A stretch of 64,000 nucleotides of DNA. Source: an uncultured Tateyamaria sp. Lineage in GTDB: Bacteria; Pseudomonadota; Alphaproteobacteria; Rhodobacterales; Rhodobacteraceae. The stretch covers positions 62,001 to 126,000 of the forward strand of contig NZ_CANMEU010000009.1 in NCBI RefSeq assembly GCF_947497045.1, read 5' to 3'. The notes beneath the pieces were generated by a model, which searched no databases, had not been told where the DNA came from, and saw nothing but the letters and a program-made list of their open reading frames with translations. The translations under genes and the position numbers were made by a program. Below are positions 1-64,000 of the stretch, in pieces (position 1 is the stretch's first letter; each line of letters opens with the position of its first letter).

Positions 1-2
1 GT

Positions 3-971
3 GCCTTGGATCTGGCCGAACGCTACGCCGAGGGCCGCGTGTCTAACCTGATGAGCGTCGGTGGCGTCCAGCAGGTCATGTTGAAAGTGCGCTTTGCCGA
101 AATGCAGCGCTCGGTCTCCAAATCGCTCAGCTCATCGCTTGGGTTCAACGGGTCCCTCTTTGGGGGCCAGTTGGGCACCAGTAGTGAAACCGGCACGTTC
201 CTCGATGGCAACAACTCGATTTCGAGCGATGTTGAGGTCACACCCGGCACCGAAGGCGCGATTTTGTTCGGCTTCAACGCTGGCAACCTTCAGGTTGGCC
301 TGCTGCTTGAGGCGCTTGAACAAAAAGGCGTTGTGCGCACCCTGGCAGAACCCAATCTGATTGCGCTGTCGGGTCAAGAGGCGACATTCCTCGCAGGTGG
401 CGAATTTCCGATCCCTGTCAGCCAGCAGGAGGGCCAGATTTCGGTTGAATTCAAGCCGTTCGGGGTCCAGCTCAACTTTATTCCCGTGGTGGTCGACAAA
501 GATCTGATCAACCTTCAGGTTGAGGCGTCGGTGTCCGAAGTAGATACCGCAAACTCGATCAACACCAACGGCATCAACATCCCCGCCTTCTCGCGGCGCG
601 AGACCAACACGACGGTCGAACTGCGCGATGGCGAGAGTTTTGCAGTGGCTGGCCTGTTGCAGGACGACTTTCAGGACCTCGCGGGTCAAGTGCCATGGCT
701 GGGCGACGTGCCTGTGCTGGGGACCTTGTTCCGCTCGGCATCGTATCAACGCGCACAAACTGAATTGGTGATCGTGGTCACGGCCCATCTTGTCACGCCT
801 GTGCGTGGCGATGCGCTGGCATTGCCCACCGATCGCATCAAACCACCAAGTGAACGGGACCTGTTCCTGTTTGGACGCACAGCCGCTGGCACACGGACTC
901 CGAAACAGGGGGCCGCCGGCGAGGTTGCCAAACAGGACTTCTCCGGCTCATATGGCTACGTGTTGGATTAA
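3..971 (+). CDS. cpaC: Tad pilus outer-membrane secretin (5' truncated)
   Basis: C-terminal part of the secretin that forms the outer-membrane channel of the Tad (Flp) pilus. The reading frame runs off the left edge of the window, so the signal peptide and N-terminal domains are not seen; about 322 codons remain. Visible secretin features are the block beginning PNLIALSGQEATFLAGGEFP and the late VPWLGDVPVLGTLFRS followed by ELVIVVTAHLV, which form the conserved beta-barrel core. A short polar tail follows. The next gene begins 11 bases after the stop, and cpaE, cpaF, tadB and tadC follow, which fixes the assignment as CpaC/RcpA rather than a type II secretion GspD. Confidence 0.93.
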   Translation, partial: ALDLAERYAEGRVSNLMSVGGVQQVMLKVRFAEMQRSVSKSLSSSLGFNGSLFGGQLGTSSETGTFLDGNNSISSDVEVTPGTEGAILFGFNAGNLQVGLLLEALEQKGVVRTLAEPNLIALSGQEATFLAGGEFPIPVSQQEGQISVEFKPFGVQLNFIPVVVDKDLINLQVEASVSEVDTANSINTNGINIPAFSRRETNTTVELRDGESFAVAGLLQDDFQDLAGQVPWLGDVPVLGTLFRSASYQRAQTELVIVVTAHLVTPVRGDALALPTDRIKPPSERDLFLFGRTAAGTRTPKQGAAGEVAKQDFSGSYGYVLD

Positions 972-981
972 GGACAGGGTC

Positions 982-1644
982 ATGAAACCGATCATCAGCG
1001 TCGCATTGGCTAGCAGCATCGCACTTTCGGCATGCGGTCCCTCTGGCGATCCGGTCTACACCCAGTTTTACCGTGAGGCAGGTGCCGTCGTCGACACCGG
1101 CCAGTTCGGGAACGCGACCGCCAACAATACCCTCGTTTTGACGGGTGAGCGTCAGTACACATTCGATCTGGCCAACCGCTTCGCCTCCGAAGTGATCACG
1201 ACTGTCAATTTCGCATTCAACTCTGCCCAACTGGATGCAGGCGCGCAGGATGCACTGCGCCAGCAAGCCCGCTGGATCCGCCAGTTCCCTGAAATCCGCT
1301 TCCGGGTCTATGGCCATACGGATGCGGTGGGTTCCAACAGCTATAACAAACGGCTTGGGCTTGCCCGCGCCAATGCGGTGGTGGGTTTCCTGTCCACCCA
1401 AGGCATCAGCCGGTCACGCCTCGAAGCGGTCGCCTCTTTCGGCGAAACCCAGCCCCTGATCGTGACCCAGGGACGCGAACGGCGCAATCGGCGCACCGTA
1501 ACCGAGGTCAGCGGCTTTGTTCAGGCACATCCCACTGTGATTGACGGCAAGTATGCCCAAATCATCTATCGGGACTATGTCCAAAGCGCCCGCGCCGAAT
1601 CAGACCTCAGCGGCACTGTCACGGCTGACCTGGCTTCGGAATAA
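982..1644 (+). CDS. OmpA-family lipoprotein of the Tad locus
   Basis: 220-residue lipoprotein. The N-terminus MKPIISVALASSIALSAC is a lipoprotein signal with the lipobox LSAC, so residue 19 would be the lipidated cysteine. The second half is an OmpA-like peptidoglycan-binding domain: NFAFNSAQLDAGAQDALRQQ, then FRVYGHTDAVGS and a conserved NRRT stretch. Start at 982 is chosen because the lipobox falls where expected, 11 bases after the secretin stop; a longer in-frame extension overlaps the secretin gene and lacks a signal. Position between cpaC and cpaE suggests it anchors or assists the pilus secretin, filling the place of CpaD in other Tad loci; that role is inferred. Confidence 0.85.
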   Translation: MKPIISVALASSIALSACGPSGDPVYTQFYREAGAVVDTGQFGNATANNTLVLTGERQYTFDLANRFASEVITTVNFAFNSAQLDAGAQDALRQQARWIRQFPEIRFRVYGHTDAVGSNSYNKRLGLARANAVVGFLSTQGISRSRLEAVASFGETQPLIVTQGRERRNRRTVTEVSGFVQAHPTVIDGKYAQIIYRDYVQSARAESDLSGTVTADLASE

Positions 1645-1940
1645 CGCCGTACATATTTTCGGGGTCAGAGCCTGTGCCTGACCCCGCTTTTCGGCCCTTC
1701 TTTACCCCAAAAATCACTATCGCGTGGCGCGAACAATGCGGCCTGCGCGCCGTGACCGTCCCAAGAAACCAAACAATTGGGGTTTTTTGGCCCAAATCTC
1801 GCCTGAATTGACTGCGACAACCGACCCTAAGGATAGGTATGCCCGGACACTTTGACCGGGCGTGGGTCACGCAGGCAATCAGGGCGTAAAAATAACGTCG
1901 CATCGCACTGCCAGCCCCTTGGAATAAGGACGACACGGCA
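1645..1940. other. Intergenic region inside the Tad locus
   Basis: About 296 bases between the OmpA-like gene and cpaE, holding a terminator-like hairpin near its left end. The rest contains no credible gene. A promoter for cpaE would be expected here but I cannot point to convincing -35/-10 boxes. Confidence 0.5.
1660..1691 (+). terminator. Probable intrinsic terminator after the OmpA-like gene
   Basis: Perfect 9-bp stem (CGGGGTCAG paired with CTGACCCCG), 9-base loop, followed by a short CTTTTC stretch, 15 bases after the stop codon. It would split the Tad locus into two transcripts, cpaC-ompA and cpaE onward. The T tract is short, so termination may be partial. Confidence 0.6.
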
Positions 1941-3179
1941 ATGAGCAGCGTAATGCCACAACCAGAAACCGCACCCATCGTGGCCTGCACGATCAGCCGG
2001 GATGTGCAGAACTTTGATCTTTTGATCGAAGACATGGAACAGGTGTTGGGCGAATCGTGGGGCGATCTTGGCTTTGCCGAAGCGCTGGCCTTTTTCGGCC
2101 AACCCGAAGCGGCGGCCATGGAATTTGTCGCATTGGCGCTGGATGACGCGGACGAGGACAATCTTGTTCTGATGGGCGAGATCATCTCGCAAGCCAAGGC
2201 CCGCGATATCAAGGTGATCCTGATTGCCGAAGACGTCACCCCCGCCTCGCTGCATCAATTGTTGCGCCAGGGGGCCGACGAATTTGTCCCCTACCCTCTT
2301 CCCGAGGGTGAATTGCAGCAAGCCATTGACCGTGTCCGCGCCACGCCACAGCCGCTCCCCGTGGAAACCGAGCGCACAGCGCAGTTAAAAACCGGGGCGA
2401 ACAAGGAAGGCGCGGTGTTTGTCACACACGGTGTCGCAGGCGGCACCGGCACCACAACGCTGGCCGTGAACCTTGCCTGGGAGCTGGCCTTGCTCAGCAC
2501 AAGCGAGACCCCTTCGGTCTGTCTGCTTGATCTGGACATGCAATTTGGGTCGGCCTCCACTTATCTGGACCTGCCACGCCGTGAGGCGGTGTTTGAAATG
2601 CTGTCGGACACCGAAAGCATGGATGACGAAATTTTTGGCCAGTCGCTGCTGACCTTCGAGGACAAGCTGCAAGTGCTGACAGCCCCTGCGGACATGATCC
2701 CGCTTGATCTGGTCACTTCCGACGACATCAGGCGCGTGATCGACATGGCCCGTGCCCACTTTGACTTCGTGGTCATCGACATGCCTTCGACCCTTGTGCA
2801 GTGGACGGAGACGGTGCTGAACGCGGCCCACATCTATTTCACGACGCTTGAGCTGGACATGCGGTCGGCCCAGAACACGCTGCGCTTCAAACGCGCGCTT
2901 CAGTCCGAAGAACTGCCCATCGAAAAGCTGCGCTATGTGCTGAATCGCGCGCCTAAATTCGCCGATCTTGGCGGCAAGGCGCGGGTCAAACGCCTGGGCG
3001 AAAGCCTTGATATCTCGGTCGAAGTACATCTGCCCGATGGTGGCAAGCCGATCTCGCAAGGCGCCGATCACGGTCTGCCCTTGGCGAGCTCGGCCGCCAA
3101 GAACCCGCTGCGTCGCGAAATCGCCAAGCTGGCGGCCTCGATCCATGAACTCAGCGAAGATCAGGCCAAGGCCGCCTGA
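1941..3179 (+). CDS. cpaE: Tad pilus ParA-like ATPase CpaE/TadZ
   Basis: 412 residues. Localisation factor of the Tad pilus: an N-terminal receiver-like domain (about residues 12-125) and a C-terminal ParA/MinD-type ATPase domain (from about 157). The nucleotide loop reads GVAGGTGTTTLAVN, so the lysine of a normal KGGxGKTT deviant Walker A is replaced, as is known for several TadZ proteins; ATP hydrolysis may therefore be weak or absent. The later VCLLDLDMQFGSASTYLDLP and DFVVIDMPSTL stretches are typical of the family. Start ATG has AAGGA about 10 bases upstream. First gene of the likely transcript cpaE-cpaF-tadB-tadC. Confidence 0.93.
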   Translation: MSSVMPQPETAPIVACTISRDVQNFDLLIEDMEQVLGESWGDLGFAEALAFFGQPEAAAMEFVALALDDADEDNLVLMGEIISQAKARDIKVILIAEDVTPASLHQLLRQGADEFVPYPLPEGELQQAIDRVRATPQPLPVETERTAQLKTGANKEGAVFVTHGVAGGTGTTTLAVNLAWELALLSTSETPSVCLLDLDMQFGSASTYLDLPRREAVFEMLSDTESMDDEIFGQSLLTFEDKLQVLTAPADMIPLDLVTSDDIRRVIDMARAHFDFVVIDMPSTLVQWTETVLNAAHIYFTTLELDMRSAQNTLRFKRALQSEELPIEKLRYVLNRAPKFADLGGKARVKRLGESLDISVEVHLPDGGKPISQGADHGLPLASSAAKNPLRREIAKLAASIHELSEDQAKAA

Positions 3180-3205
3180 TCCCACACCCGTCAAGAGGTA
3201 GCCCC

Positions 3206-4636
3206 ATGTTTTCGAAGTATAAAAAATCCGCACCCGCCCCGATCCCAGCCCCCGAGGCCAAGGTGACAGAACTGCCCAAAGCCGATGCGCCCAAATCCAA
3301 AGTGTCGCGCAAGGCGAACGCGTCTGCGGCAGCCGTGATGCCCATCGACAAGGAACTCAAGAAAAAGGCGCGGATGAGCGAGATCAAACTCGATCTGCAC
3401 CGCGCCCTGCTTGACAACCTGAACCTGGCCGCGCTTGAAAACGCGACCGAGGCCGAATTGCGTCAGGAAATCATCGCCATCACCAGCGAAGTGCTGGAAG
3501 AACGCAACATTATCCTGAACCGCGAAGACCGCCAGACCCTCAACAAAGAGCTGTTTGACGAGGTCACGGGCCTTGGCCCGCTTGAGACGCTTTTGCGGGA
3601 CGAAACCGTCAACGATATTCTTGTAAATGGCCCGCAACAGATCTTTGTGGAACGCGCCGGTAAGCTGGAACTGACGGATGTGACGTTCAAGGATGAACGC
3701 CACCTTTTGCGCATCATCGACAAGATCGTGTCCGCCGTTGGTCGGCGCGTGGACGAATCCAACCCCTATGTGGACGCCCGTCTGAAGGACGGCTCGCGTT
3801 TCAACGCCATGGTGCCGCCCATCGCGGTGGATGGCAGCCTCGTCTCCATCCGTAAATTCAAGAAGGACAAACTCGGCATTGACGATCTGGTCGATTTCGG
3901 GGCCTTCACGGAGGAAATGGCCGCCTATCTTCAGGCCGCGGTTGCGACCCGTCTGAACGTGATCGTGTCGGGCGGTACGGGCTCGGGTAAAACGACCACG
4001 CTCAACGCGCTGTCGTCCTTTATCGACAACGCCGAACGCATCCTCACAATCGAGGATACAGCGGAACTTCAGCTGCAACAGACCCATGTGGGCCGGATGG
4101 AAAGCCGTCCGCCCAACGTCGAGGGCAAAGGTGAAGTGTCCCCCCGCGACTGTCTGAAAAACGCCCTGCGGATGCGCCCTGACCGCATCATCGTCGGCGA
4201 GACGCGCGGCGAAGAGGTCATCGACATGCTCCAGGCCATGAATACCGGCCACGACGGTTCAATGACCACAATCCACGCCAACTCGGCGCGCGATGGTGTG
4301 TCGCGTCTGGAAAACATGATCGCCATGGCAGGTATCGAGATGCCCCTCAAGGCCGTGCGCAGCCAGATTTCGTCGGCTGTGAACCTGATCGTGCAGGCCT
4401 CACGCTTGCAGGACGGTTCGCGCCGCATGACCTCGATCACCGAGATTACAGGCATGGAAGGCGACGTGATCTCCATGCAGGAAATCTTTCGCTATCAGCG
4501 TGTCGGCCTGACGCCCGAGAACAAGATCATCGGGCACTTCACCGCCACGGGCGTGCGTTCGCACTATGCCGAACGCTTCAAAATGTGGGGTTATGATCTG
4601 CCATCGTCGATCTACGAACCCATCGCTGCCGAATAA
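3206..4636 (+). CDS. cpaF: Tad pilus secretion ATPase CpaF/TadA
   Basis: 476-residue hexameric ATPase of the type II/IV secretion family that powers Flp pilin assembly at the inner membrane. Seen: Walker [15 protein letters not shown] at about residues 255-268, Walker B region [16 protein letters not shown], and the conserved [12 protein letters not shown] motif. The N-terminal 60 residues are Pro/Lys/Ala-rich and probably flexible. Start is preceded by AAGAGG. It lies 26 bases after cpaE and 12 bases before tadB, so the genes are probably co-transcribed. Length and motifs are normal for the family. Confidence 0.97.
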
Positions 4637-4648
4637 GGAAAAAAAGAA

Positions 4649-5614
4649 ATGAGCGCAGAACCAATTATTTACGGCCTGATCTTCATCGGTGTCCTCGTCC
4701 TGGTCGAGGGCATCTATCTGGTCGCTTTCGGCAAATCCATCAGCCTCAACAGCCGCGTCAACCGACGCATGGAGATGTTGAACAAGGCTGGCGGTCGCCG
4801 CGAAGAAGTGCTGGACCAGCTGCGCAAGGAAATGCAGCAGCATATGGGTGCGCGCTCCATCCCACTCTATTCGCTCTTGGCGGATCGGGCGCAAAAGGCG
4901 GCCATCGCCTTTACCCCCAAGCAGTTGATGCTGGTGATGGCGGGCCTGTCTGTGGCCGCCTTTGTCGGTCTGAGTGTTGGCACCGCCACAGAACCGCCTG
5001 TGCGTATTCTGCTGTCGGTCGGCATCGGGGTCGGTGGCGTGTTCTTTTGGGTGTCGTCCAAGGCCAGCAAGCGCCTTGCCATGATCGAGGAACAACTGCC
5101 CGACGCGGTCGAGCTCATGGTGCGCTCGCTCAAGGTCGGTCACCCGTTCAGCTCCGCCATTCAGATCGTCGCCAAAGAGGTTCAGGACCCGCTCGCGTCG
5201 GAGTTTGGGGTGATTGCAGACGAATCCGCCTTTGGCCGGGACGTGGGCGAAGCGCTCAAAGGGATGGCCGAACGGCTTGATATGCAGGATTTGCGCTTTT
5301 TGTCGGTGGCCGTGACGATCCAACAGCAATCGGGGGGCAACCTCGCTGAAATCCTGGCGGGTCTTGCCAAGGTGATCCGCGCCCGGTTCCGGCTGTTCCG
5401 CAGGGTCAAGGCCATCACTGCCGAGGCAAAATGGTCGGGCAAATTCCTGTCCGCCTTCCCCCTTGTCGCGCTGGTCGTGATCAACATCGGGGATCCGCAT
5501 TACTACGACGAGGTGCGCGATCACCCGTACTTCATCCCCGCCTGCTTTGTTGTGGGCATCTTTCTGGCCGTGAACCTGTTTGTCATGCGCATGCTGACCA
5601 ACATCAAAGTCTGA
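4649..5614 (+). CDS. tadB: Tad inner-membrane platform protein TadB
   Basis: 321 residues with a type II secretion system F domain. An N-terminal membrane segment (about residues 5-25) is followed by a cytoplasmic basic region, two membrane segments around 95-135 and a C-terminal one near 295-315. The stretch EQLPDAVELMVRSLKVGHPF is the TadB signature. It pairs with TadC to form the platform that contacts CpaF. The upstream stretch AAGGAAAAAAAGAA is a good ribosome site. It starts 12 bases after cpaF and ends 11 bases before tadC. Confidence 0.95.
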   Translation: MSAEPIIYGLIFIGVLVLVEGIYLVAFGKSISLNSRVNRRMEMLNKAGGRREEVLDQLRKEMQQHMGARSIPLYSLLADRAQKAAIAFTPKQLMLVMAGLSVAAFVGLSVGTATEPPVRILLSVGIGVGGVFFWVSSKASKRLAMIEEQLPDAVELMVRSLKVGHPFSSAIQIVAKEVQDPLASEFGVIADESAFGRDVGEALKGMAERLDMQDLRFLSVAVTIQQQSGGNLAEILAGLAKVIRARFRLFRRVKAITAEAKWSGKFLSAFPLVALVVINIGDPHYYDEVRDHPYFIPACFVVGIFLAVNLFVMRMLTNIKV

Positions 5615-5625
5615 GGAGAAGACCC

Positions 5626-6594
5626 ATGGACGCAATCATGCAACCCATCACCGACATCCTCGGCCCTCTTGGTCCCATCGTTATCGTGGGCGTGCTCGGG
5701 GTGATGATGGTCGTCATCGTCGTCGTTATGATGATGCGCCAACCCGAAGACCCGCTGACCAAGCTGGAACGAGTCCGCAAGACCGGGCATGCCAACACGG
5801 GCAAAGAGCGGCTGCGCCAGGGCGGGCACAACGAACAACTCGACAAATTCTCGAAGTTCCTCGAACCCGAAGATCTGGCGGAATTGAGCAAGCGCCAGTT
5901 GATGCTGCGTCAGGCGGGCTACAACTCTCGCGATGCGGTCCGGGTCTTTCACGCCGCCCAGTTCATTTTGGGTGTGTTCGGGCTGGTGCTCGGGGTGGTC
6001 TACACCAACTTTGTGGTGGGTACTGATGACATGACCACCCAAAAGATCATCATGTATACGGTCGGGCCCGGTGGCATTGGGTATTACCTGCCGCAATATT
6101 GGGTCACACGCCGGGTCGAATCCCGCAAGGAAGAGATCACGCAAGGCTTTCCAGACAGCCTCGACATGATGCTGGTCTGCGTAGAGGCCGGACAATCGCT
6201 GGATCAGTCGATCACGCGGGTCGCGGGTGAATTGCGCGCCTCCTATCCTGCCCTTGCGCAGGAATTCCAGATCGTGAGCTACGAAATGAAAGCGGGCAAG
6301 GACAAGGTCACCGTCCTCAACGACATGGGCGAGCGGTGCGGCGTGCAGGATGTGGCAAGCTTTGTGACGGTGCTGGTCCAATCTGCCAGCTTCGGGACAT
6401 CCATTGCCGATGCGCTTCGGGTCTATGCAGGCGAAATGCGCGACAAGCGGGTCATGCGGGCCGAAGAGGCGGCCAACAAGCTGCCAACCAAGATGACGCT
6501 GGCCACGATGATGCTGACGGTTCCGCCGCTGCTGATCATTCTGGTGGGCCCGTCGGTGCACGGAATCACCCAACTGGGCAATCTGAGCAACTAG
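5626..6594 (+). CDS. tadC: Tad inner-membrane platform protein TadC
   Basis: 322 residues, second T2SSF-domain protein of the Tad platform. An N-terminal hydrophobic segment with GVLGVMMVVIVVVMMM is followed by a cytoplasmic part, a membrane pair near 110-150, the signature QGFPDSLDMMLVCVEAGQSL, and C-terminal membrane segments. Start 5626 is preceded by GAGGAGAAGACCC, a strong ribosome site, 11 bases after the tadB stop; a longer in-frame reading would overlap tadB by about 180 bases and is not needed. Family length fits. Confidence 0.95.
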   Translation: MDAIMQPITDILGPLGPIVIVGVLGVMMVVIVVVMMMRQPEDPLTKLERVRKTGHANTGKERLRQGGHNEQLDKFSKFLEPEDLAELSKRQLMLRQAGYNSRDAVRVFHAAQFILGVFGLVLGVVYTNFVVGTDDMTTQKIIMYTVGPGGIGYYLPQYWVTRRVESRKEEITQGFPDSLDMMLVCVEAGQSLDQSITRVAGELRASYPALAQEFQIVSYEMKAGKDKVTVLNDMGERCGVQDVASFVTVLVQSASFGTSIADALRVYAGEMRDKRVMRAEEAANKLPTKMTLATMMLTVPPLLIILVGPSVHGITQLGNLSN

Positions 6595-6680
6595 CGACAC
6601 CGCGTCGTTCGTGTTAAGAACCCGCATCGCGCGCCCATCAGGGTGGGCGATGCAGTCATATAAAAACGGTCCAAACGACT

Positions 6681-7250
6681 TTGGAATACTCAGGCATCCG
6701 GGCCCTGCCCGCCTTTTTCTGCGCTGCCTTTCTTGCCGCCTGTGCTCCGGGCGGCATTGGTGCGTCTGACGAAGGGCTGGATGCACCCGGCGTGAACCTG
6801 CGCGGCGATGCGGTGGGCGGCGTCGAGGTCGGGCATCGCCTGATTGCCGCCGGCGAATACGAACTGGCGATCAAGGCGTTCAACCGGGCCGCTCTCGCCG
6901 ATGGATTTGACGCTGAAATCCTGTCGGGGCTGGGCTCTGCGAACCTTGGGCTGGGACGCCTGGGTCAGGCCGAAGCGCTCTTGCGCCGGGCCACGACCGA
7001 ATATGATCCCCACCCCGAAGACCTGAACAATCTGGGTGTTGTCCTGCTCAATCAAGGCAGGGATTCCGAAGCGGTTCAGATTTTGCGCCGCGCCTTCGCT
7101 CTCGATGACGGAGAAAGCACACTCATTCGCGATAATTTGCGCTTAGCACTCGCAAATTTTGAAAATTCTGATAGCTTAGATATCAACGAGGCCGAGTACA
7201 AACTGGTCCGCCGAGGCAGCAGCGACTTTCTGATCAGTACTGCTGGCTAA
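6681..7250 (+). CDS. tadD: Tad locus TPR lipoprotein TadD
   Basis: 189 residues. Likely lipoprotein pilotin-type component of the Tad machine. Starts at a TTG; no ATG or GTG lies in frame between it and the upstream stop at about 6615. The signal FFCAAFLAAC has a lipobox, and TPR helices follow (GHRLIAAGEYELAIKAFNRA, LGSANLGLGRLGQAEALLRR, LNNLGVVLLNQGRDSEAVQI). TadD in other systems helps the secretin mature; here the role is inferred from position and the lipoprotein/TPR build. The non-ATG start suggests modest translation. Confidence 0.82.
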   Translation: MEYSGIRALPAFFCAAFLAACAPGGIGASDEGLDAPGVNLRGDAVGGVEVGHRLIAAGEYELAIKAFNRAALADGFDAEILSGLGSANLGLGRLGQAEALLRRATTEYDPHPEDLNNLGVVLLNQGRDSEAVQILRRAFALDDGESTLIRDNLRLALANFENSDSLDINEAEYKLVRRGSSDFLISTAG

Positions 7251-7256
7251 TTTGAG

Positions 7257-7271
7257 GTGCCCCAAGGGGCG
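7257..7271. repeat. Small hairpin between the two TPR lipoprotein genes
   Basis: Inverted repeat TGCCCC/GGGGCG with an AA loop, 6 bases after the tadD stop, not followed by a T tract. It could protect or define the tadD mRNA end. A second small CTGCC/GGCAG hairpin lies about 20 bases further on. Confidence 0.35.
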
Positions 7272-7356
7272 CGAAATTGATCTGCCTGCGGGCAGAAAAC
7301 AGATGCGACCGCGCAGCAATAGCACGGCGTGAACGAGCAGGAAAAAGGACGCAATC

Positions 7357-8217
7357 ATGCGCCACCCAGTTATTTTGACGGCCTCTTTGGCAGGCGTCTT
7401 GGCATTGGCCGCGTGCGGCGAGTCTGCGGATGACACCGTCAATCGCGCGTTTCAGGACGTAAACGTGGTTGATGAATCCGACCTTAACGATGTGATGCTC
7501 ACGGTTGCGGACCCCAACGAGGCGGTGCGCCATTTTCAACGCACCGCCGCTGAAAACCCGGACCGGATCGAAGTGCAACGCGGGCTGGCGACATCCCTTG
7601 TACGCGCCAAACGCTATCGCGAGGCGGTTCCGGCCTTTGCCAAGGTCGTCACCTTCGATGAAGTCACCAATGATGATCGGGTCGACTATGCCGACGCATT
7701 GCTGCGGGCAGGCGAATGGAAGCGCGCCGAAGAGGAGTTGGACAAGGTCCCACCCACCTTCGAGACCTTCAAACGCTACCGCCTTGAAGCGTTGATCGCG
7801 GACAGCAACAAAGAGTGGAAGAAAGCGGACAGCTTTTACGAGACGGCCGTAGGGCTCACCACCCGTCCCTCGGGCGTGCTGAACAACTGGGGCTATTCCA
7901 AGCTGACGCGCGGCGATTTCGAGGGGGCCGAAGCCCTGTTCACCGATGCGATCCGGCAGGACAGCAAGCTGTTCACAGCCAAGAACAACCTGATCCTGGC
8001 ACGTGGGGCACAGCGCAACTATGCCTTGCCCGTGATCCCCATTGATCAGACCGAGCGGGCGCAGTTGCTGCACACCCTTGGGCTTACCGCGATCAAGCAG
8101 GGGGATATCCAGACCGGCAAATCGCTGTTGCGCGACGCCATCGAAACCCATCCCCAGCATTTCGAGGCTGCCGTGCGCTCTCTTCGTGCGCTGGAAAACA
8201 ACACCGCGGACGGATGA
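7357..8217 (+). CDS. Second TPR lipoprotein of the Tad locus
   Basis: 286 residues. Signal peptide with lipobox LAAC at about residues 17-20 (MRHPVILTASLAGVLALAAC), then several TPR-like helix pairs from about 55 onward: AVRHFQRTAAENPDRIEVQR, YREAVPAFAKVV and VLNNWGYSKLTRGDFEGAEA. It resembles TadD and sits directly before cpaA, so it is probably a periplasmic scaffold of the pilus machine. Start ATG has AAAAAGGA about 6 bases upstream. It overlaps nothing; the next gene starts 4 bases after its stop. Confidence 0.8.
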   Translation: MRHPVILTASLAGVLALAACGESADDTVNRAFQDVNVVDESDLNDVMLTVADPNEAVRHFQRTAAENPDRIEVQRGLATSLVRAKRYREAVPAFAKVVTFDEVTNDDRVDYADALLRAGEWKRAEEELDKVPPTFETFKRYRLEALIADSNKEWKKADSFYETAVGLTTRPSGVLNNWGYSKLTRGDFEGAEALFTDAIRQDSKLFTAKNNLILARGAQRNYALPVIPIDQTERAQLLHTLGLTAIKQGDIQTGKSLLRDAIETHPQHFEAAVRSLRALENNTADG

Positions 8218-8221
8218 TGTG

Positions 8222-8719
8222 ATGGCCCTGTCTGCGCAGGCTGCCATGTGGTTCCTGCCATTTCTCATCCCCTTGTGTTTGCACGTAGCCTATACTGACC
8301 TCGCCGCGATGCGGATCAGCAACCGGACCGTTTTGGTCATGGTTGGGGTGTTCGTGGTCGTCGGATTGGTCGTCTTTCCGTTTGATGTGTATCTGTGGCA
8401 ACTGGCCCATTTGGGCATAGTTCTGGTTGTGTGCATGATCCTGAATGCCGCAGGCGCAATGGGGGCGGGTGATGCAAAATTCCTTGCCGCTGCGACCCCT
8501 TACGTGGCCTTGGGGGATGTCCGCCTGCTGATGGCGCTGTTTGCCGCCGTCCTGTTGGCCGCCTTTGTGGTCCATAAGATCGCCAAGTACACGCCCTTGC
8601 ACAAACTCGCCCCCACATGGGACAGCTGGGACCAAAAAGCCAACAAGTTCCCCATGGGCTTTGCGCTTGGCCCCACGCTCGCACTCTATGTGGCTTTGGC
8701 AACAGTGCACGGGTCTTGA
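8222..8719 (+). CDS. cpaA: Prepilin peptidase CpaA/TadV (A24 family)
   Basis: 165-residue membrane aspartic peptidase that cleaves Flp pilin and TadE/F-type pseudopilins. The two catalytic aspartates are visible: D26 in AYTDL and D84 in MGAGDAKF (GxGD motif). About five or six membrane segments are predicted, with no N-methyltransferase domain, as usual for the short TadV/CpaA type. Start 8222 follows the previous stop by 4 bases, so translation is probably coupled; a longer in-frame version would overlap the TPR gene by 180 bases. Confidence 0.93.
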   Translation: MALSAQAAMWFLPFLIPLCLHVAYTDLAAMRISNRTVLVMVGVFVVVGLVVFPFDVYLWQLAHLGIVLVVCMILNAAGAMGAGDAKFLAAATPYVALGDVRLLMALFAAVLLAAFVVHKIAKYTPLHKLAPTWDSWDQKANKFPMGFALGPTLALYVALATVHGS

Positions 8720-8795
8720 CCTGATTGGGTCATAATTTGGCCGGAAAAGAGCGCTAAGACGGTCCCAAACCAGACCTAGCAGCAGGCCACACCCG

Positions 8796-10103
8796 ATGAA
8801 TATGCAAGTCTCCGACATCATCGCGCCCCCCGCGCCCAAGCGGCTCGAAGAGATGAAACTGCCCATCGTGATGATGCGCGACATCACGTTGAAAACCATG
8901 TTCCGCAAGACGCTCGATATGGCCTCGGATCTGTCGGCCGCGATGTGCCTGCCCCTGCCGGTGGTGCAGGAATTGATCGACATGTGCCGCGAACAGCGAC
9001 TGATGGAGGCGACCGGCACGCTCAATGCCAACAACGGCAACGAGATGGGCTATCAGCTGACCGAACAGGGCAAATCGCGCGCGCTTGATGCGCTGGCGCA
9101 GTCCGAATATTTCGGTGCCATGCCGGTGCCATTGGATGTTTACCGCGAACAGGTCAAACGCCAGTCGATCCGCAATATCATGGTCACGCGCCAGCAATTG
9201 ACCGGAGCTATGGGCCACCTCGTCCTGCCCGACGACCTGCTTGACCAACTTGGCCCCGCCGTGTCCGCAGGCCGTTCGATCCTGATGTACGGTCCCCCCG
9301 GCAACGGGAAATCCTCGATCTCCAACGGGATCCGGGATGCGCTTGGCGATCAGGTCTATGTGCCGCGCGCCATCGAATATGCAGGGCAGGTCATCACCGT
9401 CTATGACCCTATCGTGCATGTGCTGGCCCCCGAGGTCCAACAGGACCCCAACGCCCTGCGCAAGCGCACACCCCACGACATGCGCTATGTGAAATGCGAG
9501 CGCCCCACCGTGATCACGGGGGGGGAATTGACCCTGTCGATGCTTGACCTCGTCTATAATCCGACAGCGCGAACCTATCAGGCCCCGCTCCAATTAAAAT
9601 CGACGGGCGGCATTTTCATCGTGGACGACCTTGGCCGCCAGACCGAGCCGCCGCAGGCGCTGGTCAACCGCTGGATTGTTCCGCTTGAGGAATCCAAGGA
9701 CATTCTGGCCCTGCAATCGGGTGAAAAATTCGAAGTCCCCTTTGACACGCTGGTGGTCTTTTCAACAAACTTCCACCCCAACGAAATCTTTGACCAGGCC
9801 GCCCTGCGCCGGATCTTTTTCAAGATCAAGATCGACGGACCGGATCAGGCAAACTTCCTCAAGATCTTTGCGATGGTGGCCAAGAAAAAGGGGATGGCCC
9901 TGAATGAAGAGGCGCTGATCCACCTTCTCAAGGTCAAATACCCGACCATCGACAATATCTATGCGAACTATCAGCCGAATTTCCTTGTGGATCAGATGGT
10001 TGCGACCTGCAATTTCGAAGGTATCCCACCGCAGATGTCCCCTGACCTGATCGACCGGGCCTGGGCCAACATGTTCGTCAAGGACGAACATATCGTCAAA
10101 TGA
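8796..10103 (+). CDS. AAA+ ATPase of the Tad locus
   Basis: 435 residues. Walker A GPPGNGKS lies near residue 167, Walker B in GIFIVDDLGRQ, and a sensor-type stretch LVVFSTNFHPNEIFDQAALR with arginines RR follows. The first 110 residues look like a winged-helix or adaptor region. It is not a secretion ATPase: it lacks the Asp and His boxes of CpaF. I know the family as one that accompanies Tad loci in Rhodobacterales and other bacteria, but its role is not established; remodelling of a pilus component is a guess. Its stop overlaps the next start (ATGA). Confidence 0.8.
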   Translation: MNMQVSDIIAPPAPKRLEEMKLPIVMMRDITLKTMFRKTLDMASDLSAAMCLPLPVVQELIDMCREQRLMEATGTLNANNGNEMGYQLTEQGKSRALDALAQSEYFGAMPVPLDVYREQVKRQSIRNIMVTRQQLTGAMGHLVLPDDLLDQLGPAVSAGRSILMYGPPGNGKSSISNGIRDALGDQVYVPRAIEYAGQVITVYDPIVHVLAPEVQQDPNALRKRTPHDMRYVKCERPTVITGGELTLSMLDLVYNPTARTYQAPLQLKSTGGIFIVDDLGRQTEPPQALVNRWIVPLEESKDILALQSGEKFEVPFDTLVVFSTNFHPNEIFDQAALRRIFFKIKIDGPDQANFLKIFAMVAKKKGMALNEEALIHLLKVKYPTIDNIYANYQPNFLVDQMVATCNFEGIPPQMSPDLIDRAWANMFVKDEHIVK

Positions 10104-10888
10104 TCGGGGTCGCGGGATGCGGACGCATGGGTGCCCCGATGCTGGCGGCATTGCGCGATGGCGGCACAGATGCGATTGGCTTTGATGTTTTCGACAAGGG
10201 CGCGGCGCATATCCACACGAACCTGATGCAATTTGCACCGCACGTTGAGACATTGTTCAGCGTGGTGCGCGACGCGGATGAGACCGACACCCTGCTGTTC
10301 GGGGATCAAAATCTGATGCAGACAGCGCCCAAGCTGACGCGTATCTTTATATGCTCCACCCTCTCACCACGCTATGTGCGCGACCTGCGCGCGCGGGTGC
10401 CGGGTCACATCACGTTGATTGATGCGCCCATGTCGGGGGCCCAGATCGCAGCCCAAAACCGGGCGCTGACGTTCATGCTGGGTGGAGTACAGGCCGACAT
10501 TGACGACGCCATTCCGCTGTTGGCGCTCATGGGGCAACACTTTCACCACATGGGCACCTTCGGGATGGGAATGCAGGCCAAGGTGCTGAACAACCTGCTG
10601 GCGGCCTCGCACACCGCGATGACCCGTCTGGTGCTGGATTGGGCCGACGCCACGGGTCTGGACCAAGACCGGTTGCTGGCGCTGATCGCCACTTCGTCGG
10701 GGCAAAACTGGTTGGCCTCGGGCTATGACAGCATCGAATTTGCGCGCGACGGATACGCCAATGACAACTCCATCGGCATATTGGTCAAGGATGTCGCCGC
10801 AGCGCTTGATGCCGCACCACCAGACGCGGACCAGACCTTGCCCAAGGTGGTCCAATCCGCAATCCGGGCGCTGACCCCGCGCCATTGA
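10100..10888 (+). CDS. NAD(P)-dependent 3-hydroxyisobutyrate-type dehydrogenase
   Basis: 262-residue beta-hydroxyacid dehydrogenase family member. N-terminal Rossmann loop GVAGCGRMGAPM (residues 3-14), substrate-loop motif IDAPMSGAQIA where the usual form is DAPVSGG, and the catalytic lysine in MQAKVLNNLLA near residue 161. The C-terminal all-alpha domain looks complete, though the protein is somewhat shorter than the typical 290-300 residues. ATG overlaps the stop of the AAA+ gene by four bases, so the two are translationally coupled. Substrate unknown; relatives act on 3-hydroxyisobutyrate, tartronate semialdehyde or 6-phosphogluconate-like acids. A link to pili is suggested only by position. 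Confidence 0.8.
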   Translation: MIGVAGCGRMGAPMLAALRDGGTDAIGFDVFDKGAAHIHTNLMQFAPHVETLFSVVRDADETDTLLFGDQNLMQTAPKLTRIFICSTLSPRYVRDLRARVPGHITLIDAPMSGAQIAAQNRALTFMLGGVQADIDDAIPLLALMGQHFHHMGTFGMGMQAKVLNNLLAASHTAMTRLVLDWADATGLDQDRLLALIATSSGQNWLASGYDSIEFARDGYANDNSIGILVKDVAAALDAAPPDADQTLPKVVQSAIRALTPRH

Positions 10889-10890
10889 AG

Positions 10891-10911
10891 GGGCGCAGGA
10901 CACCTGCGCCC
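10891..10911 (+). repeat. 3'-end hairpin with ACA triloop (copy 1)
   Basis: Perfect 9-bp stem GGGCGCAGG/CCTGCGCCC around an ACA loop, followed by TACCCC, two bases after the dehydrogenase stop codon. Member of a four-copy family in this window (others at 15692, 30958 and 44088), all in the same sense relative to the gene they follow. No T tract. Confidence 0.75.
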
Positions 10912-10990
10912 TACCCCTCTGTTTCCCGCTGTAAATAATACCGCACATGCAGGGCTGGCTCCTGTTCCGCAGCCTGCTACATTGCAGCCC

Positions 10991-13429
10991 ATGTCCGCGC
11001 TCCCCCCTCAATTCACAGACTGGTTCACCGCAAAGGGTTGGTCGATCCATCCCCACCAACAGACCATGTTGGATCGCGCATCCGAGCCCGCCCTGCTGCT
11101 GATCGCCCCCACAGGCGGGGGCAAGACATTGGCCGGGTTCCTTCCGTCGCTGGCAGAGCTGAGCGATGGCACCCATGAGGGGCTGCACACGCTCTACATT
11201 TCGCCGCTCAAGGCGCTGGCCAGCGACATCAAACGCAACCTGCGCACGCCGGTCGACGAGATGGGCCTGTCGATCCGGATTGAGGATCGCACCGGCGATA
11301 CCTCGCAAACCCAAAAGAACCGGCAGCGCGCAGATCCCCCGCACATTCTGCTGACCACCCCCGAAAGCCTTGCCCTGCTCACCAGCTACGAGGACGCGCC
11401 GCGCATGTTTGCGGGCCTCAGGCGGGTGATTGTCGATGAAATCCACGCCCTTGCCGAAAGCAAACGGGGCGACCAGCTGTTTCTGGCGCTGGCGCGGTTG
11501 CAAAGCCTGTGCCCCGATCTGCGTCGTGTGGGCCTGTCCGCCACCGTCGAAGACCCCGGTGCCATCGCCCACCTTCTCGCCTGCCATCCCGATCCGTGCG
11601 CGATTTTGCAGGCCGATCCCGGCCCCCTGCCCGATATCAAGATGCTGGTCACGGACGAGGCCCCGCCATGGTCTGGCTCGGGGGGCAAATACGCGATCCC
11701 CGCCGTGCTCGAACAGGTCAAACAGCACAAAACCACACTGATCTTTCACAACACCCGCGCGCAGGCCGAGCTATATTTTCACAACATCTGGCTGGCCAAC
11801 AGTGACGGGCTGCCCATCGGCATTCATCACGGCTCGCTTGACCGCCAGCAGCGCGAAAAGGTGGAACAGGCCATGGTGGCAGGTGATCTCAAGGCCATCG
11901 TGTGCACAGGCACGTTGGATCTGGGGATCGACTGGGGCGATGTGGATCTGATCATTCAGGTCGGCGCGCCCAAGAACGTCAAGCGGCTGGTGCAACGGAT
12001 TGGGCGGGCCAACCACCGCTACAACGCGCCCTCAAAGGCGTTGCTGGTGCCCGCCAACCGGTTCGAGGTCGTGGAATGCGTCGCCGCGCTTGAGGCGGTC
12101 AAGGAAGGCGCGCTTGACGGTGACCCCCGCGGGCCGGGGCCGCGCGACGTGCTGTGCCAGCACATCCTGATCACCGCCGCTGCTGGCCCATTCGAGGCCG
12201 ACGCGCTTTACGCCGAGGTGATCACCGCCGGGGCCTACAGTACGCTCACCCGCGCCGAATTCGACGCCTGTATCGATTTTTGCGCAACGGGGGGCTATGC
12301 CCTGCGCGCTTACGACCAATGGCAACGCCTGCAACGGCGCGCCGACGGACAATGGCAATTACGCGATCCGCGCGCTGCCCAACGCATCCGCATGAACATC
12401 GGCACGATTCAGGACACAGATACGCTCAAGGTCCGCTTCAAGGGCCGGGGTGGCAAACCACTGGGCGAGATCGAGGAAGGGTTCGCCGCCACCCTCACGG
12501 CAGGCGATACATTCCTGATCGGGGGGCAAATTGTGCGTTATGACAGTTTGCGCGAAATGACCGTACAAGTGACACGTGACGCCGCCAAGAAGCCAAAGAT
12601 CGCCACCTTCTTAGGCACCAAGTTCGCCACCTCCACCCAACTCAGCCAACGCATCATCGAGATGTTTCAACAACCCGGTTGGCCCGAACTGCCCGCCCAC
12701 ACCGCTGAATGGCTGGCGCTGCAACGCAAGGTCTCGCGCCTGCCAGAGCCGGGTCGCCTGCTGATCGAAAGCTTTCCCCATGACGGGCGCGTGCACACCG
12801 CCGTCTACGGCTTTGCAGGGCGCAATGCGATGCAGACACTCGGGCTGCTGCTGACCAAACGGATGGAGGAAACCGGCCTCAACCCCCTGGGCTTTCTGGC
12901 GACCGACTATGCCACGCTGATCTGGGGGCTGGACCCGATCCGGGATCCGGGGCCGCTGTTCGACATTCAGTCCCTACGCGACGGGCTTGAGCGATGGCTG
13001 GCCGGGAACGCGGTGATGAAGCGGACCTTTCGTGCCTCAGCCACCATCGCGGGGCTGATCGAATGCAACACCCCGTCGGCGCGCAAATCGGGGCGACAGG
13101 CGACGTTCAGCTCCGATATCCTTTATGACACCCTGGCGAAATACGACCCCGATCACCTCATGCTCAACATTACCCGGCAGGAAGCGATGCGCGGCCTTGT
13201 CGATTTCGGGCGCATTGAGGAAATGTGCGCCCGCATCGAGGATCGCTTCGATCTGATCACGCTCGACCGTGTCACGCCGCTCGCCGCCCCGCTGATGCTG
13301 GAGGTGGGGCGCGTGCCCATCAAAGGGCTGGCCGAAGAAAAGCTGCTCGCCGAAGAAGCCGCGCGGCTGATGTCGACCGCAGGATTGCCACCCGAGCCCT
13401 CCAGGAAAGAATGGCGCGTTCCCTTCTAA
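10991..13429 (+). CDS. Ligase-associated DNA damage response DEXH helicase (Lhr type)
   Basis: 812-residue superfamily 2 helicase. Walker A APTGGGKT (about residue 39), DEIH box in VIVDEIHALAESKRGDQ, the SAT-like motif LSATVED, and the motif VI arginines in RLVQRIGRANHR. A long C-terminal Lhr-type region follows. Length and the adjacent PdeM gene match the family often found with an ATP-dependent ligase and an exonuclease; neither of those is in this window. Start taken at ATG 10991 (MSALPPQFTDWF); a TTG nine bases upstream is in frame but less likely. Confidence 0.92.
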   Translation: MSALPPQFTDWFTAKGWSIHPHQQTMLDRASEPALLLIAPTGGGKTLAGFLPSLAELSDGTHEGLHTLYISPLKALASDIKRNLRTPVDEMGLSIRIEDRTGDTSQTQKNRQRADPPHILLTTPESLALLTSYEDAPRMFAGLRRVIVDEIHALAESKRGDQLFLALARLQSLCPDLRRVGLSATVEDPGAIAHLLACHPDPCAILQADPGPLPDIKMLVTDEAPPWSGSGGKYAIPAVLEQVKQHKTTLIFHNTRAQAELYFHNIWLANSDGLPIGIHHGSLDRQQREKVEQAMVAGDLKAIVCTGTLDLGIDWGDVDLIIQVGAPKNVKRLVQRIGRANHRYNAPSKALLVPANRFEVVECVAALEAVKEGALDGDPRGPGPRDVLCQHILITAAAGPFEADALYAEVITAGAYSTLTRAEFDACIDFCATGGYALRAYDQWQRLQRRADGQWQLRDPRAAQRIRMNIGTIQDTDTLKVRFKGRGGKPLGEIEEGFAATLTAGDTFLIGGQIVRYDSLREMTVQVTRDAAKKPKIATFLGTKFATSTQLSQRIIEMFQQPGWPELPAHTAEWLALQRKVSRLPEPGRLLIESFPHDGRVHTAVYGFAGRNAMQTLGLLLTKRMEETGLNPLGFLATDYATLIWGLDPIRDPGPLFDIQSLRDGLERWLAGNAVMKRTFRASATIAGLIECNTPSARKSGRQATFSSDILYDTLAKYDPDHLMLNITRQEAMRGLVDFGRIEEMCARIEDRFDLITLDRVTPLAAPLMLEVGRVPIKGLAEEKLLAEEAARLMSTAGLPPEPSRKEWRVPF

Positions 13430-13460
13430 GCCTTTCATTGTTCCCAAAATACTCATTCAA
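13430..13460 (-). repeat. Interspersed intergenic element, core only (copy R6)
   Basis: Read on the minus strand this has the core TATTTTGGGAACAATGAAAG, close to the cores at 29822, 17614, 47204, 36881 and 56005. It lies directly after the helicase stop codon. The GC-rich half of the element is not present here. Confidence 0.45.
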
Positions 13461-13523
13461 TCCTCCACCCACATATCCACCCCATGACTTGAAGCGCGCG
13501 CCCGGCCAAACTATGAACAAAGA

Positions 13524-14186
13524 ATGAACATGTGTGATCTCACCTTTTGCGGCGCGGCGCTTAAGGCGCTTGGTTCGGGCGCGCTGTTCTGGCCTGCCGA
13601 AGGCGTCCTGTGCGTCTCGGATCTGCACCTTGGCAAAGCCGAACGGATCGCCCGGCGCGGCGGCGCTGCCCTCCCACCTTACGAAACCCGCGATACGCTC
13701 ACCAGACTTGCCACTGATCTTGAGGCCACACGGGCGCGTACGGTCATTTGCCTGGGTGACAGTTTCGATGATCTGGCAGCGGCCCGTGCCATGCCGGAGG
13801 AAGAGAGGCTGTGGATCACGCGGTTGCAGGCCGGACGGCGCTGGATCTGGATCGAAGGCAACCATGATCCCGGCCCGATTGAATATGGCGGCACGCATCT
13901 GGGCGAGTTGCACCTTGCCCCGCTGACTTTTCGCCACATCGCGCAGACGGGGAAAACGAGAGAGATTTCAGGGCATTACCACCCGAAAGCAACCTTGCAC
14001 ACTCGCGGGCGTGCCATAACGCGCCCCGCCTTTCTGATCGACAGCGACAAGCTGATCATGCCCGCCTATGGCACCTACACAGGTGGTCTGCGCAGCCATG
14101 ATGCAGTGCTGACGCGGATCATGCGCGCTGATGCGCGCGCCATTCTGACCGGCGCGCACCCCATCGAAATCCCCATGCCGCGTTAG
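13524..14186 (+). CDS. pdeM: Ligase-associated DNA damage response endonuclease PdeM
   Basis: 220-residue calcineurin-like metallophosphoesterase. Metal-binding motifs in order: [15 protein letters not shown] (DxH), CLGDSFDDL (GD), EGNHDPG (GNHD) and SGHYHPKA (GHxH). All expected ligands are present. Lies 94 bases after the Lhr-type helicase, its usual partner in a predicted DNA repair module. Start ATG 13524 overlaps a purine-rich ACAAAGA; a second ATG two codons on is possible. Its stop shares bases with the stop of folD on the other strand. Confidence 0.9.
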
Positions 14187-15085
14187 GCGGTCAGCCCTTC
14201 GGGTTCGGCCAAGCCGTTGGCGCGACAGCACGCTGTGACGGTGTTGGCCAGCAGGCAGGCGATTGTCATCGGCCCCACGCCGCCCGGCACAGGTGTGATG
14301 GCCCCCGCAACCTCGGCGCAGCTGTCAAAGGCGCAATCGCCCACAAGGCGGGTCTTGCCCTCACCCTTTTCCGGGGCGTCGATACGGTTGATCCCGACAT
14401 CGATCACGGTTGCGCCGGGCTTGATCCAGTCGCCTGTGACCATTTCAGGGCGACCCACCGCCGCCACCACAATGTCAGCAGCGCGGGTCACATCCTGAAT
14501 GTTCTTGGTGCGCGAATGGGCGATGGTGACGGTACAACTGTCGCCAAGCAGCAATTGGGCCATGGGCTTGCCCACGATGTTCGAGCGACCCACCACCACG
14601 GCATTGAGGCCCGAAAGATTGCCGTAATGATCACGCAGCATCATCAAACAACCCAACGGCGTGCACGGCACCATTGATTTCTGCCCCGTACCAAGCAGAC
14701 CCACATTCGAGATGTGAAACCCATCGACATCCTTGGCCGGATCGATGGAATTGATCACCAGATCCTCGTTCAAATGCCCCGGCAAGGGCAGCTGTACGAG
14801 GATGCCATGGATGGCAGGATCACCGTTCAAATCAGCTATCAACGCCAGCAGATCCACCTCGGACGTGTCAGCATCCAGCCTGTGCTCAACCGAGGTCATG
14901 CCAACCTCGACGGTCATCTTGCCTTTGGAGCGGACGTAGACCTGACTGGCCGGATCCTCACCGACCAGCACCACTGCCAAACCGGGCGTAATGCCGTGAC
15001 CCGCCTTCAGCCGGGTCACATGCTCGGCCACCTTGCCGCGCACAGTTGCCGCAAACGCCTTGCCATCGATGATCGTCGCACTCAT
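14183..15085 (-). CDS. folD: Bifunctional methylenetetrahydrofolate dehydrogenase/cyclohydrolase FolD
   Basis: 300 residues. Interconverts 5,10-methylene-, methenyl- and 10-formyl-THF in the cytoplasm. Seen: the active-site region YVRSKGKM with the catalytic lysine, the conserved [12 protein letters not shown], the DGFH segment, [17 protein letters not shown] for NADP binding, and the PGGVGPMT C-terminal motif. Start chosen at ATG 15085 (MSATIIDG) because AAAGGA lies 8 bases upstream; a GTG two codons earlier is in frame. Upstream on the same strand are an unknown gene and fhs, so this is a one-carbon cluster. Confidence 0.97.
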
Positions 15086-15097
15086 GCACACATTCCT

Positions 15098-15577
15098 TTA
15101 GTTTCGAACAAAAGTGACCTCATGCGACCATGTCTCGCCATCACTGACCACCAGCGTGTCGAATTCCATGAATTGCAAAAGGTCGTAAAACGTCGCCACG
15201 AATTGCAGATTCTGCTGGCGGAAAAAGTCGTTGTTGCGCATGTTTGACGTCATTTGGGCCAAGACGGCGCGGGCGCGGTAGATGGACGAAAACACCTCGT
15301 CATCCAGCGCAATGACGGTCAGATGGCGGGCATCATCGCCTTTGGCAAAGAACACGAAGCGCGGACTTTCGGGGGCGGCCAATTGGGCCACGGTCAGGTT
15401 GGTGACAAACTCGACACGGACCGCCTTGCTGGATTGCGGGGCCTCGCGGATGACGCGGGTAAAGTTCTCTGTCGATGTGATCTCGGGATAATAATAGCCG
15501 GCGTAGCGGTCACTTGCGGCTGCAAAAGTGGTGGTCACGGCCAGCGTGGCAATAATGATGGCGATCAATCGGGTCAT
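15098..15577 (-). CDS. Uncharacterised secreted protein between fhs and folD
   Basis: 159 residues. A signal peptide with cleavage near TFAAAS (about residues 18-22) predicts a periplasmic protein; the rest is mixed alpha/beta without a motif I recognise, and no cysteine pair. Only 12 bases separate its stop from the folD start, so the two are probably co-transcribed. Similar proteins occur in Rhodobacteraceae and have sometimes been given misleading molybdopterin-related names; nothing in the sequence supports such a function. Confidence 0.7.
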   Translation of the reverse strand: MTRLIAIIIATLAVTTTFAAASDRYAGYYYPEITSTENFTRVIREAPQSSKAVRVEFVTNLTVAQLAAPESPRFVFFAKGDDARHLTVIALDDEVFSSIYRARAVLAQMTSNMRNNDFFRQQNLQFVATFYDLLQFMEFDTLVVSDGETWSHEVTFVRN

Positions 15578-15691
15578 GGAACAGTCCTTTGGCGGTTTTC
15601 AATTGACGGGCAGGCTGACCGGATGATCTGGCAATTTCAATCGGATTGAGCGGTGTTGCCCAAAACGTGAGGGCAGCGAAACATGGTCGTA

Positions 15692-15712
15692 AGGCGGGCG
15701 TGTCGCCCGCCT
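15692..15712 (-). repeat. 3'-end hairpin with ACA triloop (copy 2)
   Basis: Perfect 9-bp stem AGGCGGGCG/CGCCCGCCT; on the minus strand, the sense of fhs, the loop is ACA and the sequence after the stem is TAC. Lies 13 bases after the fhs stop codon and before the next gene. Confidence 0.75.
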
Positions 15713-15725
15713 CCCTCATCTCAGT

Positions 15726-17402
15726 TCAGAACAGCCCTTCGATCTGGCCGCTCTCATTGAGGTGGATGTTTTCAGCCGACGGCACGCGGGGCAGACCCGG
15801 CATCGTCATAATCTCACCGCACACAGCCACGATGAACCCGGCCCCGGCAGACAAGCGCACCTCGCGCACAGGTACTGAGAACCCGGTTGGTGCACCGCGC
15901 AACGTGGGATCGGTCGAAAAGCTGTACTGCGTTTTCGCCATGCAGACCGGCAGATGGCCATAACCCTGCTCTTCCCACAGTTTCAACTGGCCCAGTATCT
16001 TTTGATCCATCAACGCCCCATCCGCGCGGTAGATCTTTTTGGCAATTGTTTGCACCTTCTCGGCCAGCGGCATCTCATCGGGATAGATCGGGGCAAAGTT
16101 CGAGGTGTCCGCATCGGCCAGTTCGGCAACCTTGGTGGCCAGATCGGCGGACCCTTCGGAGCCCAACTCCCAGTGCCGCGACAGGATCGCCTCGGCCCCT
16201 TGTTCGGCCACGAAATCCTTCACAGCCTGCACTTCGGCGTCCGTATCGGTGACAAAGTGGTTGATCGCGACAACAACCGGCACCCCAAAGGATTGCAGGT
16301 TCTCGATATGTCGACCCAGATTCGGGCAACCTGCTTTGACCGCGTCCACATTTTCGGCACCCAGATCGGCCTTGGCCACGCCGCCGTTCATCTTCATCGC
16401 ACGCACCGTGGCGACGCAGACCACAACCGACGGGGCAAGGCCCGCCTTGCGGCACTTGATGTTCATAAATTTCTCGGCCCCCAGATCGGCACCAAAGCCC
16501 GCCTCGGTCACCACATAATCCGCCAGTTTCAGCGCCGTGGTTGTCGCAATGACCGAGTTACAGCCATGCGCGATATTGGCAAACGGGCCGCCATGCACGA
16601 AGGCGGGGTTGTTTTCCAGCGTCTGCACGATGTTGGGCTGCATCGCATCCTTGAGCAGGACGGTCATAGCGCCATCGGCCTTGATGTCGCGTGCAAAGAC
16701 CGGGCTGCGATCCCGGCGATAGGCCACGATCATATCGCCCAGACGTTGCTGCAGGTCCTTGAGGTCCTTGGCCAGACACAGGATGGCCATCACTTCAGAG
16801 GCGACGGTGATGTCAAAGCCCGCCTCGCGGGGGAAACCATTGGCCACACCGCCAAGGCTCGCCGTGATCTGGCGCAAGGCACGGTCATTCATGTCGACCA
16901 CCCGGCGCCACACGACGCGGCGGGTGTCGATGTCGAGTTCATTGCCCCAGTAGATGTGGTTGTCGATCATCGCGCTCAGCAGCGAATGGGCCGAGGTGAT
17001 AGCATGAAAGTCGCCCGTAAAGTGCAGGTTCATCTCTTCCATGGGCACGATCTGCGCGTAACCGCCCCCCGCAGCACCGCCCTTCATGCCAAAGTTCGGA
17101 CCCAAAGACGCCTCGCGAATACACACGCAGGCATTCTTGCCAATGCGGTTCAACCCGTCGCCCAGACCCACGGTCGTGGTCGTCTTACCCTCGCCTGCGG
17201 GCGTGGGGTTGATGGCCGTGACGAGGATCAGCTTGCCATCGGCGCGGTCTTGAACCGAGTTGATGAAGGACTGGCTGACCTTGGCCTTGTCGTGGCCATA
17301 AGGCAGCAGATCATCACTGGAAATCCCCAGCTTGGCCCCAATCTCCTGGATCGGCTTCTTTTGCGCTTCACGCGCGATTTCGATGTCGGATTTATAGGCC
17401 AT
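15726..17402 (-). CDS. fhs: Formate--tetrahydrofolate ligase
   Basis: 558 residues, the usual length. Makes 10-formyl-THF from formate, THF and ATP. The P-loop [18 protein letters not shown] is visible near residue 65, with conserved [11 protein letters not shown] and [13 protein letters not shown] segments. Start set at ATG 17402 ([14 protein letters not shown]), preceded by GGGGAG; a longer reading adds 19 residues without family support. With folD it would supply C1 units for purine and serine/glycine metabolism, or in marine roseobacters oxidise C1 units from methylated compounds. Confidence 0.97.
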
Positions 17403-17522
17403 GATGCTCCCCGCAAGGTCGTAGTGGACATGTAACTCGTGGCCTGCATACAGCCGCATGCCTAGGGATCATGCGCGCAATTCCGACATTTCAGCGCGAT
17501 GTAGCGGCCCAGTTGGGGCTAT

Positions 17523-17542
17523 AGGTTTCATTTCGGAAACCT
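17523..17542. repeat. Inverted repeat upstream of fhs
   Basis: Perfect 7-bp repeat AGGTTTC/GAAACCT with a 6-base loop, about 120 bases upstream of the fhs start. A 12-base palindrome CCCTTTAAAGGG lies further upstream at 17571-17582. Either could be an operator or part of the 5' leader; nothing identifies a regulator. Confidence 0.35.
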
Positions 17543-17613
17543 GTGACGCGCGCCGGGGCTTGAGTTTCGCCCCTTTAAAGGGTGGACCAAGGCGATAAGC
17601 GGCGCACGCCCGG

Positions 17614-17671
17614 CCCCTTCCTTTCGCCAAAAATACCACGGGGGAGGCCGCAGGCCGGGGGCGGCGCCCCC
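17614..17671 (-). repeat. Interspersed intergenic element (copy R1)
   Basis: Read on the minus strand: a GGGGGCGCCGCCCCC hairpin, a GGCC/GGCC hairpin, then the core TATTTTTGGCGAAAGGAAG. It is nearly identical over about 58 bases to 47204-47263. It begins 8 bases after the stop of the MOSC gene, so the first hairpin could act as its transcript end. Confidence 0.7.
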
Positions 17672-17678
17672 ATCTTCC

Positions 17679-18278
17679 CTATCCTTTGCGCGCAACATCC
17701 AGATACGCCCAAACCGGCTGATCCGGCACATGCAGCACCAAACTGTCCCCCACAGCAAACCGGCCCGCACACTCGATCCACGCCGTCACCCCACGCCGCC
17801 CTTTCGCCGCAGATTTGTACCGCGCGCCAAACCCGGCAGCCTCGCGCTCAATCTCACGGGCGGGCAGTGTGCAGGGCCGGTTCTCCATATCGATGACCAA
17901 GGACGCACCTGATGGGGCCTGAAGCCGCGACGACGGAGGCAAATAGGTGACGTCCGGCATACCCTCGATCACCATCGACGCTCCCACCAGCGCAGGGTCA
18001 ATCGCCTCCATGCCCATCTCGGCTGCGGTCAGTGCCAGTTCTTCGACACTCAGAACACTCAGCTGACGCACATTACGAATGGTCGTACCTTGAGGATATT
18101 GCGATTTCACCCGCACACATGAGGGCCGCGTCGCACCCCGGTGGGCCTCACCCGGAAACCCGTCCAAGGTCGCCTCCACCGCATCAACGGACACCGCGCG
18201 CAAACTGGCAGCGCGGTCCGGCACATGGCCCAACCAGACGATCTGCGCCGAAAATGAAGTGGGTTTCAAAGCGGGCAT
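17679..18278 (-). CDS. MOSC domain-containing protein
   Basis: 199 residues. The MOSC fold (molybdenum cofactor sulfurase C-terminal type) is suggested by GEAHRGATRPSCVRVKSQYP, RQLSVLSVEELA, the PPSSRLQ stretch and a late KGRRGVTAWIECAGRFAVGD with a beta-rich end. Such proteins often carry sulfur or bind molybdenum cofactor; the conserved cysteine of sulfur-carrying members could be that in PSCVR or NRPC, which I cannot settle. Start ATG 18278 has AGAGAGG upstream; an in-frame extension of 19 residues is unlikely. No molybdoenzyme gene lies nearby apart from the msrQ relative. Confidence 0.8.
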   Translation of the reverse strand: MPALKPTSFSAQIVWLGHVPDRAASLRAVSVDAVEATLDGFPGEAHRGATRPSCVRVKSQYPQGTTIRNVRQLSVLSVEELALTAAEMGMEAIDPALVGASMVIEGMPDVTYLPPSSRLQAPSGASLVIDMENRPCTLPAREIEREAAGFGARYKSAAKGRRGVTAWIECAGRFAVGDSLVLHVPDQPVWAYLDVARKG

Positions 18279-18373
18279 ATGACCTCTCTTGTACTGCGCG
18301 GGCTTGCCTACACCATGACCCGGTCGTGGCACCAATCAATTGATGTGGCCGCGCTCAAACAGCGGCTGATGGA

Positions 18374-18961
18374 TCAGGCCGCATGACGTATCCGCAAGAA
18401 CATCCAACGCAAAAGCGGCGGAGCAGCAAACAGACAGCTCCAAAACAGCACCCGGCCCGTGTAGTAATCCAGCAGATACCAGTGCCAGAGCGCCAGAATA
18501 CCCGCCGGATAGACCCAAAGATGCAGGCGTTTCCACCGACGCCCCATCGCACGCACAGCCCACGCATGCGACGTAACCGCAAGGGCTGCGATCAACGCCA
18601 AACTCAGCCAGCCCGTCGCATATTCCAGCAGCCAAAGGTCATGCAGCACCGCATCCAGCCGACCCTCATGCCGCAGATAATGCAGCAGATGGACAACGGC
18701 AAAAATCGCACTGACCAAACCGATATGACGACGTTTGCGCAGCAACCAACGCCCCAAAGCCTGTCCGCGACCCAAAAGAGTGATCAGTCGCAATAGCGGT
18801 GTGACCGAAATAGCCACGATCAGCCACCTGATGGACCACACCCCGCTGTCATACATCAGCGCTGGATAGTACGCGTCATCCTGCGCCAGCCCCAACAGCG
18901 TGTCCCGCCCCAGCCACAGCAGGACGGCGTAAATCAACAAAGTGGAATAAAAGGGGCGCAA
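18374..18961 (-). CDS. msrQ: MsrQ-type haem-binding membrane protein
   Basis: 195 residues with about six membrane segments of the ferric reductase-like type. Probable haem ligands are the histidines in RHIGLVSAIFAVVHLLHYLRH and HLWVYPAGILALWHWYL. MsrQ passes electrons to the periplasmic molybdoenzyme MsrP, which repairs oxidised methionine in envelope proteins. The catalytic partner msrP is not next to it in this window, so it may be elsewhere, or this may be a related haem reductase. Upstream of the start there is no strong ribosome site. The nearest gene downstream is the MOSC gene on the same strand. Confidence 0.82.
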   Translation of the reverse strand: MRPFYSTLLIYAVLLWLGRDTLLGLAQDDAYYPALMYDSGVWSIRWLIVAISVTPLLRLITLLGRGQALGRWLLRKRRHIGLVSAIFAVVHLLHYLRHEGRLDAVLHDLWLLEYATGWLSLALIAALAVTSHAWAVRAMGRRWKRLHLWVYPAGILALWHWYLLDYYTGRVLFWSCLFAAPPLLRWMFLRIRHAA

Positions 18962-19051
18962 TGATCTGAACTACATTGGTTTGACCACCCATAAAGAGCC
19001 GAAAACGCGGCACTGCGATACCGCACCCACATCAATGTGAAGTCCAAAAAC

Positions 19052-19091
19052 GAAAACGCCCCCCGGGCGCATGGCACCGGGAGGCGTTTTC
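19052..19091 (-). terminator. Terminator after ftsH
   Basis: GAAAACGCC/GGCGTTTTC arms with further pairing inside (CCCGG/CCGGG), ending in a T run on both strands. Lies 21 bases after the ftsH stop in the correct sense, and could also act on leftover transcription from the other side. Confidence 0.75.
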
Positions 19092-19111
19092 TTATTTATG
19101 TAGCTGGCCGA

Positions 19112-21031
19112 TCAGACAGTGGGTTCAGGCTCCATCCCGCCATCACCCGAAGGTCCGGACTTCTTCTTGGCCTTGGGAATGGCTGTCAGGCTTGGTTTTT
19201 TGTCTTCGACCTTGCTGCCACCATCCTCGTCATCCGGCGAGGTTGGGGGCTCGCCGCGCATCACGCGCTCGATCTCTTCACCGGTCAGGGTTTCGTATTC
19301 CAGCAGGCCCTGGGCCAGCCGTTCAAATTCGACCTCGTTTTCCTTGATCACCTTCTCGGCCCACTCATATCCGTCCTGGATAAAGCGTTGCACTTCCTGT
19401 TCCACCAATTCCTTGGTGTTGGCCGAGACCGAGAACCCGCCTGTGTTGCCGGTATAGCCCTGCGCAGCCTCGGAATAATCAATGTTACCGACCTTGTCGG
19501 ACATGCCCCATTGCAGCACCATCGCGCGCGCCAGAGCCGAGGCTTGCTGGATGTCGCCCGCAGGTCCGTTCGACACGGAATCCGGCCCGTATTTGTGGAT
19601 TTCAGCCGCTTTGCCCGCCATCGTCATGGCCAGACGCTGGTGGCATTCGTCCTTGAACATGTTCAGGCGATCCATTTCCGGCAGGCTCATCACCATGCCC
19701 AAGGCACCACCGCGCGGAATAATCGTCGCCTTGTAGACGGGGTCGCATTTGGGCAGCTTCATGCCCACAAGCGCGTGCCCGGCCTCGTGATAGGCGGTCA
19801 TTTCCTTTTGCTCTGGCGTCATCACCATGCTGCGCCGCTCGGGGCCCATCATCACCTTGTCCTTGGCAGATTCAAAGTCGATCATGGTGACAAAGCGACG
19901 TCCCACGCGCGCCGCCATCAGCGCGGCCTCGTTCACGAGGTTGGCCAAATCCGCGCCCGAGAAACCGGGCGTGCCGCGCGCGATGATGCGCATATCGACA
20001 TCGGGCCCAAGTGGCGTCTTGCGGGCATGCACGCCAAGAATCTTTTCGCGACCCTTGATGTCGGGGTTGCCCACGGTGACCTGACGGTCGAACCGACCGG
20101 GGCGCAGCAAGGCGGGGTCCAGCACGTCCTTGCGGTTGGTTGCGGCGATGATGATCACACCTTCGTTCGCCTCAAAGCCGTCCATCTCGACAAGCAACTG
20201 GTTCAGCGTCTGCTCACGCTCGTCATTGCCGCCGCCATATCCGGCACCCCGGTGGCGGCCTACCGCGTCGATTTCGTCGATGAACACGATGCAGGGCGCA
20301 TTCTTTTTCGCCTGTTCGAACATGTCGCGCACACGAGACGCCCCCACACCCACGAACATCTCGACAAAGTCGGAGCCGGAGATGGTGAAGAACGGCACAC
20401 CCGCCTCGCCGGCAACGGCGCGGGCCAGCAAGGTCTTACCAGTGCCCGGAGGGCCGACAAGCAGCGCGCCCTTGGGGATCTTGCCGCCAAGGCGCGAGAA
20501 TTTCTGTGGGTTGCGCAGGAACTCGACAATCTCGTCCAGCTCATCCTTGGCCTCGTCAATCCCGGCCACGTCGTCAAAGGTCACACGGCCCGATTTTTCC
20601 GTCAGCATCTTGGCCTTGGATTTGCCAAAGCCCATCGCGCCACCTTTGCCGCCGCCCTGCATGCGGTTCATAAAATAGACCCAGACGCCGATCAGCAGCA
20701 GGAAGGGCAGCAGCGAAACGAGGAAGGTCTGGAAACCAGACTGTTGCTGTTGTTCGGCACGCACCGGAATGTCGTTGGCGATCAGCAGATCGGTCACTTC
20801 GGCATCTTCGGGCTTGATCGTCACGAAATCCTCGGTGCCACGGCGGAAACGCACCTGTTCGCCATCCAGCGTCACATTGCTGACCGAGCCGTCCTCGACC
20901 GCGTCCACAAATTCGGAATAGCTGATCTCGCGGTTCTGCATGGTGTTGCCCGACCCGCCAAACAGGTTGAACAGCGCCAAAATCAACAGAAACAGAACAA
21001 CCCAGAAGGCGATATTACGTGCGTTTCCCAA
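19112..21031 (-). CDS. ftsH: ATP-dependent zinc metalloprotease FtsH
   Basis: 639 residues. Inner-membrane AAA protease degrading misfolded membrane proteins and regulators. Membrane segments at about 6-24 and 103-120, Walker A GPPGTGKT at 193-200, Walker B VFIDEID at 249-255, second-region-of-homology arginines in [11 protein letters not shown], and zinc motif HEAGH at 415-419. Start is a TTG: AGGAG sits 7 bases before it and the translation [12 protein letters not shown] matches alphaproteobacterial FtsH. Last gene of the tol-pal/tilS/ftsH run, followed by a strong terminator. Confidence 0.98.
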
Positions 21032-21111
21032 GGAAAGTCTCCTGATACAATCAGCCGTTCAAGCCACAGCTTACGGCGTTCGCTCTTAAGATAGAGATGA
21101 TGACGCCATGT

Positions 21112-22359
21112 TCAATGCGATAAAAGTGCGGCGAAAAAGGCATCTTGCCCGCTATCAAGCTCTGCCGTCCAGTCCGGGTCGGTTCCGGTGACCGGAACGG
21201 CCATCACCGTTTGATCATACCACACCGACGGCATCGCCGCCATTGCGGCGCGGGGCAGGCCCAGATCACGCCAGCCCTCCACGTCGCTCAGCGCGTCATA
21301 ACCAAGTGCACGCACTTCGATGTCAGGGTCATCTTCAGGGCCGGATACAAGCCAGCGATCGTCCCATAAATCCCCGACTTCACACACTAAATCCTTGACT
21401 GCGTTCAATTCGCGAAACACCCAGACGATATCGTTCTCGACTGTGATCTGACACCCATCAAGCGTCACCGTCTCTGACGCGCGCACCGCCGCCAGCGCAT
21501 GCGCGACAGACGCACGACGCGGCGCATAGGCACTGCCAGAGGTCCATCGCACCGCATGGATCAGCAACCGGCGGCGGATTTCATCCGGCAGCATCCGAAA
21601 ACTGCGCAAATCCATGGCCACAACACCGTGACGGATGGTTGCGGTCTCGCGGGCGGCCAGAAATGTCTGCCAATCCAACGCCTCACGGGCCTGGCTCATG
21701 TTGTGGGCAACATCAACCAATGTCTCTATGTGCACCCCAAGCGAGCCCAGGACCGTCAGCGCATCACGCACCCGCACCCGCTCAAAATCGGGATTCTCAT
21801 TGCTTGGGTCCTCGCACCAGCTGAGCTGCGCGGCGGTCAGATATGTGCGCAGGGCCGAGCGTTCGATGCGCAGAAACGGGCGCACCCATGTCACCCCATA
21901 GCGCACCCGCCGGGGGGCCATCGCGCTTAGTCCATCGACCCCGGCACCGCGCGCAAGGCGCATGATGAATGTTTCGGCCTGATCATCGGCGGTGTGGCCC
22001 AAGGCGATATGGGTAATCCCGTTGCCATAGGCCCAATCCGCCATCAGTTCATATCGCGCGTCGCGGGCGGTCGATTGCAGGTTGCCTTCGCCGCTCCACC
22101 CTTTCCAATACTCAACGTGATGGGCGAGATTCCAGCGCGCGCAAAGATCGGTGACCAAGGCGACCTCTTCCTTGGCTTCGGGGCGCAGCCCGTGGTTGAC
22201 GGTGATCACGCTAAGTTCGGTTCCGGTGCCTTTGACATGCTCGACCAGAGCGGCCAGCAGCGCAACGGAGTCCCCACCGCCAGACACCGCAACGCCAAGG
22301 CGTTCAGGGGGGCGGCCCGAAAGCTGCTCGGCAATCGCCTCAAGCAGGGGGGCAAGCAT
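21112..22359 (-). CDS. tilS: tRNA(Ile)-lysidine synthase TilS
   Basis: 415 residues. Converts the wobble cytidine of the CAU-anticodon tRNA-Ile to lysidine, so that it reads AUA. The PP-loop motif SGGGDS lies at residues 26-31, and the conserved HTADDQAETFIMRLARGAG follows near 120-140. The C-terminal domain is shorter than in E. coli, as is common in alphaproteobacteria. It starts 3 bases after the cpoB stop, so translation is probably coupled. Confidence 0.93.
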   Translation of the reverse strand: MLAPLLEAIAEQLSGRPPERLGVAVSGGGDSVALLAALVEHVKGTGTELSVITVNHGLRPEAKEEVALVTDLCARWNLAHHVEYWKGWSGEGNLQSTARDARYELMADWAYGNGITHIALGHTADDQAETFIMRLARGAGVDGLSAMAPRRVRYGVTWVRPFLRIERSALRTYLTAAQLSWCEDPSNENPDFERVRVRDALTVLGSLGVHIETLVDVAHNMSQAREALDWQTFLAARETATIRHGVVAMDLRSFRMLPDEIRRRLLIHAVRWTSGSAYAPRRASVAHALAAVRASETVTLDGCQITVENDIVWVFRELNAVKDLVCEVGDLWDDRWLVSGPEDDPDIEVRALGYDALSDVEGWRDLGLPRAAMAAMPSVWYDQTVMAVPVTGTDPDWTAELDSGQDAFFAALLSH

Positions 22360-22362
22360 GGA

Positions 22363-23175
22363 TCAACTGCAACCGATATTGCGCATCGCATCCTGTGCAT
22401 CCGCCACCGACGGAGATGCCGGAAAGCGCGCCCCAACTTCCGCAAGGGTCACACAGGCCTCGGACGTCTGGCCAAGGCGGCCCAAAGCCGCGCCAAGGCG
22501 AAACAGCGCCTCCGGGGCGACCGGGCCTTGCTGATCAAGGGTAAAGGCCGACAGGTAGGCGCGCGCGCCCTCGCGCACATCGCCAAGCCCTTCAAGTGCT
22601 TCACCGCGACGCAATTCGGCTTCTACCGAGAGGGGGCCACCGGGGTAGGTCTGATTGAAGGTCGCAAACTGGTCTGCGGCGGCGCGAAAGTCACGGGTTG
22701 CGAGCGCCTCCTGCGCCCGCTCGAAATCCGCTTGCTCTTGGGTGGCCAGTTGGGTTTCAGGTTGCGGGTTCGGGGTCACAGCCGGGGCCGCAGGGGTTTC
22801 GCCCCCGCCCAATGTGGGCGTGTCCCCAAGGGCGGCCACATCGCACCCCGCTTCCAGTTCGCACAGGCGAAACTCTAGATCGCCAATGCGGTTGGTGCCG
22901 TCATTCACCACTGATCCGATGCGAAATTCCAGTTCTTCGGTCTTGCCCGTCAGACGCTGCAACTCGGCCTCGATCGTGTTGAGCCGATCCAGTGGGCCGC
23001 CTGCAATCACTGCACCAGACGCCCCACCCGTGGTGGACAATTCACGCTTCAGCTTTTGCACTTCGACAAACAGGACGGTCAATTCCTGACGGATATCGCC
23101 AAGGGTCTGGTCCTGCGCGGCCACCGGGCCACACAGACCCAAAGCCATAATCGAGACTGCAAAATACCGGATCAT
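22363..23175 (-). CDS. cpoB: Tol-Pal system protein CpoB/YbgF
   Basis: 270 residues. A signal peptide ending PVAAQ (about residue 21), a coiled-coil stretch at about 26-80 (LTVLFVEVQKLKREL and LDRLNTIEAELQRLTGKTEE), a Gly/Pro/Thr linker, then TPR repeats from about 145 (FERAQEALATRDFRAAADQF). In E. coli this periplasmic protein links Tol-Pal constriction with peptidoglycan synthesis by PBP1B. Gene order pal-cpoB-tilS-ftsH is conserved in alphaproteobacteria. Confidence 0.93.
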   Translation of the reverse strand: MIRYFAVSIMALGLCGPVAAQDQTLGDIRQELTVLFVEVQKLKRELSTTGGASGAVIAGGPLDRLNTIEAELQRLTGKTEELEFRIGSVVNDGTNRIGDLEFRLCELEAGCDVAALGDTPTLGGGETPAAPAVTPNPQPETQLATQEQADFERAQEALATRDFRAAADQFATFNQTYPGGPLSVEAELRRGEALEGLGDVREGARAYLSAFTLDQQGPVAPEALFRLGAALGRLGQTSEACVTLAEVGARFPASPSVADAQDAMRNIGCS

Positions 23176-23188
23176 TTCAAACGCCTTC

Positions 23189-23710
23189 TTAACTTGTCAG
23201 ACCACCGGCCAGCACTGTAACCGCACGGCGGTTCTTGGCATAGCAGGCTTCGTCCGAGCAGACCTCAATCGGGCGCTCTTTACCATAGCTGACAACCTGC
23301 AAACGGCTGGCTTGGACGCCCTGACCCACAAGATAGGCGCGGGCCGCATCGGCGCGACGTGCCCCAAGCGCGAGGTTGTATTCGCGGGTGCCCTGTTCGT
23401 CAGCGTGGCCTTCGATCACGGCTGTATAATCGGCGTTCTGCAACAGCCAGACGGCCTGTGCGTCAAGGGTCGCGCGGCCTTCGGGGCTGATGCTGGACTG
23501 ATCCACCGCAAACAGAACACGGTCTCCAACGGCCTGCTGGAAATACGCGGGCGAGGCTGGGTCAGACGCACTGCCCGCGCCCCCTGCCCCGGCACCATTG
23601 GCAAACGGATCTGCCCCCGCCTCGCCGCCGTTGCCGAACCGGTCAGGGTTGGTACAGGCCGCAAGGCTCAGTGCGGCGCACATCATAACAATCGAAAATT
23701 TCAGTTTCAT
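23189..23710 (-). CDS. pal: Peptidoglycan-associated lipoprotein Pal
   Basis: 173 residues. Lipoprotein signal with lipobox LAAC at residues 16-19, a glycine/alanine-rich linker at about 25-55, and an OmpA-like domain: VLFAVDQSSISPEGRATLD, VIEGHADEQGTREYNLALGA, then a NRR motif. It ties the outer membrane to peptidoglycan and is the outer partner of TolB. Sits 13 bases before cpoB on the same strand; 83 bases separate it from tolB. Confidence 0.97.
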   Translation of the reverse strand: MKLKFSIVMMCAALSLAACTNPDRFGNGGEAGADPFANGAGAGGAGSASDPASPAYFQQAVGDRVLFAVDQSSISPEGRATLDAQAVWLLQNADYTAVIEGHADEQGTREYNLALGARRADAARAYLVGQGVQASRLQVVSYGKERPIEVCSDEACYAKNRRAVTVLAGGLTS

Positions 23711-23793
23711 GGGCTCGGGCCTCTCTCAGGGGTTTGCCATTTCTTGGTCTTTTTTCATCTTCTATCACGAAAGCAAGCGCATGAAAACGCACG

Positions 23794-25107
23794 CTATCGC
23801 TGCAAGGGGCCCCAGCTTGGGTCTGACCCGCCATCAGGTGTGCGCACAGGGCGCAGGTTGCGCCCGGTAATGTCCACCGAATAAAGCGTCGAGCGGCCCG
23901 TGGCCCCCTGGGTTTCGCGGGCAAACATGATCACGCGCCCATTGGGCGACCATGTGGGCCCTTCATCAAGGAACGAGGCGGTCAGCAGGCGTTCTTCGGA
24001 CCCATCGGTACGCATCACCCCGATATGAAAGCGGCCCTTGGACTGTTTGGTGAAGGCCACCAGATCACCGCGCGGCGACCACACGGGCGTCCCATAGCGC
24101 CCCTCGCCGAACGAGATGCGGCGCGCCTCGCCTCCACTGGCGGGCATGACATAAAGCTGCTGCGTGCCCGAACGGTCGCTTTCGAACACGATCTGCGTAC
24201 CATCAGGGTTGAAACTGGGCGCAGTTTCGATGGACGGCGCACTCGTCAGACGCGTGGCCGCACCGCTGTTGATGTCCATCGAGAAGATGTCGGTATTGCT
24301 GCCCTGAGACAGCGAATAGACCACTGTCTGCCCGTTGGGGGCAAAGCGGGGCGCAAAGCTCATCGTGCCGGGCTGGCTTTCGAGCACGCGACGCTGCACG
24401 CTGCCCACATCCAGCACGTAGATGCGCGGAAAGCCCGTCTCGTAGCTGGTATAAAGCACGCGGTCCCCGCTTGCCGAAAAGCGCGGGGCAAGAACGATGG
24501 ACTCCGAGCCGGTGAGGTACTGCACATTGGCCCCGTCATAATCCATGACCGCAAGCCGCTTGCGCCGGTCCGCCTTGGGGCCGGTTTCGCTGACATAGAC
24601 GACGCGGCTGTCGAAATAGCCCGTCTCGCCCGTGATCCGGCTATAGACGACATCCGCCACCTTGTGCGCGATGCGCCGCCAGCCGTCCGTGGTGCCTGCA
24701 AATTGCAGCCCGTCGCCAAGTTCTGCACCGGAAAACACATCATAGAGGCGGAACTTCACATTGATCTGGTCGCCATTGACGCTGACCGCCCCCGTGACAA
24801 GCGCCTGGGCGTTGATCGCCTTCCAGTCGGCATATTGCACGGGCGCGCCAAAGTCGGAGACCTGGCTGATGAACGCGCTGCTTGGCAATTCGCGGAACAG
24901 GCCGGTGCCCGTCAGGTCGGCCGCAATCACGCGGGCCAGTTGCGCGCCCATCTCGGCGCTGCCTTCGGTTTCGGGCACCAGATTGGGCACGGCCACGGGC
25001 AAGGGTTCGATAACCCCTTCGGTGATTTCAATCCGCAAGGGGCCATCCTGGGCCAGAACGGGGGCGGCGATCAGCGCCGCAAGAAGGCAAAGCAGTCGAA
25101 CCATCAT
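23794..25107 (-). CDS. tolB: Tol-Pal system beta-propeller protein TolB
   Basis: 437 residues. Signal peptide [20 protein letters not shown], an N-terminal alpha/beta domain (to about 170), then a six-bladed propeller with repeated motifs such as [43 protein letters not shown] and [14 protein letters not shown]. Periplasmic partner of Pal. ATG 25107 overlaps the tolA stop (ATGA), so the two are coupled; a longer reading of 16 residues has no signal peptide at its start and is rejected. Confidence 0.97.
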
Positions 25108-26189
25108 TTGATACGCATCCTTTCGGGATTGAACGTCATCTCGATTTCTTTCCATTGGCCGTATTTTTCAACCGGCAAATTGTAACCATCACGGGTGCAG
25201 CGAATGATTGCGCGGCGCGCAGCCTCAAAGGCCTGATTGGCCGCCGCAGTCGATCCGCCCGAACTCGACACCAGACGGATCGAGGATGTAACGGGCTTTG
25301 AGTCCTGTGTCATGTCCACGGCAACAACAACGGTGGTCATCAATGCCTCGGATGACAGGGACCCCACGTTCCAGCAATTCGAGACCGCCACGCGCAACGC
25401 ATCCTTTTCGCCAGCCGACAGGGGCGGGCCTTGCGGCACCTCGTCCTCCCCACCACCCAACGCCTCAGCGAGCGCGTCGTTCACCGCATTGTCTGTCGGC
25501 GTTGGGGTCGGCGTCGGTGCGGGCGTTGGGGCCTCAACGGTTTCGGTCGGGGGCGAGGGGCGGCGCGCGGGCGGGCGCGGCGAGGATGTGGGCGCGCCCG
25601 CAGGCTCTTCAGCTTCGGTCACGATTTCGGTGGCGGCCTCTTCGGGGGCGGTCGCCTCCTGCTCTTCGGCCACGGTTTCGCCAGCCTCGTCCTGCGCGAC
25701 CGCCTCTTGCTCCACCTCGTCAGGGGCGGCTTCGGGATCGGGGGGCTGCACAGCCTCGGGGGCCACACGCTCGGACGGGCGCGGCACGGCGCGCGGTGAC
25801 ACCTCGGGCGCGATCACGGCTTGCTGTTCCGGTTGGGGCTGCACAGGGGGTGCGTCAGCAATCTCGGGCTCGGGTTCTGGTGCCGGGGGTTCGGGGATAA
25901 CTTCGGGCTCCGGCTCGGGTGCGGGTTCGGGGGGGTCGGTTACCACAACCTCGTCCGGGGCAGGCGTTTCGACCGGGTCCGGTTCAACCTCGGGCTGGAC
26001 GGGCAGGGCGACCTCGGTTCCGGTTTCAGGCTGCGGCCCCGCAAACAGCGCGTCAAACGCATCCGTGGAGATCACCGACACTTCGGTCACTTCAAAGGGC
26101 AACGGTTCGGACCGGAAGACACCGCCAAACAGCACCCATCCAATCAGCCCTGCATGTCCGATCCCTGATATGACCTGCCCGGTGTTCAC
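25104..26189 (-). CDS. tolA: TolA
   Basis: 361 residues. Inner-membrane protein that spans the periplasm and reaches Pal. One N-terminal membrane segment (about residues 6-25), a long Pro/Glu/Val/Ala-rich middle (about 45-265) and a C-terminal TonB/TolA-type domain ([20 protein letters not shown] and onward). The middle is proline-rich, unlike the alanine/lysine-rich helix of E. coli TolA, so it is more extended. Start is a GTG, 3 bases after the tolR stop. The last four bases overlap tolB. Confidence 0.9.
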
Positions 26190-26192
26190 GAC

Positions 26193-26657
26193 CTACTGGC
26201 CTTCGTCGTCCAAAGTCGGGCCGCCAATGTCGGTCACCAGACCAATGTTGGCAAATCCACCCGCGTTGAGGGCACCCATCACTTCCATCACCTGTGCATA
26301 GGGCACGGCCCCGTCGGCGCGCAGGAAAACGCGGTCACTGGAACGCTCGGCGGCGATCCCGCGCAGGCGGCCAATCAACTGATCGCGGGCCACGGCTGTG
26401 GTCTGGATCTGAATCTCGCCGCCCGCAGTGACGGTCACGGTCAGCGGCTCCTCCTGATCGGCGGGCAGAGCGCCCGCAGCCGTCTTGGGCAACTCGACGG
26501 GAACGCCAACGGTCAGCAAGGGGGCGGCCACCATGAAGATGATCAGCAGTACCAGCATCACATCGACAAACGGGGTCACGTTGATTTCGGCCATGGGGCG
26601 CGTACGGCTGCGCCCCCGGCCCCGACGCCCTTCCTTCTGAACGACACCTGCGCCCAT
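26193..26657 (-). CDS. tolR: TolR (ExbD family)
   Basis: 154 residues. One membrane segment (about 30-52) with the essential aspartate in NVTPFVDVMLVLLIIFMV, preceded by a basic cytoplasmic tail with many Arg/Gly residues, and followed by the periplasmic domain. It forms the proton-driven motor with TolQ. It starts 2 bases after the tolQ stop. Confidence 0.96.
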   Translation of the reverse strand: MGAGVVQKEGRRGRGRSRTRPMAEINVTPFVDVMLVLLIIFMVAAPLLTVGVPVELPKTAAGALPADQEEPLTVTVTAGGEIQIQTTAVARDQLIGRLRGIAAERSSDRVFLRADGAVPYAQVMEVMGALNAGGFANIGLVTDIGGPTLDDEGQ

Positions 26658-26659
26658 GG

Positions 26660-27355
26660 CTAGCTGTCCAACTGACGGCTGAGGATGGTGGCGAACTCGT
26701 CCGAGAACGCCTCGTAACCGGCAATGATGCGATCACTGTCCGCACTCAACTTGTTGTAGAAAATAACCGCCGGAATGGCCGCGAGCAGACCCAGACCCGT
26801 GGCAAGCAGCGCCTCGGCAATACCGGGGGCGACGACGGCAAGGTTGGTGTTCTGCTGTTCTGCAATCTCGATAAAGGCGTTCATAATGCCGATGACGGTG
26901 CCAAACAGCCCGATAAAGGGGGCCGACGAGCCAACGGTGGCCAGCACGGTCAATCCGCCTTGCAGGCTTTCGGCCTGTTTGGTGATGGCCACATCCATGG
27001 AGCGGTCGATGCGGCTGGTCGCACCAGCAATCAGCGCGCCATCCTCGCGGTGCGAGCGTTGCCATTCGATCATTCCGGACGCGAATACCTTTTCAGAGGC
27101 CCCGCGCGGTTCCGGGCCGATCTGGTCGAACAGCGCATCCAGCGGCTCGCCAGACCAGAACGCGCGATCAAAGCGCGCCGCCTCGGATCGCGCGCGGCGA
27201 TACATGATCAGTTTTTGAATGATGATGCCCCATGCCCAGAACGATGCAACGATCAACATGATCATCACCAGTTTCACGGTCAGGGTGGCACGTGCGAAAA
27301 GCGCCCACATCGAGAAATCAACCTCGTGCGCCAACGCCAGGGTGTCTGCTTCCAT
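26660..27355 (-). CDS. tolQ: TolQ (MotA/ExbB family)
   Basis: 231 residues, three membrane segments (about 15-35, 135-155 and 170-195). The conserved block GLFGTVIGIMNAFIEIA and PGIAEALLATGLGLLAAIPA is the ExbB/TolQ signature of the proton channel. First gene of tolQRAB-pal on this strand, with ybgC 98 bases upstream. No T-rich terminator separates it from ybgC. Confidence 0.97.
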   Translation of the reverse strand: MEADTLALAHEVDFSMWALFARATLTVKLVMIMLIVASFWAWGIIIQKLIMYRRARSEAARFDRAFWSGEPLDALFDQIGPEPRGASEKVFASGMIEWQRSHREDGALIAGATSRIDRSMDVAITKQAESLQGGLTVLATVGSSAPFIGLFGTVIGIMNAFIEIAEQQNTNLAVVAPGIAEALLATGLGLLAAIPAVIFYNKLSADSDRIIAGYEAFSDEFATILSRQLDS

Positions 27356-27453
27356 CTGCCTGCTCTTTGTTATGGGCCATTTTGCAGCCCTTATTGCGCT
27401 TCACCATAGGGGAACGCATCGGGGAAATCTATCACTTCGGCGTCATTTCCGCC

Positions 27454-27846
27454 TTATTTCGTGCGCATTGCGCGGATTTCCGCAGGAAGCCGGGTGGGTT
27501 TTCCGGCTGTTGTCATGCACGCGGCGATGACATGTGCGCGAAAAATAGGACGGCCTGCAACCTGCACTTCCTGGTCAAACACCCACCGCACGGGGCTGGT
27601 CGGCGCATGGGTGGTCACAACCTCAAGCCGGTCCCCAAGACGCGCTGCCCCCAGATAATCCGCCTCGACCCGGGTAATCACGAACACAAGGTCGCGGGCG
27701 CGCATCGCATTTTGATCCACGCCGATCTCTTCCACAATGGTTGAACGGGCGCGTTCGATGAACTTGAGGTAGTTGGCGTAATAGACCACCCCGGCCATGT
27801 CGGTATCTTCGTAAAACACAGTGATGGGAAAATGATGCGGGGTCAT
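27454..27846 (-). CDS. ybgC: Tol-Pal associated acyl-CoA thioesterase YbgC
   Basis: 130-residue hot-dog fold thioesterase. The catalytic region VFYEDTDMAGVVYYANYLKF carries the family aspartate, and RARSTIVEEIG follows. In bacteria it hydrolyses acyl-CoA or acyl-ACP thioesters and is encoded with the Tol genes; in E. coli its link to Tol is not understood. Start ATG 27846 fits family length. Confidence 0.95.
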   Translation of the reverse strand: MTPHHFPITVFYEDTDMAGVVYYANYLKFIERARSTIVEEIGVDQNAMRARDLVFVITRVEADYLGAARLGDRLEVVTTHAPTSPVRWVFDQEVQVAGRPIFRAHVIAACMTTAGKPTRLPAEIRAMRTK

Positions 27847-28028
27847 GGCGGGCCTGTCTCGGGGTCTGGTGTCTGGCTTGCATAGATCACGGCTTGTTGC
27901 GCTCTCGCAAGGGCCTGCGCCGCCCCTGCCCCGGTTCCTGCCGATCCATGCCTTTGCCCAAATGGTGCTTTGCGCTGGCCCTCAGCCGCGCTACCTTCAC
28001 TGCAAAACAAATGAGCAGAGATTTCAAA
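27847..28028. other. Divergent intergenic region ybgC / lytic transglycosylase
   Basis: About 180 bases that must hold the promoters for the ybgC-tol cluster and for the transglycosylase. I see no clear -35/-10 pair or operator. An in-frame ATG at 28011 could extend the transglycosylase by six residues. Confidence 0.4.
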
Positions 28029-29186
28029 ATGACCCTGACACGCAGAACCGCACTGCTTGGCCTTGGCGCAATCAGCCTGTCGGCCTGCACCACCCCCCTG
28101 TCCACGCCCGCCTTGGGCACAGCGAGCACGCGTTCGACCACGCTGCCCGCCGATCTGCGCCCCGTACCCAACGCGGCCTATGACGCGTGGGTGACCAGCT
28201 TTCGCAGCCGCGCCGCCAGCGCCGGTATCTCGCAAGCGACCCTTGATGCCGGATTTCGTGGCACAGGCTACCTGCCCGGCGTCGTCAGGCGGGACCGCAA
28301 CCAGACCGAATTCACCCGCACGCTCGAAGACTACCTTGCCATCGCCGCCTCCGACGAGCGGGTCAGCAAGGGGCGGGCCGCCTTTGCGCGCCACCGCGCG
28401 ACATTACAGGCGGTCGAGGCGCGCTACGGCGTTCCGGCCAATATCGTCACCGCGATCTGGGGGCTCGAGAGCTTCTTTGGCGAACGGCGCGGCAATGTAC
28501 CCGTGATCTCGGCCACATCCACGCTGGCCTTTGACGGGCGGCGCGGCGCATTCTTCGAAAAGCAACTGATCGCGGCACTGAAGATCCTGCAATCGGGGGA
28601 TACCACACCGGCGCAACTTGTCGGATCATGGGCGGGGGCGATGGGGCACACGCAGTTCATCCCCACCTCTTATCAGGCCTTTGCGGTCGATTTCACCGGG
28701 GATGGGCGACGCGACATCTGGTCGGATGATCCGACCGACAGCCTTGGCTCGACAGCGGCCTATCTGCAACGCAATGGCTGGACACGCGGGCTGAAATGGG
28801 GCGGCGAAGTGGGTCAGGGCGCGCCATCCGGGTCGATAATCCAACCTCAACCGGGCGGGCCACGGTTCGCAGTCACCTCCAACTTCCGGGTGATCAAACG
28901 CTACAACAACTCGGACGCCTACGCGATCGGGGTCGGACATCTGGCGGACCGAATCGCAGGGGGCGGGCCAATTCAGGGCAGCTTCCCGCCCGACAGATTC
29001 GGGCTGACCAAAGACGACCGTGTGGCCCTACAGACACGGCTCAATGCGCGCGGGTTCGATGCTGGCAAGCCGGACGGGGTGATCGGATCGGGCAGCCGCA
29101 GCGCCATCTCGGCCTATCAGACGAGCATCGGACAGCCTGCAACGGGCGATCCCTCCCCGGCGCTGCTGCGCACGTTGGGCGGCTAG
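28029..29186 (+). CDS. Lytic murein transglycosylase, MltB type, with peptidoglycan-binding domain
   Basis: 385 residues. MTLTRRTALLGLGAISLSAC is a lipoprotein signal with a twin-arginine look, so it may be a Tat lipoprotein. The SLT_2 domain has the catalytic glutamate at about residue 147 in IWGLESFFGERRGN, the WAGAMGHTQFIPTSY segment, and near the C-terminus a PG_binding_1 domain (LQTRLNARGFDAGKPDGVIG). It cleaves the glycan strand to make anhydromuropeptides in the periplasm. It is convergent with the next gene, one base apart. Start choice is uncertain by six residues. Confidence 0.9.
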   Translation: MTLTRRTALLGLGAISLSACTTPLSTPALGTASTRSTTLPADLRPVPNAAYDAWVTSFRSRAASAGISQATLDAGFRGTGYLPGVVRRDRNQTEFTRTLEDYLAIAASDERVSKGRAAFARHRATLQAVEARYGVPANIVTAIWGLESFFGERRGNVPVISATSTLAFDGRRGAFFEKQLIAALKILQSGDTTPAQLVGSWAGAMGHTQFIPTSYQAFAVDFTGDGRRDIWSDDPTDSLGSTAAYLQRNGWTRGLKWGGEVGQGAPSGSIIQPQPGGPRFAVTSNFRVIKRYNNSDAYAIGVGHLADRIAGGGPIQGSFPPDRFGLTKDDRVALQTRLNARGFDAGKPDGVIGSGSRSAISAYQTSIGQPATGDPSPALLRTLGG

Positions 29187-29187
29187 A

Positions 29188-29811
29188 TCAAGACACCTGC
29201 CCGACGCGCGCGCTCAGGCGCAGCGCATGGGCGGCATCCTGCGCCGCAACCGGCATGGCCGGGTCATAGGCGGCGCGGATCAACGCCGCGATATCAGGGC
29301 GCAAAACTGTCGTCTCTCCCGCCACCGCCAAGGGGGAGCGGTCGCGAAACGCCATATCCGACCACAGCAAGAACGACTGCACTACCTGACTGAGCGCAAG
29401 GGTCTCCGCCGGAACCCCGCTCAGATGCGCATCCATCCGCAGAAACACGAAACAGGCCTTGATCGCGCCCGCCTCATCAAAGCGAAAGACGCGGTATTGG
29501 TTCGCCTGCGCCGCCTGCAGGCGCTCCACCAGCGGACCAAGGTCCGGCACAAGGCGATCCAGATCAGGCACCGCCAGCAACTCAGCCCAATCACTGAAAA
29601 AGAACCACATGAAGTTCGATCCCAGTTCCGGGTCCGTCTCGGCAGTGAGATGGCCTGCCAACTGGCACACGGCCTCAATCGCGCCCTTCACGACGCTCAA
29701 CGTCTCGTCCTGCACACCAAAGACCACCGGAGCCAGCGGACGGCCCCATCGGGCAAACACGTAATCCCCGGACTCGCGGCGAAACAGGGCCTCGATCTGC
29801 TCAAGCTCCAT
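29188..29811 (-). CDS. Conserved protein of unknown function
   Basis: 207 residues, cytoplasmic by composition, no signal peptide, no motif I recognise; rich in hydrophobic and aromatic residues in SNFMWFFFSDWAELLAVPDL. It lies between ruvB and the transglycosylase and reads in the same direction as the ruv and tol genes. Start taken at the second of two adjacent codons (GTG-ATG), with GAGGGG upstream. Genes like it occur in Rhodobacteraceae next to ruv/tol, but I cannot give it a function. Confidence 0.7.
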   Translation of the reverse strand: MELEQIEALFRRESGDYVFARWGRPLAPVVFGVQDETLSVVKGAIEAVCQLAGHLTAETDPELGSNFMWFFFSDWAELLAVPDLDRLVPDLGPLVERLQAAQANQYRVFRFDEAGAIKACFVFLRMDAHLSGVPAETLALSQVVQSFLLWSDMAFRDRSPLAVAGETTVLRPDIAALIRAAYDPAMPVAAQDAAHALRLSARVGQVS

Positions 29812-29821
29812 CACGTCCCCT

Positions 29822-29866
29822 CTTCATTGTTCCAAAAAATTCGGAGAGCCCTAGGGGCCGGCCCCT
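29822..29866 (-). repeat. Interspersed intergenic element, partial (copy R5)
   Basis: On the minus strand: palindrome AGGGGCCGGCCCCT at 29853-29866, then GGCTCTCCG and the core ATTTTTTGGAACAATGAAG. It sits in the 67 bases between ruvB and the unknown gene, ending about 10 bases before the latter's start codon. Confidence 0.5.
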
Positions 29867-29878
29867 CGGTCCCGTATG

Positions 29879-30913
29879 TCAGTCAAACAAATCGCCCCCG
29901 GATTTGGGCGGTTCGAGGCCCAGATGACGCCAGGCCCGCGGCGCGAGCATCCGGCCACGCGGGGTGCGCTGGATCAGGCCCTGCTGCAACAGATAGGGCT
30001 CGATCACTTCCTCCAGCGCATCGCGGCTTTCGCTGAGGGCCGCGCTGAGCGTTTCGACCCCAACCGGGCCACCGCCATAGTGCTCGGCTATTAACGACAG
30101 ATAGCGCCGATCCGCGCCATCCAGCCCCAGATGATCAACGCCAAGCCGGGTCAGGGCCGCATCCGCCAGTGCCTGGGTCACACGGCCATCGCCATCGACC
30201 ACCGCAAAGTCCACGACCCGACGCAACAGACGGCCCGCGATACGGGGCGTGCCCCGGGCGCGGCGGGCAATCTCGCGCGCACCGCCTTCATCCGCGGGGG
30301 CCCCCAGTTTGCGGGCATTGCGCTCGACAATGCTGAACAACTCGTCCTCGGTGTAAAATTGCAGCCGTGTCGGAATCCCAAAGCGGTCGCGCAGCGGCGT
30401 CGTCAACAGACCCATCCGCGTGGTCGCCCCCACCAGCGTAAAGGGCTGCAATTCGATGCGCACGGTGCGGGCCGCCGGGCCTTCGCCGATCACAAGGTCC
30501 AGTTCAAAATCCTCAAGGGCGGGATAAAGAACCTCTTCGACGACCGGGTTCAGGCGATGGATTTCATCGATAAACAACACATCACGCGCTTCAAGGTTGG
30601 TCAGGATCGCAGCCAGATCGCCCGCCTTGGCCAGCACAGGGCCTGAGGTCATGCGAAAGTTCACCCCCAACTCACGCGCCATGATCTGGGCCAGCGTCGT
30701 CTTGCCCAAACCGGGGGGGCCGTGAAACAGGGTGTGGTCCATCGCCTCTTCGCGCTGGCGGGCCGACTGGATAAAGACGCGCAGATTTGCACGGGCCTCG
30801 GCCTGCCCGACGAAATCCTCAAGCATTTGAGGACGCAGGGCGCGATCAAAGCCGCCGGCCTCGTCCTCGGGCAAGGGGGCGGGGCGCAATGTCGGGTCGG
30901 AAGCGTCAGTCAT
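29879..30913 (-). CDS. ruvB: Holliday junction branch migration helicase RuvB
   Basis: 344 residues. Walker [15 protein letters not shown] at about 64-77, Walker [16 protein letters not shown], and sensor region [19 protein letters not shown]. The C-terminal winged helix ends with [12 protein letters not shown]. Hexameric motor of RuvABC. Lies 68 bases after ruvA, with two hairpins in the gap. Confidence 0.98.
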
Positions 30914-30929
30914 GCGTCATCTTTCATCA

Positions 30930-30949
30930 GGCACCCATGATACGGTGCC
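30930..30949. repeat. Hairpin between ruvA and ruvB
   Basis: Inverted repeat GGCACC/GGTGCC with an 8-base loop, located 17 bases upstream of the ruvB start; no T run. It could lower or modulate ruvB expression relative to ruvCA. Confidence 0.4.
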
Positions 30950-30957
30950 CATTGTAA

Positions 30958-30976
30958 GGCGGAGGTGTCCTGCGCC
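30958..30976 (-). repeat. 3'-end hairpin with ACA triloop (copy 3)
   Basis: On the minus strand GGCGCAGG-ACA-CCTCCGCC, followed by TTAC, 4 bases after the ruvA stop. One internal mismatch. Same sense relative to its upstream gene as the copies at 10891, 15692 and 44088. Confidence 0.7.
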
Positions 30977-30980
30977 ATCC

Positions 30981-31637
30981 CTACCCTTTCGGGGCCAGCA
31001 GTTTCAACGCAGCACGGATCAGCGCGGGCGTCTCTGCCTCTGGCGCGTCACCCGCCGCCTGCGCCACAGCCGCAGCCGCATCCGACGGGCCATAGCCCAG
31101 ATTGCCCAGGGCCGACAGCGCATCCGCCTGCGCGGTGGACGGCGCGGCCTGAACAGGCACGGGTTCGATCACCTGCGTCTCGTCGGCAGGGACCTCGCCC
31201 AAGGCCTGTGCCACCGTGCCGCCCATCGCCATGACACTGGGGGCCTTGTCCTTGAGATCCAGCACGATGCGCTGCGCGATCTTGGGGCCAATGCCCTTGG
31301 CCGCCTTCACCGCGCTCCAGTCCCCAAGGGCAATCGCACGGCTGACCCCGTCAGTGCCAAGCGTGCCAAGGATCGCCAGCGCGGCCTTTGCACCAACGCC
31401 CTGCACCGACATCAGCAAGCGATGCCATTCCTTCTCGGCAAGGGTCGGAAACCCGAACAACTGCATCAGATCCTCACGCACCACGAGGTCCGTAAACAAG
31501 GCACAGGGTTGACCGACGCCGGCCAACCCCGCCATGGTGCGTTCCGAGCAATACACGAGATAACCCACACCGCGCACGTCGATCAGGACATGATCCGCCG
31601 CGCGGTAATCGATCCGGCCCGTCAGCTTGCCAATCAC
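30981..31637 (-). CDS. ruvA: Holliday junction-binding protein RuvA
   Basis: 218 residues. N-terminal OB fold ([20 protein letters not shown]), the two helix-hairpin-helix motifs in [15 protein letters not shown] and [14 protein letters not shown], and a C-terminal domain III after a Pro/Ala/Gln linker. Starts at a GTG that overlaps the ruvC stop (GTGA); the long in-frame extension upstream overlaps ruvC and is not homologous. It directs RuvB to junctions. Confidence 0.95.
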
Positions 31638-32182
31638 GCGCGCGCCCTCGCCCGGGCATCCGCACGGGCCACCGCTGCGGCAAGCCCGCCTGTCGGTGCC
31701 GCAACGGCCACCTGCCGTCCGGCACCGTGATGTGCGTGACAAATCGCAATCGCCAAGGCATCCGCCGCATCGGCGCCCGCAATTTCAACACCGGGCAATT
31801 GAACGCGCACCATATGCGCGATCTGGGCCTTGTCGGCATGGCCCACACCCACCACCGTCTTTTTCACAGCATTCGGAGCATATTCGCCCACCGCCAATCC
31901 GGCCCGAGCCGGGGCCAGCATCGCAATGCCGCGCGCCTGACCCAGTTTGAGAGTGCCGGCCCCATCCTTGTTCACAAAGGTCTGCTCGACTGCCGCCGCC
32001 TCGGGCGCATATTGGGTTATAACGGCACTCAGTTGGTCAAACAGGCTGAGCAGGCGCAGAGACAGATCATCGCCGGTGGAGTGGCAAATGCCGTTGGCCA
32101 CATGGCGCAGACGTGGGCCATCCACCGCAATGATGCCCCAGCCCATGTGCCGCAAACCCGGATCAATTCCTAAAATGCGCAT
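31634..32182 (-). CDS. ruvC: Holliday junction resolvase RuvC
   Basis: 182 residues. Catalytic acidic residues visible: D7 in GIDPG, E66 in AAVEQTFV and the aspartates in [16 protein letters not shown]. The tail is Arg/Ala-rich and overlaps ruvA. Start ATG 32182 (MRILGIDPG) is certain from the family; the longer frame is noise. First gene of ruvCAB. Confidence 0.97.
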
Positions 32183-32530
32183 GATATCCTGCCCTATTGC
32201 CCACGTTTGTGGATTTTTTACCGCACTAGCACGAAAGGCGAACATCCGCCAAGGGTTAACCGCACCATGTCCGTTTGCGACATGCGCTGTTCGGGCCGCG
32301 ACCAAGGCCCAATCCCGGGCAACAAAAGCGCCATCCGAAGGTCGAAAATCGACAAGGTTGCACCAAGGTTTTCACATTACATTACCGTAGGTTAACCATG
32401 AATTTCGTCATGCAGAAAACGCATAGCACGTATGATATTTCGCCGCTTGTCGCGCGTCCTCAACCTGCCTAAATGCCCAGCACATCGCCGAATGTTTCGG
32501 CACAAGAACACAAACCAAAGGACTGCTGAA
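32183..32530. other. Divergent intergenic region ruvC / DUF1127 gene
   Basis: 348 bases. It holds a CtrA-like motif near 32381 and a second GTTAACC at about 32255, and a 24-codon ORF (32398-32472) that I do not call a gene. I see no certain promoter, hairpin terminator, or RNA. The promoters of ruvC and the DUF1127 gene must be here. Confidence 0.45.
32381..32395. promoter_or_regulatory. CtrA-like site upstream of the DUF1127 gene
   Basis: ATTA-N7-TTAA, one base from the CtrA consensus TTAA-N7-TTAA, about 135 bases before the start codon of the DUF1127 gene. The same TTAA is followed seven bases later by TTTC. Chance occurrence is quite possible. Confidence 0.25.
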
Positions 32531-32740
32531 ATGGCTGCTTTCGACACAACCCGCCCCGTATATGGCGCTGCTCCGGTAGCAGGCCAAGTGCGTGGATATT
32601 TCTCACAGCTCGTCGCGCAAGTCGTGGCCTGGAACGATGCCCGCGTTACCCGCAATGCGCTGTTGTCGCTGACCGACCGTGAACTGGACGATATCGGGCT
32701 GAGCCGCGCTGATATCGAGGACGTTGCTCAGAACCGCTGA
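32531..32740 (+). CDS. Small DUF1127 protein
   Basis: 69 residues. The DUF1127 core (LVAQVVAWNDARVTRNALLSLTDRELDDIGLSRADIEDVAQNR) has the typical LxxLTDxELxDIGLSRxDI pattern. Family members are small arginine-rich proteins that bind RNA or affect stress and phosphate responses in Rhodobacter and Agrobacterium. Start ATG 32531 has AAAGGA about 10 bases upstream. It is followed by a strong terminator, so probably a monocistronic gene. No CCTCCTCCC-type sRNA motif, as known downstream of the R. sphaeroides relative, is present here. Confidence 0.88.
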   Translation: MAAFDTTRPVYGAAPVAGQVRGYFSQLVAQVVAWNDARVTRNALLSLTDRELDDIGLSRADIEDVAQNR

Positions 32741-32782
32741 ACCTTTCGCCGCCTTGGGCGGGAAAGATGTCCGGGAACGGAT

Positions 32783-32819
32783 AAAAGCCGCGCCGCCCAT
32801 CCGGGCCACGCGGCTTTTT
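32783..32819 (+). terminator. Terminator after the DUF1127 gene
   Basis: Perfect 10-bp stem AAAAGCCGCG/CGCGGCTTTT with a 16-base loop and five T at the end; the A run on the other side makes it work in both directions. Lies 42 bases after the stop, between convergent genes. Confidence 0.88.
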
Positions 32820-32836
32820 CACGTCTGGTGCAGGCG

Positions 32837-33187
32837 TTAGCGGGTGATTGGTTCGATATAGCGGGCAATAACTTGCGTGACGGGGTCGGCGTGCATGATC
32901 CATGCGCCCCCCTGTTCCAGCAATGTGCCCTCGGCCAGTTTGGCAATCCTCTGCGTGTAGGTGCTCTCACCCAATGCGGCGAACATGAACGCCTTGAAGA
33001 CAAGGAACCCAACAATAAACAGGACCATCCCTTTGACCGGGATAAACCGGGTTGGGTTGCGCCGTTTGGGGGTCACAACGATCAGACCGTCGTGACGCAC
33101 CTTTGAGGTGTACCCATTGCTCATCGCAACATGCTTGCGCCCAAGGACGCTCAACCGTTTGCGGAAATCTACTTGTGTCTCAACCAT
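32837..33187 (-). CDS. Small single-pass membrane protein of unknown function
   Basis: 116 residues. A basic cytoplasmic N-terminus (about 1-50, with KVRHDGLIVVTPKRRNPTRF) is followed by one membrane segment, VKGMVLFIVGFLVFKAFMFA, at about 52-71, and a C-terminal part with AKLAEGTLLEQGGAWIMHAD. Similar proteins occur throughout Rhodobacteraceae without a known role. Start set at ATG 33187; the longer frame reads into the upstream intergenic DNA. Confidence 0.75.
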   Translation of the reverse strand: MVETQVDFRKRLSVLGRKHVAMSNGYTSKVRHDGLIVVTPKRRNPTRFIPVKGMVLFIVGFLVFKAFMFAALGESTYTQRIAKLAEGTLLEQGGAWIMHADPVTQVIARYIEPITR

Positions 33188-33300
33188 GGCAGTCTCGTTA
33201 ACCTTCGAAACGGCCCCCACCAGCTTCAAGTCACAAGATGTACTCAAATTGTGGCAAAATCTGGGCAATTGCGGCAAATGCGCGATAAATGCAGATCGAA

Positions 33301-34167
33301 TTACGGCTTTTTCTGTAAGGTGAGTGTCGTCCATTCACCAATCTCTTCGCGGGCATGGATATTGTTTCCAGCCTCGGCATAAACGGCTGCGACCTCGTCC
33401 GCCTGTTCATTCAGAATCCCGGACAGAATCGCATACCCCCGAGGCATCAGGCGTGCCGTCAGGTCCGGTGCCAGAGCAATCAGCGGCCCCTTGAGGATGT
33501 TGGCAAAGATCAGATCGAAGGGACCCGCAAGCGCGTCGTGATCAAAGCCCGCCGCCTCGACCACCTGCACCCGATCCCCCATGTCATTGGCCGCCAGATT
33601 GGCCTCGGCCACCTCGACCGCCTGAATGTCGATATCGCTGGCCAGCACGGGGGCGTCCCAGATGGATGCCGCCCCCATCGCCAGCACCGCGGTGCCGCAG
33701 CCGATATCGACCACGCTTTGTCCAACGAACCCATCGGTTGCCAGCCGGTCCAGCGCCCGAAGGCAGCCCAGGGTCGTGCCGTGATGACCGGTGCCAAACG
33801 CCATCGCCGCCTCGATCAGCAGCGGGTGTTTGCCGCTTGGCACCTTGTCCGCGTCATGGCTGCCATATACGAAAAAGCGTCCCGCCTCGACCGGAGCCAG
33901 TTCGCGTTTCACATGGGCCACCCAGTCGGTTTCGGGCAGTTCGGAAACAATGAACGGTTTGGCCCCCATCGCGGTGGAGAGCAGCAACAGGGCAGTGTCG
34001 TCCGGGGCTTCGGTGAAATAGGCTCCGACCTCCCACAGGCCCGAGCCGTCTTCGACTTCGAACACCCCGATCCCGGTCGGTTCGGGGGCGAGGTTTTCAA
34101 GCGCGCGCCCAAGCGCCTCGGCGGCGGGTTTTCCGGGCAAAGTGGTCAGGGCAGTCCATGTGGGCAT
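33301..34167 (-). CDS. prmA: Ribosomal protein L11 methyltransferase PrmA
   Basis: 288 residues. SAM-binding motif VVDIGCGTAVLAMGA after the L11-binding N-domain, AFGTGHHGTTLGCL, and FDLIFANILKGPLIALAPDL (NxL motif). Trimethylates L11. ATG overlaps the last base of the MATE gene stop on the same strand, so the two genes are coupled. Only the C-terminal two thirds of a longer open frame belongs to the gene. Confidence 0.95.
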   Translation of the reverse strand: MPTWTALTTLPGKPAAEALGRALENLAPEPTGIGVFEVEDGSGLWEVGAYFTEAPDDTALLLLSTAMGAKPFIVSELPETDWVAHVKRELAPVEAGRFFVYGSHDADKVPSGKHPLLIEAAMAFGTGHHGTTLGCLRALDRLATDGFVGQSVVDIGCGTAVLAMGAASIWDAPVLASDIDIQAVEVAEANLAANDMGDRVQVVEAAGFDHDALAGPFDLIFANILKGPLIALAPDLTARLMPRGYAILSGILNEQADEVAAVYAEAGNNIHAREEIGEWTTLTLQKKP

Positions 34168-35552
34168 CAGCGTCTCCGGAATCTGTCGGCATTGGGCCAG
34201 GGGCGGCTTGGGGGCGGTGTCACATCGGTTTCCGGCCCCAGATGCGCCACATACCGCCAGCCCCATGCGGCGGCAAGGGTGCCCATAAATGCGCCTGCCA
34301 GTGCCTGCCCATAGATCACGCCCACCGCACCGAAGCCCGCAGCGAGCGAGGCCGCCGCCGGCCAGCTCAGCACCCCGTCCTTGACCCAGCCAAGCACCGC
34401 CGACCGGGTCGGTTTCCCGAGGGTGTTGAAGGCCGCATTGGCCACGAACAGCGCCCCGATAAAGATGAAACCGCCCGCTCCCACCGTGGTGAAGGCGCGC
34501 AGCACCGCCGCCCCCTGCCCGCTTAACCCGAAGGCGTCGATCACAAGCGGCGTCACGGTCCACAGAATACCCCAGGCCGCCAGCGTGTAGAGCGCACAAA
34601 AGATCAGCGCATCGCGATAGGTGCTGCGCAGCCGGTCGTATTGCCCGGCTCCGAAATTTTGCCCAAATATGCCGCCGATAGCACCGGACAGCGCAAAGAT
34701 GCCGCCAAAGGCCAGCACCGTGAGACGGCCCACAACCGCCCAGGCCGCCACCGCATCATCACCGAAACGCGCCATCACGATGGTCAGGAAATAGTTGCCC
34801 GTTGGCGTGGCCAGCTGCGTGGCGATGGCGGGCAAGGCCACAACCATATAGGGCGCGAAAGTGACACGCGCACCCGCGATGGTGGGCCGCGCAATCAATC
34901 CCAACTGGCGCACGGCAAAGTACAGCGCCATGCCCATCAGGCACAGCCGGAACAGCACAAGCCCAAGTGCAGCCCCGTCGATCCCCATGCCCCACCAGAA
35001 GATGAAGATCGGGTCGAGCACCATCAGCAGCGCCCCCGAACTCAGCGTGACATACATCGCCTTGGCCCCGTAGCCCTCGGCGCGCAGCACCCCCGAGGCC
35101 ACAAGCCCGATGGCCATGGGCACCAGCGAAGGCATAGTCTGGGCGAGATACCGCGCCGCGATGCGGGCCGTTTCCCCCTGCGCACCCGCCAGGGCAAGCA
35201 ACTCGTGGCGCGCCAGGATCACAACCAGCGCCATGGCAGCCTGCATCAGCGCGGCAATCGCGATAGCCGCCCCCGCCTGATCGCGGGCCGCGGTGCGATC
35301 CCCCTCGCCGATCCGGCGCGATACGAGGGCCGTGGCCGCGATCATCAGCCCCACCCCGGACGAGATCGAAAAGAACTGAATCACATAGGCAAAGCCGATG
35401 GCCGCCACCAGCTGCGGATCGCCCAATTGCGAAATCCACAGCAGGTTCGCCGCATCGACCAGAAACACAAAGGTGATGCCGAACGCGCCCGTGGCCGTCA
35501 TGCGCACCACATGGCCCATGGTCGAGCCGGTCAGAAAGCGCCCCTTTGCCAT
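34167..35552 (-). CDS. MATE family efflux transporter
   Basis: 461 residues, about twelve membrane segments in two halves, typical NorM/DinF-like build; the GVGLMIAATALVSRRIGEGD region near 60-80 and the matching IGGIFGQNFGAGQYDRL segment in the second half are the paired repeats. Exports cationic drugs or metabolites in exchange for Na+ or H+. It sits 1 base after an MFS gene and 0 bases before prmA; substrate unknown. Confidence 0.9.
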   Translation of the reverse strand: MAKGRFLTGSTMGHVVRMTATGAFGITFVFLVDAANLLWISQLGDPQLVAAIGFAYVIQFFSISSGVGLMIAATALVSRRIGEGDRTAARDQAGAAIAIAALMQAAMALVVILARHELLALAGAQGETARIAARYLAQTMPSLVPMAIGLVASGVLRAEGYGAKAMYVTLSSGALLMVLDPIFIFWWGMGIDGAALGLVLFRLCLMGMALYFAVRQLGLIARPTIAGARVTFAPYMVVALPAIATQLATPTGNYFLTIVMARFGDDAVAAWAVVGRLTVLAFGGIFALSGAIGGIFGQNFGAGQYDRLRSTYRDALIFCALYTLAAWGILWTVTPLVIDAFGLSGQGAAVLRAFTTVGAGGFIFIGALFVANAAFNTLGKPTRSAVLGWVKDGVLSWPAAASLAAGFGAVGVIYGQALAGAFMGTLAAAWGWRYVAHLGPETDVTPPPSRPWPNADRFRRR

Positions 35553-35553
35553 G

Positions 35554-36786
35554 TTATTCGGCAGGGGTTGCGGCGGGCGTGACGAAGCGGGTCTCGTATC
35601 CCGGCACCGGGTGACGCGGGATCATCAGCGCCAGCGTCAGTGAGATGGCGGCCATGCCCGCCGCCAGCAGAAAGACGGCACCGGGCGAGACGAGCCACAG
35701 CAACCCCAAAGGCAACGGCAGGCCCACGGCCGCGATATGGTTGATGGTGAAGGCCGCGGCCGCGGTGGGTGCGATATCCTGTGGGTCGGCAATTTTCTGA
35801 AAGTAGGTTTTCAGCGCCAGCGCCAGTCCGAAAAAGATGTGGTCAAGCACATAAAGCGTGGCCGCAACCACGATCCCCCAGCCCAGAAAATAGACCCCGC
35901 CATAGGCCAGAAACACCAGCACGAGGCCCGTGTATTCAAAGGCCAGCGCCTTGCGTTCGCCATAGACCTGCACGATGCGCCCCAAAAGCGGGGCCACCAG
36001 AATGTTGATCATCAGGTTGATCAGATAAAGTGCTGTGAGTTCATGCACCTGAAAGCCGAATTTCTCGACCATCATAAACCCCGCAAAGACCATGAAGATC
36101 TGGCGCCGCGCACCGGACATGAATTGCAAGGCATAATAAAGCCAATAGCGTTTGCGCAGCACAAATGTTTTGAGTTGCGGGGTCGGGGCCTCGAATTGCG
36201 GATAGGCAATCATCGCAAAGACGGCGATGGCGGCCGTGATCACGCCGCCCACCATGTAGACGGTGTTGTAGGTCAGACCCAACGGCTCCCACAGCAGCAT
36301 GATCACCGAATAGACGAGGAAGGTCACGGTAAACCCCGCCGACATTAGCCAGCCGAGCATTTGGGGCGCGCGCTCTTTCCCGATCCATTGCAATTGCAGG
36401 GACTGGTTGACCGTTTCATAGTAGTGAAAGCCAACCGAGCTGATGAAGGTCAGGATCAGAATACCGGTCAGTTCGGGGAATTTTGCGGTCACAGCCGTCC
36501 CGAGCCCCAGCATTACAAGCGAGATCAGCCCTAGCACCTGTTCGCGCATGAACATGATCACCACGATCACCCCCACCGCCAGAAAACCCGGAATTTCACG
36601 GATCGCGTGCAGCAGCCCGATGTCGGCCCCGTCAAAATCCGCAGCCTCAACCACAAAGTTGTTCAGCAGCGCCAGCCAAACCGAAAACCCGATCGGCATC
36701 GCAAAGGCCATCAGAAACAGCAATGCGATGGGGCGACGCCACGCAGGCAGTTGGCGTGCATCGGCAAGGGGGACAAGACGGGCCAT
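35554..36786 (-). CDS. MFS transporter
   Basis: 410 residues with about twelve membrane segments. Loop between segments 2 and 3 contains REQVLGLISL; a long loop near residues 185-215 contains YPQFEAPTPQLKTFVLRKRYW. Substrate not predictable from what I see. Its stop and the MATE start are one base apart; the two transporters and prmA are likely one transcript. Confidence 0.85.
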   Translation of the reverse strand: MARLVPLADARQLPAWRRPIALLFLMAFAMPIGFSVWLALLNNFVVEAADFDGADIGLLHAIREIPGFLAVGVIVVIMFMREQVLGLISLVMLGLGTAVTAKFPELTGILILTFISSVGFHYYETVNQSLQLQWIGKERAPQMLGWLMSAGFTVTFLVYSVIMLLWEPLGLTYNTVYMVGGVITAAIAVFAMIAYPQFEAPTPQLKTFVLRKRYWLYYALQFMSGARRQIFMVFAGFMMVEKFGFQVHELTALYLINLMINILVAPLLGRIVQVYGERKALAFEYTGLVLVFLAYGGVYFLGWGIVVAATLYVLDHIFFGLALALKTYFQKIADPQDIAPTAAAAFTINHIAAVGLPLPLGLLWLVSPGAVFLLAAGMAAISLTLALMIPRHPVPGYETRFVTPAATPAE

Positions 36787-36880
36787 GGGTCTGCTCTACG
36801 CCTTTTGGGGCAGTCTGGCGAGTGGCGATATCTGCGCAGTACATGTGCACGCCAACCGGGCGCGTGTGACTGAGGTCGGT

Positions 36881-36920
36881 GCCTCCGGCGGAGGTATCTT
36901 TGGTGAAAGGAAGTTGGGAG
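36881..36920 (+). repeat. Interspersed intergenic element, partial (copy R3)
   Basis: CCTCCGGCGGAGG hairpin followed by the core TATCTTTGGTGAAAGGAAG. Lies about 55 bases upstream of ogt, between the divergent MFS and ogt genes. Confidence 0.55.
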
Positions 36921-36975
36921 TTCTGCGCAAGGATCGGGTTGAGTGTTGGTGCGATCTTGCCTGATAGTGGTGTCC

Positions 36976-37431
36976 ATGAAGCTGCGCGATATCCAGACTC
37001 AATTCGGGGCACTGACCCTGACCGAAGACAAGGGCGCGATTGTACGTCTGAGTTGGGGGGTGTCGGGATCCAAGGAACGCTCGGACGTGCTGGATGCGGC
37101 GGCCCGGCAATTGGCCGAATATGATGCAGGCACCCGCGAGCAGTTTGATTTGCCCCTGGCTGTGGGGGGATCACAGTTGCAGCGCGATGTGTGTACAGCG
37201 ATGTCTGCGATTCCGTTTGGATATACGGTGACTTATGGCGATATCGCCAAGGAGTTGGGCGTGCCCGCCCAGGCAATCGGTCAGGCCTGCGGCGGCAATC
37301 CCATTCCGATCATCATTCCCTGCCACCGTGTGATGGGCGCAAAAGGTCTGACCGGGTTTTCGGGGGCGGGCGGCGTTGAAACCAAGGTCGCCCTGCTGCG
37401 CCATGAGCGTGCGGGCGGCTATCTGATCTAG
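36976..37431 (+). CDS. ogt: Methylated-DNA--protein-cysteine methyltransferase
   Basis: 151 residues. The active-site motif IPCHRV places the acceptor cysteine at residue 116, with the DNA-binding helix YGDIAKELGVPAQAIGQA before it. Repairs O6-alkylguanine. N-terminal domain is short; no Ada-type regulatory part. Start taken at ATG 36976 (MKLRDIQTQFG). Its stop overlaps that of pcs in a CTAG. Confidence 0.93.
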   Translation: MKLRDIQTQFGALTLTEDKGAIVRLSWGVSGSKERSDVLDAAARQLAEYDAGTREQFDLPLAVGGSQLQRDVCTAMSAIPFGYTVTYGDIAKELGVPAQAIGQACGGNPIPIIIPCHRVMGAKGLTGFSGAGGVETKVALLRHERAGGYLI

Positions 37432-38120
37432 CGCGCGGTAGGGATCAATTGCTGGGCCAGCCCCGCAAACACCAGATAGACCGACGTGATCACCAGCCCC
37501 CAATGCGCCCAGCTTTCGGGATGGAAATCGACCCACGCGGCCCAACCGGCAAAGAACGTCCAGGCCAGGGCCATCGGCAATGTCAGCATCCGCCAGCGTT
37601 CCGTACGCACGGGGTGCACAAACTTGATCGGCAGGAACATCCCCACCGCCAGCACACTGACCAGTGCAAGACTGACCCAGAAATTGGGTTCCAGCGCAAA
37701 GATAACCAGGACCACCATATTCCAGCATCCCGGAAAGCCAGAGAATGAATTGTCCTTTGTTTTCATGCGGGTGTCCGCAAAGTACATGGCCGAGGCAAAG
37801 GTGATCAGGATGATTGCGACCCAGCCTGTCCAGCCCGCCATCAGCCCCGATGCAAACAGTGCAAAGGCGGGAATGAACACATAGGTCAGGTAGTCGATGA
37901 TCAGATCGAGCAGCACGCCATCAAATTCCGGCGCGTTGGTTTTCACATCATATTTGCGTGCAAGCGGTCCATCGATCCCGTCCACAAAGAAAGCCACCAC
38001 CAGCCACAGGAACATCAAATCCCATTTGGCTTGTACTGCCGCCAGCATGGCCAGCATCGCAAATACGGCACCTGTGGCGGTCAATAAGTGAACGGCAAGT
38101 GCGCGCATCTGAACAGTCAT
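37428..38120 (-). CDS. pcs: Phosphatidylcholine synthase
   Basis: 230 residues, CDP-alcohol phosphotransferase family with about eight membrane segments. The catalytic motif DGIDGPLARKYDV, GVLLDLIID with the aspartates in the expected positions, and the KTNAPEFDG insert are typical of Pcs, which makes phosphatidylcholine from CDP-diacylglycerol and choline. Start ATG 38120 (MTVQMRALAVHLL) has GAGGG upstream. Common in alphaproteobacteria with phosphatidylcholine membranes. Confidence 0.93.
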   Translation of the reverse strand: MTVQMRALAVHLLTATGAVFAMLAMLAAVQAKWDLMFLWLVVAFFVDGIDGPLARKYDVKTNAPEFDGVLLDLIIDYLTYVFIPAFALFASGLMAGWTGWVAIILITFASAMYFADTRMKTKDNSFSGFPGCWNMVVLVIFALEPNFWVSLALVSVLAVGMFLPIKFVHPVRTERWRMLTLPMALAWTFFAGWAAWVDFHPESWAHWGLVITSVYLVFAGLAQQLIPTAR

Positions 38121-38213
38121 GGTGCCCTCATTATCTATCTGAGGCAGGCTTGCAAATGCAAAACCGCGCCGAAGGTGCACCCGGCGCGGCTGTGTCTCGC
38201 AGTAAAAGAGGGT

Positions 38214-38795
38214 TTATTGCCCCAGACGGACCTCTGGGACCGGATAGCCCAGAAAATCCTGTGCTTCCCATCCGGCATGGCAGTCATGGCAGAAGGATTG
38301 CTTGATCTTCATCACCTTGCCGTTGGGTTGCAGGCCCGCATAGAGCCAGCCTGCCGTATCAGGGGCCTCGTCCAAGCCCACTTTGGTCATAATAAAGAGC
38401 GGCCCCGGGCGCGCGGCCTTTTTCTTGATCGACACGGTGATCGATTCCTTGGCCAGCACGGACCCGATCGGCATTTCAACGCCTTCTTCCTCGAACTTGA
38501 GGTACTGTTCGGCGGCCACATCATTGGCATATGTGTTCAACAGCCGGTTGCCATGCGGTCCGGCCACGGCAGGACGCGATGCGGTGGCAGCCCAACTGCG
38601 ATAGTTGGTCGCGATTTCGTCGCCCTCTTTGGCATAGCCCGTGGCCATCTTTTCCTGAAGGCATTCGTAAAGGCCATCGATCTGCGCTTCGGTCAGATCA
38701 AAGGCATCCTCGACGGTGATAGCGGTGCAGTCCTGGGCGCTTGCAGCCCCTGCTGTCAGCGTCAACGCTGCGGCCATCGCAAATTTACGGATCAT
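38214..38795 (-). CDS. Cytochrome P460 family protein
   Basis: 193 residues. Signal peptide to about AASAQ (residues 1-20), a mixed-structure domain, and the haem-binding CHDCH at about residues 169-173, near the C-terminus as in cytochrome P460 and cytochrome c'-beta. Those proteins bind NO or oxidise hydroxylamine; the residues that cross-link haem to lysine cannot be judged without alignment. Periplasmic. Start ATG 38795 is 31 codons inside a longer open frame. Confidence 0.82.
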   Translation of the reverse strand: MIRKFAMAAALTLTAGAASAQDCTAITVEDAFDLTEAQIDGLYECLQEKMATGYAKEGDEIATNYRSWAATASRPAVAGPHGNRLLNTYANDVAAEQYLKFEEEGVEMPIGSVLAKESITVSIKKKAARPGPLFIMTKVGLDEAPDTAGWLYAGLQPNGKVMKIKQSFCHDCHAGWEAQDFLGYPVPEVRLGQ

Positions 38796-38936
38796 ATGGT
38801 ATCCCCTAGATAGTGGTGTGGTGTCCCGAATGTGCGGTGGAATACCGCGGTTCACCTCTGCCACAGACGGGGACAAATGGCGCATCACCTTGATGCACGT
38901 TTACGTGAGTGCGCCACGCGCGCGCAGGCCGCGTGC

Positions 38937-38962
38937 GCCCTATGCCTTGGCCCTATGCCTTG
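38937..38962. repeat. 13-base tandem duplication at the 3' end of xerC
   Basis: CCCTATGCCTTGG occurs twice in direct succession, the second copy covering the last codons and stop of xerC. It duplicates the C-terminal PKA and stop context. Looks like a slippage event. Confidence 0.6.
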
Positions 38963-39873
38963 GGATGGGCACGGGCGTAGACATCCATCAGCCGGGCGGT
39001 GTCCACAGCCGTGTAGGCCTGGGTTGTGGACAGTGAGGCATGCCCCAGAAGTTCCTGGATCGCGCGCAGATCGCCGCCCGCGTTCAGCAGATGCGTGGCA
39101 AAGCTGTGGCGCATCGCGTGGGGTGTGGCCGAGGCGGGCAGCCCCAGTTGCATCCGCGCGGATGCCATCGCCTTCTGAATGGCGCGCGGGGCCAAGGCTC
39201 CGCCCCGGATTGCCCGGAACAAGGGCCCGTCATCCGGCAAATCGTAAGGGCAGCCCGCGATATAGGCGTCAACGGCCTGCCGGGCGGCGTCGATCACCGG
39301 CACGATCCGTTCCTTGCCACCCTTGCCGGTGATCCGCATCACTTGGGGCAGCGGTGCATCCGAGCCTTGCAGGCTCAGCGCTTCGGATATGCGCAACCCG
39401 CAGCCCCAGAGCAAGGTCAGCACAGCCGTGTCGCGCAGGCCCACCCATGGTTGCGTGGATTGCAGCGGCGCGATCTCAAGCAAATCGCGCGCCGCCTCTT
39501 CGGCCAGCGGGCGGGGCAGCTTCTTGGTGAACTTGGGCGCGCGGGTGCTGAGGACTGCTGTCGGCTCAAACCCTTCACGCTGGCTGAGCCATTTGTAAAA
39601 CGCCTTGACCGCGGACAGCTTGCGCGCCAGCGAGCGTGGCCCCACCTCGCCGGACCGCGTACGCGCCATCCATGCCCGCATGTCTCGTGTCGTGATTCGC
39701 GCCAGCGCGCCAAGGCCCTGGGTCTGGCCCGAATGGTCGGTCATAAAGGTCAGAAATTCGGTGATATCGCCGCCATAGGCCAGTACCGTGTTGTCCGCCG
39801 CCCCTTTGATACTGCGCTGATGCGCCAGAAACGTCTCCAGCGCGTCGCGGGCAGCAGCGGATATCAGGCTCAT
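38953..39873 (-). CDS. xerC: Tyrosine recombinase XerC
   Basis: 306 residues. Catalytic residues visible: R161 (GLRISEAL), K183 (GKGGKERIV), H251 and R254 (HAMRHSFATH), H277 (LLGHASL), Y286 (TTQAYT). Chromosome dimer resolution at dif. The start overlaps the stop of the DUF484 gene, as in the E. coli yigA-xerC arrangement. The N-terminal SAM-like DNA-binding domain covers residues 10-95. Confidence 0.94.
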   Translation of the reverse strand: MSLISAAARDALETFLAHQRSIKGAADNTVLAYGGDITEFLTFMTDHSGQTQGLGALARITTRDMRAWMARTRSGEVGPRSLARKLSAVKAFYKWLSQREGFEPTAVLSTRAPKFTKKLPRPLAEEAARDLLEIAPLQSTQPWVGLRDTAVLTLLWGCGLRISEALSLQGSDAPLPQVMRITGKGGKERIVPVIDAARQAVDAYIAGCPYDLPDDGPLFRAIRGGALAPRAIQKAMASARMQLGLPASATPHAMRHSFATHLLNAGGDLRAIQELLGHASLSTTQAYTAVDTARLMDVYARAHPKA

Positions 39874-40577
39874 CCCAACCAGCGCCGCATGGCCCGTTCA
39901 AACACGCCTGCGAAAAAGGCCAGCAAGTCCGTGCCCTGTTGAGGGCCAAACATGTGCGGGTCTTCGGCCCCCATGACCAGCAGGCCCGGCAAACGCCCAT
40001 CACCAAAGTCGAGCTTGAGGCAGGCCTCGGACCGGATCCAGCTGCCGTCATTGCCATAAACGGCCGTATCGGCATCCTGCACCTGGCGCAAAGTGACCTG
40101 GCGCACCGCACCACCACGCCCTTGGGTCAGGTAGTCATCGATAAAGCCTGGCTCAACAGCCGTAAGCACATCGCCGAGGCGTTTCACAGCCGGATCATTG
40201 TCGTTCTGCACCGATTCAAGCAGCAGCTTGACCGCATCGACCCGCAGGATTTCGGCCACTTCGCCGCCCAGATCGCGCAAGAACGCTTCGAACTCCAGCG
40301 GGTCAAGCATCCGCAATATCGCACGGTGGATTTGATTGGTGCCCGCAAGATTTTCGTAAGCCGCCGCAATGACCGAACGATGCGTATCCTCAAGGCGATC
40401 AAGCCGCGCCTCAAGCCGTTCCATCGCCAGCCCACGCAGATCGACGATGTTGCCACCCATCGCACGTTCGTTTGCGGCGATCAGGGCGTGCATCAGATCC
40501 TTGTCGTCCAGGATTACGTCCGGACGGCTAATAATCGCCTCACGCAGGGCGTCATCAATCTTGGGTTGGCTGCTCAT
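39870..40577 (-). CDS. DUF484 family protein, upstream partner of xerC
   Basis: 235 residues. A GAF-like fold with an N-terminal coiled stretch (ERLEARLDRLEDTHRSVIAA), typical of DUF484. Function unknown; conserved next to xerC. Start ATG 40577 (MSSQPKIDDAL) follows family length; a longer reading overlaps low-quality intergenic sequence. Confidence 0.88.
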   Translation of the reverse strand: MSSQPKIDDALREAIISRPDVILDDKDLMHALIAANERAMGGNIVDLRGLAMERLEARLDRLEDTHRSVIAAAYENLAGTNQIHRAILRMLDPLEFEAFLRDLGGEVAEILRVDAVKLLLESVQNDNDPAVKRLGDVLTAVEPGFIDDYLTQGRGGAVRQVTLRQVQDADTAVYGNDGSWIRSEACLKLDFGDGRLPGLLVMGAEDPHMFGPQQGTDLLAFFAGVFERAMRRWLG

Positions 40578-40858
40578 ACCGTACTCATATTTATTTTGGG
40601 CATGTTCTAGCACATCGCCTCCCGGAAATCTGCCCCGAACTTGGATGAATTGGCCGCAATGGGCGCGCTGTTGCCGGCGCGCGTCAGGCACGGGGAAGTT
40701 GTATCGCGTTCTCCCCGTGATGGAGAGCGCGGCACCTGCCATATCCGCCCCATGACACAGACACCGCTCGCTGCCACTCACGGAGGGGATCCAAGGATTT
40801 TTCCATTGGATCCCCAAGCATTGCGCGTGTTGCTAAGGCGGGCCGGAAATACCTGAAT
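40578..40858. other. Intergenic region upstream of the DUF484 gene and downstream of fsa
   Basis: 281 bases without a credible gene. It contains a perfect 10-bp inverted repeat at 40785-40815 and must hold the promoter of the DUF484-xerC pair. A 71-codon plus-strand ORF here has no family features. Confidence 0.45.
40785..40815. repeat. Perfect inverted repeat after fsa
   Basis: GGGGATCCAA at 40785-40794 and its exact complement at 40806-40815 with an 11-base loop that itself can pair weakly. It is 44 bases downstream of the fsa stop on the minus strand and lacks a T run, so it is not a standard intrinsic terminator. Confidence 0.6.
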
Positions 40859-41512
40859 TTACAGAATTTTCTGACCCGTCTTGGCCCAGTCCTTCATAAA
40901 CTGGTCAAGGCCCGCATTGGTCAACGGGTGCCCCGCCAGCTTCTTGATGACCTCGGGCGGCGCGGTGATCACGTCGGCCCCGATCATGGCGCATTGGGTG
41001 ATGTGCCCGACCGAGCGGATCGAGGCCGCCAGGATCTCGGTTTCAAACCCATAGTTGTCATAAATGGTGCGGATATCTTCAATCAGGTCCATGCCATCGA
41101 TGTGGATATCGTCCAGACGTCCGATAAAGGGCGAGATGAACGAGGCCCCCGCCTTGGCCGCCAGCAGCGCCTGATTGGCCGAGAAACACAAGGTCACATT
41201 GACCATTTTGCCTTCACCCGTCAGCACTTTGCACGCCTTGAGACCATCCCATGTCAGCGGCAGCTTCACAGTGATGTTGTCGGCGATTTCGGCCAGCTTG
41301 CGCCCTTCGGCAATCATCGCGTCTGCCTCCAGCGCGACCACTTCGGCACTCACGGGGCCGTCAACCAGATCGCAGATTTCCTTGGTGACTTCGAGGATAT
41401 CCCGGCCCGATTTCAGGATAAGCGAGGGGTTGGTCGTGACCCCGTCCACCATTCCCAGATCGTTGAGTTCTGCGATGGCGTCAATCTCGGCTGTATCGAC
41501 AAAGAATTTCAT
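40859..41512 (-). CDS. Fructose-6-phosphate aldolase / transaldolase
   Basis: 217 residues, the short TalC/FSA subfamily. The Schiff-base lysine is K83 in [15 protein letters not shown] and SPFIGRLDD are further signatures. It either transfers dihydroxyacetone groups in the pentose phosphate route or cleaves fructose 6-phosphate; sequence alone does not decide between the two. Divergent from priA, 91 bases away. Confidence 0.93.
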
Positions 41513-41603
41513 GTGCGGCCCCTCTTGATGGCTTGGCGTTTGCTCAGGCAGCGTTTACCTCATGGCGGGTGATGCTGAAACCCCCTGATACCGTGGCCGC
41601 ACC

Positions 41604-43796
41604 ATGAGCCTTTCGTTTTTTGACGAAGGTGCGTTGGTGGCCGTGCTGACCACGCAACCGCTGGACCGGGCGCTGGATTACAAAGCGCCCGAAGGCGGCT
41701 GCCATCTGGGTGCATTTGTCGAAGTGCCCTTGGGCCCGCGCAAGGTGATCGGCGTGGTGTGGGGGCCGGGCAAGGGCGACTATGACTATACCAAGGTCCG
41801 CCCGGTGATCCGGGTGCTGGACGTGGCCCCGATGCGGCTGGAAATGCGGGAGTTTCTGAGCAAGGCTGCGGCCTATACCCTCACCCCGATGCCGGCGATG
41901 CTGCGCCTTGCCACCCGCGCCCCCGGCCTTGGCGATCCGCCATCGATGCGCAAGATCTATCGCCGTGGCCCATCCGAGCCAGACCGGATGACCGATGCGC
42001 GCGCCCGCGTCTTGGATTTTCTCGCCGAATACGGCGATCTGGCATTTACGTTGAAAGAGCTGGCGGAACTCTCCGGCGTCACCTCCTCAGTCATCAAGGG
42101 GTTGGTCAAACACGGTGCCGTCGCCGAAGAGGACAGCCCCCGCGACCTGCCCTTTCCACCTCTTGACCCCGAACGCCCCTCAAAAGAGTTGACCACCGAT
42201 CAGGCCCATGCGGCGGATGTGATCGGATCCGCTGTCGCCTCGGGCAATTACGGCACAACCTTGCTGCGCGGTGTGACCGGGTCGGGCAAGACCGAAGTCT
42301 ATCTTGAGGCCGTCGCCGCCTGCCTGCGCGTGGGCCGTCAGGCGCTGGTCTTGCTGCCCGAGATTGCGCTAACGGCAGAGTTCCTCACGCGGGTCGAAGC
42401 CCGGTTCGGTGCCCGCCCTGCCGAGTGGCATTCCGGGGCGACCATGACCGAGCGCCGCCGCATCTGGCGCATGGTCGGACAGGGGCAGGCGCAGCTTGTG
42501 ATCGGGGCACGCTCGGCCCTGTTTCTGCCCTATCAGAACCTCGGGCTGATCGTCGTGGATGAAGAACACGACACCTCCTACAAGCAGGAAGACGGGGTGC
42601 TGTATAATGCGCGCGATATGGCCGTGCTGCGCGCCTCGCTGCTTGGCGCGCAGGTGGTGTTGGCCTCGGCCACGCCATCGCTTGAAAGCTGGGCCAATGC
42701 CGAAAGCGGCAAATACACCCGCCTTGATCTTGAGGCCCGGTTTGGTCCTGCCGTCATGCCCACGATGCAGACCATCGACATGCGGACTGAGACGTTGCCC
42801 TCAAACCGGTGGGTATCTGACACGCTGAAACGCGCCGTTGATCAGCGCCTTGAAGCGGGCGAGCAGGCGATGCTGTTTCTGAACCGGCGAGGCTATGCCC
42901 CCATCACGCTCTGTCGCGCCTGCGGTCATCAGGTGGGCTGCGATCAGTGCGACGCGCGGATGGTCGAGCACCGGTTCCTGAAACGCCTCATGTGCCATCA
43001 ATGCGGCGAGACGAAGCCGATGCCGACCACCTGCCCCTCTTGCGAGGCCGAGGACCGCATGGCCCCTGTTGGCCCTGGTGTCGAGCGGCTTGGCGAAGAG
43101 GCGGCAGCCCTGTTTCCCGATGCCCGCGTGGCGGTGCTGAGTTCGGACATGTACGGGTCGGCTCGCGCGCTGAAGGCCGAGATCGAGAGCATCGCGGCGG
43201 GCGGTGCGGACGTGGTGATCGGCACGCAGCTGGTCGCCAAGGGGCACAACTTTCCCAACCTGACCCTCGTGGGGGTGATCGATGCCGATCTGGGCTTGCA
43301 AGGCTCGGATCTGCGCGCCGCCGAGCGAACGTTTCAGCTGATGCGCCAGGTCGCAGGTCGTGCCGGGCGTGCCGAGAAACCGGGCACGGCGATGATGCAG
43401 ACTTTTCAACCCGAACACCCCGTGATCCGCGCCATTCTGGCGGGGGATGAGGAAGGGTTCTGGCGCGCCGAAGCCGCCGAGCGCGAGGCGGCAGGCGTGC
43501 CGCCCTATGGGCGCATGGCGGGGATCATCCTGAGCGGGCCGGATGTGGCGCAGGTGTTCGATGCGGCGAATATTCTGGCACGCAACGCACAGGCGCTCAC
43601 CCGCGTGGGGGCGCAAGTGTTCGGCCCCGCCCCCGCCCCCATCGCGCGGGTGCGCGGACGGCACCGGGTGCGATTGCTGGTCAAGGCGGGCAAGGGTGTG
43701 GCGCTGCAAGGCGCGATCGCGCAGTGGATCGCGCCGCTGAAGCTGAAAGGGGACCTGCGACTGGCCGTCGATATTGACCCGCAGAGTTTTTACTAG
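41604..43796 (+). CDS. priA: Primosomal helicase PriA
   Basis: 730 residues. Walker A GVTGSGKTEVYL, DEEHD box in IVVDEEHDTSYKQ, and zinc-binding cysteines in CRACGHQVGCDQC followed by CHQCG and CPSC. Motif VI region QLMRQVAGRAGRAEKPG is intact. Restarts stalled replication forks. The N-terminal DNA-binding domain is present (residues 1-100). Start ATG 41604. Convergent with a DUF3253 gene, 23 bases apart. Confidence 0.97.
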   Translation: MSLSFFDEGALVAVLTTQPLDRALDYKAPEGGCHLGAFVEVPLGPRKVIGVVWGPGKGDYDYTKVRPVIRVLDVAPMRLEMREFLSKAAAYTLTPMPAMLRLATRAPGLGDPPSMRKIYRRGPSEPDRMTDARARVLDFLAEYGDLAFTLKELAELSGVTSSVIKGLVKHGAVAEEDSPRDLPFPPLDPERPSKELTTDQAHAADVIGSAVASGNYGTTLLRGVTGSGKTEVYLEAVAACLRVGRQALVLLPEIALTAEFLTRVEARFGARPAEWHSGATMTERRRIWRMVGQGQAQLVIGARSALFLPYQNLGLIVVDEEHDTSYKQEDGVLYNARDMAVLRASLLGAQVVLASATPSLESWANAESGKYTRLDLEARFGPAVMPTMQTIDMRTETLPSNRWVSDTLKRAVDQRLEAGEQAMLFLNRRGYAPITLCRACGHQVGCDQCDARMVEHRFLKRLMCHQCGETKPMPTTCPSCEAEDRMAPVGPGVERLGEEAAALFPDARVAVLSSDMYGSARALKAEIESIAAGGADVVIGTQLVAKGHNFPNLTLVGVIDADLGLQGSDLRAAERTFQLMRQVAGRAGRAEKPGTAMMQTFQPEHPVIRAILAGDEEGFWRAEAAEREAAGVPPYGRMAGIILSGPDVAQVFDAANILARNAQALTRVGAQVFGPAPAPIARVRGRHRVRLLVKAGKGVALQGAIAQWIAPLKLKGDLRLAVDIDPQSFY

Positions 43797-43819
43797 CGGC
43801 GTGATCCGAAGACCAGTTC

Positions 43820-44083
43820 TCAGGACGAAACAGGACCTGACGGCAAACCAAGACGAATGGGGCCCTTGGTCAAAGGCACCGAGACAGGCGCGCCTTTCTG
43901 CGTCACGCTAACCTGACCCGCATCGGCAAGGGCTTGGGCGACACGTCTGACGTGGGGCATCAACGCGCGCCAGTCTTGTGGCGACAGGCTGCGTGCCACC
44001 TCCGAGGGGCAGATGGTCTTCCCTACCCCTCGCCGCACAACTGCGTCCAAAATGGCCGCTTGGATATGCTGATCATCCGTCAT
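43820..44083 (-). CDS. DUF3253 family protein
   Basis: 87 residues. The family pattern AILDAVVRRGVGKTICPSEV and DWRALMPHVRRVAQALADAG, ending in a KGPIRLG motif, is complete. Winged-helix-like by appearance. Function unknown. Start ATG 44083 directly follows the hairpin at the ileS 3' end; the gene may depend on read-through from ileS. Confidence 0.85.
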   Translation of the reverse strand: MTDDQHIQAAILDAVVRRGVGKTICPSEVARSLSPQDWRALMPHVRRVAQALADAGQVSVTQKGAPVSVPLTKGPIRLGLPSGPVSS

Positions 44084-44087
44084 GGTA

Positions 44088-44108
44088 AGGCGGAGGTGTC
44101 CTCCGCCT
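44088..44108 (-). repeat. 3'-end hairpin with ACA triloop (copy 4)
   Basis: Perfect 9-bp stem AGGCGGAGG/CCTCCGCCT; on the minus strand the loop is ACA. The TAG stop codon of ileS is inside the stem, and the start ATG of the DUF3253 gene follows 4 bases after it. Same sense as the other three copies. Confidence 0.78.
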
Positions 44109-47028
44109 AGGCCAGCGCCGCCTCGCAGCGTCCACATACGCCGTCATGGGCGTGTGTGCCCACATCCGGCAACACCTTCCAACATCGGGCGCATTTGTCG
44201 CCACGCGCCTTTTCGAACACCACCGCGATGCCGGGCGTTTCGGGCATGCGGAAGGCCTCTGCGGGTGCCGGATCGGTTGTGATCGCGATTTGCGAGGTGA
44301 TGCAGATGTCGTGGAACGGCAGGGCACGCAGGGTCTCTGCCAGATCCGCATCCTCGATATGGACCACCGGTGCCGCTTCAAGCGAGGCCCCGATCACCTT
44401 GTCCGTCCGCTGGATTTCCAGCGCCGCCGTCACCACACGCCGCGCATTGCGGATGCCCGCCCATTTGACCGCCAGCGCCTCATTACGCCAAGCGGCAGAC
44501 ATTTCGGGAATGTCCACCAGGTGCACCGAACTGTCCCCACCCGGGAAGCGTTCGAGCCACACCTCCTCCATCGTAAAGACGAGGACCGGGGCAAGCCATG
44601 TGGTCAGCCGATGGAACAGAATATCGAGAACAGTGCGCGCACTGCGCCGCTCAACCGTGTCCCCATCGCAATAAAGCGCATCCTTGCGCACGTCGAAATA
44701 GAAGGCCGACAGATCCACGGTCGCAAAGGTGAACACCGCCGAAAACACCCGCTGGAAATCAAACGCACCGTAGCCTTCACGCACCACTTCATCCAACTCC
44801 GCAAGCCGGTGCAACACCCACCGTTCCAACTCGGGCATGTCCGCGGGATCCGTACGGTCCGCCTCGGTAAAGTCGTTCAGCGAGCCAAGCATATAGCGCA
44901 TCGTGTTGCGCAAACGGCGATAGCTGTCTGCCACACCTTTCAGGATTTCCGGCCCGATCCGCTGGTCGGCGGTATAGTCCGTTTGCGCCACCCAAAGGCG
45001 CAGGATGTCGGCGCCGTATTGCTTGACCACTTCCTCGGGCACGATGGTGTTGCCGATGGATTTGGACATCTTCATGCCCTTGGCATCCAGCGTAAACCCA
45101 TGCGTCACCACATTGCGATAAGGCGCGCGCCCCGTGGTGCCGACCGATTGCAGAAGCGACGAGTGGAACCAGCCGCGGTGCTGGTCGGTGCCTTCCATGT
45201 AGACGTCGGCAATCCCGTCCTCCGTCCCGTCTTCGCGATCCCGCAGGGTGAACGCGTGGGTCGAGCCGGAATCGAACCAAACATCAAGAATATCCGTCAC
45301 TTGCTCATAATCATCCGGGTTCACAATCCCTTCAAGATAGCGTTGCTTGGCCCCCTCTTCATACCATGCATCCGCCCCTTCGGCCTCGAAAGACGAAGTG
45401 ATCCGCCGGTTGACCTGCGGGTTGCGCAGCAGGAAATCATCGTCCGTCGGCAGCGCGCCCTTTTTGGTGAAACAGGTCAGCGGCACACCCCAAGCGCGTT
45501 GGCGCGACAGCACCCAGTCGGGGCGCGCCTCCATCATGGAATGGAGCCGGTTGCGCCCCGATTTCGGCGTCCAGTTGACGTTGTCAATCTCGGTCAGGGC
45601 CCGTTCGCGGATGGTGGTGCCATGCTGATCCATTCCATCGCCGACAGGCTTGTCGATGGCCGCGAACCATTGTGGGGTATTGCGGTAGATCACCGGCGCT
45701 TTAGAGCGCCAGGAATGCGGGTAGGAATGGGTGATCTTGCCCCGCGCGAGCAGCCCGCCGACCTCGGCGAGTTTGTCGATGATGGCGGCGTTCGCGTTGC
45801 CCTCCTTGCCATTGGGCTTCAGGATCGCCTTGCCGCCAAAGAACGGCAGATCATCGCGGAACCGCCCGTCAGGGTTCACATTGTAGGTGATGACCTGTTC
45901 GAGCATGCCCAGATCACGGTAAAGCTCATATTCCTCAAGACCATGGGACGGGGCGCAGTGGACAAAGCCTGTGCCTTCAGTGTCGGTCACGAAATCGGCG
46001 GCGCGGAAGTCGCGGATGTCGTCCCATGTGCCATCGCTCCCCTCGGCCCCGTTCAAGGGGTGGGTCAGCGTGATCCGGGCCAGATCCTCGTTGGTCACAT
46101 CGCACAGGCGGCGATACATCGTCGCATCAAGGCGCGCGCGGCTCATCACATCCGCCGCCAGATTGTCGGCAAGGATGAACCGCTCGCCGATCCGGGCCCA
46201 GCATTCTTCAGGGCGACCAGTCACCTCATACAGGCCGTAAGAGATGTCGCTACCATACACGACTGCCTTGTTCGATGGCATGGTCCATGGCGTTGTTGTC
46301 CAGATCACCACTTTGGCGCTGTCGAGTGTGGCGTCGCCCGTACCGACCACCTGGAACTTCACCCAGATCGTGAAACTGTCCTTGTCGTGATACTCGACCT
46401 CAGCCTCGGCCAGCGCCGTCTGCTCAACCGGCGACCACATCACAGGCTTGGACCCCTGATAGAGGGTCCCGTTCATCAGGAACTTCATAAACTCTTCGGC
46501 AATCACCCGCTCAGCATGGAAATCCATGGTGAGATATGGCTGATCCCAATTGCCCGTGATCCCTAAACGCTTGAACTCCTCGCGCTGGATATCGACCCAA
46601 CCGGCGGCAAAATCACGGCACTCAGCGCGGAACTCATTGATCGGCACGTCATCCTTGTCGCGGCCCTTCTTGCGGTACTGCTCTTCGATCTTCCACTCGA
46701 TGGGCAGCCCGTGACAGTCCCATCCGGGGATATAGCGCGCATCGCGGCCCATCATCTGATGCGAGCGTACGATCATGTCCTTGATGGTCTTGTTCAGCGC
46801 ATGGCCGATGTGCAGGTGCCCGTTGGCATAAGGCGGGCCGTCATGCAGGGTGAACGGTGTGCGCGCGCCATCGGCCTGCACAGCCTTCTCGCGCAGACGG
46901 TCATAGACCCCGATCCGCGCCCACCGCTCCAGCCACTCCGGCTCGCGCTTGGGCAATCCTGCACGCATGGGAAAGTCGGTCTTGGGCAGGTTCAGGGTGG
47001 ATTTGTATTCGGGCGTATCGGCGCACAT
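44107..47028 (-). CDS. ileS: Isoleucyl-tRNA synthetase
   Basis: 973 residues. HIGH motif as HLHIGHALNK, KMSKS motif as KMSKSIGN, and a C-terminal zinc region with CARCWK and CGRC. The CP1 editing domain is in place by length. Start taken at ATG 47028 (MCADTPEYKSTLNLP); the 22-residue extension has no family support. No T-box leader is visible upstream. Confidence 0.97.
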   Translation of the reverse strand: MCADTPEYKSTLNLPKTDFPMRAGLPKREPEWLERWARIGVYDRLREKAVQADGARTPFTLHDGPPYANGHLHIGHALNKTIKDMIVRSHQMMGRDARYIPGWDCHGLPIEWKIEEQYRKKGRDKDDVPINEFRAECRDFAAGWVDIQREEFKRLGITGNWDQPYLTMDFHAERVIAEEFMKFLMNGTLYQGSKPVMWSPVEQTALAEAEVEYHDKDSFTIWVKFQVVGTGDATLDSAKVVIWTTTPWTMPSNKAVVYGSDISYGLYEVTGRPEECWARIGERFILADNLAADVMSRARLDATMYRRLCDVTNEDLARITLTHPLNGAEGSDGTWDDIRDFRAADFVTDTEGTGFVHCAPSHGLEEYELYRDLGMLEQVITYNVNPDGRFRDDLPFFGGKAILKPNGKEGNANAAIIDKLAEVGGLLARGKITHSYPHSWRSKAPVIYRNTPQWFAAIDKPVGDGMDQHGTTIRERALTEIDNVNWTPKSGRNRLHSMMEARPDWVLSRQRAWGVPLTCFTKKGALPTDDDFLLRNPQVNRRITSSFEAEGADAWYEEGAKQRYLEGIVNPDDYEQVTDILDVWFDSGSTHAFTLRDREDGTEDGIADVYMEGTDQHRGWFHSSLLQSVGTTGRAPYRNVVTHGFTLDAKGMKMSKSIGNTIVPEEVVKQYGADILRLWVAQTDYTADQRIGPEILKGVADSYRRLRNTMRYMLGSLNDFTEADRTDPADMPELERWVLHRLAELDEVVREGYGAFDFQRVFSAVFTFATVDLSAFYFDVRKDALYCDGDTVERRSARTVLDILFHRLTTWLAPVLVFTMEEVWLERFPGGDSSVHLVDIPEMSAAWRNEALAVKWAGIRNARRVVTAALEIQRTDKVIGASLEAAPVVHIEDADLAETLRALPFHDICITSQIAITTDPAPAEAFRMPETPGIAVVFEKARGDKCARCWKVLPDVGTHAHDGVCGRCEAALA

Positions 47029-47419
47029 GGGTGGCGTCCTTTGTCGGTCGTTACGGCAGGTTTTTGTGGCGGCGGTGCGAAGCGTCTCAGACACCTTGAC
47101 CCGGCGGCTCGTGATTTGCTCAGAGCGCCGGGGATATAATTCGCTGAATGATGGATATAGGCATCATGTGGGCCTTATAGGCAGGCAATGGCAGGCTCAC
47201 AATCCCCCTTCCTTTCGCCGAAAATACCTCGGGGGAGGCCGAAGGCCCGGGGGCGGAGCCCCCTAAATAAAGAATCCCCGCCTCCAGCAGGAGGGCGGAG
47301 CCCCAAACAATAGCGTCGCGCAAGCGTCCTTTGGATCAGGTATCGCGCCAAGATGCCTCATATCGGCCACAAACCCGTGGCCTATGGTGGCGCAACCACC
47401 ACCTAAGGCAGAACAGACG
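47029..47419. other. Divergent intergenic region ileS / FAD monooxygenase
   Basis: 391 bases. Holds one full copy of the interspersed element (47204-47263) and, just beyond it, a hairpin at about 47277-47297; the motif GGGCGGAGCCCC occurs in both. No tRNA, riboswitch or gene recognised. The promoters of both flanking genes must lie here. Confidence 0.5.
47204..47263 (-). repeat. Interspersed intergenic element (copy R2)
   Basis: On the minus strand: GGGGGC/GCCCCC hairpin, GGCC/GGCC hairpin with a TTC loop, then the core TATTTTCGGCGAAAGGAAG. About 58 bases nearly identical to 17614-17671. Here it is 175 bases upstream of ileS and not next to any stop codon, unlike R1. Confidence 0.72.
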
Positions 47420-48595
47420 ATGAAAATAGCAATTGCAGGGGCGGGGATTGGCGGTCTGGCCCTCGCGATCCTGTTACGGCAAGCCGGGCGGGACGTCACC
47501 CTGTTTGATCAATTCGCAGCACCTGCGCCCGTGGGATCAGGGTTGGTCATCCAACCCGTGGGACAGGCCGTACTTGGGGCATGCGGGGCCCTTGAACAGG
47601 TGCGCGCAACCGGCAACGCGGTGACCCGGATGCTGGGGCACGAGGCCGACAACGGGCGGCGGGTGCTGGATGTCTGGTATGACCGGGCGCACGGCCAACG
47701 GGTCGGGCTTGCACTGCACCGCAACGCCCTGTTTCAGGCGCTTTGGGACGGGGCGACACAAGCAGGGGTGACACTGGCCCTCGGCGCGCAGGTCACCGCG
47801 GCCAGCCAGACCACGCTGACGCTCAGTGACGGCTCCACGGCCGGTCCCTTTGATCTGGTCGTCGACGCTCTCGGCGCGCAATCCCCGCTCACCCCCATGC
47901 GGGCTATCGATCTGCCCTATGGCGCGTTGTGGGCCAATGTGGACTGGCCGGACGAAACGGACCTGCCAAAACACGAATTGCGCCAGACCTATCGCAAGGC
48001 CAGCAACATGCTCGGGGTCTTGCCCATCGGCACGCCCCCCGGCGCAAACAGGCCCCAAGCCGCAATCTTTTGGTCATTGCCACGCGCGGCCTATGACACA
48101 TGGCGCGGGGCCGGGTTGGAAAAGTGGCGCGCGCAGGCTCGCACACTTTGGCCGGACTTCGACGCGTTTTCCGCCCAGATCACCGACCCCGATCAGATGA
48201 CTATGGCGCGCTATGCGCATGGCACCCTGCGCACACCGTATGCCAACGGGATCGTGCATATCGGGGACGCCGCCCACCGGGCCAGCCCACAACTGGGTCA
48301 GGGGGCAAACATGGCGCTGCTGGATGCCTATGCCCTCGCGCGCGCACTTGACACACACCCCATCGCAAAGGCCCTGCCCGCCTACGGCGCGGCACGCCGC
48401 TGGCACGTGCGCACCTATCAGGCGATGAGCTGGGCCTTCACCCCGCAATACCAATCCGACAGCCGGTGGTTGCCCGTGCTGCGGGATCGCGCCCTGTTTC
48501 CAGTGTCGATGATACCGCCTGTGCCACGCATTCTGTCCCACCTGGTCTGCGGAACGCTGTTGCCCGCATTTGCGCACGGGGATCCCTTGCGCTAG
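47420..48595 (+). CDS. FAD-dependent monooxygenase
   Basis: 391 residues, PHBH-fold flavoprotein. GAGIGGLALAILLRQAG (dinucleotide-binding), LVVDALGAQSPL (DG-type motif), and the late GD motif VHIGDAAHRASPQLGQGANM. Such enzymes hydroxylate aromatic or polyketide-like substrates with NAD(P)H; the substrate is not deducible. Start ATG 47420 (MKIAIAGAG). Monocistronic by position; its stop overlaps the stop of the DUF2339 gene in a CTAG. Confidence 0.88.
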   Translation: MKIAIAGAGIGGLALAILLRQAGRDVTLFDQFAAPAPVGSGLVIQPVGQAVLGACGALEQVRATGNAVTRMLGHEADNGRRVLDVWYDRAHGQRVGLALHRNALFQALWDGATQAGVTLALGAQVTAASQTTLTLSDGSTAGPFDLVVDALGAQSPLTPMRAIDLPYGALWANVDWPDETDLPKHELRQTYRKASNMLGVLPIGTPPGANRPQAAIFWSLPRAAYDTWRGAGLEKWRAQARTLWPDFDAFSAQITDPDQMTMARYAHGTLRTPYANGIVHIGDAAHRASPQLGQGANMALLDAYALARALDTHPIAKALPAYGAARRWHVRTYQAMSWAFTPQYQSDSRWLPVLRDRALFPVSMIPPVPRILSHLVCGTLLPAFAHGDPLR

Positions 48596-51306
48596 GCGCT
48601 CTCATACCGGCTCTGCGCCCATCGGTTCAGCCACGCGAGGGCTGCCAGCGACAGACCAAGAACCACAAGCGAAAGCACCCGGGTCAGCCCCTCAAGGCCG
48701 GAAATGTCGATCAGGAACACCTTGGCCACGGCCAGCCCGATCACCACCAGCCCGGCCCGGCGCAGCGGGGTCGAGCGGCGCGCAAGCGACTGATAAAACA
48801 GCGCCGCCCCCGTCACGAGGATCGCGACGGTATAGCTGTAAAGCTCGGGCTGCGAGAACCCGCGATCAAGGATCATGCCACCCGACCCTTGCCAGACATG
48901 GCGCAGCGCGGCAAAGGCCCAGTAAATCGCAAGCGTAACCGCAAGCGCGCCAAACACACGCTTCAGCCACAGGTTCTGCAACCGCACCGCCCCCGCGGTC
49001 AGGACCAGTGCGGGCAACAGATAGGCCACCAAAAGCGTATTGATCAGCGGCGGTCCACTGACCTTGCTCAACCAATCAGACAGCAGCGGCGACATCAACG
49101 TGACAGCCGCCAAAACGGCCACGAAACCGATGATCCCAAACAGAACGGCCATGACCCGGCGCATCCAGCTCAGAAGTCCGCCCAACCGCTCGGCCCGGAT
49201 CAGCTGCACCATCATCAGGCTCAACCAAATCACCGCATAAAGGCCAAAACCCCAATGCGAGAACGTCCCGTCCTGCCCCAGGGCATTTTCCAGCCCACGG
49301 AACAACAGCAACGAGGCCAGCATGCCCCCCGTCGCCCACGCGCCGGTGTCCAGCATCAGTTGCGCCGTGATGCGCAGCTTGTCGCGAAGCATCCACAGGC
49401 TGGCGCAGAACGCGGCCAGCGCACCGCCATAGGCCAGTACGATCTCCCATACCGGTGCCTCCAAGGCCCAGACCAGACCGGGCACACCCACCAGCCGCAC
49501 CCCGACGGCCACAACGCCGACGGTGACAAAAAGCTGCATCAACGGCAGATCGAACCGTCTGTCGAGCGCAGCCGCGACAGCTACGGTCACAGCCACTGCG
49601 ACCGTCAATGCCGCCATCGAAAAGATCAGAACAAGCGCAAAGGTGATCGACGCCAAAGCCGACAGCACAAACAACGAGGCCCGCGTCTTGTCCACCCCGT
49701 CACGCCGTCCGAACCGCACCGCAAGAGCAACCATGATCGCGCCCATCGTGATCGCGTGCAGCGCCCAAGGATAGGCCCCGATATACGCGGCAGGCTGCCA
49801 CGTCATCTCGATCACCACCGCAACTGCCGGTGCCATCAAGGCCGCCGCGATGGCCCACAGCACGTGAAAGCCTTCTCGTGTACTGCGCGCAGCGGCCAGC
49901 AGGCTCAGACCCAGCCCAAGCCCCCACAGCAAGGTTACGGTCAGCGGAAAACGCTCTTCGGTCGTTTCGGCATAGGTGGAGGCAAACGTGTCATAGACCG
50001 AACCTTGTTCAATCCCCTCCAGCGCGATCACAGCGATCAGCGCAGCGATGGGCAGGACGCACACATCCTGAAGCGCCTGTGCCTTGACCGACCACACGGT
50101 CAGCACGCCCGCGATCAGCCCAAGGGCGCAGACTGCAAACCAGAACGCCTCCGGTCCCATCACGCTGGTCCAGCCCAGTCCGGACGACGTGACGGCCACC
50201 ACCGCCCCGGCCAGAAATGTGGGGAACCACGGCCGTGGCCCGGCCACATTGATCAGCCACCCCGTCAGCAAGGGCCCGTCGTGATCCGGCGTCAGCCCCC
50301 GCGCGGGAATAAGGATCGCCAGCGCCGCAAGCCCGGTGACGTAAAGCTGGAATCCAAGCGTCATATCAAGCCCGGGGGCCTGCACCGTCAGCCAGCCCAT
50401 ACCGAACCCAAGCGCCACGCTGAGTGCAGACACCCACGCCCATCGCCGGACCGTATCAATGGTCAGCCCAACGGCTGTCACGACCCCGAAATACACGAAC
50501 AACCACGGCGTTGCAGGGGCCGTGCTGCCCACCAGCATCGGGGCGGTAAAGGCCCCGATTACCCCAACGGCTGCCAAGAGCGGCCCATGCAGCCAGCCCA
50601 GCACCACACCCAAAAGGCCGACACTTGCCAAGCCGACAAAGGCCATTTCGACCCCGATCAGCTCGTAAAGCAGGCGCGCCGCCGCCACCCCGCCGAACAG
50701 TGTGACAAGGCCGGCCCCGGAAAAGACGGACGGCAAATAGGCCGTCGTGGCATCCGGGCTGTCGCCAAACCGGCGCCGGATCACTTCGCCGCCCGCAATC
50801 AGCGCCCCGCCAAAGACCAGCGCGGCCAACACCCGAGCAGTGGGTGGCAACAACCCGTTCTCGACCCCGTATTGAACCAGAAACAGCCCCGCCAGCGCCA
50901 AAGACAGTGCAGAAACCGCATAAAACCAGTTGGCGACAAGCCATGTGGCCAATTTCGAAACCGGGCTTGGCCCACGTGGCTCTGCCGCTTGGGTGGCCAC
51001 AATGGCCTCGGTACGGGCGCGGCGGGCCGCAATCACCCGGGCCGCGGCGACCTCACTTTCGGGGGCTGCGTCTGAATTTTCGGGTTCCGGCGCTTTGGCA
51101 GGTTCCGGTCCCGCCTCGGCTTTGGGCTCGGGGGACGCAGCGGCAGTGGCCTTGGCGGGCGATGCGGTGCCTGCCATCAGACGCGCGACCTGCGCCTCCA
51201 ACTCTGTGATCCTGCGGTTCAGACCCGAAGATGTCACCAGCAGATAGATAACCGCCACCGGGATCGCGAGGACCACGCTCCCCAACAACACCAACATCGC
51301 TTCCAT
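48592..51306 (-). CDS. DUF2339 family multi-spanning membrane protein
   Basis: 904 residues. An N-terminal membrane segment (1-22), a coiled and Ala/Glu/Pro-rich stretch (30-100), then many membrane segments (20 or more) to the end, the usual DUF2339 build. Function unknown; predicted inner membrane. Start ATG 51306. The large opposite-strand open frame is an artefact of codon bias. Confidence 0.85.
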   Translation of the reverse strand: MEAMLVLLGSVVLAIPVAVIYLLVTSSGLNRRITELEAQVARLMAGTASPAKATAAASPEPKAEAGPEPAKAPEPENSDAAPESEVAAARVIAARRARTEAIVATQAAEPRGPSPVSKLATWLVANWFYAVSALSLALAGLFLVQYGVENGLLPPTARVLAALVFGGALIAGGEVIRRRFGDSPDATTAYLPSVFSGAGLVTLFGGVAAARLLYELIGVEMAFVGLASVGLLGVVLGWLHGPLLAAVGVIGAFTAPMLVGSTAPATPWLFVYFGVVTAVGLTIDTVRRWAWVSALSVALGFGMGWLTVQAPGLDMTLGFQLYVTGLAALAILIPARGLTPDHDGPLLTGWLINVAGPRPWFPTFLAGAVVAVTSSGLGWTSVMGPEAFWFAVCALGLIAGVLTVWSVKAQALQDVCVLPIAALIAVIALEGIEQGSVYDTFASTYAETTEERFPLTVTLLWGLGLGLSLLAAARSTREGFHVLWAIAAALMAPAVAVVIEMTWQPAAYIGAYPWALHAITMGAIMVALAVRFGRRDGVDKTRASLFVLSALASITFALVLIFSMAALTVAVAVTVAVAAALDRRFDLPLMQLFVTVGVVAVGVRLVGVPGLVWALEAPVWEIVLAYGGALAAFCASLWMLRDKLRITAQLMLDTGAWATGGMLASLLLFRGLENALGQDGTFSHWGFGLYAVIWLSLMMVQLIRAERLGGLLSWMRRVMAVLFGIIGFVAVLAAVTLMSPLLSDWLSKVSGPPLINTLLVAYLLPALVLTAGAVRLQNLWLKRVFGALAVTLAIYWAFAALRHVWQGSGGMILDRGFSQPELYSYTVAILVTGAALFYQSLARRSTPLRRAGLVVIGLAVAKVFLIDISGLEGLTRVLSLVVLGLSLAALAWLNRWAQSRYESA

Positions 51307-51410
51307 GATCTGTCCCTTACTGCCCGATGTCAGCTTAACGGGATTGTGTACGATGCTAAAGGCAAGGATTTACCGACCTTTTCAGAAAGCACGCCATCTG
51401 GCAGCGGCCA

Positions 51411-53027
51411 TCAGCCATTGATGTGATCCCACACGGCAGACATGACGACGGACCCTTCGCCCACCGCACTTGCAACCCGTTTGACCGATCCCGCGCGCAC
51501 ATCACCCACGGCAAAAACGCCGGGGCGCGACGTTTGGTAGGCATTGGACCCGCCCGCCTCGGCACCTGTTTTGACAAAGCCCCGATCGTCCAGATCAACC
51601 AACCCTGACAGCCAGCTTGTGTTGGGGGCCGCACCCACCATCACGAACAGCGCCTTGGTGTTGATCTGCCAATCCTGCCCGGTGCTGCGGTCATGCACGG
51701 TGATGCCATCCAGCGCATGATCGCCATGCAGCTCCTTGACAGAAGTGCACAGGTGGATCGTGATCCTGGGATGATTTTCAAGGCGTTGCAGCAGGTAGTC
51801 CGACATTGAAGCCGCCAGGCCATCACCGCGCACCAACAGGTGCACATGTTTGGCAGTGCGGGTCAGGAACATGGCCGCCTGCCCGGCCGAATTGCCACCG
51901 CCGATGACCGCAACCTCGGTGTCGCGGCAATAGCGGGCCTCGACATCCGTGGCTGCATAATAGACGCCGTTGCTTTCGAAATCTTCCAGTTTCTCAAGCG
52001 GCAGGCGGCGGTATTGCACGCCCGTGGCCACGATCAGCGCCTTGGCCGACACCCATTCCTCGGAATCGAGCTGGATGTGGAACAAATGCTTTTCGCATTG
52101 CTCAAGATGGCGGGCGCGGACCGGAACGGCAAAGCGGGTGCCGAACTTCATCGCCTGAATTTCACCGCGCCCCACAAGGTCGCCGCCCGAGATGCCGGTC
52201 GGAAAGCCCATGTAGTTTTCAATGCGCGAGGATGTGCCCGCCTGACCACCGATGGCGAGGTCTTCAAGGACCACGGCGCACAGGCCCTCGGCCCCCGCGT
52301 AAACGCCAGCTGCCACGCCCGCAGGCCCCCCGCCCACGATCGCCACATCATAGACATCCTCTTTGCGCAGGGCCATGTCGAGCCCCAGCTTTTGGGCCAC
52401 ACCGCGCGGAGTCGGCGGGTCAATCACCTGATGTTTGGCAAAGACCACAGCCGGGTGGGCGCGGCTGATGCTGCACATCCGGGCCAGATCATTGCCTTCG
52501 GTGCTGTCGATTTCGACCTCGACAAAGGGGATGCGATTGCGCGCGGCAAAGCTTGCGATACGGCGCACGTCGCGGTCGACCTCGCCGCCGATGAGGGTCA
52601 GCCCGCCTTCGGAATTGTCCAGCATCCGGCGGCGGCGCGCGGCAAAGACGGTGATGATGATGTCGGACATTTCGGGAATGTCCGACATCAGTTTCAACAT
52701 GTCATCACGGCGTACGCACAGCAGCTGCGTGTCCACCACCGCGCGCGCGCCCATGAAGGCCCGCCCGCCGTTCAGAAACGCCAATTCGCCAAAAAACTGC
52801 CCCTGCCCCAATGTCGCCCCGCCATAGCGTTTGCCGGTGGCTGCATTCACCGCTTCGGTTTCGCCCGACAAAAGATAGTGGAACGTGTCGATCCGTTCGC
52901 CCGCCCTTTGGAACCATTCGCCCGCCTTGACGTCCACAACGATGCCCACGCGGCGCATCGCGGCCACGTGTTCGGGGGCCAGCGGGGTGCGGACCATGGT
53001 GCTCAGATCAGCGGCTAGTGTTTCCAT
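51411..53027 (-). CDS. cNMP-binding domain fused to thioredoxin reductase-like flavoprotein
   Basis: 538 residues. Residues 15-135 form a cyclic-nucleotide-binding-like domain (GQGQFFGELAFLNGG); 140-215 resemble a thioredoxin-like linker; 225-538 a thioredoxin reductase-like FAD/NAD(P) domain with VGGGPAGVAAG and VIGGGNSAGQAA. The redox CxxC expected before the second dinucleotide motif is replaced by ATDV (residues 359-362), so it cannot reduce thioredoxin in the usual way. Start ATG 53027, 29 bases after the ycjF stop. The cytosolic cNMP domain suggests control by a nucleotide or fold-only use. Confidence 0.82.
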   Translation of the reverse strand: METLAADLSTMVRTPLAPEHVAAMRRVGIVVDVKAGEWFQRAGERIDTFHYLLSGETEAVNAATGKRYGGATLGQGQFFGELAFLNGGRAFMGARAVVDTQLLCVRRDDMLKLMSDIPEMSDIIITVFAARRRRMLDNSEGGLTLIGGEVDRDVRRIASFAARNRIPFVEVEIDSTEGNDLARMCSISRAHPAVVFAKHQVIDPPTPRGVAQKLGLDMALRKEDVYDVAIVGGGPAGVAAGVYAGAEGLCAVVLEDLAIGGQAGTSSRIENYMGFPTGISGGDLVGRGEIQAMKFGTRFAVPVRARHLEQCEKHLFHIQLDSEEWVSAKALIVATGVQYRRLPLEKLEDFESNGVYYAATDVEARYCRDTEVAVIGGGNSAGQAAMFLTRTAKHVHLLVRGDGLAASMSDYLLQRLENHPRITIHLCTSVKELHGDHALDGITVHDRSTGQDWQINTKALFVMVGAAPNTSWLSGLVDLDDRGFVKTGAEAGGSNAYQTSRPGVFAVGDVRAGSVKRVASAVGEGSVVMSAVWDHING

Positions 53028-53055
53028 AAGGGTCAGGTCCAATCCGTGGGGTACA

Positions 53056-54063
53056 TCAGGATTTGCTTTGAAATAGCCCGCCAAGCGCCTGTTTCACCAG
53101 TCCACGGGCTTTGGGCCGCTGGCCGGGTAGATAGGCAAGAGGGCGGCAAACTTCCATTGCAGCCACACCCACCCGCGCAGTCAGCGCCCCGTTGACCAAC
53201 CCTTCGCCAAAGCGGCGCGAGAGTTTGCCAAGGATCGACCCACCCAGCACGGGTTCGAGCAGGTCATCCCCGACGGCGACGGCACCCGTGGCCACAAGGT
53301 GTGTCATCACCGCGCGTGTCAGCCGCCAACTGCCAAGCAGACCGCCGCGCCCGCCATAGATCTCGGCGATGCGGCGGATCATGCGCAGGTTGGCGGTCAG
53401 CGCCGCCGCCACGTCCGCGAGTGCGAGCGGCACAAGGGCCGTGACGGTTGCAACCTGCCGTGCTGCCGCCTCGACTTCGCGCTCGGCGGCGCGATCCAGC
53501 GGGCGCACAAGCGTGTCCTCGGCCAACGCCAGCAGTCCTGCTGCATCCATTTGATCCCCGCGCAATTCCGCAAGCCGCGTGCGCCCCCATTCAGTGTCGG
53601 GGCGCGCATGGTAGAGGGTATCAAGCCGATCCACCACCACCCGCGCGCCCGCAAGGTCCTGCGTTTCCAGCGCGGTGGCCGCCGCATGGCGCAGACTGTC
53701 GATCCGAGTGAGCCTGCGCAGGGCCGCCAATTCGCGCAGGGCCATGATCAGCAGGAGCGTCACAAATGCGATGCTCAGCGCCGCAAAGGTCCAGCCGATG
53801 ACAGGCGCGCGCGCGATCCAGCCGTTCACAAAGTCCCAGGCCGCCACACTGATCATAGCCGTCAGCAGCGCCATGCTCACCCCCCAGAACAGCCGCGCCA
53901 GCCGGGCCGGTTTGCGCGTCGCAACCCGCGCGGCCATTTGCATCGCAGCGCCCGTGGGTGCGGGCAGGTCCGTGTCGGGCACCGGTGGTGCCTCGGTCAC
54001 CTGAGGGGCAGGCGCGTCCTCAAGGTCGAACAGCACAGGGCCGGTCTTGGGGGTTTTGGTCAT
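53056..54063 (-). CDS. ycjF: YcjF-like inner-membrane protein (TIGR01620/DUF697)
   Basis: 335 residues. Pro/Ala-rich N-terminus, two membrane segments near 60-115, then a mostly helical domain with the DUF697-type stretch VTALVPLALADVAAALTANL and RMIRRIAEIYGGRGGLLGSW. Partner of YcjX. Start ATG 54063 overlaps the GNAT gene stop (ATGA). Role unknown; in enterobacteria the pair belongs to phage-shock and envelope stress responses. Confidence 0.85.
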   Translation of the reverse strand: MTKTPKTGPVLFDLEDAPAPQVTEAPPVPDTDLPAPTGAAMQMAARVATRKPARLARLFWGVSMALLTAMISVAAWDFVNGWIARAPVIGWTFAALSIAFVTLLLIMALRELAALRRLTRIDSLRHAAATALETQDLAGARVVVDRLDTLYHARPDTEWGRTRLAELRGDQMDAAGLLALAEDTLVRPLDRAAEREVEAAARQVATVTALVPLALADVAAALTANLRMIRRIAEIYGGRGGLLGSWRLTRAVMTHLVATGAVAVGDDLLEPVLGGSILGKLSRRFGEGLVNGALTARVGVAAMEVCRPLAYLPGQRPKARGLVKQALGGLFQSKS

Positions 54064-54509
54064 GGCGCGGCGTCCTTGGTCCATGTCAGATGGATATCGG
54101 GCAGTCCTTCGTCATTGCGGGTGCCGTCCGTGCGCGTCACTTCGCAAAAGCCGTGGGCCGTATAAAACGCCTGCGCGTCCAGATTGGCTTGAAAGGTCCA
54201 CAAATCCAGCCTGTCCGTCTGCTCCTGCATTGTGCGCAACAAGGCGCTGCCCAATCCGGTTCGCCGCGCCTTGGCGGCAACATAAAGGGCGTGCACCTCG
54301 GGTCCATTGCGCGCGGCGAAACCTGCCACATGCCCATCCTGTTCGGCGACGTACACCCAGCCCTGATCAATCATATGCCCGGCAAAGCCGACATCCTCGG
54401 CCCGGCTGTGCAGGCGTGGCATCCAAGGGGTTGTGTCGATGAACTCGGACAGGATGCCACCCACGGCCCCTGCATCCGTGCTGCGTGCAGGGCGGATATG
54501 GGCGCTCAT
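54060..54509 (-). CDS. GNAT family N-acetyltransferase
   Basis: 149 residues. GNAT fold: HALYVAAKARRTGLGSALLR is the acetyl-CoA-binding motif (R/Q-x-x-G-x-G/A), and the C-terminal half has the expected NLDAQAFYTAHGF. It sits between ycjX and ycjF with four-base overlaps on both sides, an unusual insertion into this pair. Substrate unknown. Confidence 0.85.
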   Translation of the reverse strand: MSAHIRPARSTDAGAVGGILSEFIDTTPWMPRLHSRAEDVGFAGHMIDQGWVYVAEQDGHVAGFAARNGPEVHALYVAAKARRTGLGSALLRTMQEQTDRLDLWTFQANLDAQAFYTAHGFCEVTRTDGTRNDEGLPDIHLTWTKDAAP

Positions 54510-55918
54510 AGCCGATCACCGATCACGAATTGTGCAGCGCGGTCCATGCGGATGTGCGGCGGCCCATCGCCGGGGCGCAAAGTCATGGGCGCAGGTGCGA
54601 ACCGCATGATCCGGTAGTCCGCATCCAGCCACGTCCCGGCCTCGGCCTGTGCGGGGTTCAGGATGTGGGACGGGTCGTCTGGCAGCGCGCCGGGATAGAA
54701 CGCCGCCTGCTTGCCAGTATCCAGCAGCGTGCCGCGCACCACGTCCAGCGGCTTGCCCTCGTGGGTCATCGTGTCTTCGGTTGTGGCGCGCAGGGCGGCC
54801 AGTGCAAGGGCCTGCGTGTCGGCCCCTGCAAAACGCGCGCGGTCGCGGGCATCGCGGGTCAACGCCTCCATGATGGCGGTCAGTTTGCCATGCTGGCTGT
54901 GGTGCAGATGGTCCGCCTTGGTTGCCGCAAACAGGATTTTTTCCACCCGTTTGCCCCGGAAAATCTGGGTCAGGAACGCGTTGCGCCCCGGTTTGAAAGC
55001 CGACAGGATATCGGTCATCGCCCCGCGCATGTCGTTGAGCGCAGCGGGGCCTGCATTGATCGCCCCAAGCGCGTCCACAAGCACAACCTGACGGTCGATG
55101 CGGGCAAAGTGGTCGCGAAAAAAGGGACGCACGACCCGGGACTTATAAGCCTCAAACCGACGCGCCATTTCGCGGCGCAGGGATTTGCGCGGGGCTTCGC
55201 CCTTGGGCAGCGGCGCAAAGGTCAGCACAGGGCTGCCCGCAAGGTCACCGGGCAGCAAAAAGCGGCCCGGCGTGCAATCATAGAACCCTTCGGTCCGCGC
55301 GGCGTGCAGATAGTCGGTGAAGGTTGCGGCGAGGGTCTTGGCCTCGACCTCATCCAGTCGGACAGTGCCATCGGTTTGGGTGGCCAACTGCGCATAGGCC
55401 GTGCCGCTGTCGCGCTTTTGCAGCCGTGTCAGGGTCGCCGCACTCCACGTGTCATAGTCTTGATCAAGCAGCCCCAGATCCAGCAGCCATTCGCCCGGGT
55501 AGTCGATGATATCCAGATGGATCGTGCGCGGCCCTTGCAGCCCCGCGAGCAGCCCGTTCGGTTTCACCCGGAGCGAGACGCGCAATTCGCTGACTGCACG
55601 CGTGCTGTCGGGCCACGCAGGCGGCGTGCCGGTAAGCGCACCCATATGCGCCTCGTAATCAAAGCGCGGCACGGTATCGTCGGGTTGGGGTTGCAGATAG
55701 GCAGCTGCAATGCGCCCTTCGGCGGCGGCCAAAAGGTGCGGCATGCGCCCTCGGTCAAGCAGGTTGGCCACAAGCGACGTGATGAACACTGTCTTGCCCG
55801 AGCGTGCAAGCCCTGTGACCCCAAGCCGGATCGTCGGCTCTCCCAGCAGGTCCGCGCCCGTATCATAGATGCCTTGGGTGAGGTTCAGCACCCCGTCGGC
55901 AAGTGTCGTCAGAACCAC
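54506..55918 (-). CDS. ycjX: YcjX-like P-loop protein
   Basis: 470 residues. P-loop VTGLARSGKTVFITSLVANL, followed by DIIDYPGEWLLDLGLL and LVDALGAINAGP, the features of the YcjX/DUF463 family. Starts at a GTG preceded by AAAGGA about 7 bases upstream; a longer open frame runs into repeat-bearing intergenic DNA. Paired with YcjF. Putative GTPase/ATPase acting at the inner membrane under stress. Confidence 0.88.
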   Translation of the reverse strand: MVLTTLADGVLNLTQGIYDTGADLLGEPTIRLGVTGLARSGKTVFITSLVANLLDRGRMPHLLAAAEGRIAAAYLQPQPDDTVPRFDYEAHMGALTGTPPAWPDSTRAVSELRVSLRVKPNGLLAGLQGPRTIHLDIIDYPGEWLLDLGLLDQDYDTWSAATLTRLQKRDSGTAYAQLATQTDGTVRLDEVEAKTLAATFTDYLHAARTEGFYDCTPGRFLLPGDLAGSPVLTFAPLPKGEAPRKSLRREMARRFEAYKSRVVRPFFRDHFARIDRQVVLVDALGAINAGPAALNDMRGAMTDILSAFKPGRNAFLTQIFRGKRVEKILFAATKADHLHHSQHGKLTAIMEALTRDARDRARFAGADTQALALAALRATTEDTMTHEGKPLDVVRGTLLDTGKQAAFYPGALPDDPSHILNPAQAEAGTWLDADYRIMRFAPAPMTLRPGDGPPHIRMDRAAQFVIGDRL

Positions 55919-55976
55919 GCGTTTTCCTTTGTTGGTCGTTGGGATGGTACATAAGGCGAGGTTGAGCGCTGTGCCA

Positions 55977-56073
55977 GAGCATTGCTCGGTATGATACCGT
56001 CGGAGCCTCCGGCGGGAGTTTTCCTGGCAAGATGAAGTTGGATCGCCGGTTTTCATCTTGAGCGTTGCTCGGT
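55977..56073. repeat. Direct repeats flanking element R4
   Basis: GAGCATTGCTCGGT at 55977-55990 and GAGCGTTGCTCGGT at 56060-56073 (13 of 14 identical) flank the R4 element. They could be a target-site duplication of an old insertion or a coincidence of two related motifs. Confidence 0.45.
56005..56040 (+). repeat. Interspersed intergenic element, partial (copy R4)
   Basis: CCTCCGGCGGGAG hairpin followed by the core TTTTCCTGGCAAGATGAAG, about 60 bases upstream of truA, between the divergent ycjX and truA genes. Confidence 0.5.
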
Positions 56074-56100
56074 GGGTCCGCAGGGGTTAGATGCACGCCC

Positions 56101-56874
56101 ATGCCGCGCTATGCTTTAAAAATCGAATATCATGGTGGCCCCTTTGTGGGCTGGCAGCGGCAGCGCGCGCAGCATTCGGTGCAGGGCGCGATTGAAGCGG
56201 CATTGGCGAAACTTGAGCCGCGCGATCACACCATTGCGGCAGCAGGCCGGACAGATGCGGGTGTGCATGGGCTCGCACAGGTGGCCCATTGCGACATGGA
56301 GCGGGACTGGTCGCCGTTTCGCCTGTCTGAGGCGCTGAATTACCATTTGCGCCCTGACCCCGTCGCGATTTTGGACTGTGCCCGCGTCGCCGCCGACTGG
56401 CATGCCCGCTTTTCCGCCCGTGAACGCCGCTATCTGTTTCGCATTCTGATGCGTCGTGCCCCGGCCACCCATCTTGAGGGGTTGGTCTGGCAGGTCAAAC
56501 CTCAGCTTGATATTGCCGCGATGCAGGCCGCCGCCGTGCATCTGGTGGGCAAGCATGATTTCACCACGTTCCGGTCGACCATTTGTCAGGCCGAAAGCCC
56601 GGTCAAGACGTTGGATCGGTTGGATGTGACCCTTGTTGAAGGCACCCATGGCCCCGAGGCGCAGTTTGATGTGCGCGCCCGGTCCTTCCTGCACAATCAG
56701 GTGCGCAGCTTTGTCGGCACGCTTGAGCGGGTTGGCGCGGGGTCGATGACGGTGGATGGGGTCCGCGACGCGCTGGAGGCCCGCAATCGCGCAGCCTGTG
56801 GTCCAGTCAGCCCACCCCAGGGTCTGTATCTGGCTGGTGTCGGGTATCCCGACGACCCGTTCGCCCCTGCCTAG
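56101..56874 (+). CDS. truA: tRNA pseudouridine(38-40) synthase TruA
   Basis: 257 residues. Catalytic aspartate D52 in [13 protein letters not shown], plus the [21 protein letters not shown] motif. Start ATG 56101 ([13 protein letters not shown]), matching family length. Its stop shares the CTAG with the gene on the opposite strand. Confidence 0.97.
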
Positions 56875-57374
56875 TCGAGGTCCATCAACCCGGCCCCGGC
56901 CCCCACATTGCGCGAGGCATCACTGTCGGGCACATAGGTGCGCTCGGCCAAATGGCGCAGCTGCGTGGCAAGTTGTTCGCTGACAGAGATGCGTTTGGGG
57001 CGTCCCCGTTTGCTGGGGGCCGCAAGCGACAATGCCGCACGGACCTCGGTGCCCGAGACGGAGACCTCCGACTGACAGGGCAGCCCGGCCAGCCAGCTGA
57101 TCATCAACGCGCGCCGGCCCGCATCTGCCTGCTGCATACGCACCGGTTCGAGCGTGATGGAGGCCCGCTCGACCATCTCTTCGATCTGAAGGGCGAGAGT
57201 CACGATGCGGGTGGGGCTCTCAAGCGCGCGGATCAGAGGGTCTTCGGCCCCGCCATCGGCCAGATGCCGCGGCAACATCGCCCCAAAGGCCAACGCCTGT
57301 GCGGCGGGCACCCCGGCACCACTTGCGGCCTTGACCCCGAGCGCCTGCAATTCTGTCCAAGACCAGTCCATCAT
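56871..57374 (-). CDS. Unknown protein, coupled to the 550-residue gene
   Basis: 167 residues. The N-terminal stretch [20 protein letters not shown] resembles the start of DUF3726-type proteins (tentative); the C-terminal part has a basic [11 protein letters not shown] segment. No membrane segment. Start ATG 57374 overlaps the stop of the upstream gene (ATGATG), showing coupling. The gene appears only with its upstream partner in this window; function unknown. Confidence 0.65.
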
Positions 57375-59002
57375 TCCCCTGTCGGCAACCACCAATCATC
57401 GCGCGACGGCCCCAGCTCGTCCCCAAGCGGTGCGCCCTGTGCCAGGGTGATCCGGGTCCACAGGTCGGACTTGGGGTCGAACTTCGTCGCTCCAAAGAAG
57501 CTGAGCTTGCAGCGCAACATATCAATGGGGCGACACGTCGCAGCAATCAGGTTGTCGCGGATTTCGGCGTAGGGATAGCGGTGCAGGATCGTCACGCGGG
57601 TTGCCGCGTGGGCGTGATCGGGATGTGTGGCCAGAAAGGCGGACACCGGGGTCGCGATGTCTTTAAGTGCTGTGTGCAGCGCCGTCACCCGCCGCGCGAT
57701 ATCCAGCGGCGTTTCCAAATCCGCCCCCGGTTCGGCGTGCCGATCCCCAAGGCGCGGTTCCAGCTTGGCCGCGCTGACATACCAGAACAGACGACATTCT
57801 TCGGCCTGTTCATAATCAAGCTGCAAGGCCCAGGCCCAATCCCGTTCAATCGCGGATTTGAGCGCCCGCGTGTCACTGAATGGCGCGGTCAGGGGCCCGT
57901 GCGGGTCACCCATCTCGGCCACCAGATCATCGACAAGGTCGGGAAAGGCCTCAATCAACAGGGCGGCCAGCAATTCCTGAAGCGGTTCGGACTCGCTTTG
58001 CCCCATCTGCCAGACGGTTTCGATGGGGTGCGCCGCTTCGAAACAGCTGCTGAAACGGACCCAATCGCGGTGCAGATCGCGCAAGGTCGCGTCGTGATCA
58101 GGTGCGGGTACATGCCATTCCGTCAGATGCCGCGCCGCTCGTTTTGCCAGCGTTTTCAGCCGTTTGGACTGGGCGGGCGTGATATCCTGCACCCCGCGCA
58201 CCCGTGCCAGCGCCGTTTCGCGCGCCACCATCCAGTTGTTGAACAGGACCGGATGCGTGACCAGAAACGGGGCCATCCCCAAGCCGGTCGCATTGCCGAT
58301 CCCGAGGTGGCGGGCGAGGTTGCGATCAAGGCTGCCGCGCCCCACATGTTGCACCAGTTCCAACGTAAAATGACGGATCATGTAAACGGCGAGCATTTCG
58401 ACCGCGAAGGGGCCACCAAGGCCGGGGCGATCCGCGATCAGGTGGCGGTCGGCAATCCCGAACTTGCCGTTGCCATAGACGGCCGTGGTGCGCATCAGAT
58501 AACCGATGTCGCGGACCATGGCCGGGTCAGGTTGGGTACCCGATTGCAGGGCGCTGACGCAGGCGTTCCACATGCGTACCGATTTGTTGGCCCGGCTCAG
58601 CACCAGATCGCGGGGGCCAAAGCGGCCCGCCTCTTGCAGGGGGGCGTTGGCGGCGATGCGATCCAGGTCTGCCGCATCCGGCACCCCGTCAAACAGCACA
58701 AAGGCCGCATCCCATGCGGTTGCGATCACGCGATCACTGCGTTGATCGGCGGGCAGATCGTTCGAGATCGCCACCAGCGAATAGGTGTGTCCCGACAGCA
58801 TGACCGAGAACACGGCGCGACCATGACCATCTGCCGTCATGTCCCAGAGCGCGCGCGTGATCTGCGCCCGTTCGGTGCAAAGCTGGCGCACCAGAACCCG
58901 CAGGAAACTCAGGCGCGTCGGCATCATCGCACCCATCCGCGCCAGCCGCATCACCTCGCTTGGCCGGCGAAGGGGGACGGTGCCGGGGACAAGGTCCTTC
59001 AT
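57371..59002 (-). CDS. Conserved protein of unknown function (about 543 residues)
   Basis: 543 residues from ATG 59002; a GTG 21 bases upstream gives 550. No domain I recognise. Soluble, with repeated charged/aromatic segments (LTEWHVPAPDHDATLRDLH, DWAWALQLDYEQAEECRLFW) and a conserved FFGATKFDPKSDLWTR near the end. It reads with the 167-residue gene behind it and the acyl-CoA dehydrogenase and DUF849 enzyme ahead, so it may serve the same catabolic route. Genes like this occur in Rhodobacterales only as hypothetical proteins as far as I recall. Confidence 0.7.
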   Translation of the reverse strand: MKDLVPGTVPLRRPSEVMRLARMGAMMPTRLSFLRVLVRQLCTERAQITRALWDMTADGHGRAVFSVMLSGHTYSLVAISNDLPADQRSDRVIATAWDAAFVLFDGVPDAADLDRIAANAPLQEAGRFGPRDLVLSRANKSVRMWNACVSALQSGTQPDPAMVRDIGYLMRTTAVYGNGKFGIADRHLIADRPGLGGPFAVEMLAVYMIRHFTLELVQHVGRGSLDRNLARHLGIGNATGLGMAPFLVTHPVLFNNWMVARETALARVRGVQDITPAQSKRLKTLAKRAARHLTEWHVPAPDHDATLRDLHRDWVRFSSCFEAAHPIETVWQMGQSESEPLQELLAALLIEAFPDLVDDLVAEMGDPHGPLTAPFSDTRALKSAIERDWAWALQLDYEQAEECRLFWYVSAAKLEPRLGDRHAEPGADLETPLDIARRVTALHTALKDIATPVSAFLATHPDHAHAATRVTILHRYPYAEIRDNLIAATCRPIDMLRCKLSFFGATKFDPKSDLWTRITLAQGAPLGDELGPSRDDWWLPTGE

Positions 59003-59089
59003 GGCTGGATCAAGGTGGCGCACATGGGATCTATTTGCGGTGCGAAGGGCGCACCACGCAAGGTTTTTATCGCCGCACGCGCAGGGCTT

Positions 59090-60325
59090 TTACATTTTCT
59101 GCTGTGTGTATTTTTTCAACTCGGCGCGGGCGACCTGACGGCGGTGGACGGCATCGGGACCATCAGCCAGACGCAAGGTGCGTTGATGCGTCCAGGCATG
59201 GGCCAGCGGCGTGTCCTGACTGATCCCCTGACCGCCATGCATCTGCACCGCCTCGTCGATAACCTTGAGCGAGACGCGCGGGGCCACCACCTTGATCTGG
59301 CTGATCCACGGGGCGGCGGCGCGCGCATCGCCCCGATCCATCATCCACGCGGCCTTGAGGCACAGCAGACGCGCCATTTCGATATCCATTCGGGATTCCG
59401 CGATTATGTCATAGTTTGCACCCAGTTGCGCCAGCGGTTTGCCAAATGCCTCTTTGGACAGGGATCGCTTGCACATGAGTTCCAGCGCCGCCTCGGCCTG
59501 CCCGATGGCGCGCATACAATGGTGGATGCGACCGGGGCCAAGGCGACCCTGAGAAATCTCGAACCCGCGCCCTTCGCCGAGCAGGATGTTTTCGGCTGGC
59601 ACGCGCACATTGGTAAACCGAATATGCATGTGGCCGTGGGGGGCATCGTCGTGCCCGTAGACCAACATGGGGCGCAGAATTTCGATGCCGTCGGTCCCCG
59701 CAGGCACCACGATCATCGACTGGCGCTTGTGCTTGGGGTTCTCGTCGCCGCCCGTTTTGACCATGACGATATAGACTTTACAGCGCGGGTCCCCTGCCCC
59801 GCTGGCCCAGTATTTTTCGCCGTTCAGAACATAGTCGTCCCCATCGCGCACACAGGACATTGAAATGTTGGTGGCATCGGACGAGGCCACATCCGGTTCG
59901 GTCATCAGATAGGCCGAGCGGATCTTGCCCTCAAGCAAGGGCGCAAGCCAGTCCGCTTTCATCTGATCAGTGCCGTAGCGCTCGAACACCTCCATGTTGC
60001 CGGTATCGGGGGCCGAGCAGTTGAATACCTCTGCGCCCAACGGAGTCTTGCCCATCTCTTCGGCAAAATGGGCGTATTCCACGGTGCTGAGGCCAAAGCT
60101 CTTGTCACTGTCGGTCAGCCAGAAATTCCACAAGCCCGCCGCCTTGGCCTTGGATTTCAGCCCTTCGAGGATTTCGGTCTGCCGATCAGTATATTGCCAG
60201 CGATCGCCTTTGGCGACTTCGGCAGCATATTCCTCCTCCATCGGCATGATCTCGTCCCGGATCATGGCCGACACACGGTTCAGCAAATCGCGGTTTTCGG
60301 GGCGCAGGGTGAATGACATGTCCAT
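59090..60325 (-). CDS. Acyl-CoA dehydrogenase
   Basis: 411 residues, ACAD10/11-like type. The AYLMTEPDVASSDATNISMSC flavin region and YWASGAGDPRCKVYIV are diagnostic. The N-terminal helical domain starts FTLRPENRDLLNRV. Start ATG 60325 has AAAGGA about 9 bases upstream; a second ATG two codons on is possible. FAD enzyme forming a trans-2-enoyl-CoA. Substrate uncertain. Lies 72 bases after the DUF849 gene, so the two probably share a transcript. Confidence 0.9.
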   Translation of the reverse strand: MDMSFTLRPENRDLLNRVSAMIRDEIMPMEEEYAAEVAKGDRWQYTDRQTEILEGLKSKAKAAGLWNFWLTDSDKSFGLSTVEYAHFAEEMGKTPLGAEVFNCSAPDTGNMEVFERYGTDQMKADWLAPLLEGKIRSAYLMTEPDVASSDATNISMSCVRDGDDYVLNGEKYWASGAGDPRCKVYIVMVKTGGDENPKHKRQSMIVVPAGTDGIEILRPMLVYGHDDAPHGHMHIRFTNVRVPAENILLGEGRGFEISQGRLGPGRIHHCMRAIGQAEAALELMCKRSLSKEAFGKPLAQLGANYDIIAESRMDIEMARLLCLKAAWMMDRGDARAAAPWISQIKVVAPRVSLKVIDEAVQMHGGQGISQDTPLAHAWTHQRTLRLADGPDAVHRRQVARAELKKYTQQKM

Positions 60326-60397
60326 GAGGCTGATCCTTTTCGCGTTCTGATCAGGGTGAGGGCAAATGACGTCCATGTCCACCGGTTTGCGCGGGGA

Positions 60398-61228
60398 TCA
60401 GGCGGCGCGCAAACCCAGGATCGCACGGGCTTGGGCCGGGGTGGCGACGGGGCGTTCATGTTTGGCGCAGATCTCGGCCAGGCGCGTCACAAGGGCGGCG
60501 TTGGAGGGCGCAAGCGTCGCCTTGTCCAGACGCACATTGTCCTCAAGCCCGGTGCGGGCATGGCCGCCCGCAGCCACGGCCCATTCGTTCAACACGACCT
60601 GATTGACCCCGATTCCGGCGGCACACCACGGCGCACCCGGAAACAGGCGTTGCACGGTTTGCACATAAATATCAAAGATATGGCGATCCGCAGGCATCGC
60701 GTTTTTCACACCCATGACGAATTGCACATAAGGGGTGTGGGCGATCTGCCCGCGCTTGTGCATCAGCGCGGCGTGCAGGATGTGGCTGAGGTCAAAGGCC
60801 TCGATCTCGGGCTTCACGTCATGCGCCACCATCTCAGCCGCCAGCCAGTCGACGAGGTCCGGCGGGTTCTCATAGACGCGGGTGGGAAAGTTGTTGGAGC
60901 CAACCGAGAGGGACGCCATATCAGGGCGCAGCGACAGCATGCCCCCACGCGCCTTGCCCGCCCCTGACCGCCCGCCGGTCGAGAGTTGCACGATCATGCC
61001 CGGGCAGTGCTTTTCCACCCCTTCCTTGAGGGCCGCAAACTTGTCGGGGTCTGAACTGGGCGTCTCGTCGTCATTACGCACATGGGCATGGCAAATGCTG
61101 GCCCCGGCCTCGAACGCGGCATGGGTGCTTTCGATCTGTTCGGATATGGTGACGGGCACCGCCGGGTTGTCGGATTTGCGCGGAACCGAGCCTGTTATGG
61201 CAACGCAAATGATACAGGGATCAGACAT
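60398..61228 (-). CDS. DUF849 beta-keto acid cleavage enzyme (BKACE)
   Basis: 276 residues. Metal-ligand histidines H47 and H49 in SICHAHVRN and the conserved GLEDNVRLDK segment are characteristic. BKACE enzymes cleave beta-keto acids such as dehydrocarnitine or 3-keto-5-aminohexanoate with acetyl-CoA. The substrate type is not decidable here. Start ATG 61228 (MSDPCIICVAITGS) with GAGG upstream. The gene leads the acyl-CoA dehydrogenase and the two unknown genes. Confidence 0.88.
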   Translation of the reverse strand: MSDPCIICVAITGSVPRKSDNPAVPVTISEQIESTHAAFEAGASICHAHVRNDDETPSSDPDKFAALKEGVEKHCPGMIVQLSTGGRSGAGKARGGMLSLRPDMASLSVGSNNFPTRVYENPPDLVDWLAAEMVAHDVKPEIEAFDLSHILHAALMHKRGQIAHTPYVQFVMGVKNAMPADRHIFDIYVQTVQRLFPGAPWCAAGIGVNQVVLNEWAVAAGGHARTGLEDNVRLDKATLAPSNAALVTRLAEICAKHERPVATPAQARAILGLRAA

Positions 61229-61448
61229 GGGGGGCCTCGCATCAGAAAACAGTCCCTGCATCGTTGTGCAATCGCGCGCCGACGTCCAGTGCACGAGCGC
61301 GCGCATGCTGTGACAAGCGACCGTGCCGCATGATGATGATCCGATCACATATCACATAACCGCCCGTTTTTTGGACAGAATTACGCCTTTCCTGCCCACC
61401 CCCGCGCAAGTCGGTTGCGGGACGGGTCAGAATGTGCAGGCTTAGGAA
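61229..61448. other. Divergent intergenic region BKACE / ATP-grasp
   Basis: 220 bases, two promoters expected, none convincing. No gene or hairpin of note. Confidence 0.4.
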
Positions 61449-62876
61449 ATGGTGAATAAACCCCTGTACTTTGACGAAATGTTCGGTCACGGCACTGACG
61501 CGCGTCTGCCTTACGAGGCCTATTGCAAATGGTTCAACGGCGAAGACAACGCCCGCCTTCTTGAAAAGTCGGAAGAGGCCGAAGCCCTGTTTCGCCTGAT
61601 CGGGGTGACCTTCAACGTCTATGGCGACCCCGACGCGACCGAACGGCTGATCCCATTTGATCTGGTCCCGCGTATCATTGCGGCGCGTGAATGGGCCAAG
61701 GTCGCCAAGGGGATCGAACAGCGGGTGCGCGCCCTGAACGCCTTTCTGCACGACATCTATCACCGTCAGGAAATCGTGCGCGCAGGCCGCCTTCCGGCTG
61801 AAATGTTGGCGCGCAACGAGGCATTTTTGCCCCAGATGATCGGGGTAACCCCGCCCGGCGACATCTATACCCACATCGTGGGCACCGATCTGGTGCGCAC
61901 GGGCGACGACGCGTTTTTCGTGCTTGAAGACAACGCCCGCACGCCCTCGGGTGTCAGCTACATGCTCGAAAATCGCGAGACGATGCTGCATATGTTCCCT
62001 GAGCTGTTTTCCAAGATCAAGGTGCAGTCGGTCAGCCAATATCCCAACAGCCTGCGCAAGTCGCTGTCGGCCTGCGCGCCGCCCGCATGTGATGGCAAGC
62101 CGACGCTGGCGGTGCTGACGCCCGGCATTCACAACTCCGCCTATTACGAACATGCGTTCCTTGCCGATCAAATGGGGGCCGAACTGGTCGAGGGCCACGA
62201 TTTGCGCGTGGTTGACGGGCGCGTCGCGATGCGCACCACGCGCGGCTACAAACCGATTGATGTGCTCTATCGCCGGGTCGATGACGACTATCTGGACCCG
62301 CTGACCTTCAATCCTGACAGCATGTTGGGCGTACCCGGTATCATGGATGTCTACCGCGCCGGCGGGATCACTATCGCCAACGCGCCGGGCACGGGAATTG
62401 CGGATGACAAGGCCATCTACAGTTACATGCCTGATATCGTTGAGTTCTACACCGGCGAAAAGGCAATCCTGCAAAACGTGCCGACGCATCGCTGCTCCGA
62501 ACCCGACGCGCTGAAATACGTGCTCGACAACCTCGCCGAGCTGGTTGTGAAAGAGGTGCATGGCTCTGGCGGCTATGGCATGCTGGTCGGCCCTGCCGCC
62601 TCCAAAAAAGAGATTGCGGCCTTCCGTGCCAAGCTGGAGGCCAATCCCGGCAACTACATCGCGCAACCGACCCTCGCACTGTCCACAGTACCCATTCTGA
62701 CGGACGCGGGCCTGGCGCCACGCCATGTGGATCTGCGCCCCTTTGTGCTCGTCTCGCCCGACAAGATCGACATCACGCCGGGCGGGTTGACCCGTGTGGC
62801 ACTGACCGCCGGATCACTTGTTGTCAATTCATCCCAAGGCGGAGGCACCAAAGACACCTGGGTGCTGGAGGAGTAG
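61449..62876 (+). CDS. Circularly permuted ATP-grasp protein (DUF404/DUF407)
   Basis: 475 residues. The family features are the N-terminal YFDEMFGHGTDARLPYEAYC, a central EDNARTPSGVSYMLENRETM and ending VHGSGGYGMLVGPAASKKEI plus ALTAGSLVVNSSQGGGTKDTWVL. Predicted to ligate amino acids or peptides to an acceptor. Followed by an alpha-E protein 4 bases later and then a transglutaminase, the known gene trio of predicted peptide-modifying systems. Start ATG 61449. Confidence 0.9.
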   Translation: MVNKPLYFDEMFGHGTDARLPYEAYCKWFNGEDNARLLEKSEEAEALFRLIGVTFNVYGDPDATERLIPFDLVPRIIAAREWAKVAKGIEQRVRALNAFLHDIYHRQEIVRAGRLPAEMLARNEAFLPQMIGVTPPGDIYTHIVGTDLVRTGDDAFFVLEDNARTPSGVSYMLENRETMLHMFPELFSKIKVQSVSQYPNSLRKSLSACAPPACDGKPTLAVLTPGIHNSAYYEHAFLADQMGAELVEGHDLRVVDGRVAMRTTRGYKPIDVLYRRVDDDYLDPLTFNPDSMLGVPGIMDVYRAGGITIANAPGTGIADDKAIYSYMPDIVEFYTGEKAILQNVPTHRCSEPDALKYVLDNLAELVVKEVHGSGGYGMLVGPAASKKEIAAFRAKLEANPGNYIAQPTLALSTVPILTDAGLAPRHVDLRPFVLVSPDKIDITPGGLTRVALTAGSLVVNSSQGGGTKDTWVLEE

Positions 62877-62880
62877 CGCG

Positions 62881-63822
62881 ATGCTGGGCAAAACCGCAGG
62901 CGGGCTGTTCTGGATGTTCCGCTATCTTGAACGGGCCGAAAACACGGCGCGGATGATCGATGCGGGTCTGCGGATTTCGCTGACCCGGTCGAGTGCGGCC
63001 GAAAGTGAATGGACCTCGATCCTGCAATCCACCGGGCTGCACGGGTCCTATACGGCGATGCACGGTGCGCCCGATGGGCCCAAGATCATCGACTTTCTTC
63101 TGCGCGACCCGAACAACCCCGGCTCGATCATGGCCGGGATTGAAGCCGCCCGCGAAAATGCGCGCGTGGTGCGCACCGCGCTGACCCGCGAGGTCTGGGA
63201 GGCGGTGAACGAGTGCTACATGGTGCTGAAACGCGTTCTGGCCGAACCGGTGGCCGACCGCGATCTGCCCCGCGTGCTGCAAGTGGTTCGGCAACGCAGT
63301 GCATTTGTGCGCGGGGCCTCGCACGGCACCATGGTGCGCAACGACATGTACAATTTCGCGCGCATCGGCACGTTCTTTGAACGGGCGGACAACACCGCGC
63401 GGATACTCGACCAGAAATACTATATCCTGCTGCCGTCTGTACGCCTTGTGGGCAGCCCGTCCGACAATGTGCAGTGGGAAACGATCCTGAGGGCGACATC
63501 CACCACCCGCGCCTATCAGACGCTGCATGGGGGCGACATCGACCCGCGCGTCATCGCGCATTTTCTGATCCTGGATGGGCGTTTGCCCCGTAGTCTGGCC
63601 TTTTGTTACGGCAAGATCGGCGAAAATCTGGGCTATATTGCCAAGGAATACGGCGCGTCCAAACCCTGTGATGCGCTGGCTGAGGCGATCTGCTCCAAGT
63701 TCAGGGCGCATGATATGAACGCCATCTTTGATTATGGTCTGCATGAGTTCATCGGTGACTTTTTGCGCGACAGCACTGCATTGGGCCGTCAGATCGAAAT
63801 TGACTACCGGTTTAGCGAGTAG
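62881..63822 (+). CDS. Alpha-E domain protein (DUF403)
   Basis: 313 residues, all-helical. Starts LGKTAGGLFWMFRYLERAEN, the alpha-E signature, with a second matching stretch FARIGTFFERADNTARILD. Partner of the ATP-grasp protein; function unknown but always co-located. Start ATG 62881 is 4 bases after the previous stop. Confidence 0.92.
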   Translation: MLGKTAGGLFWMFRYLERAENTARMIDAGLRISLTRSSAAESEWTSILQSTGLHGSYTAMHGAPDGPKIIDFLLRDPNNPGSIMAGIEAARENARVVRTALTREVWEAVNECYMVLKRVLAEPVADRDLPRVLQVVRQRSAFVRGASHGTMVRNDMYNFARIGTFFERADNTARILDQKYYILLPSVRLVGSPSDNVQWETILRATSTTRAYQTLHGGDIDPRVIAHFLILDGRLPRSLAFCYGKIGENLGYIAKEYGASKPCDALAEAICSKFRAHDMNAIFDYGLHEFIGDFLRDSTALGRQIEIDYRFSE

Positions 63823-63827
63823 AGATC

Positions 63828-64000
63828 ATGCGCCTGACCGTTCAGCACAAGACCCACTACACCTATGACGCACCCGTCCCCTACGGCTTACAACAAATCC
63901 GCCTGCGCCCCAAGTCGCGCCCCGGCCAGCAGGTCGAGGATTGGCAGATCGAGGTCAAAGGCGGACAGGTCGAGGTGTCGTTCGAGGATGAACATGCCAA
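63828..64000 (+). CDS. Transglutaminase-like protein, N-terminal part (3' cut by window end)
   Basis: 57 codons visible to the edge of the window. The beginning MRLTVQHKTHYTYDAPVPYG, then RLRPKSRPGQQV, matches the bacterial transglutaminase N-terminal domain of the cassette. The catalytic Cys-His-Asp domain would lie beyond the edge. Starts 5 bases after the alpha-E stop, so it is in the same transcript. Confidence 0.85.
   Translation, partial: MRLTVQHKTHYTYDAPVPYGLQQIRLRPKSRPGQQVEDWQIEVKGGQVEVSFEDEHA

Follow-up and report, generated by a model that had tools for sequence, protein, structure and literature searches.

A Tateyamaria family of REP-like palindromes placed directly past stop codons, with a possible role as transcribed 3'-end hairpins

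The window, that is, the whole 64,000-nucleotide stretch of DNA from an uncultured Tateyamaria sp. that we analysed, contains four hairpins with an ACA triloop at the 3' ends of genes, all present at the positions, and in the gene sense, given by the original prediction. Hairpin 1 (10891 to 10914, plus strand; stem GGGCGCAGG/CCTGCGCCC, ACA loop, and a TAC tail that reads CTAC with the last stem base) starts 2 nt past the TGA codon of a gene for an NAD-binding, 3-hydroxyisobutyrate dehydrogenase-like protein (10100 to 10888, plus strand; PF03446 and PF14833), which scores below all NCBIfam cut-offs listed. The other three are on the minus strand. Hairpin 2 (15689 to 15712; stem AGGCGGGCG/CGCCCGCCT, ACA loop, TAC tail) lies 13 nt past the stop codon of fhs, encoding formate--tetrahydrofolate ligase (15726 to 17459, minus strand). 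Hairpin 3 (30954 to 30976; GGCGCAGG/CCTCCGCC with one C.C mismatch, ACA loop, TTAC tail) is located between ruvA (30981 to 31637, minus strand) and the co-directional ruvB directly downstream (29879 to 30913, minus strand); 4 nt separate it from the stop codon of ruvA and about 40 nt from the start of ruvB. The stem of hairpin 4 (44085 to 44108; AGGCGGAGG/CCTCCGCCT, ACA loop, TAC tail) overlaps the TAG stop codon of ileS (44107 to 47028, minus strand). The gene names assigned earlier agree with our family searches, which were clear for FTHFS, RuvA, RuvB, and IleS; the gene calls come from a small purpose-written gene finder and not from annotation, and their stops are more reliable than their starts, which are rough.

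When the window was searched with the pattern GTARGGCGNNGGTGTCCNNCGCC allowing up to 3 mismatches, we found 4 matches compared with a shuffle mean of 0.09, and 0 of 100 shuffles reached 4. Across the window, no Rfam family matched at gathering score. The predicted RNA fold of hairpin 1 has a free energy of -20.5 kcal/mol (z -5.0), while the ruvA hairpin has the weakest predicted fold among the four (z -1.9).

The four hairpins belong to a family that in gene sense reads GGCG-NNNN-ACA-NNNN-CGCC-TTAC (23 nt); its stem has 8 bp, its triloop is usually ACA, and its tag is GTAA (TTAC in gene sense). A genome-wide search with GTARGGCGNNNGTGTCNNNCGCC and up to 2 mismatches hit 101 places, and the backward control hit 0. 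The suggestion of a small REP-like family was therefore right about the family but not about its size, as this genome holds about 90 to 101 copies of the 23-nt form; 4 of 89 copies fall inside called genes. The strict form occurs in 16 of 20 Tateyamaria genomes, with 82 copies in this genome (G000) and 77 in a second species (G159), and in none of the other four (G154, G157, G161, and G163). When one genome per genus was sampled across the taxonomic family, it was found in 1 of 149, the one being this genome, so that the strict form is nearly restricted to the genus. We also scanned 747 kb of sequence from 19 relatives de novo, ileS anchor sites included, for any GTA[AG] tag with a perfect stem of at least 7 bp, and obtained 41 noncoding matches and 1 coding match. 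The noncoding hairpins carried GTAA in 37 cases and GTAG in 4, although the scan was open to both, and 35 of the 41 start with GTAAGGCG. Among these 35, the loop was ACA in 20, making the loop less constant than the tag; the higher ACA counts obtained elsewhere (260/306 and 82/91) come from searches that favour ACA. We dropped loop and tail constancy in the 306-copy search as evidence, because its pattern fixed 15 letters, those of the loop and tail included, and tolerated no more than two deviations from them. Within this genome, 89 of 91 copies end in TTAC and 2 in CTAC.

The copies are not placed at random. In this genome, 67 of 89 begin at -8 to +20 nt relative to a stop codon and have the orientation originally reported, compared with 16 of 89 in the opposite sense and a chance level of 0.082, the placement controls being intergenic positions within the same loci. 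The de novo set behaves in the same way (26/41 with the tag distal to the gene near a stop, 7/41 with the tag proximal), and the bias is weaker in an independent sample of named loci (69/139 sense, 22/139 antisense). That sample covers the 77 loci left after three from other taxa (L128, L146, and L204) had been removed; 6 of the 77 come from a MAG labelled Shimia and 1 from an Ascidiaceihabitans MAG. Its count takes two-sided tags twice and includes a few coding false positives. Among 91 copies in this genome, there are 11 pairs of neighbours within 100 nt, all with the tags inside and none of any other kind, the arrangement expected if the members of a pair serve two converging genes, one each. 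A palindrome with a constant tag could also be a DNA-level binding site for gyrase, a nucleoid protein, or another protein that came to lie at gene ends by chance, and a passage in PMC6006769 names gyrase among the things linked to REPs. We see only a slim chance of this, as a DNA site would not explain why the copies are oriented one way relative to the gene before them or why they start at -1 to +14 nt past the stop.

The original prediction that these hairpins are not ordinary terminators is borne out, since a T run is absent 3' of all four window hairpins and one copy lies between ruvA and ruvB. Among 66 stop-adjacent copies, the base after the TTAC tail is G in 62% and T in 2%. We also considered that the hairpins might be terminators of a non-canonical kind that need no T run and, where genes converge, perhaps work in both directions. 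Consistent with this idea, a converging gene lies opposite 37 of the 65 stop-adjacent copies, and a T-tailed terminator follows 7/65 copies as against 25/133 other gene ends, a difference that is not significant (p 0.22). However, besides the missing T run and the ruvA/ruvB copy, 10 of the 65 have a co-directional gene beginning within 75 nt, and downstream of at least three copies (L002, L038, and L061) there is a distinct T-tailed terminator other than a partner copy of the family. The ordinary terminator is ruled out by the missing T run, the intercistronic copy, and these separate downstream terminators, and we consider the non-canonical version very unlikely.

By analogy with E. coli, where REPs nearer than 16 nt to the stop affect translation (Liang et al. 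2015, as described in part of PMC12306157), a stable hairpin lying 15 nt or less from the stop might slow terminating ribosomes and lower expression. In favour of such termination control, 64 of 89 copies start -1 to +14 nt after the stop, which is the proximity feature of the E. coli-type translation-control REPs. On the other hand, the bare palindrome is predicted to fold nearly alike either way (-16.9 and -17.4 kcal/mol for the ileS copy in the two orientations), so stalling alone would leave the orientation and the constant TTAC tail unexplained. As the whole explanation, we regard it as unlikely.

Comparison of two species showed that orthologous copies are maintained. Between G000 and G159, 35 orthologous pairs are 98.0% identical and 22 fully so, a figure that covers only copies matching the pattern in both species, while identity is 66.2% for the 12 upstream nt, 57.3% for the 25 downstream nt, and 84.9% for coding DNA. 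In the 34 pairs that are 23 nt long, the 11 middle letters that the search pattern leaves free show 96.0% identity. Since the hairpins hardly differ while their flanks have diverged, something maintains the copies. Of 43 sites in G000 with orthologous flanks in G159, 8 have no pattern match there (1 coding false positive, 1 a single base off the pattern, 2 decayed, and 4 absent or unalignable); in the reverse direction, 7 of 43 sites lack a match. Past close relatives, site turnover is high. The ruvA site has an orthologue in 18 relatives and the ileS site in 19. By eye, about 10 of 20 genomes keep the ileS hairpin with at most 2 changes, 5 hold decayed relics, and 5 have nothing related; the ruvA site is without a hairpin in 6 of 19 genomes, in which ruvA and ruvB are 3 to 6 nt apart. 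The turnover at ileS and the 4 of 20 genomes without the strict form indicate that no single copy is essential.

The two arms of the stem change together: the covariation score is 0.399 compared with 0.131 in shuffles and at most 0.103 when slid, in a count of 93 rows that are mostly paralogues. Thus, on the sequence side, neither random placement nor missing covariation was seen here, and arm changes that keep the pairing are strongly supported as originally claimed. The further suggestion that they reflect selection on RNA structure does not follow. If selection acts on sense-strand pairing, an excess of G-U pairs is predicted in mismatched sense stems, and its absence counts against such selection: over 93 distinct sequences, we counted 14 G-U and 28 A-C pairs, the 32 sequences with one non-Watson-Crick pair had 11 G-U and 10 A-C, and the 306-copy set had 33 A.C and 14 G.U. 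G-U intermediates as proof of RNA-level action are therefore unsupported, and the paired changes could also come from DNA-level correction of the palindrome. The RNA-level action proposed below is one that we infer.

The REPs of E. coli have a dedicated RAYT. We found no Y1 (RAYT-type) transposase in this genome or in G159. Y1_Tnp matches are present in 4 of 20 genus genomes, one of them scoring under the cut-off, and do not visibly track copy number. The four above-cut-off Y1 loci examined in the genus are without a family copy or tagged hairpin, while the below-cut-off locus has one. On inspection by eye, G152 (L353) has a Y1 gene of IS200-like appearance. We reject a classic RAYT-driven REP, as no Y1 gene was found in this genome and no family copy near the above-cut-off loci examined. 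Another reading holds that the repeats are selfish or relict DNA without present function, once copied by a single-stranded DNA (HUH/Y1-type) transposase that favoured gene ends in one orientation, with the paired changes arising by template switching in the palindrome. The restriction of the expansion to the genus would fit, as would the discrete subfamilies, one of which shares the same C.A mismatch at three G000 loci as if copied, and the six genomes without the ruvA hairpin and with a short ruvA-ruvB gap. The sense A.C pairs, moreover, are G.T in the GTAA strand, to which an enzyme of the TnpA type would bind. Alleles with and without a hairpin, compared at several sites that include ruvA, fhs, and folD, revealed no clean insertion junction or target duplication. 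Against this account stand the transposase results and the 98% identity of orthologous copies whose flanks have diverged by at least one third, and we hold it to be doubtful.

Taken together, these results establish that the family exists, how far it ranges, where and in which orientation its copies lie, that its arms covary, and that copies at orthologous sites of two species are conserved. The reading that we favour, to which we give about an even chance of being correct, is that a Tateyamaria REP-like palindrome originally multiplied as a short DNA element, either mobile or copied, and is at present selected as a transcribed hairpin that starts directly past the stop, with the tag on the side facing away from the gene. 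Within the mRNA, it would most likely act as a 3'-end or intercistronic hairpin that blocks 3'-to-5' exonucleases a few bases past the stop, so that trimmed transcripts would retain the stop codon; as it lies no more than 15 nt from that codon, a slowing of terminating ribosomes may come on top. Protection of mRNA 3' ends would be part of this proposed role. A more specific possibility, which we think decidedly unlikely, is that the element was domesticated after transposase loss into a genus-specific post-transcriptional 3'-end mark, a UUAC-tailed hairpin (usually with an ACA loop) at the stops of dozens of genes that a dedicated RNA-binding protein or nuclease would read as a regulon-like set under selection. 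REP elements are usually treated as mobile or neutral DNA, and their functions are disputed. Nearly the same 23 letters at the same stops in two species, in diverged surroundings and mostly in one orientation, point to a present function for a REP-like repeat, and the copies form a natural set of sites for telling apart 3'-end protection, termination, and ribosome effects.

Among known systems, the closest in form are repeats of the GTAG-tagged REP superfamily, described in the sections of Di Nocera et al. 2013 (PMC3733652) that we draw on as palindromes of 20 to 40 bp with an end tetranucleotide tag (degenerate at positions 2 and 3), a high copy number, and dimers, lying mostly downstream of genes, in many cases under 20 bp from the 3' end, with complementary stem changes between subfamilies. 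As far as that description goes, the Tateyamaria family is likewise a short, many-copy, mostly extragenic palindrome with an end tag and subfamilies, and it forms inverted dimers (the 11 tag-inside pairs). It differs in that its tag is mostly GTAA and not GTAG, in that no RAYT/Y1 gene flanked by its repeats was found, and in that its copies are mostly tag-distal directly past the stop, nearly confined to a single genus, and 98% identical between orthologues of two species. The E. coli REP/BIME elements, as far as they are described in the source cited above, are also palindromic repeats near 3' ends; the Tateyamaria repeats are shorter, and the E. coli elements do not share their placement: among 28 REPs detected by motif, and hence a sample, in 300 kb of MG1655, 1 was tag-distal and 5 were tag-proximal within -8 to +20 nt of a stop. 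With intrinsic (Rho-independent) terminators, the family shares a strong hairpin past the gene, but the Tateyamaria hairpins are without a T run, have a constant tag, and can be intercistronic. Finally, GTAGGGTGGG...CCCACC palindromes, found in 53 of 149 genera of the same taxonomic family and in 19 copies in this genome, resemble the Tateyamaria repeats in size, architecture, and one-end tag, but differ in the stem and carry GTAG. Their stop-adjacent copies number 1 of 30 in each sense in G018, whereas 9 of 25 copies in G005 and 15 of 22 in G053 lie tag-distal within -8 to +20 nt of a stop.

The four hairpins of the window (G000:C9:62001-126000), which follow a dehydrogenase-like gene, fhs, ruvA (before ruvB), and ileS, are present as the original prediction described them. 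On the opposite strand, an 8-9 bp hairpin comes after a tetranucleotide tag, giving the form GTA[A/G]-GGCG-NNNN-TGT-NNNN-CGCC. When up to two mismatches to the 23-nt family pattern were allowed, 101 places were matched in the genome carrying the window (G000, an uncultured Tateyamaria sp.; 4.24 Mb, 54 contigs), 54 forward and 47 reverse, and a backward control of the pattern matched none. A wider pattern with the middle length left free gave 137 matches versus 50 in the control, showing that family variants with other loops exist, such as GTAAGGCGGATCCTGATCCGCC. We also searched 747 kb of relatives independently of the family sequence, accepting every GTA[AG] tag adjoining a mismatch-free stem of 7 bp or more, and obtained 41 noncoding matches and 1 coding match. 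The tag was GTAA in 37 of the 41 noncoding matches and GTAG in 4; 35 start with GTAAGGCG, and 20 of those 35 have the ACA (TGT) loop. The hairpin family is real and non-random.

Placement was counted with gene calls made in this analysis; a copy is in the sense orientation (tag-distal) when its tag points away from the gene whose stop codon adjoins. In the first count, 66 of 91 distinct G000 copies follow a stop codon in the predicted sense, at -1 to +19 nt. When the gene calls were self-trained and the pattern slightly altered, the recount placed 67 of 89 copies in sense within -8 to +20 of a stop and 16 in the opposite sense, with 4 of the 89 inside called genes. Since random intergenic positions fall near a stop at 0.082 per strand, the sense count corresponds to a binomial p of about 1e-53. 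Eleven copy pairs within 100 nt were found among the 91 copies, every pair with its tags inside. In independent material, the sense bias is present but weaker than in G000: 27/48 sense versus 7/48 antisense in syntenic stretches and 69/139 versus 22/139 at named loci, with 3-4% expected by chance in this material. The stop codon is supplied by the tag itself, at distance 0, in 17 of these 22 antisense cases. Near stops, the noncoding matches of the family-independent search were tag-distal in 26/41 and tag-proximal (antisense) in 7/41.

The predicted variation of the arms with pairing kept was borne out across 93 distinct 23-mers: 93.8% of cells are paired versus 77.0% in shuffles, 110 cells are changed on both arms versus 36.4, and the covariation score is 0.399 versus 0.131 shuffled and at most 0.103 in slid controls, in a set of mostly paralogous copies whose preselection (6 or more Watson-Crick pairs out of 8) favors pairing and for which the tally does not represent independent events. 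Joint change of both arms occurred at two ortholog sites, L041/L161 and L050/L306.

Sequence maintenance, orientation, and a start no more than 15 nt from the stop point to a transcript-level role for the hairpins. The intercistronic ruvA-ruvB copy and the missing T runs argue against plain terminators. A post-stop hairpin would halt 3'-to-5' exonucleases short of the stop codon, and it could slow terminating ribosomes, analogous to E. coli REPs, which are reported to do so when closer than 16 nt to the stop (PMC12306157). For the ileS copy, a near-symmetric palindrome, the predicted folding energies of the two orientations are nearly equal (-16.9 and -17.4 kcal/mol). The one-sided placement must therefore come from the tag or the loop, or else from bias in the insertion process. 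No G-U enrichment was found among the sense-strand mismatches of the hairpins, which counts against the RNA-level reading. G-T pairs are, if anything, better tolerated in the GTAA strand, which would be consistent with that strand having once been recognized as single-stranded DNA. The search of G000 for a Y1 transposase gave no match. The above-cut-off Y1 transposase genes of Tateyamaria, in three other genomes (loci L353 and L357 in G152, L354 in G162, and L355 in G154), have no family hairpins alongside, nor any tagged hairpin within these loci. The Y1 copy in L353 looks IS200-type.

The strict pattern was found in 1 of 149 genomes representing one genus each of the same bacterial family, namely G000 with 82 copies. 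Within Tateyamaria, 16 of 20 genomes have it, at 1 to 82 copies each. At least 103 stretches matched across 84,980 scanned species representatives; among the 80 loci listed, 70 are labeled Tateyamaria, 6 come from one MAG labeled Shimia, 1 from an Ascidiaceihabitans MAG, and 3 are strays.

Between G000 and a second Tateyamaria species (G159), the two compared in detail, hairpin sites are steady. Available orthologous flanks allowed 43 of 94 G000 sites to be compared; G159 carries a pattern-matching copy at 35 of these and none at 8. In the reverse direction, 43 of 61 sites could be compared and 36 of them match. The 35 ortholog pairs are 98.0% identical (22 fully); identity is 66.2% in the immediate upstream DNA, 57.3% in the immediate downstream DNA, and 84.9% at the coding end. 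Because the search pattern fixes the outer letters, the 96.0% identity of the middle 11 letters (15 differences in 374) is the fairer figure. At one place, L344 in G000 (G000:C6:122000-141999) and L305 in G159 carry different hairpins, GGGCGGGCGACACGCCCGCCTTAC in one species and GTGGGCAGATTGCCCACCCTAC in the other, with a tail of the same kind, CTAC in G000.

Across the genus, sites judged by eye are gained and lost. At ileS, 10/20 genomes carry the hairpin with two changes at most, 5 carry a decayed relic, and 5 carry none or an unrelated sequence; at ruvA, the hairpin or a close variant is present in 10/19, decayed or other hairpins are found in 3, and in the other 6 ruvA and ruvB are just 3-6 nt apart. 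After the fhs stop, where G000 has a GGCG hairpin, the species G158 and G157 have palindromes ending GCACCCTAC, that of G158 being GTAGGGTGCGC-type. An inverted repeat, GGCACC-CATGATAC-GGTGCC, lies at 30930-30949 of the window between the family hairpin and ruvB and was not seen at the corresponding G159 place. The repeat CTTTTGACCAAAAATACCGCGGGG occurs at 9 of 433 loci examined, 7 in G000 (L019, L022, L028, L034, L044, L048, and L066) and 2 in G159 (L332 and L342); it begins 7-17 nt past the tail of the hairpin, with the same orientation, in 5 of these 7 G000 loci.

Searches limited to open-licence PMC papers yielded no publication on this family. Tagged REPs are described as usually located past the 3' end of a gene, in many cases at a distance under 20 bp, and as forming subfamilies with complementary stem changes (Di Nocera et al., PMC3733652), and the hairpin placement is partly ordinary REP behavior. 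By contrast, of 28 REPs detected in 300 kb of E. coli MG1655, 1 was tag-distal within -8 to +20 of a stop and 5 were tag-proximal (Fisher p about 4e-12 versus Tateyamaria for the tag-distal count). GTAG-tagged palindromes of the form GTAGGGTGGG...CCCACC occur in 53 of 149 genera of the same bacterial family, with a maximum of 166 copies per genome, 19 in G000, and 3 control matches in the whole survey. Among copies in the fetched stretches of three other genera, tag-distal stop-adjacent placement exceeded the other orientation in two (15/22 versus 3/22 in G053; 9/25 versus 3/25 in G005), while G018 had 1/30 in each. Many of the G018 palindromes (L398-L427) are paired about 250-315 bp apart, as if bounding larger elements. 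The tag-away, stop-adjacent arrangement may therefore be a general tendency across the wider bacterial family that different sequences convey. Two features that define REPs, the GTAG tag and RAYT association, were tested, and neither characterizes the hairpins; they are therefore not filed as GTAG-REPs, and the family is best called REP-like.
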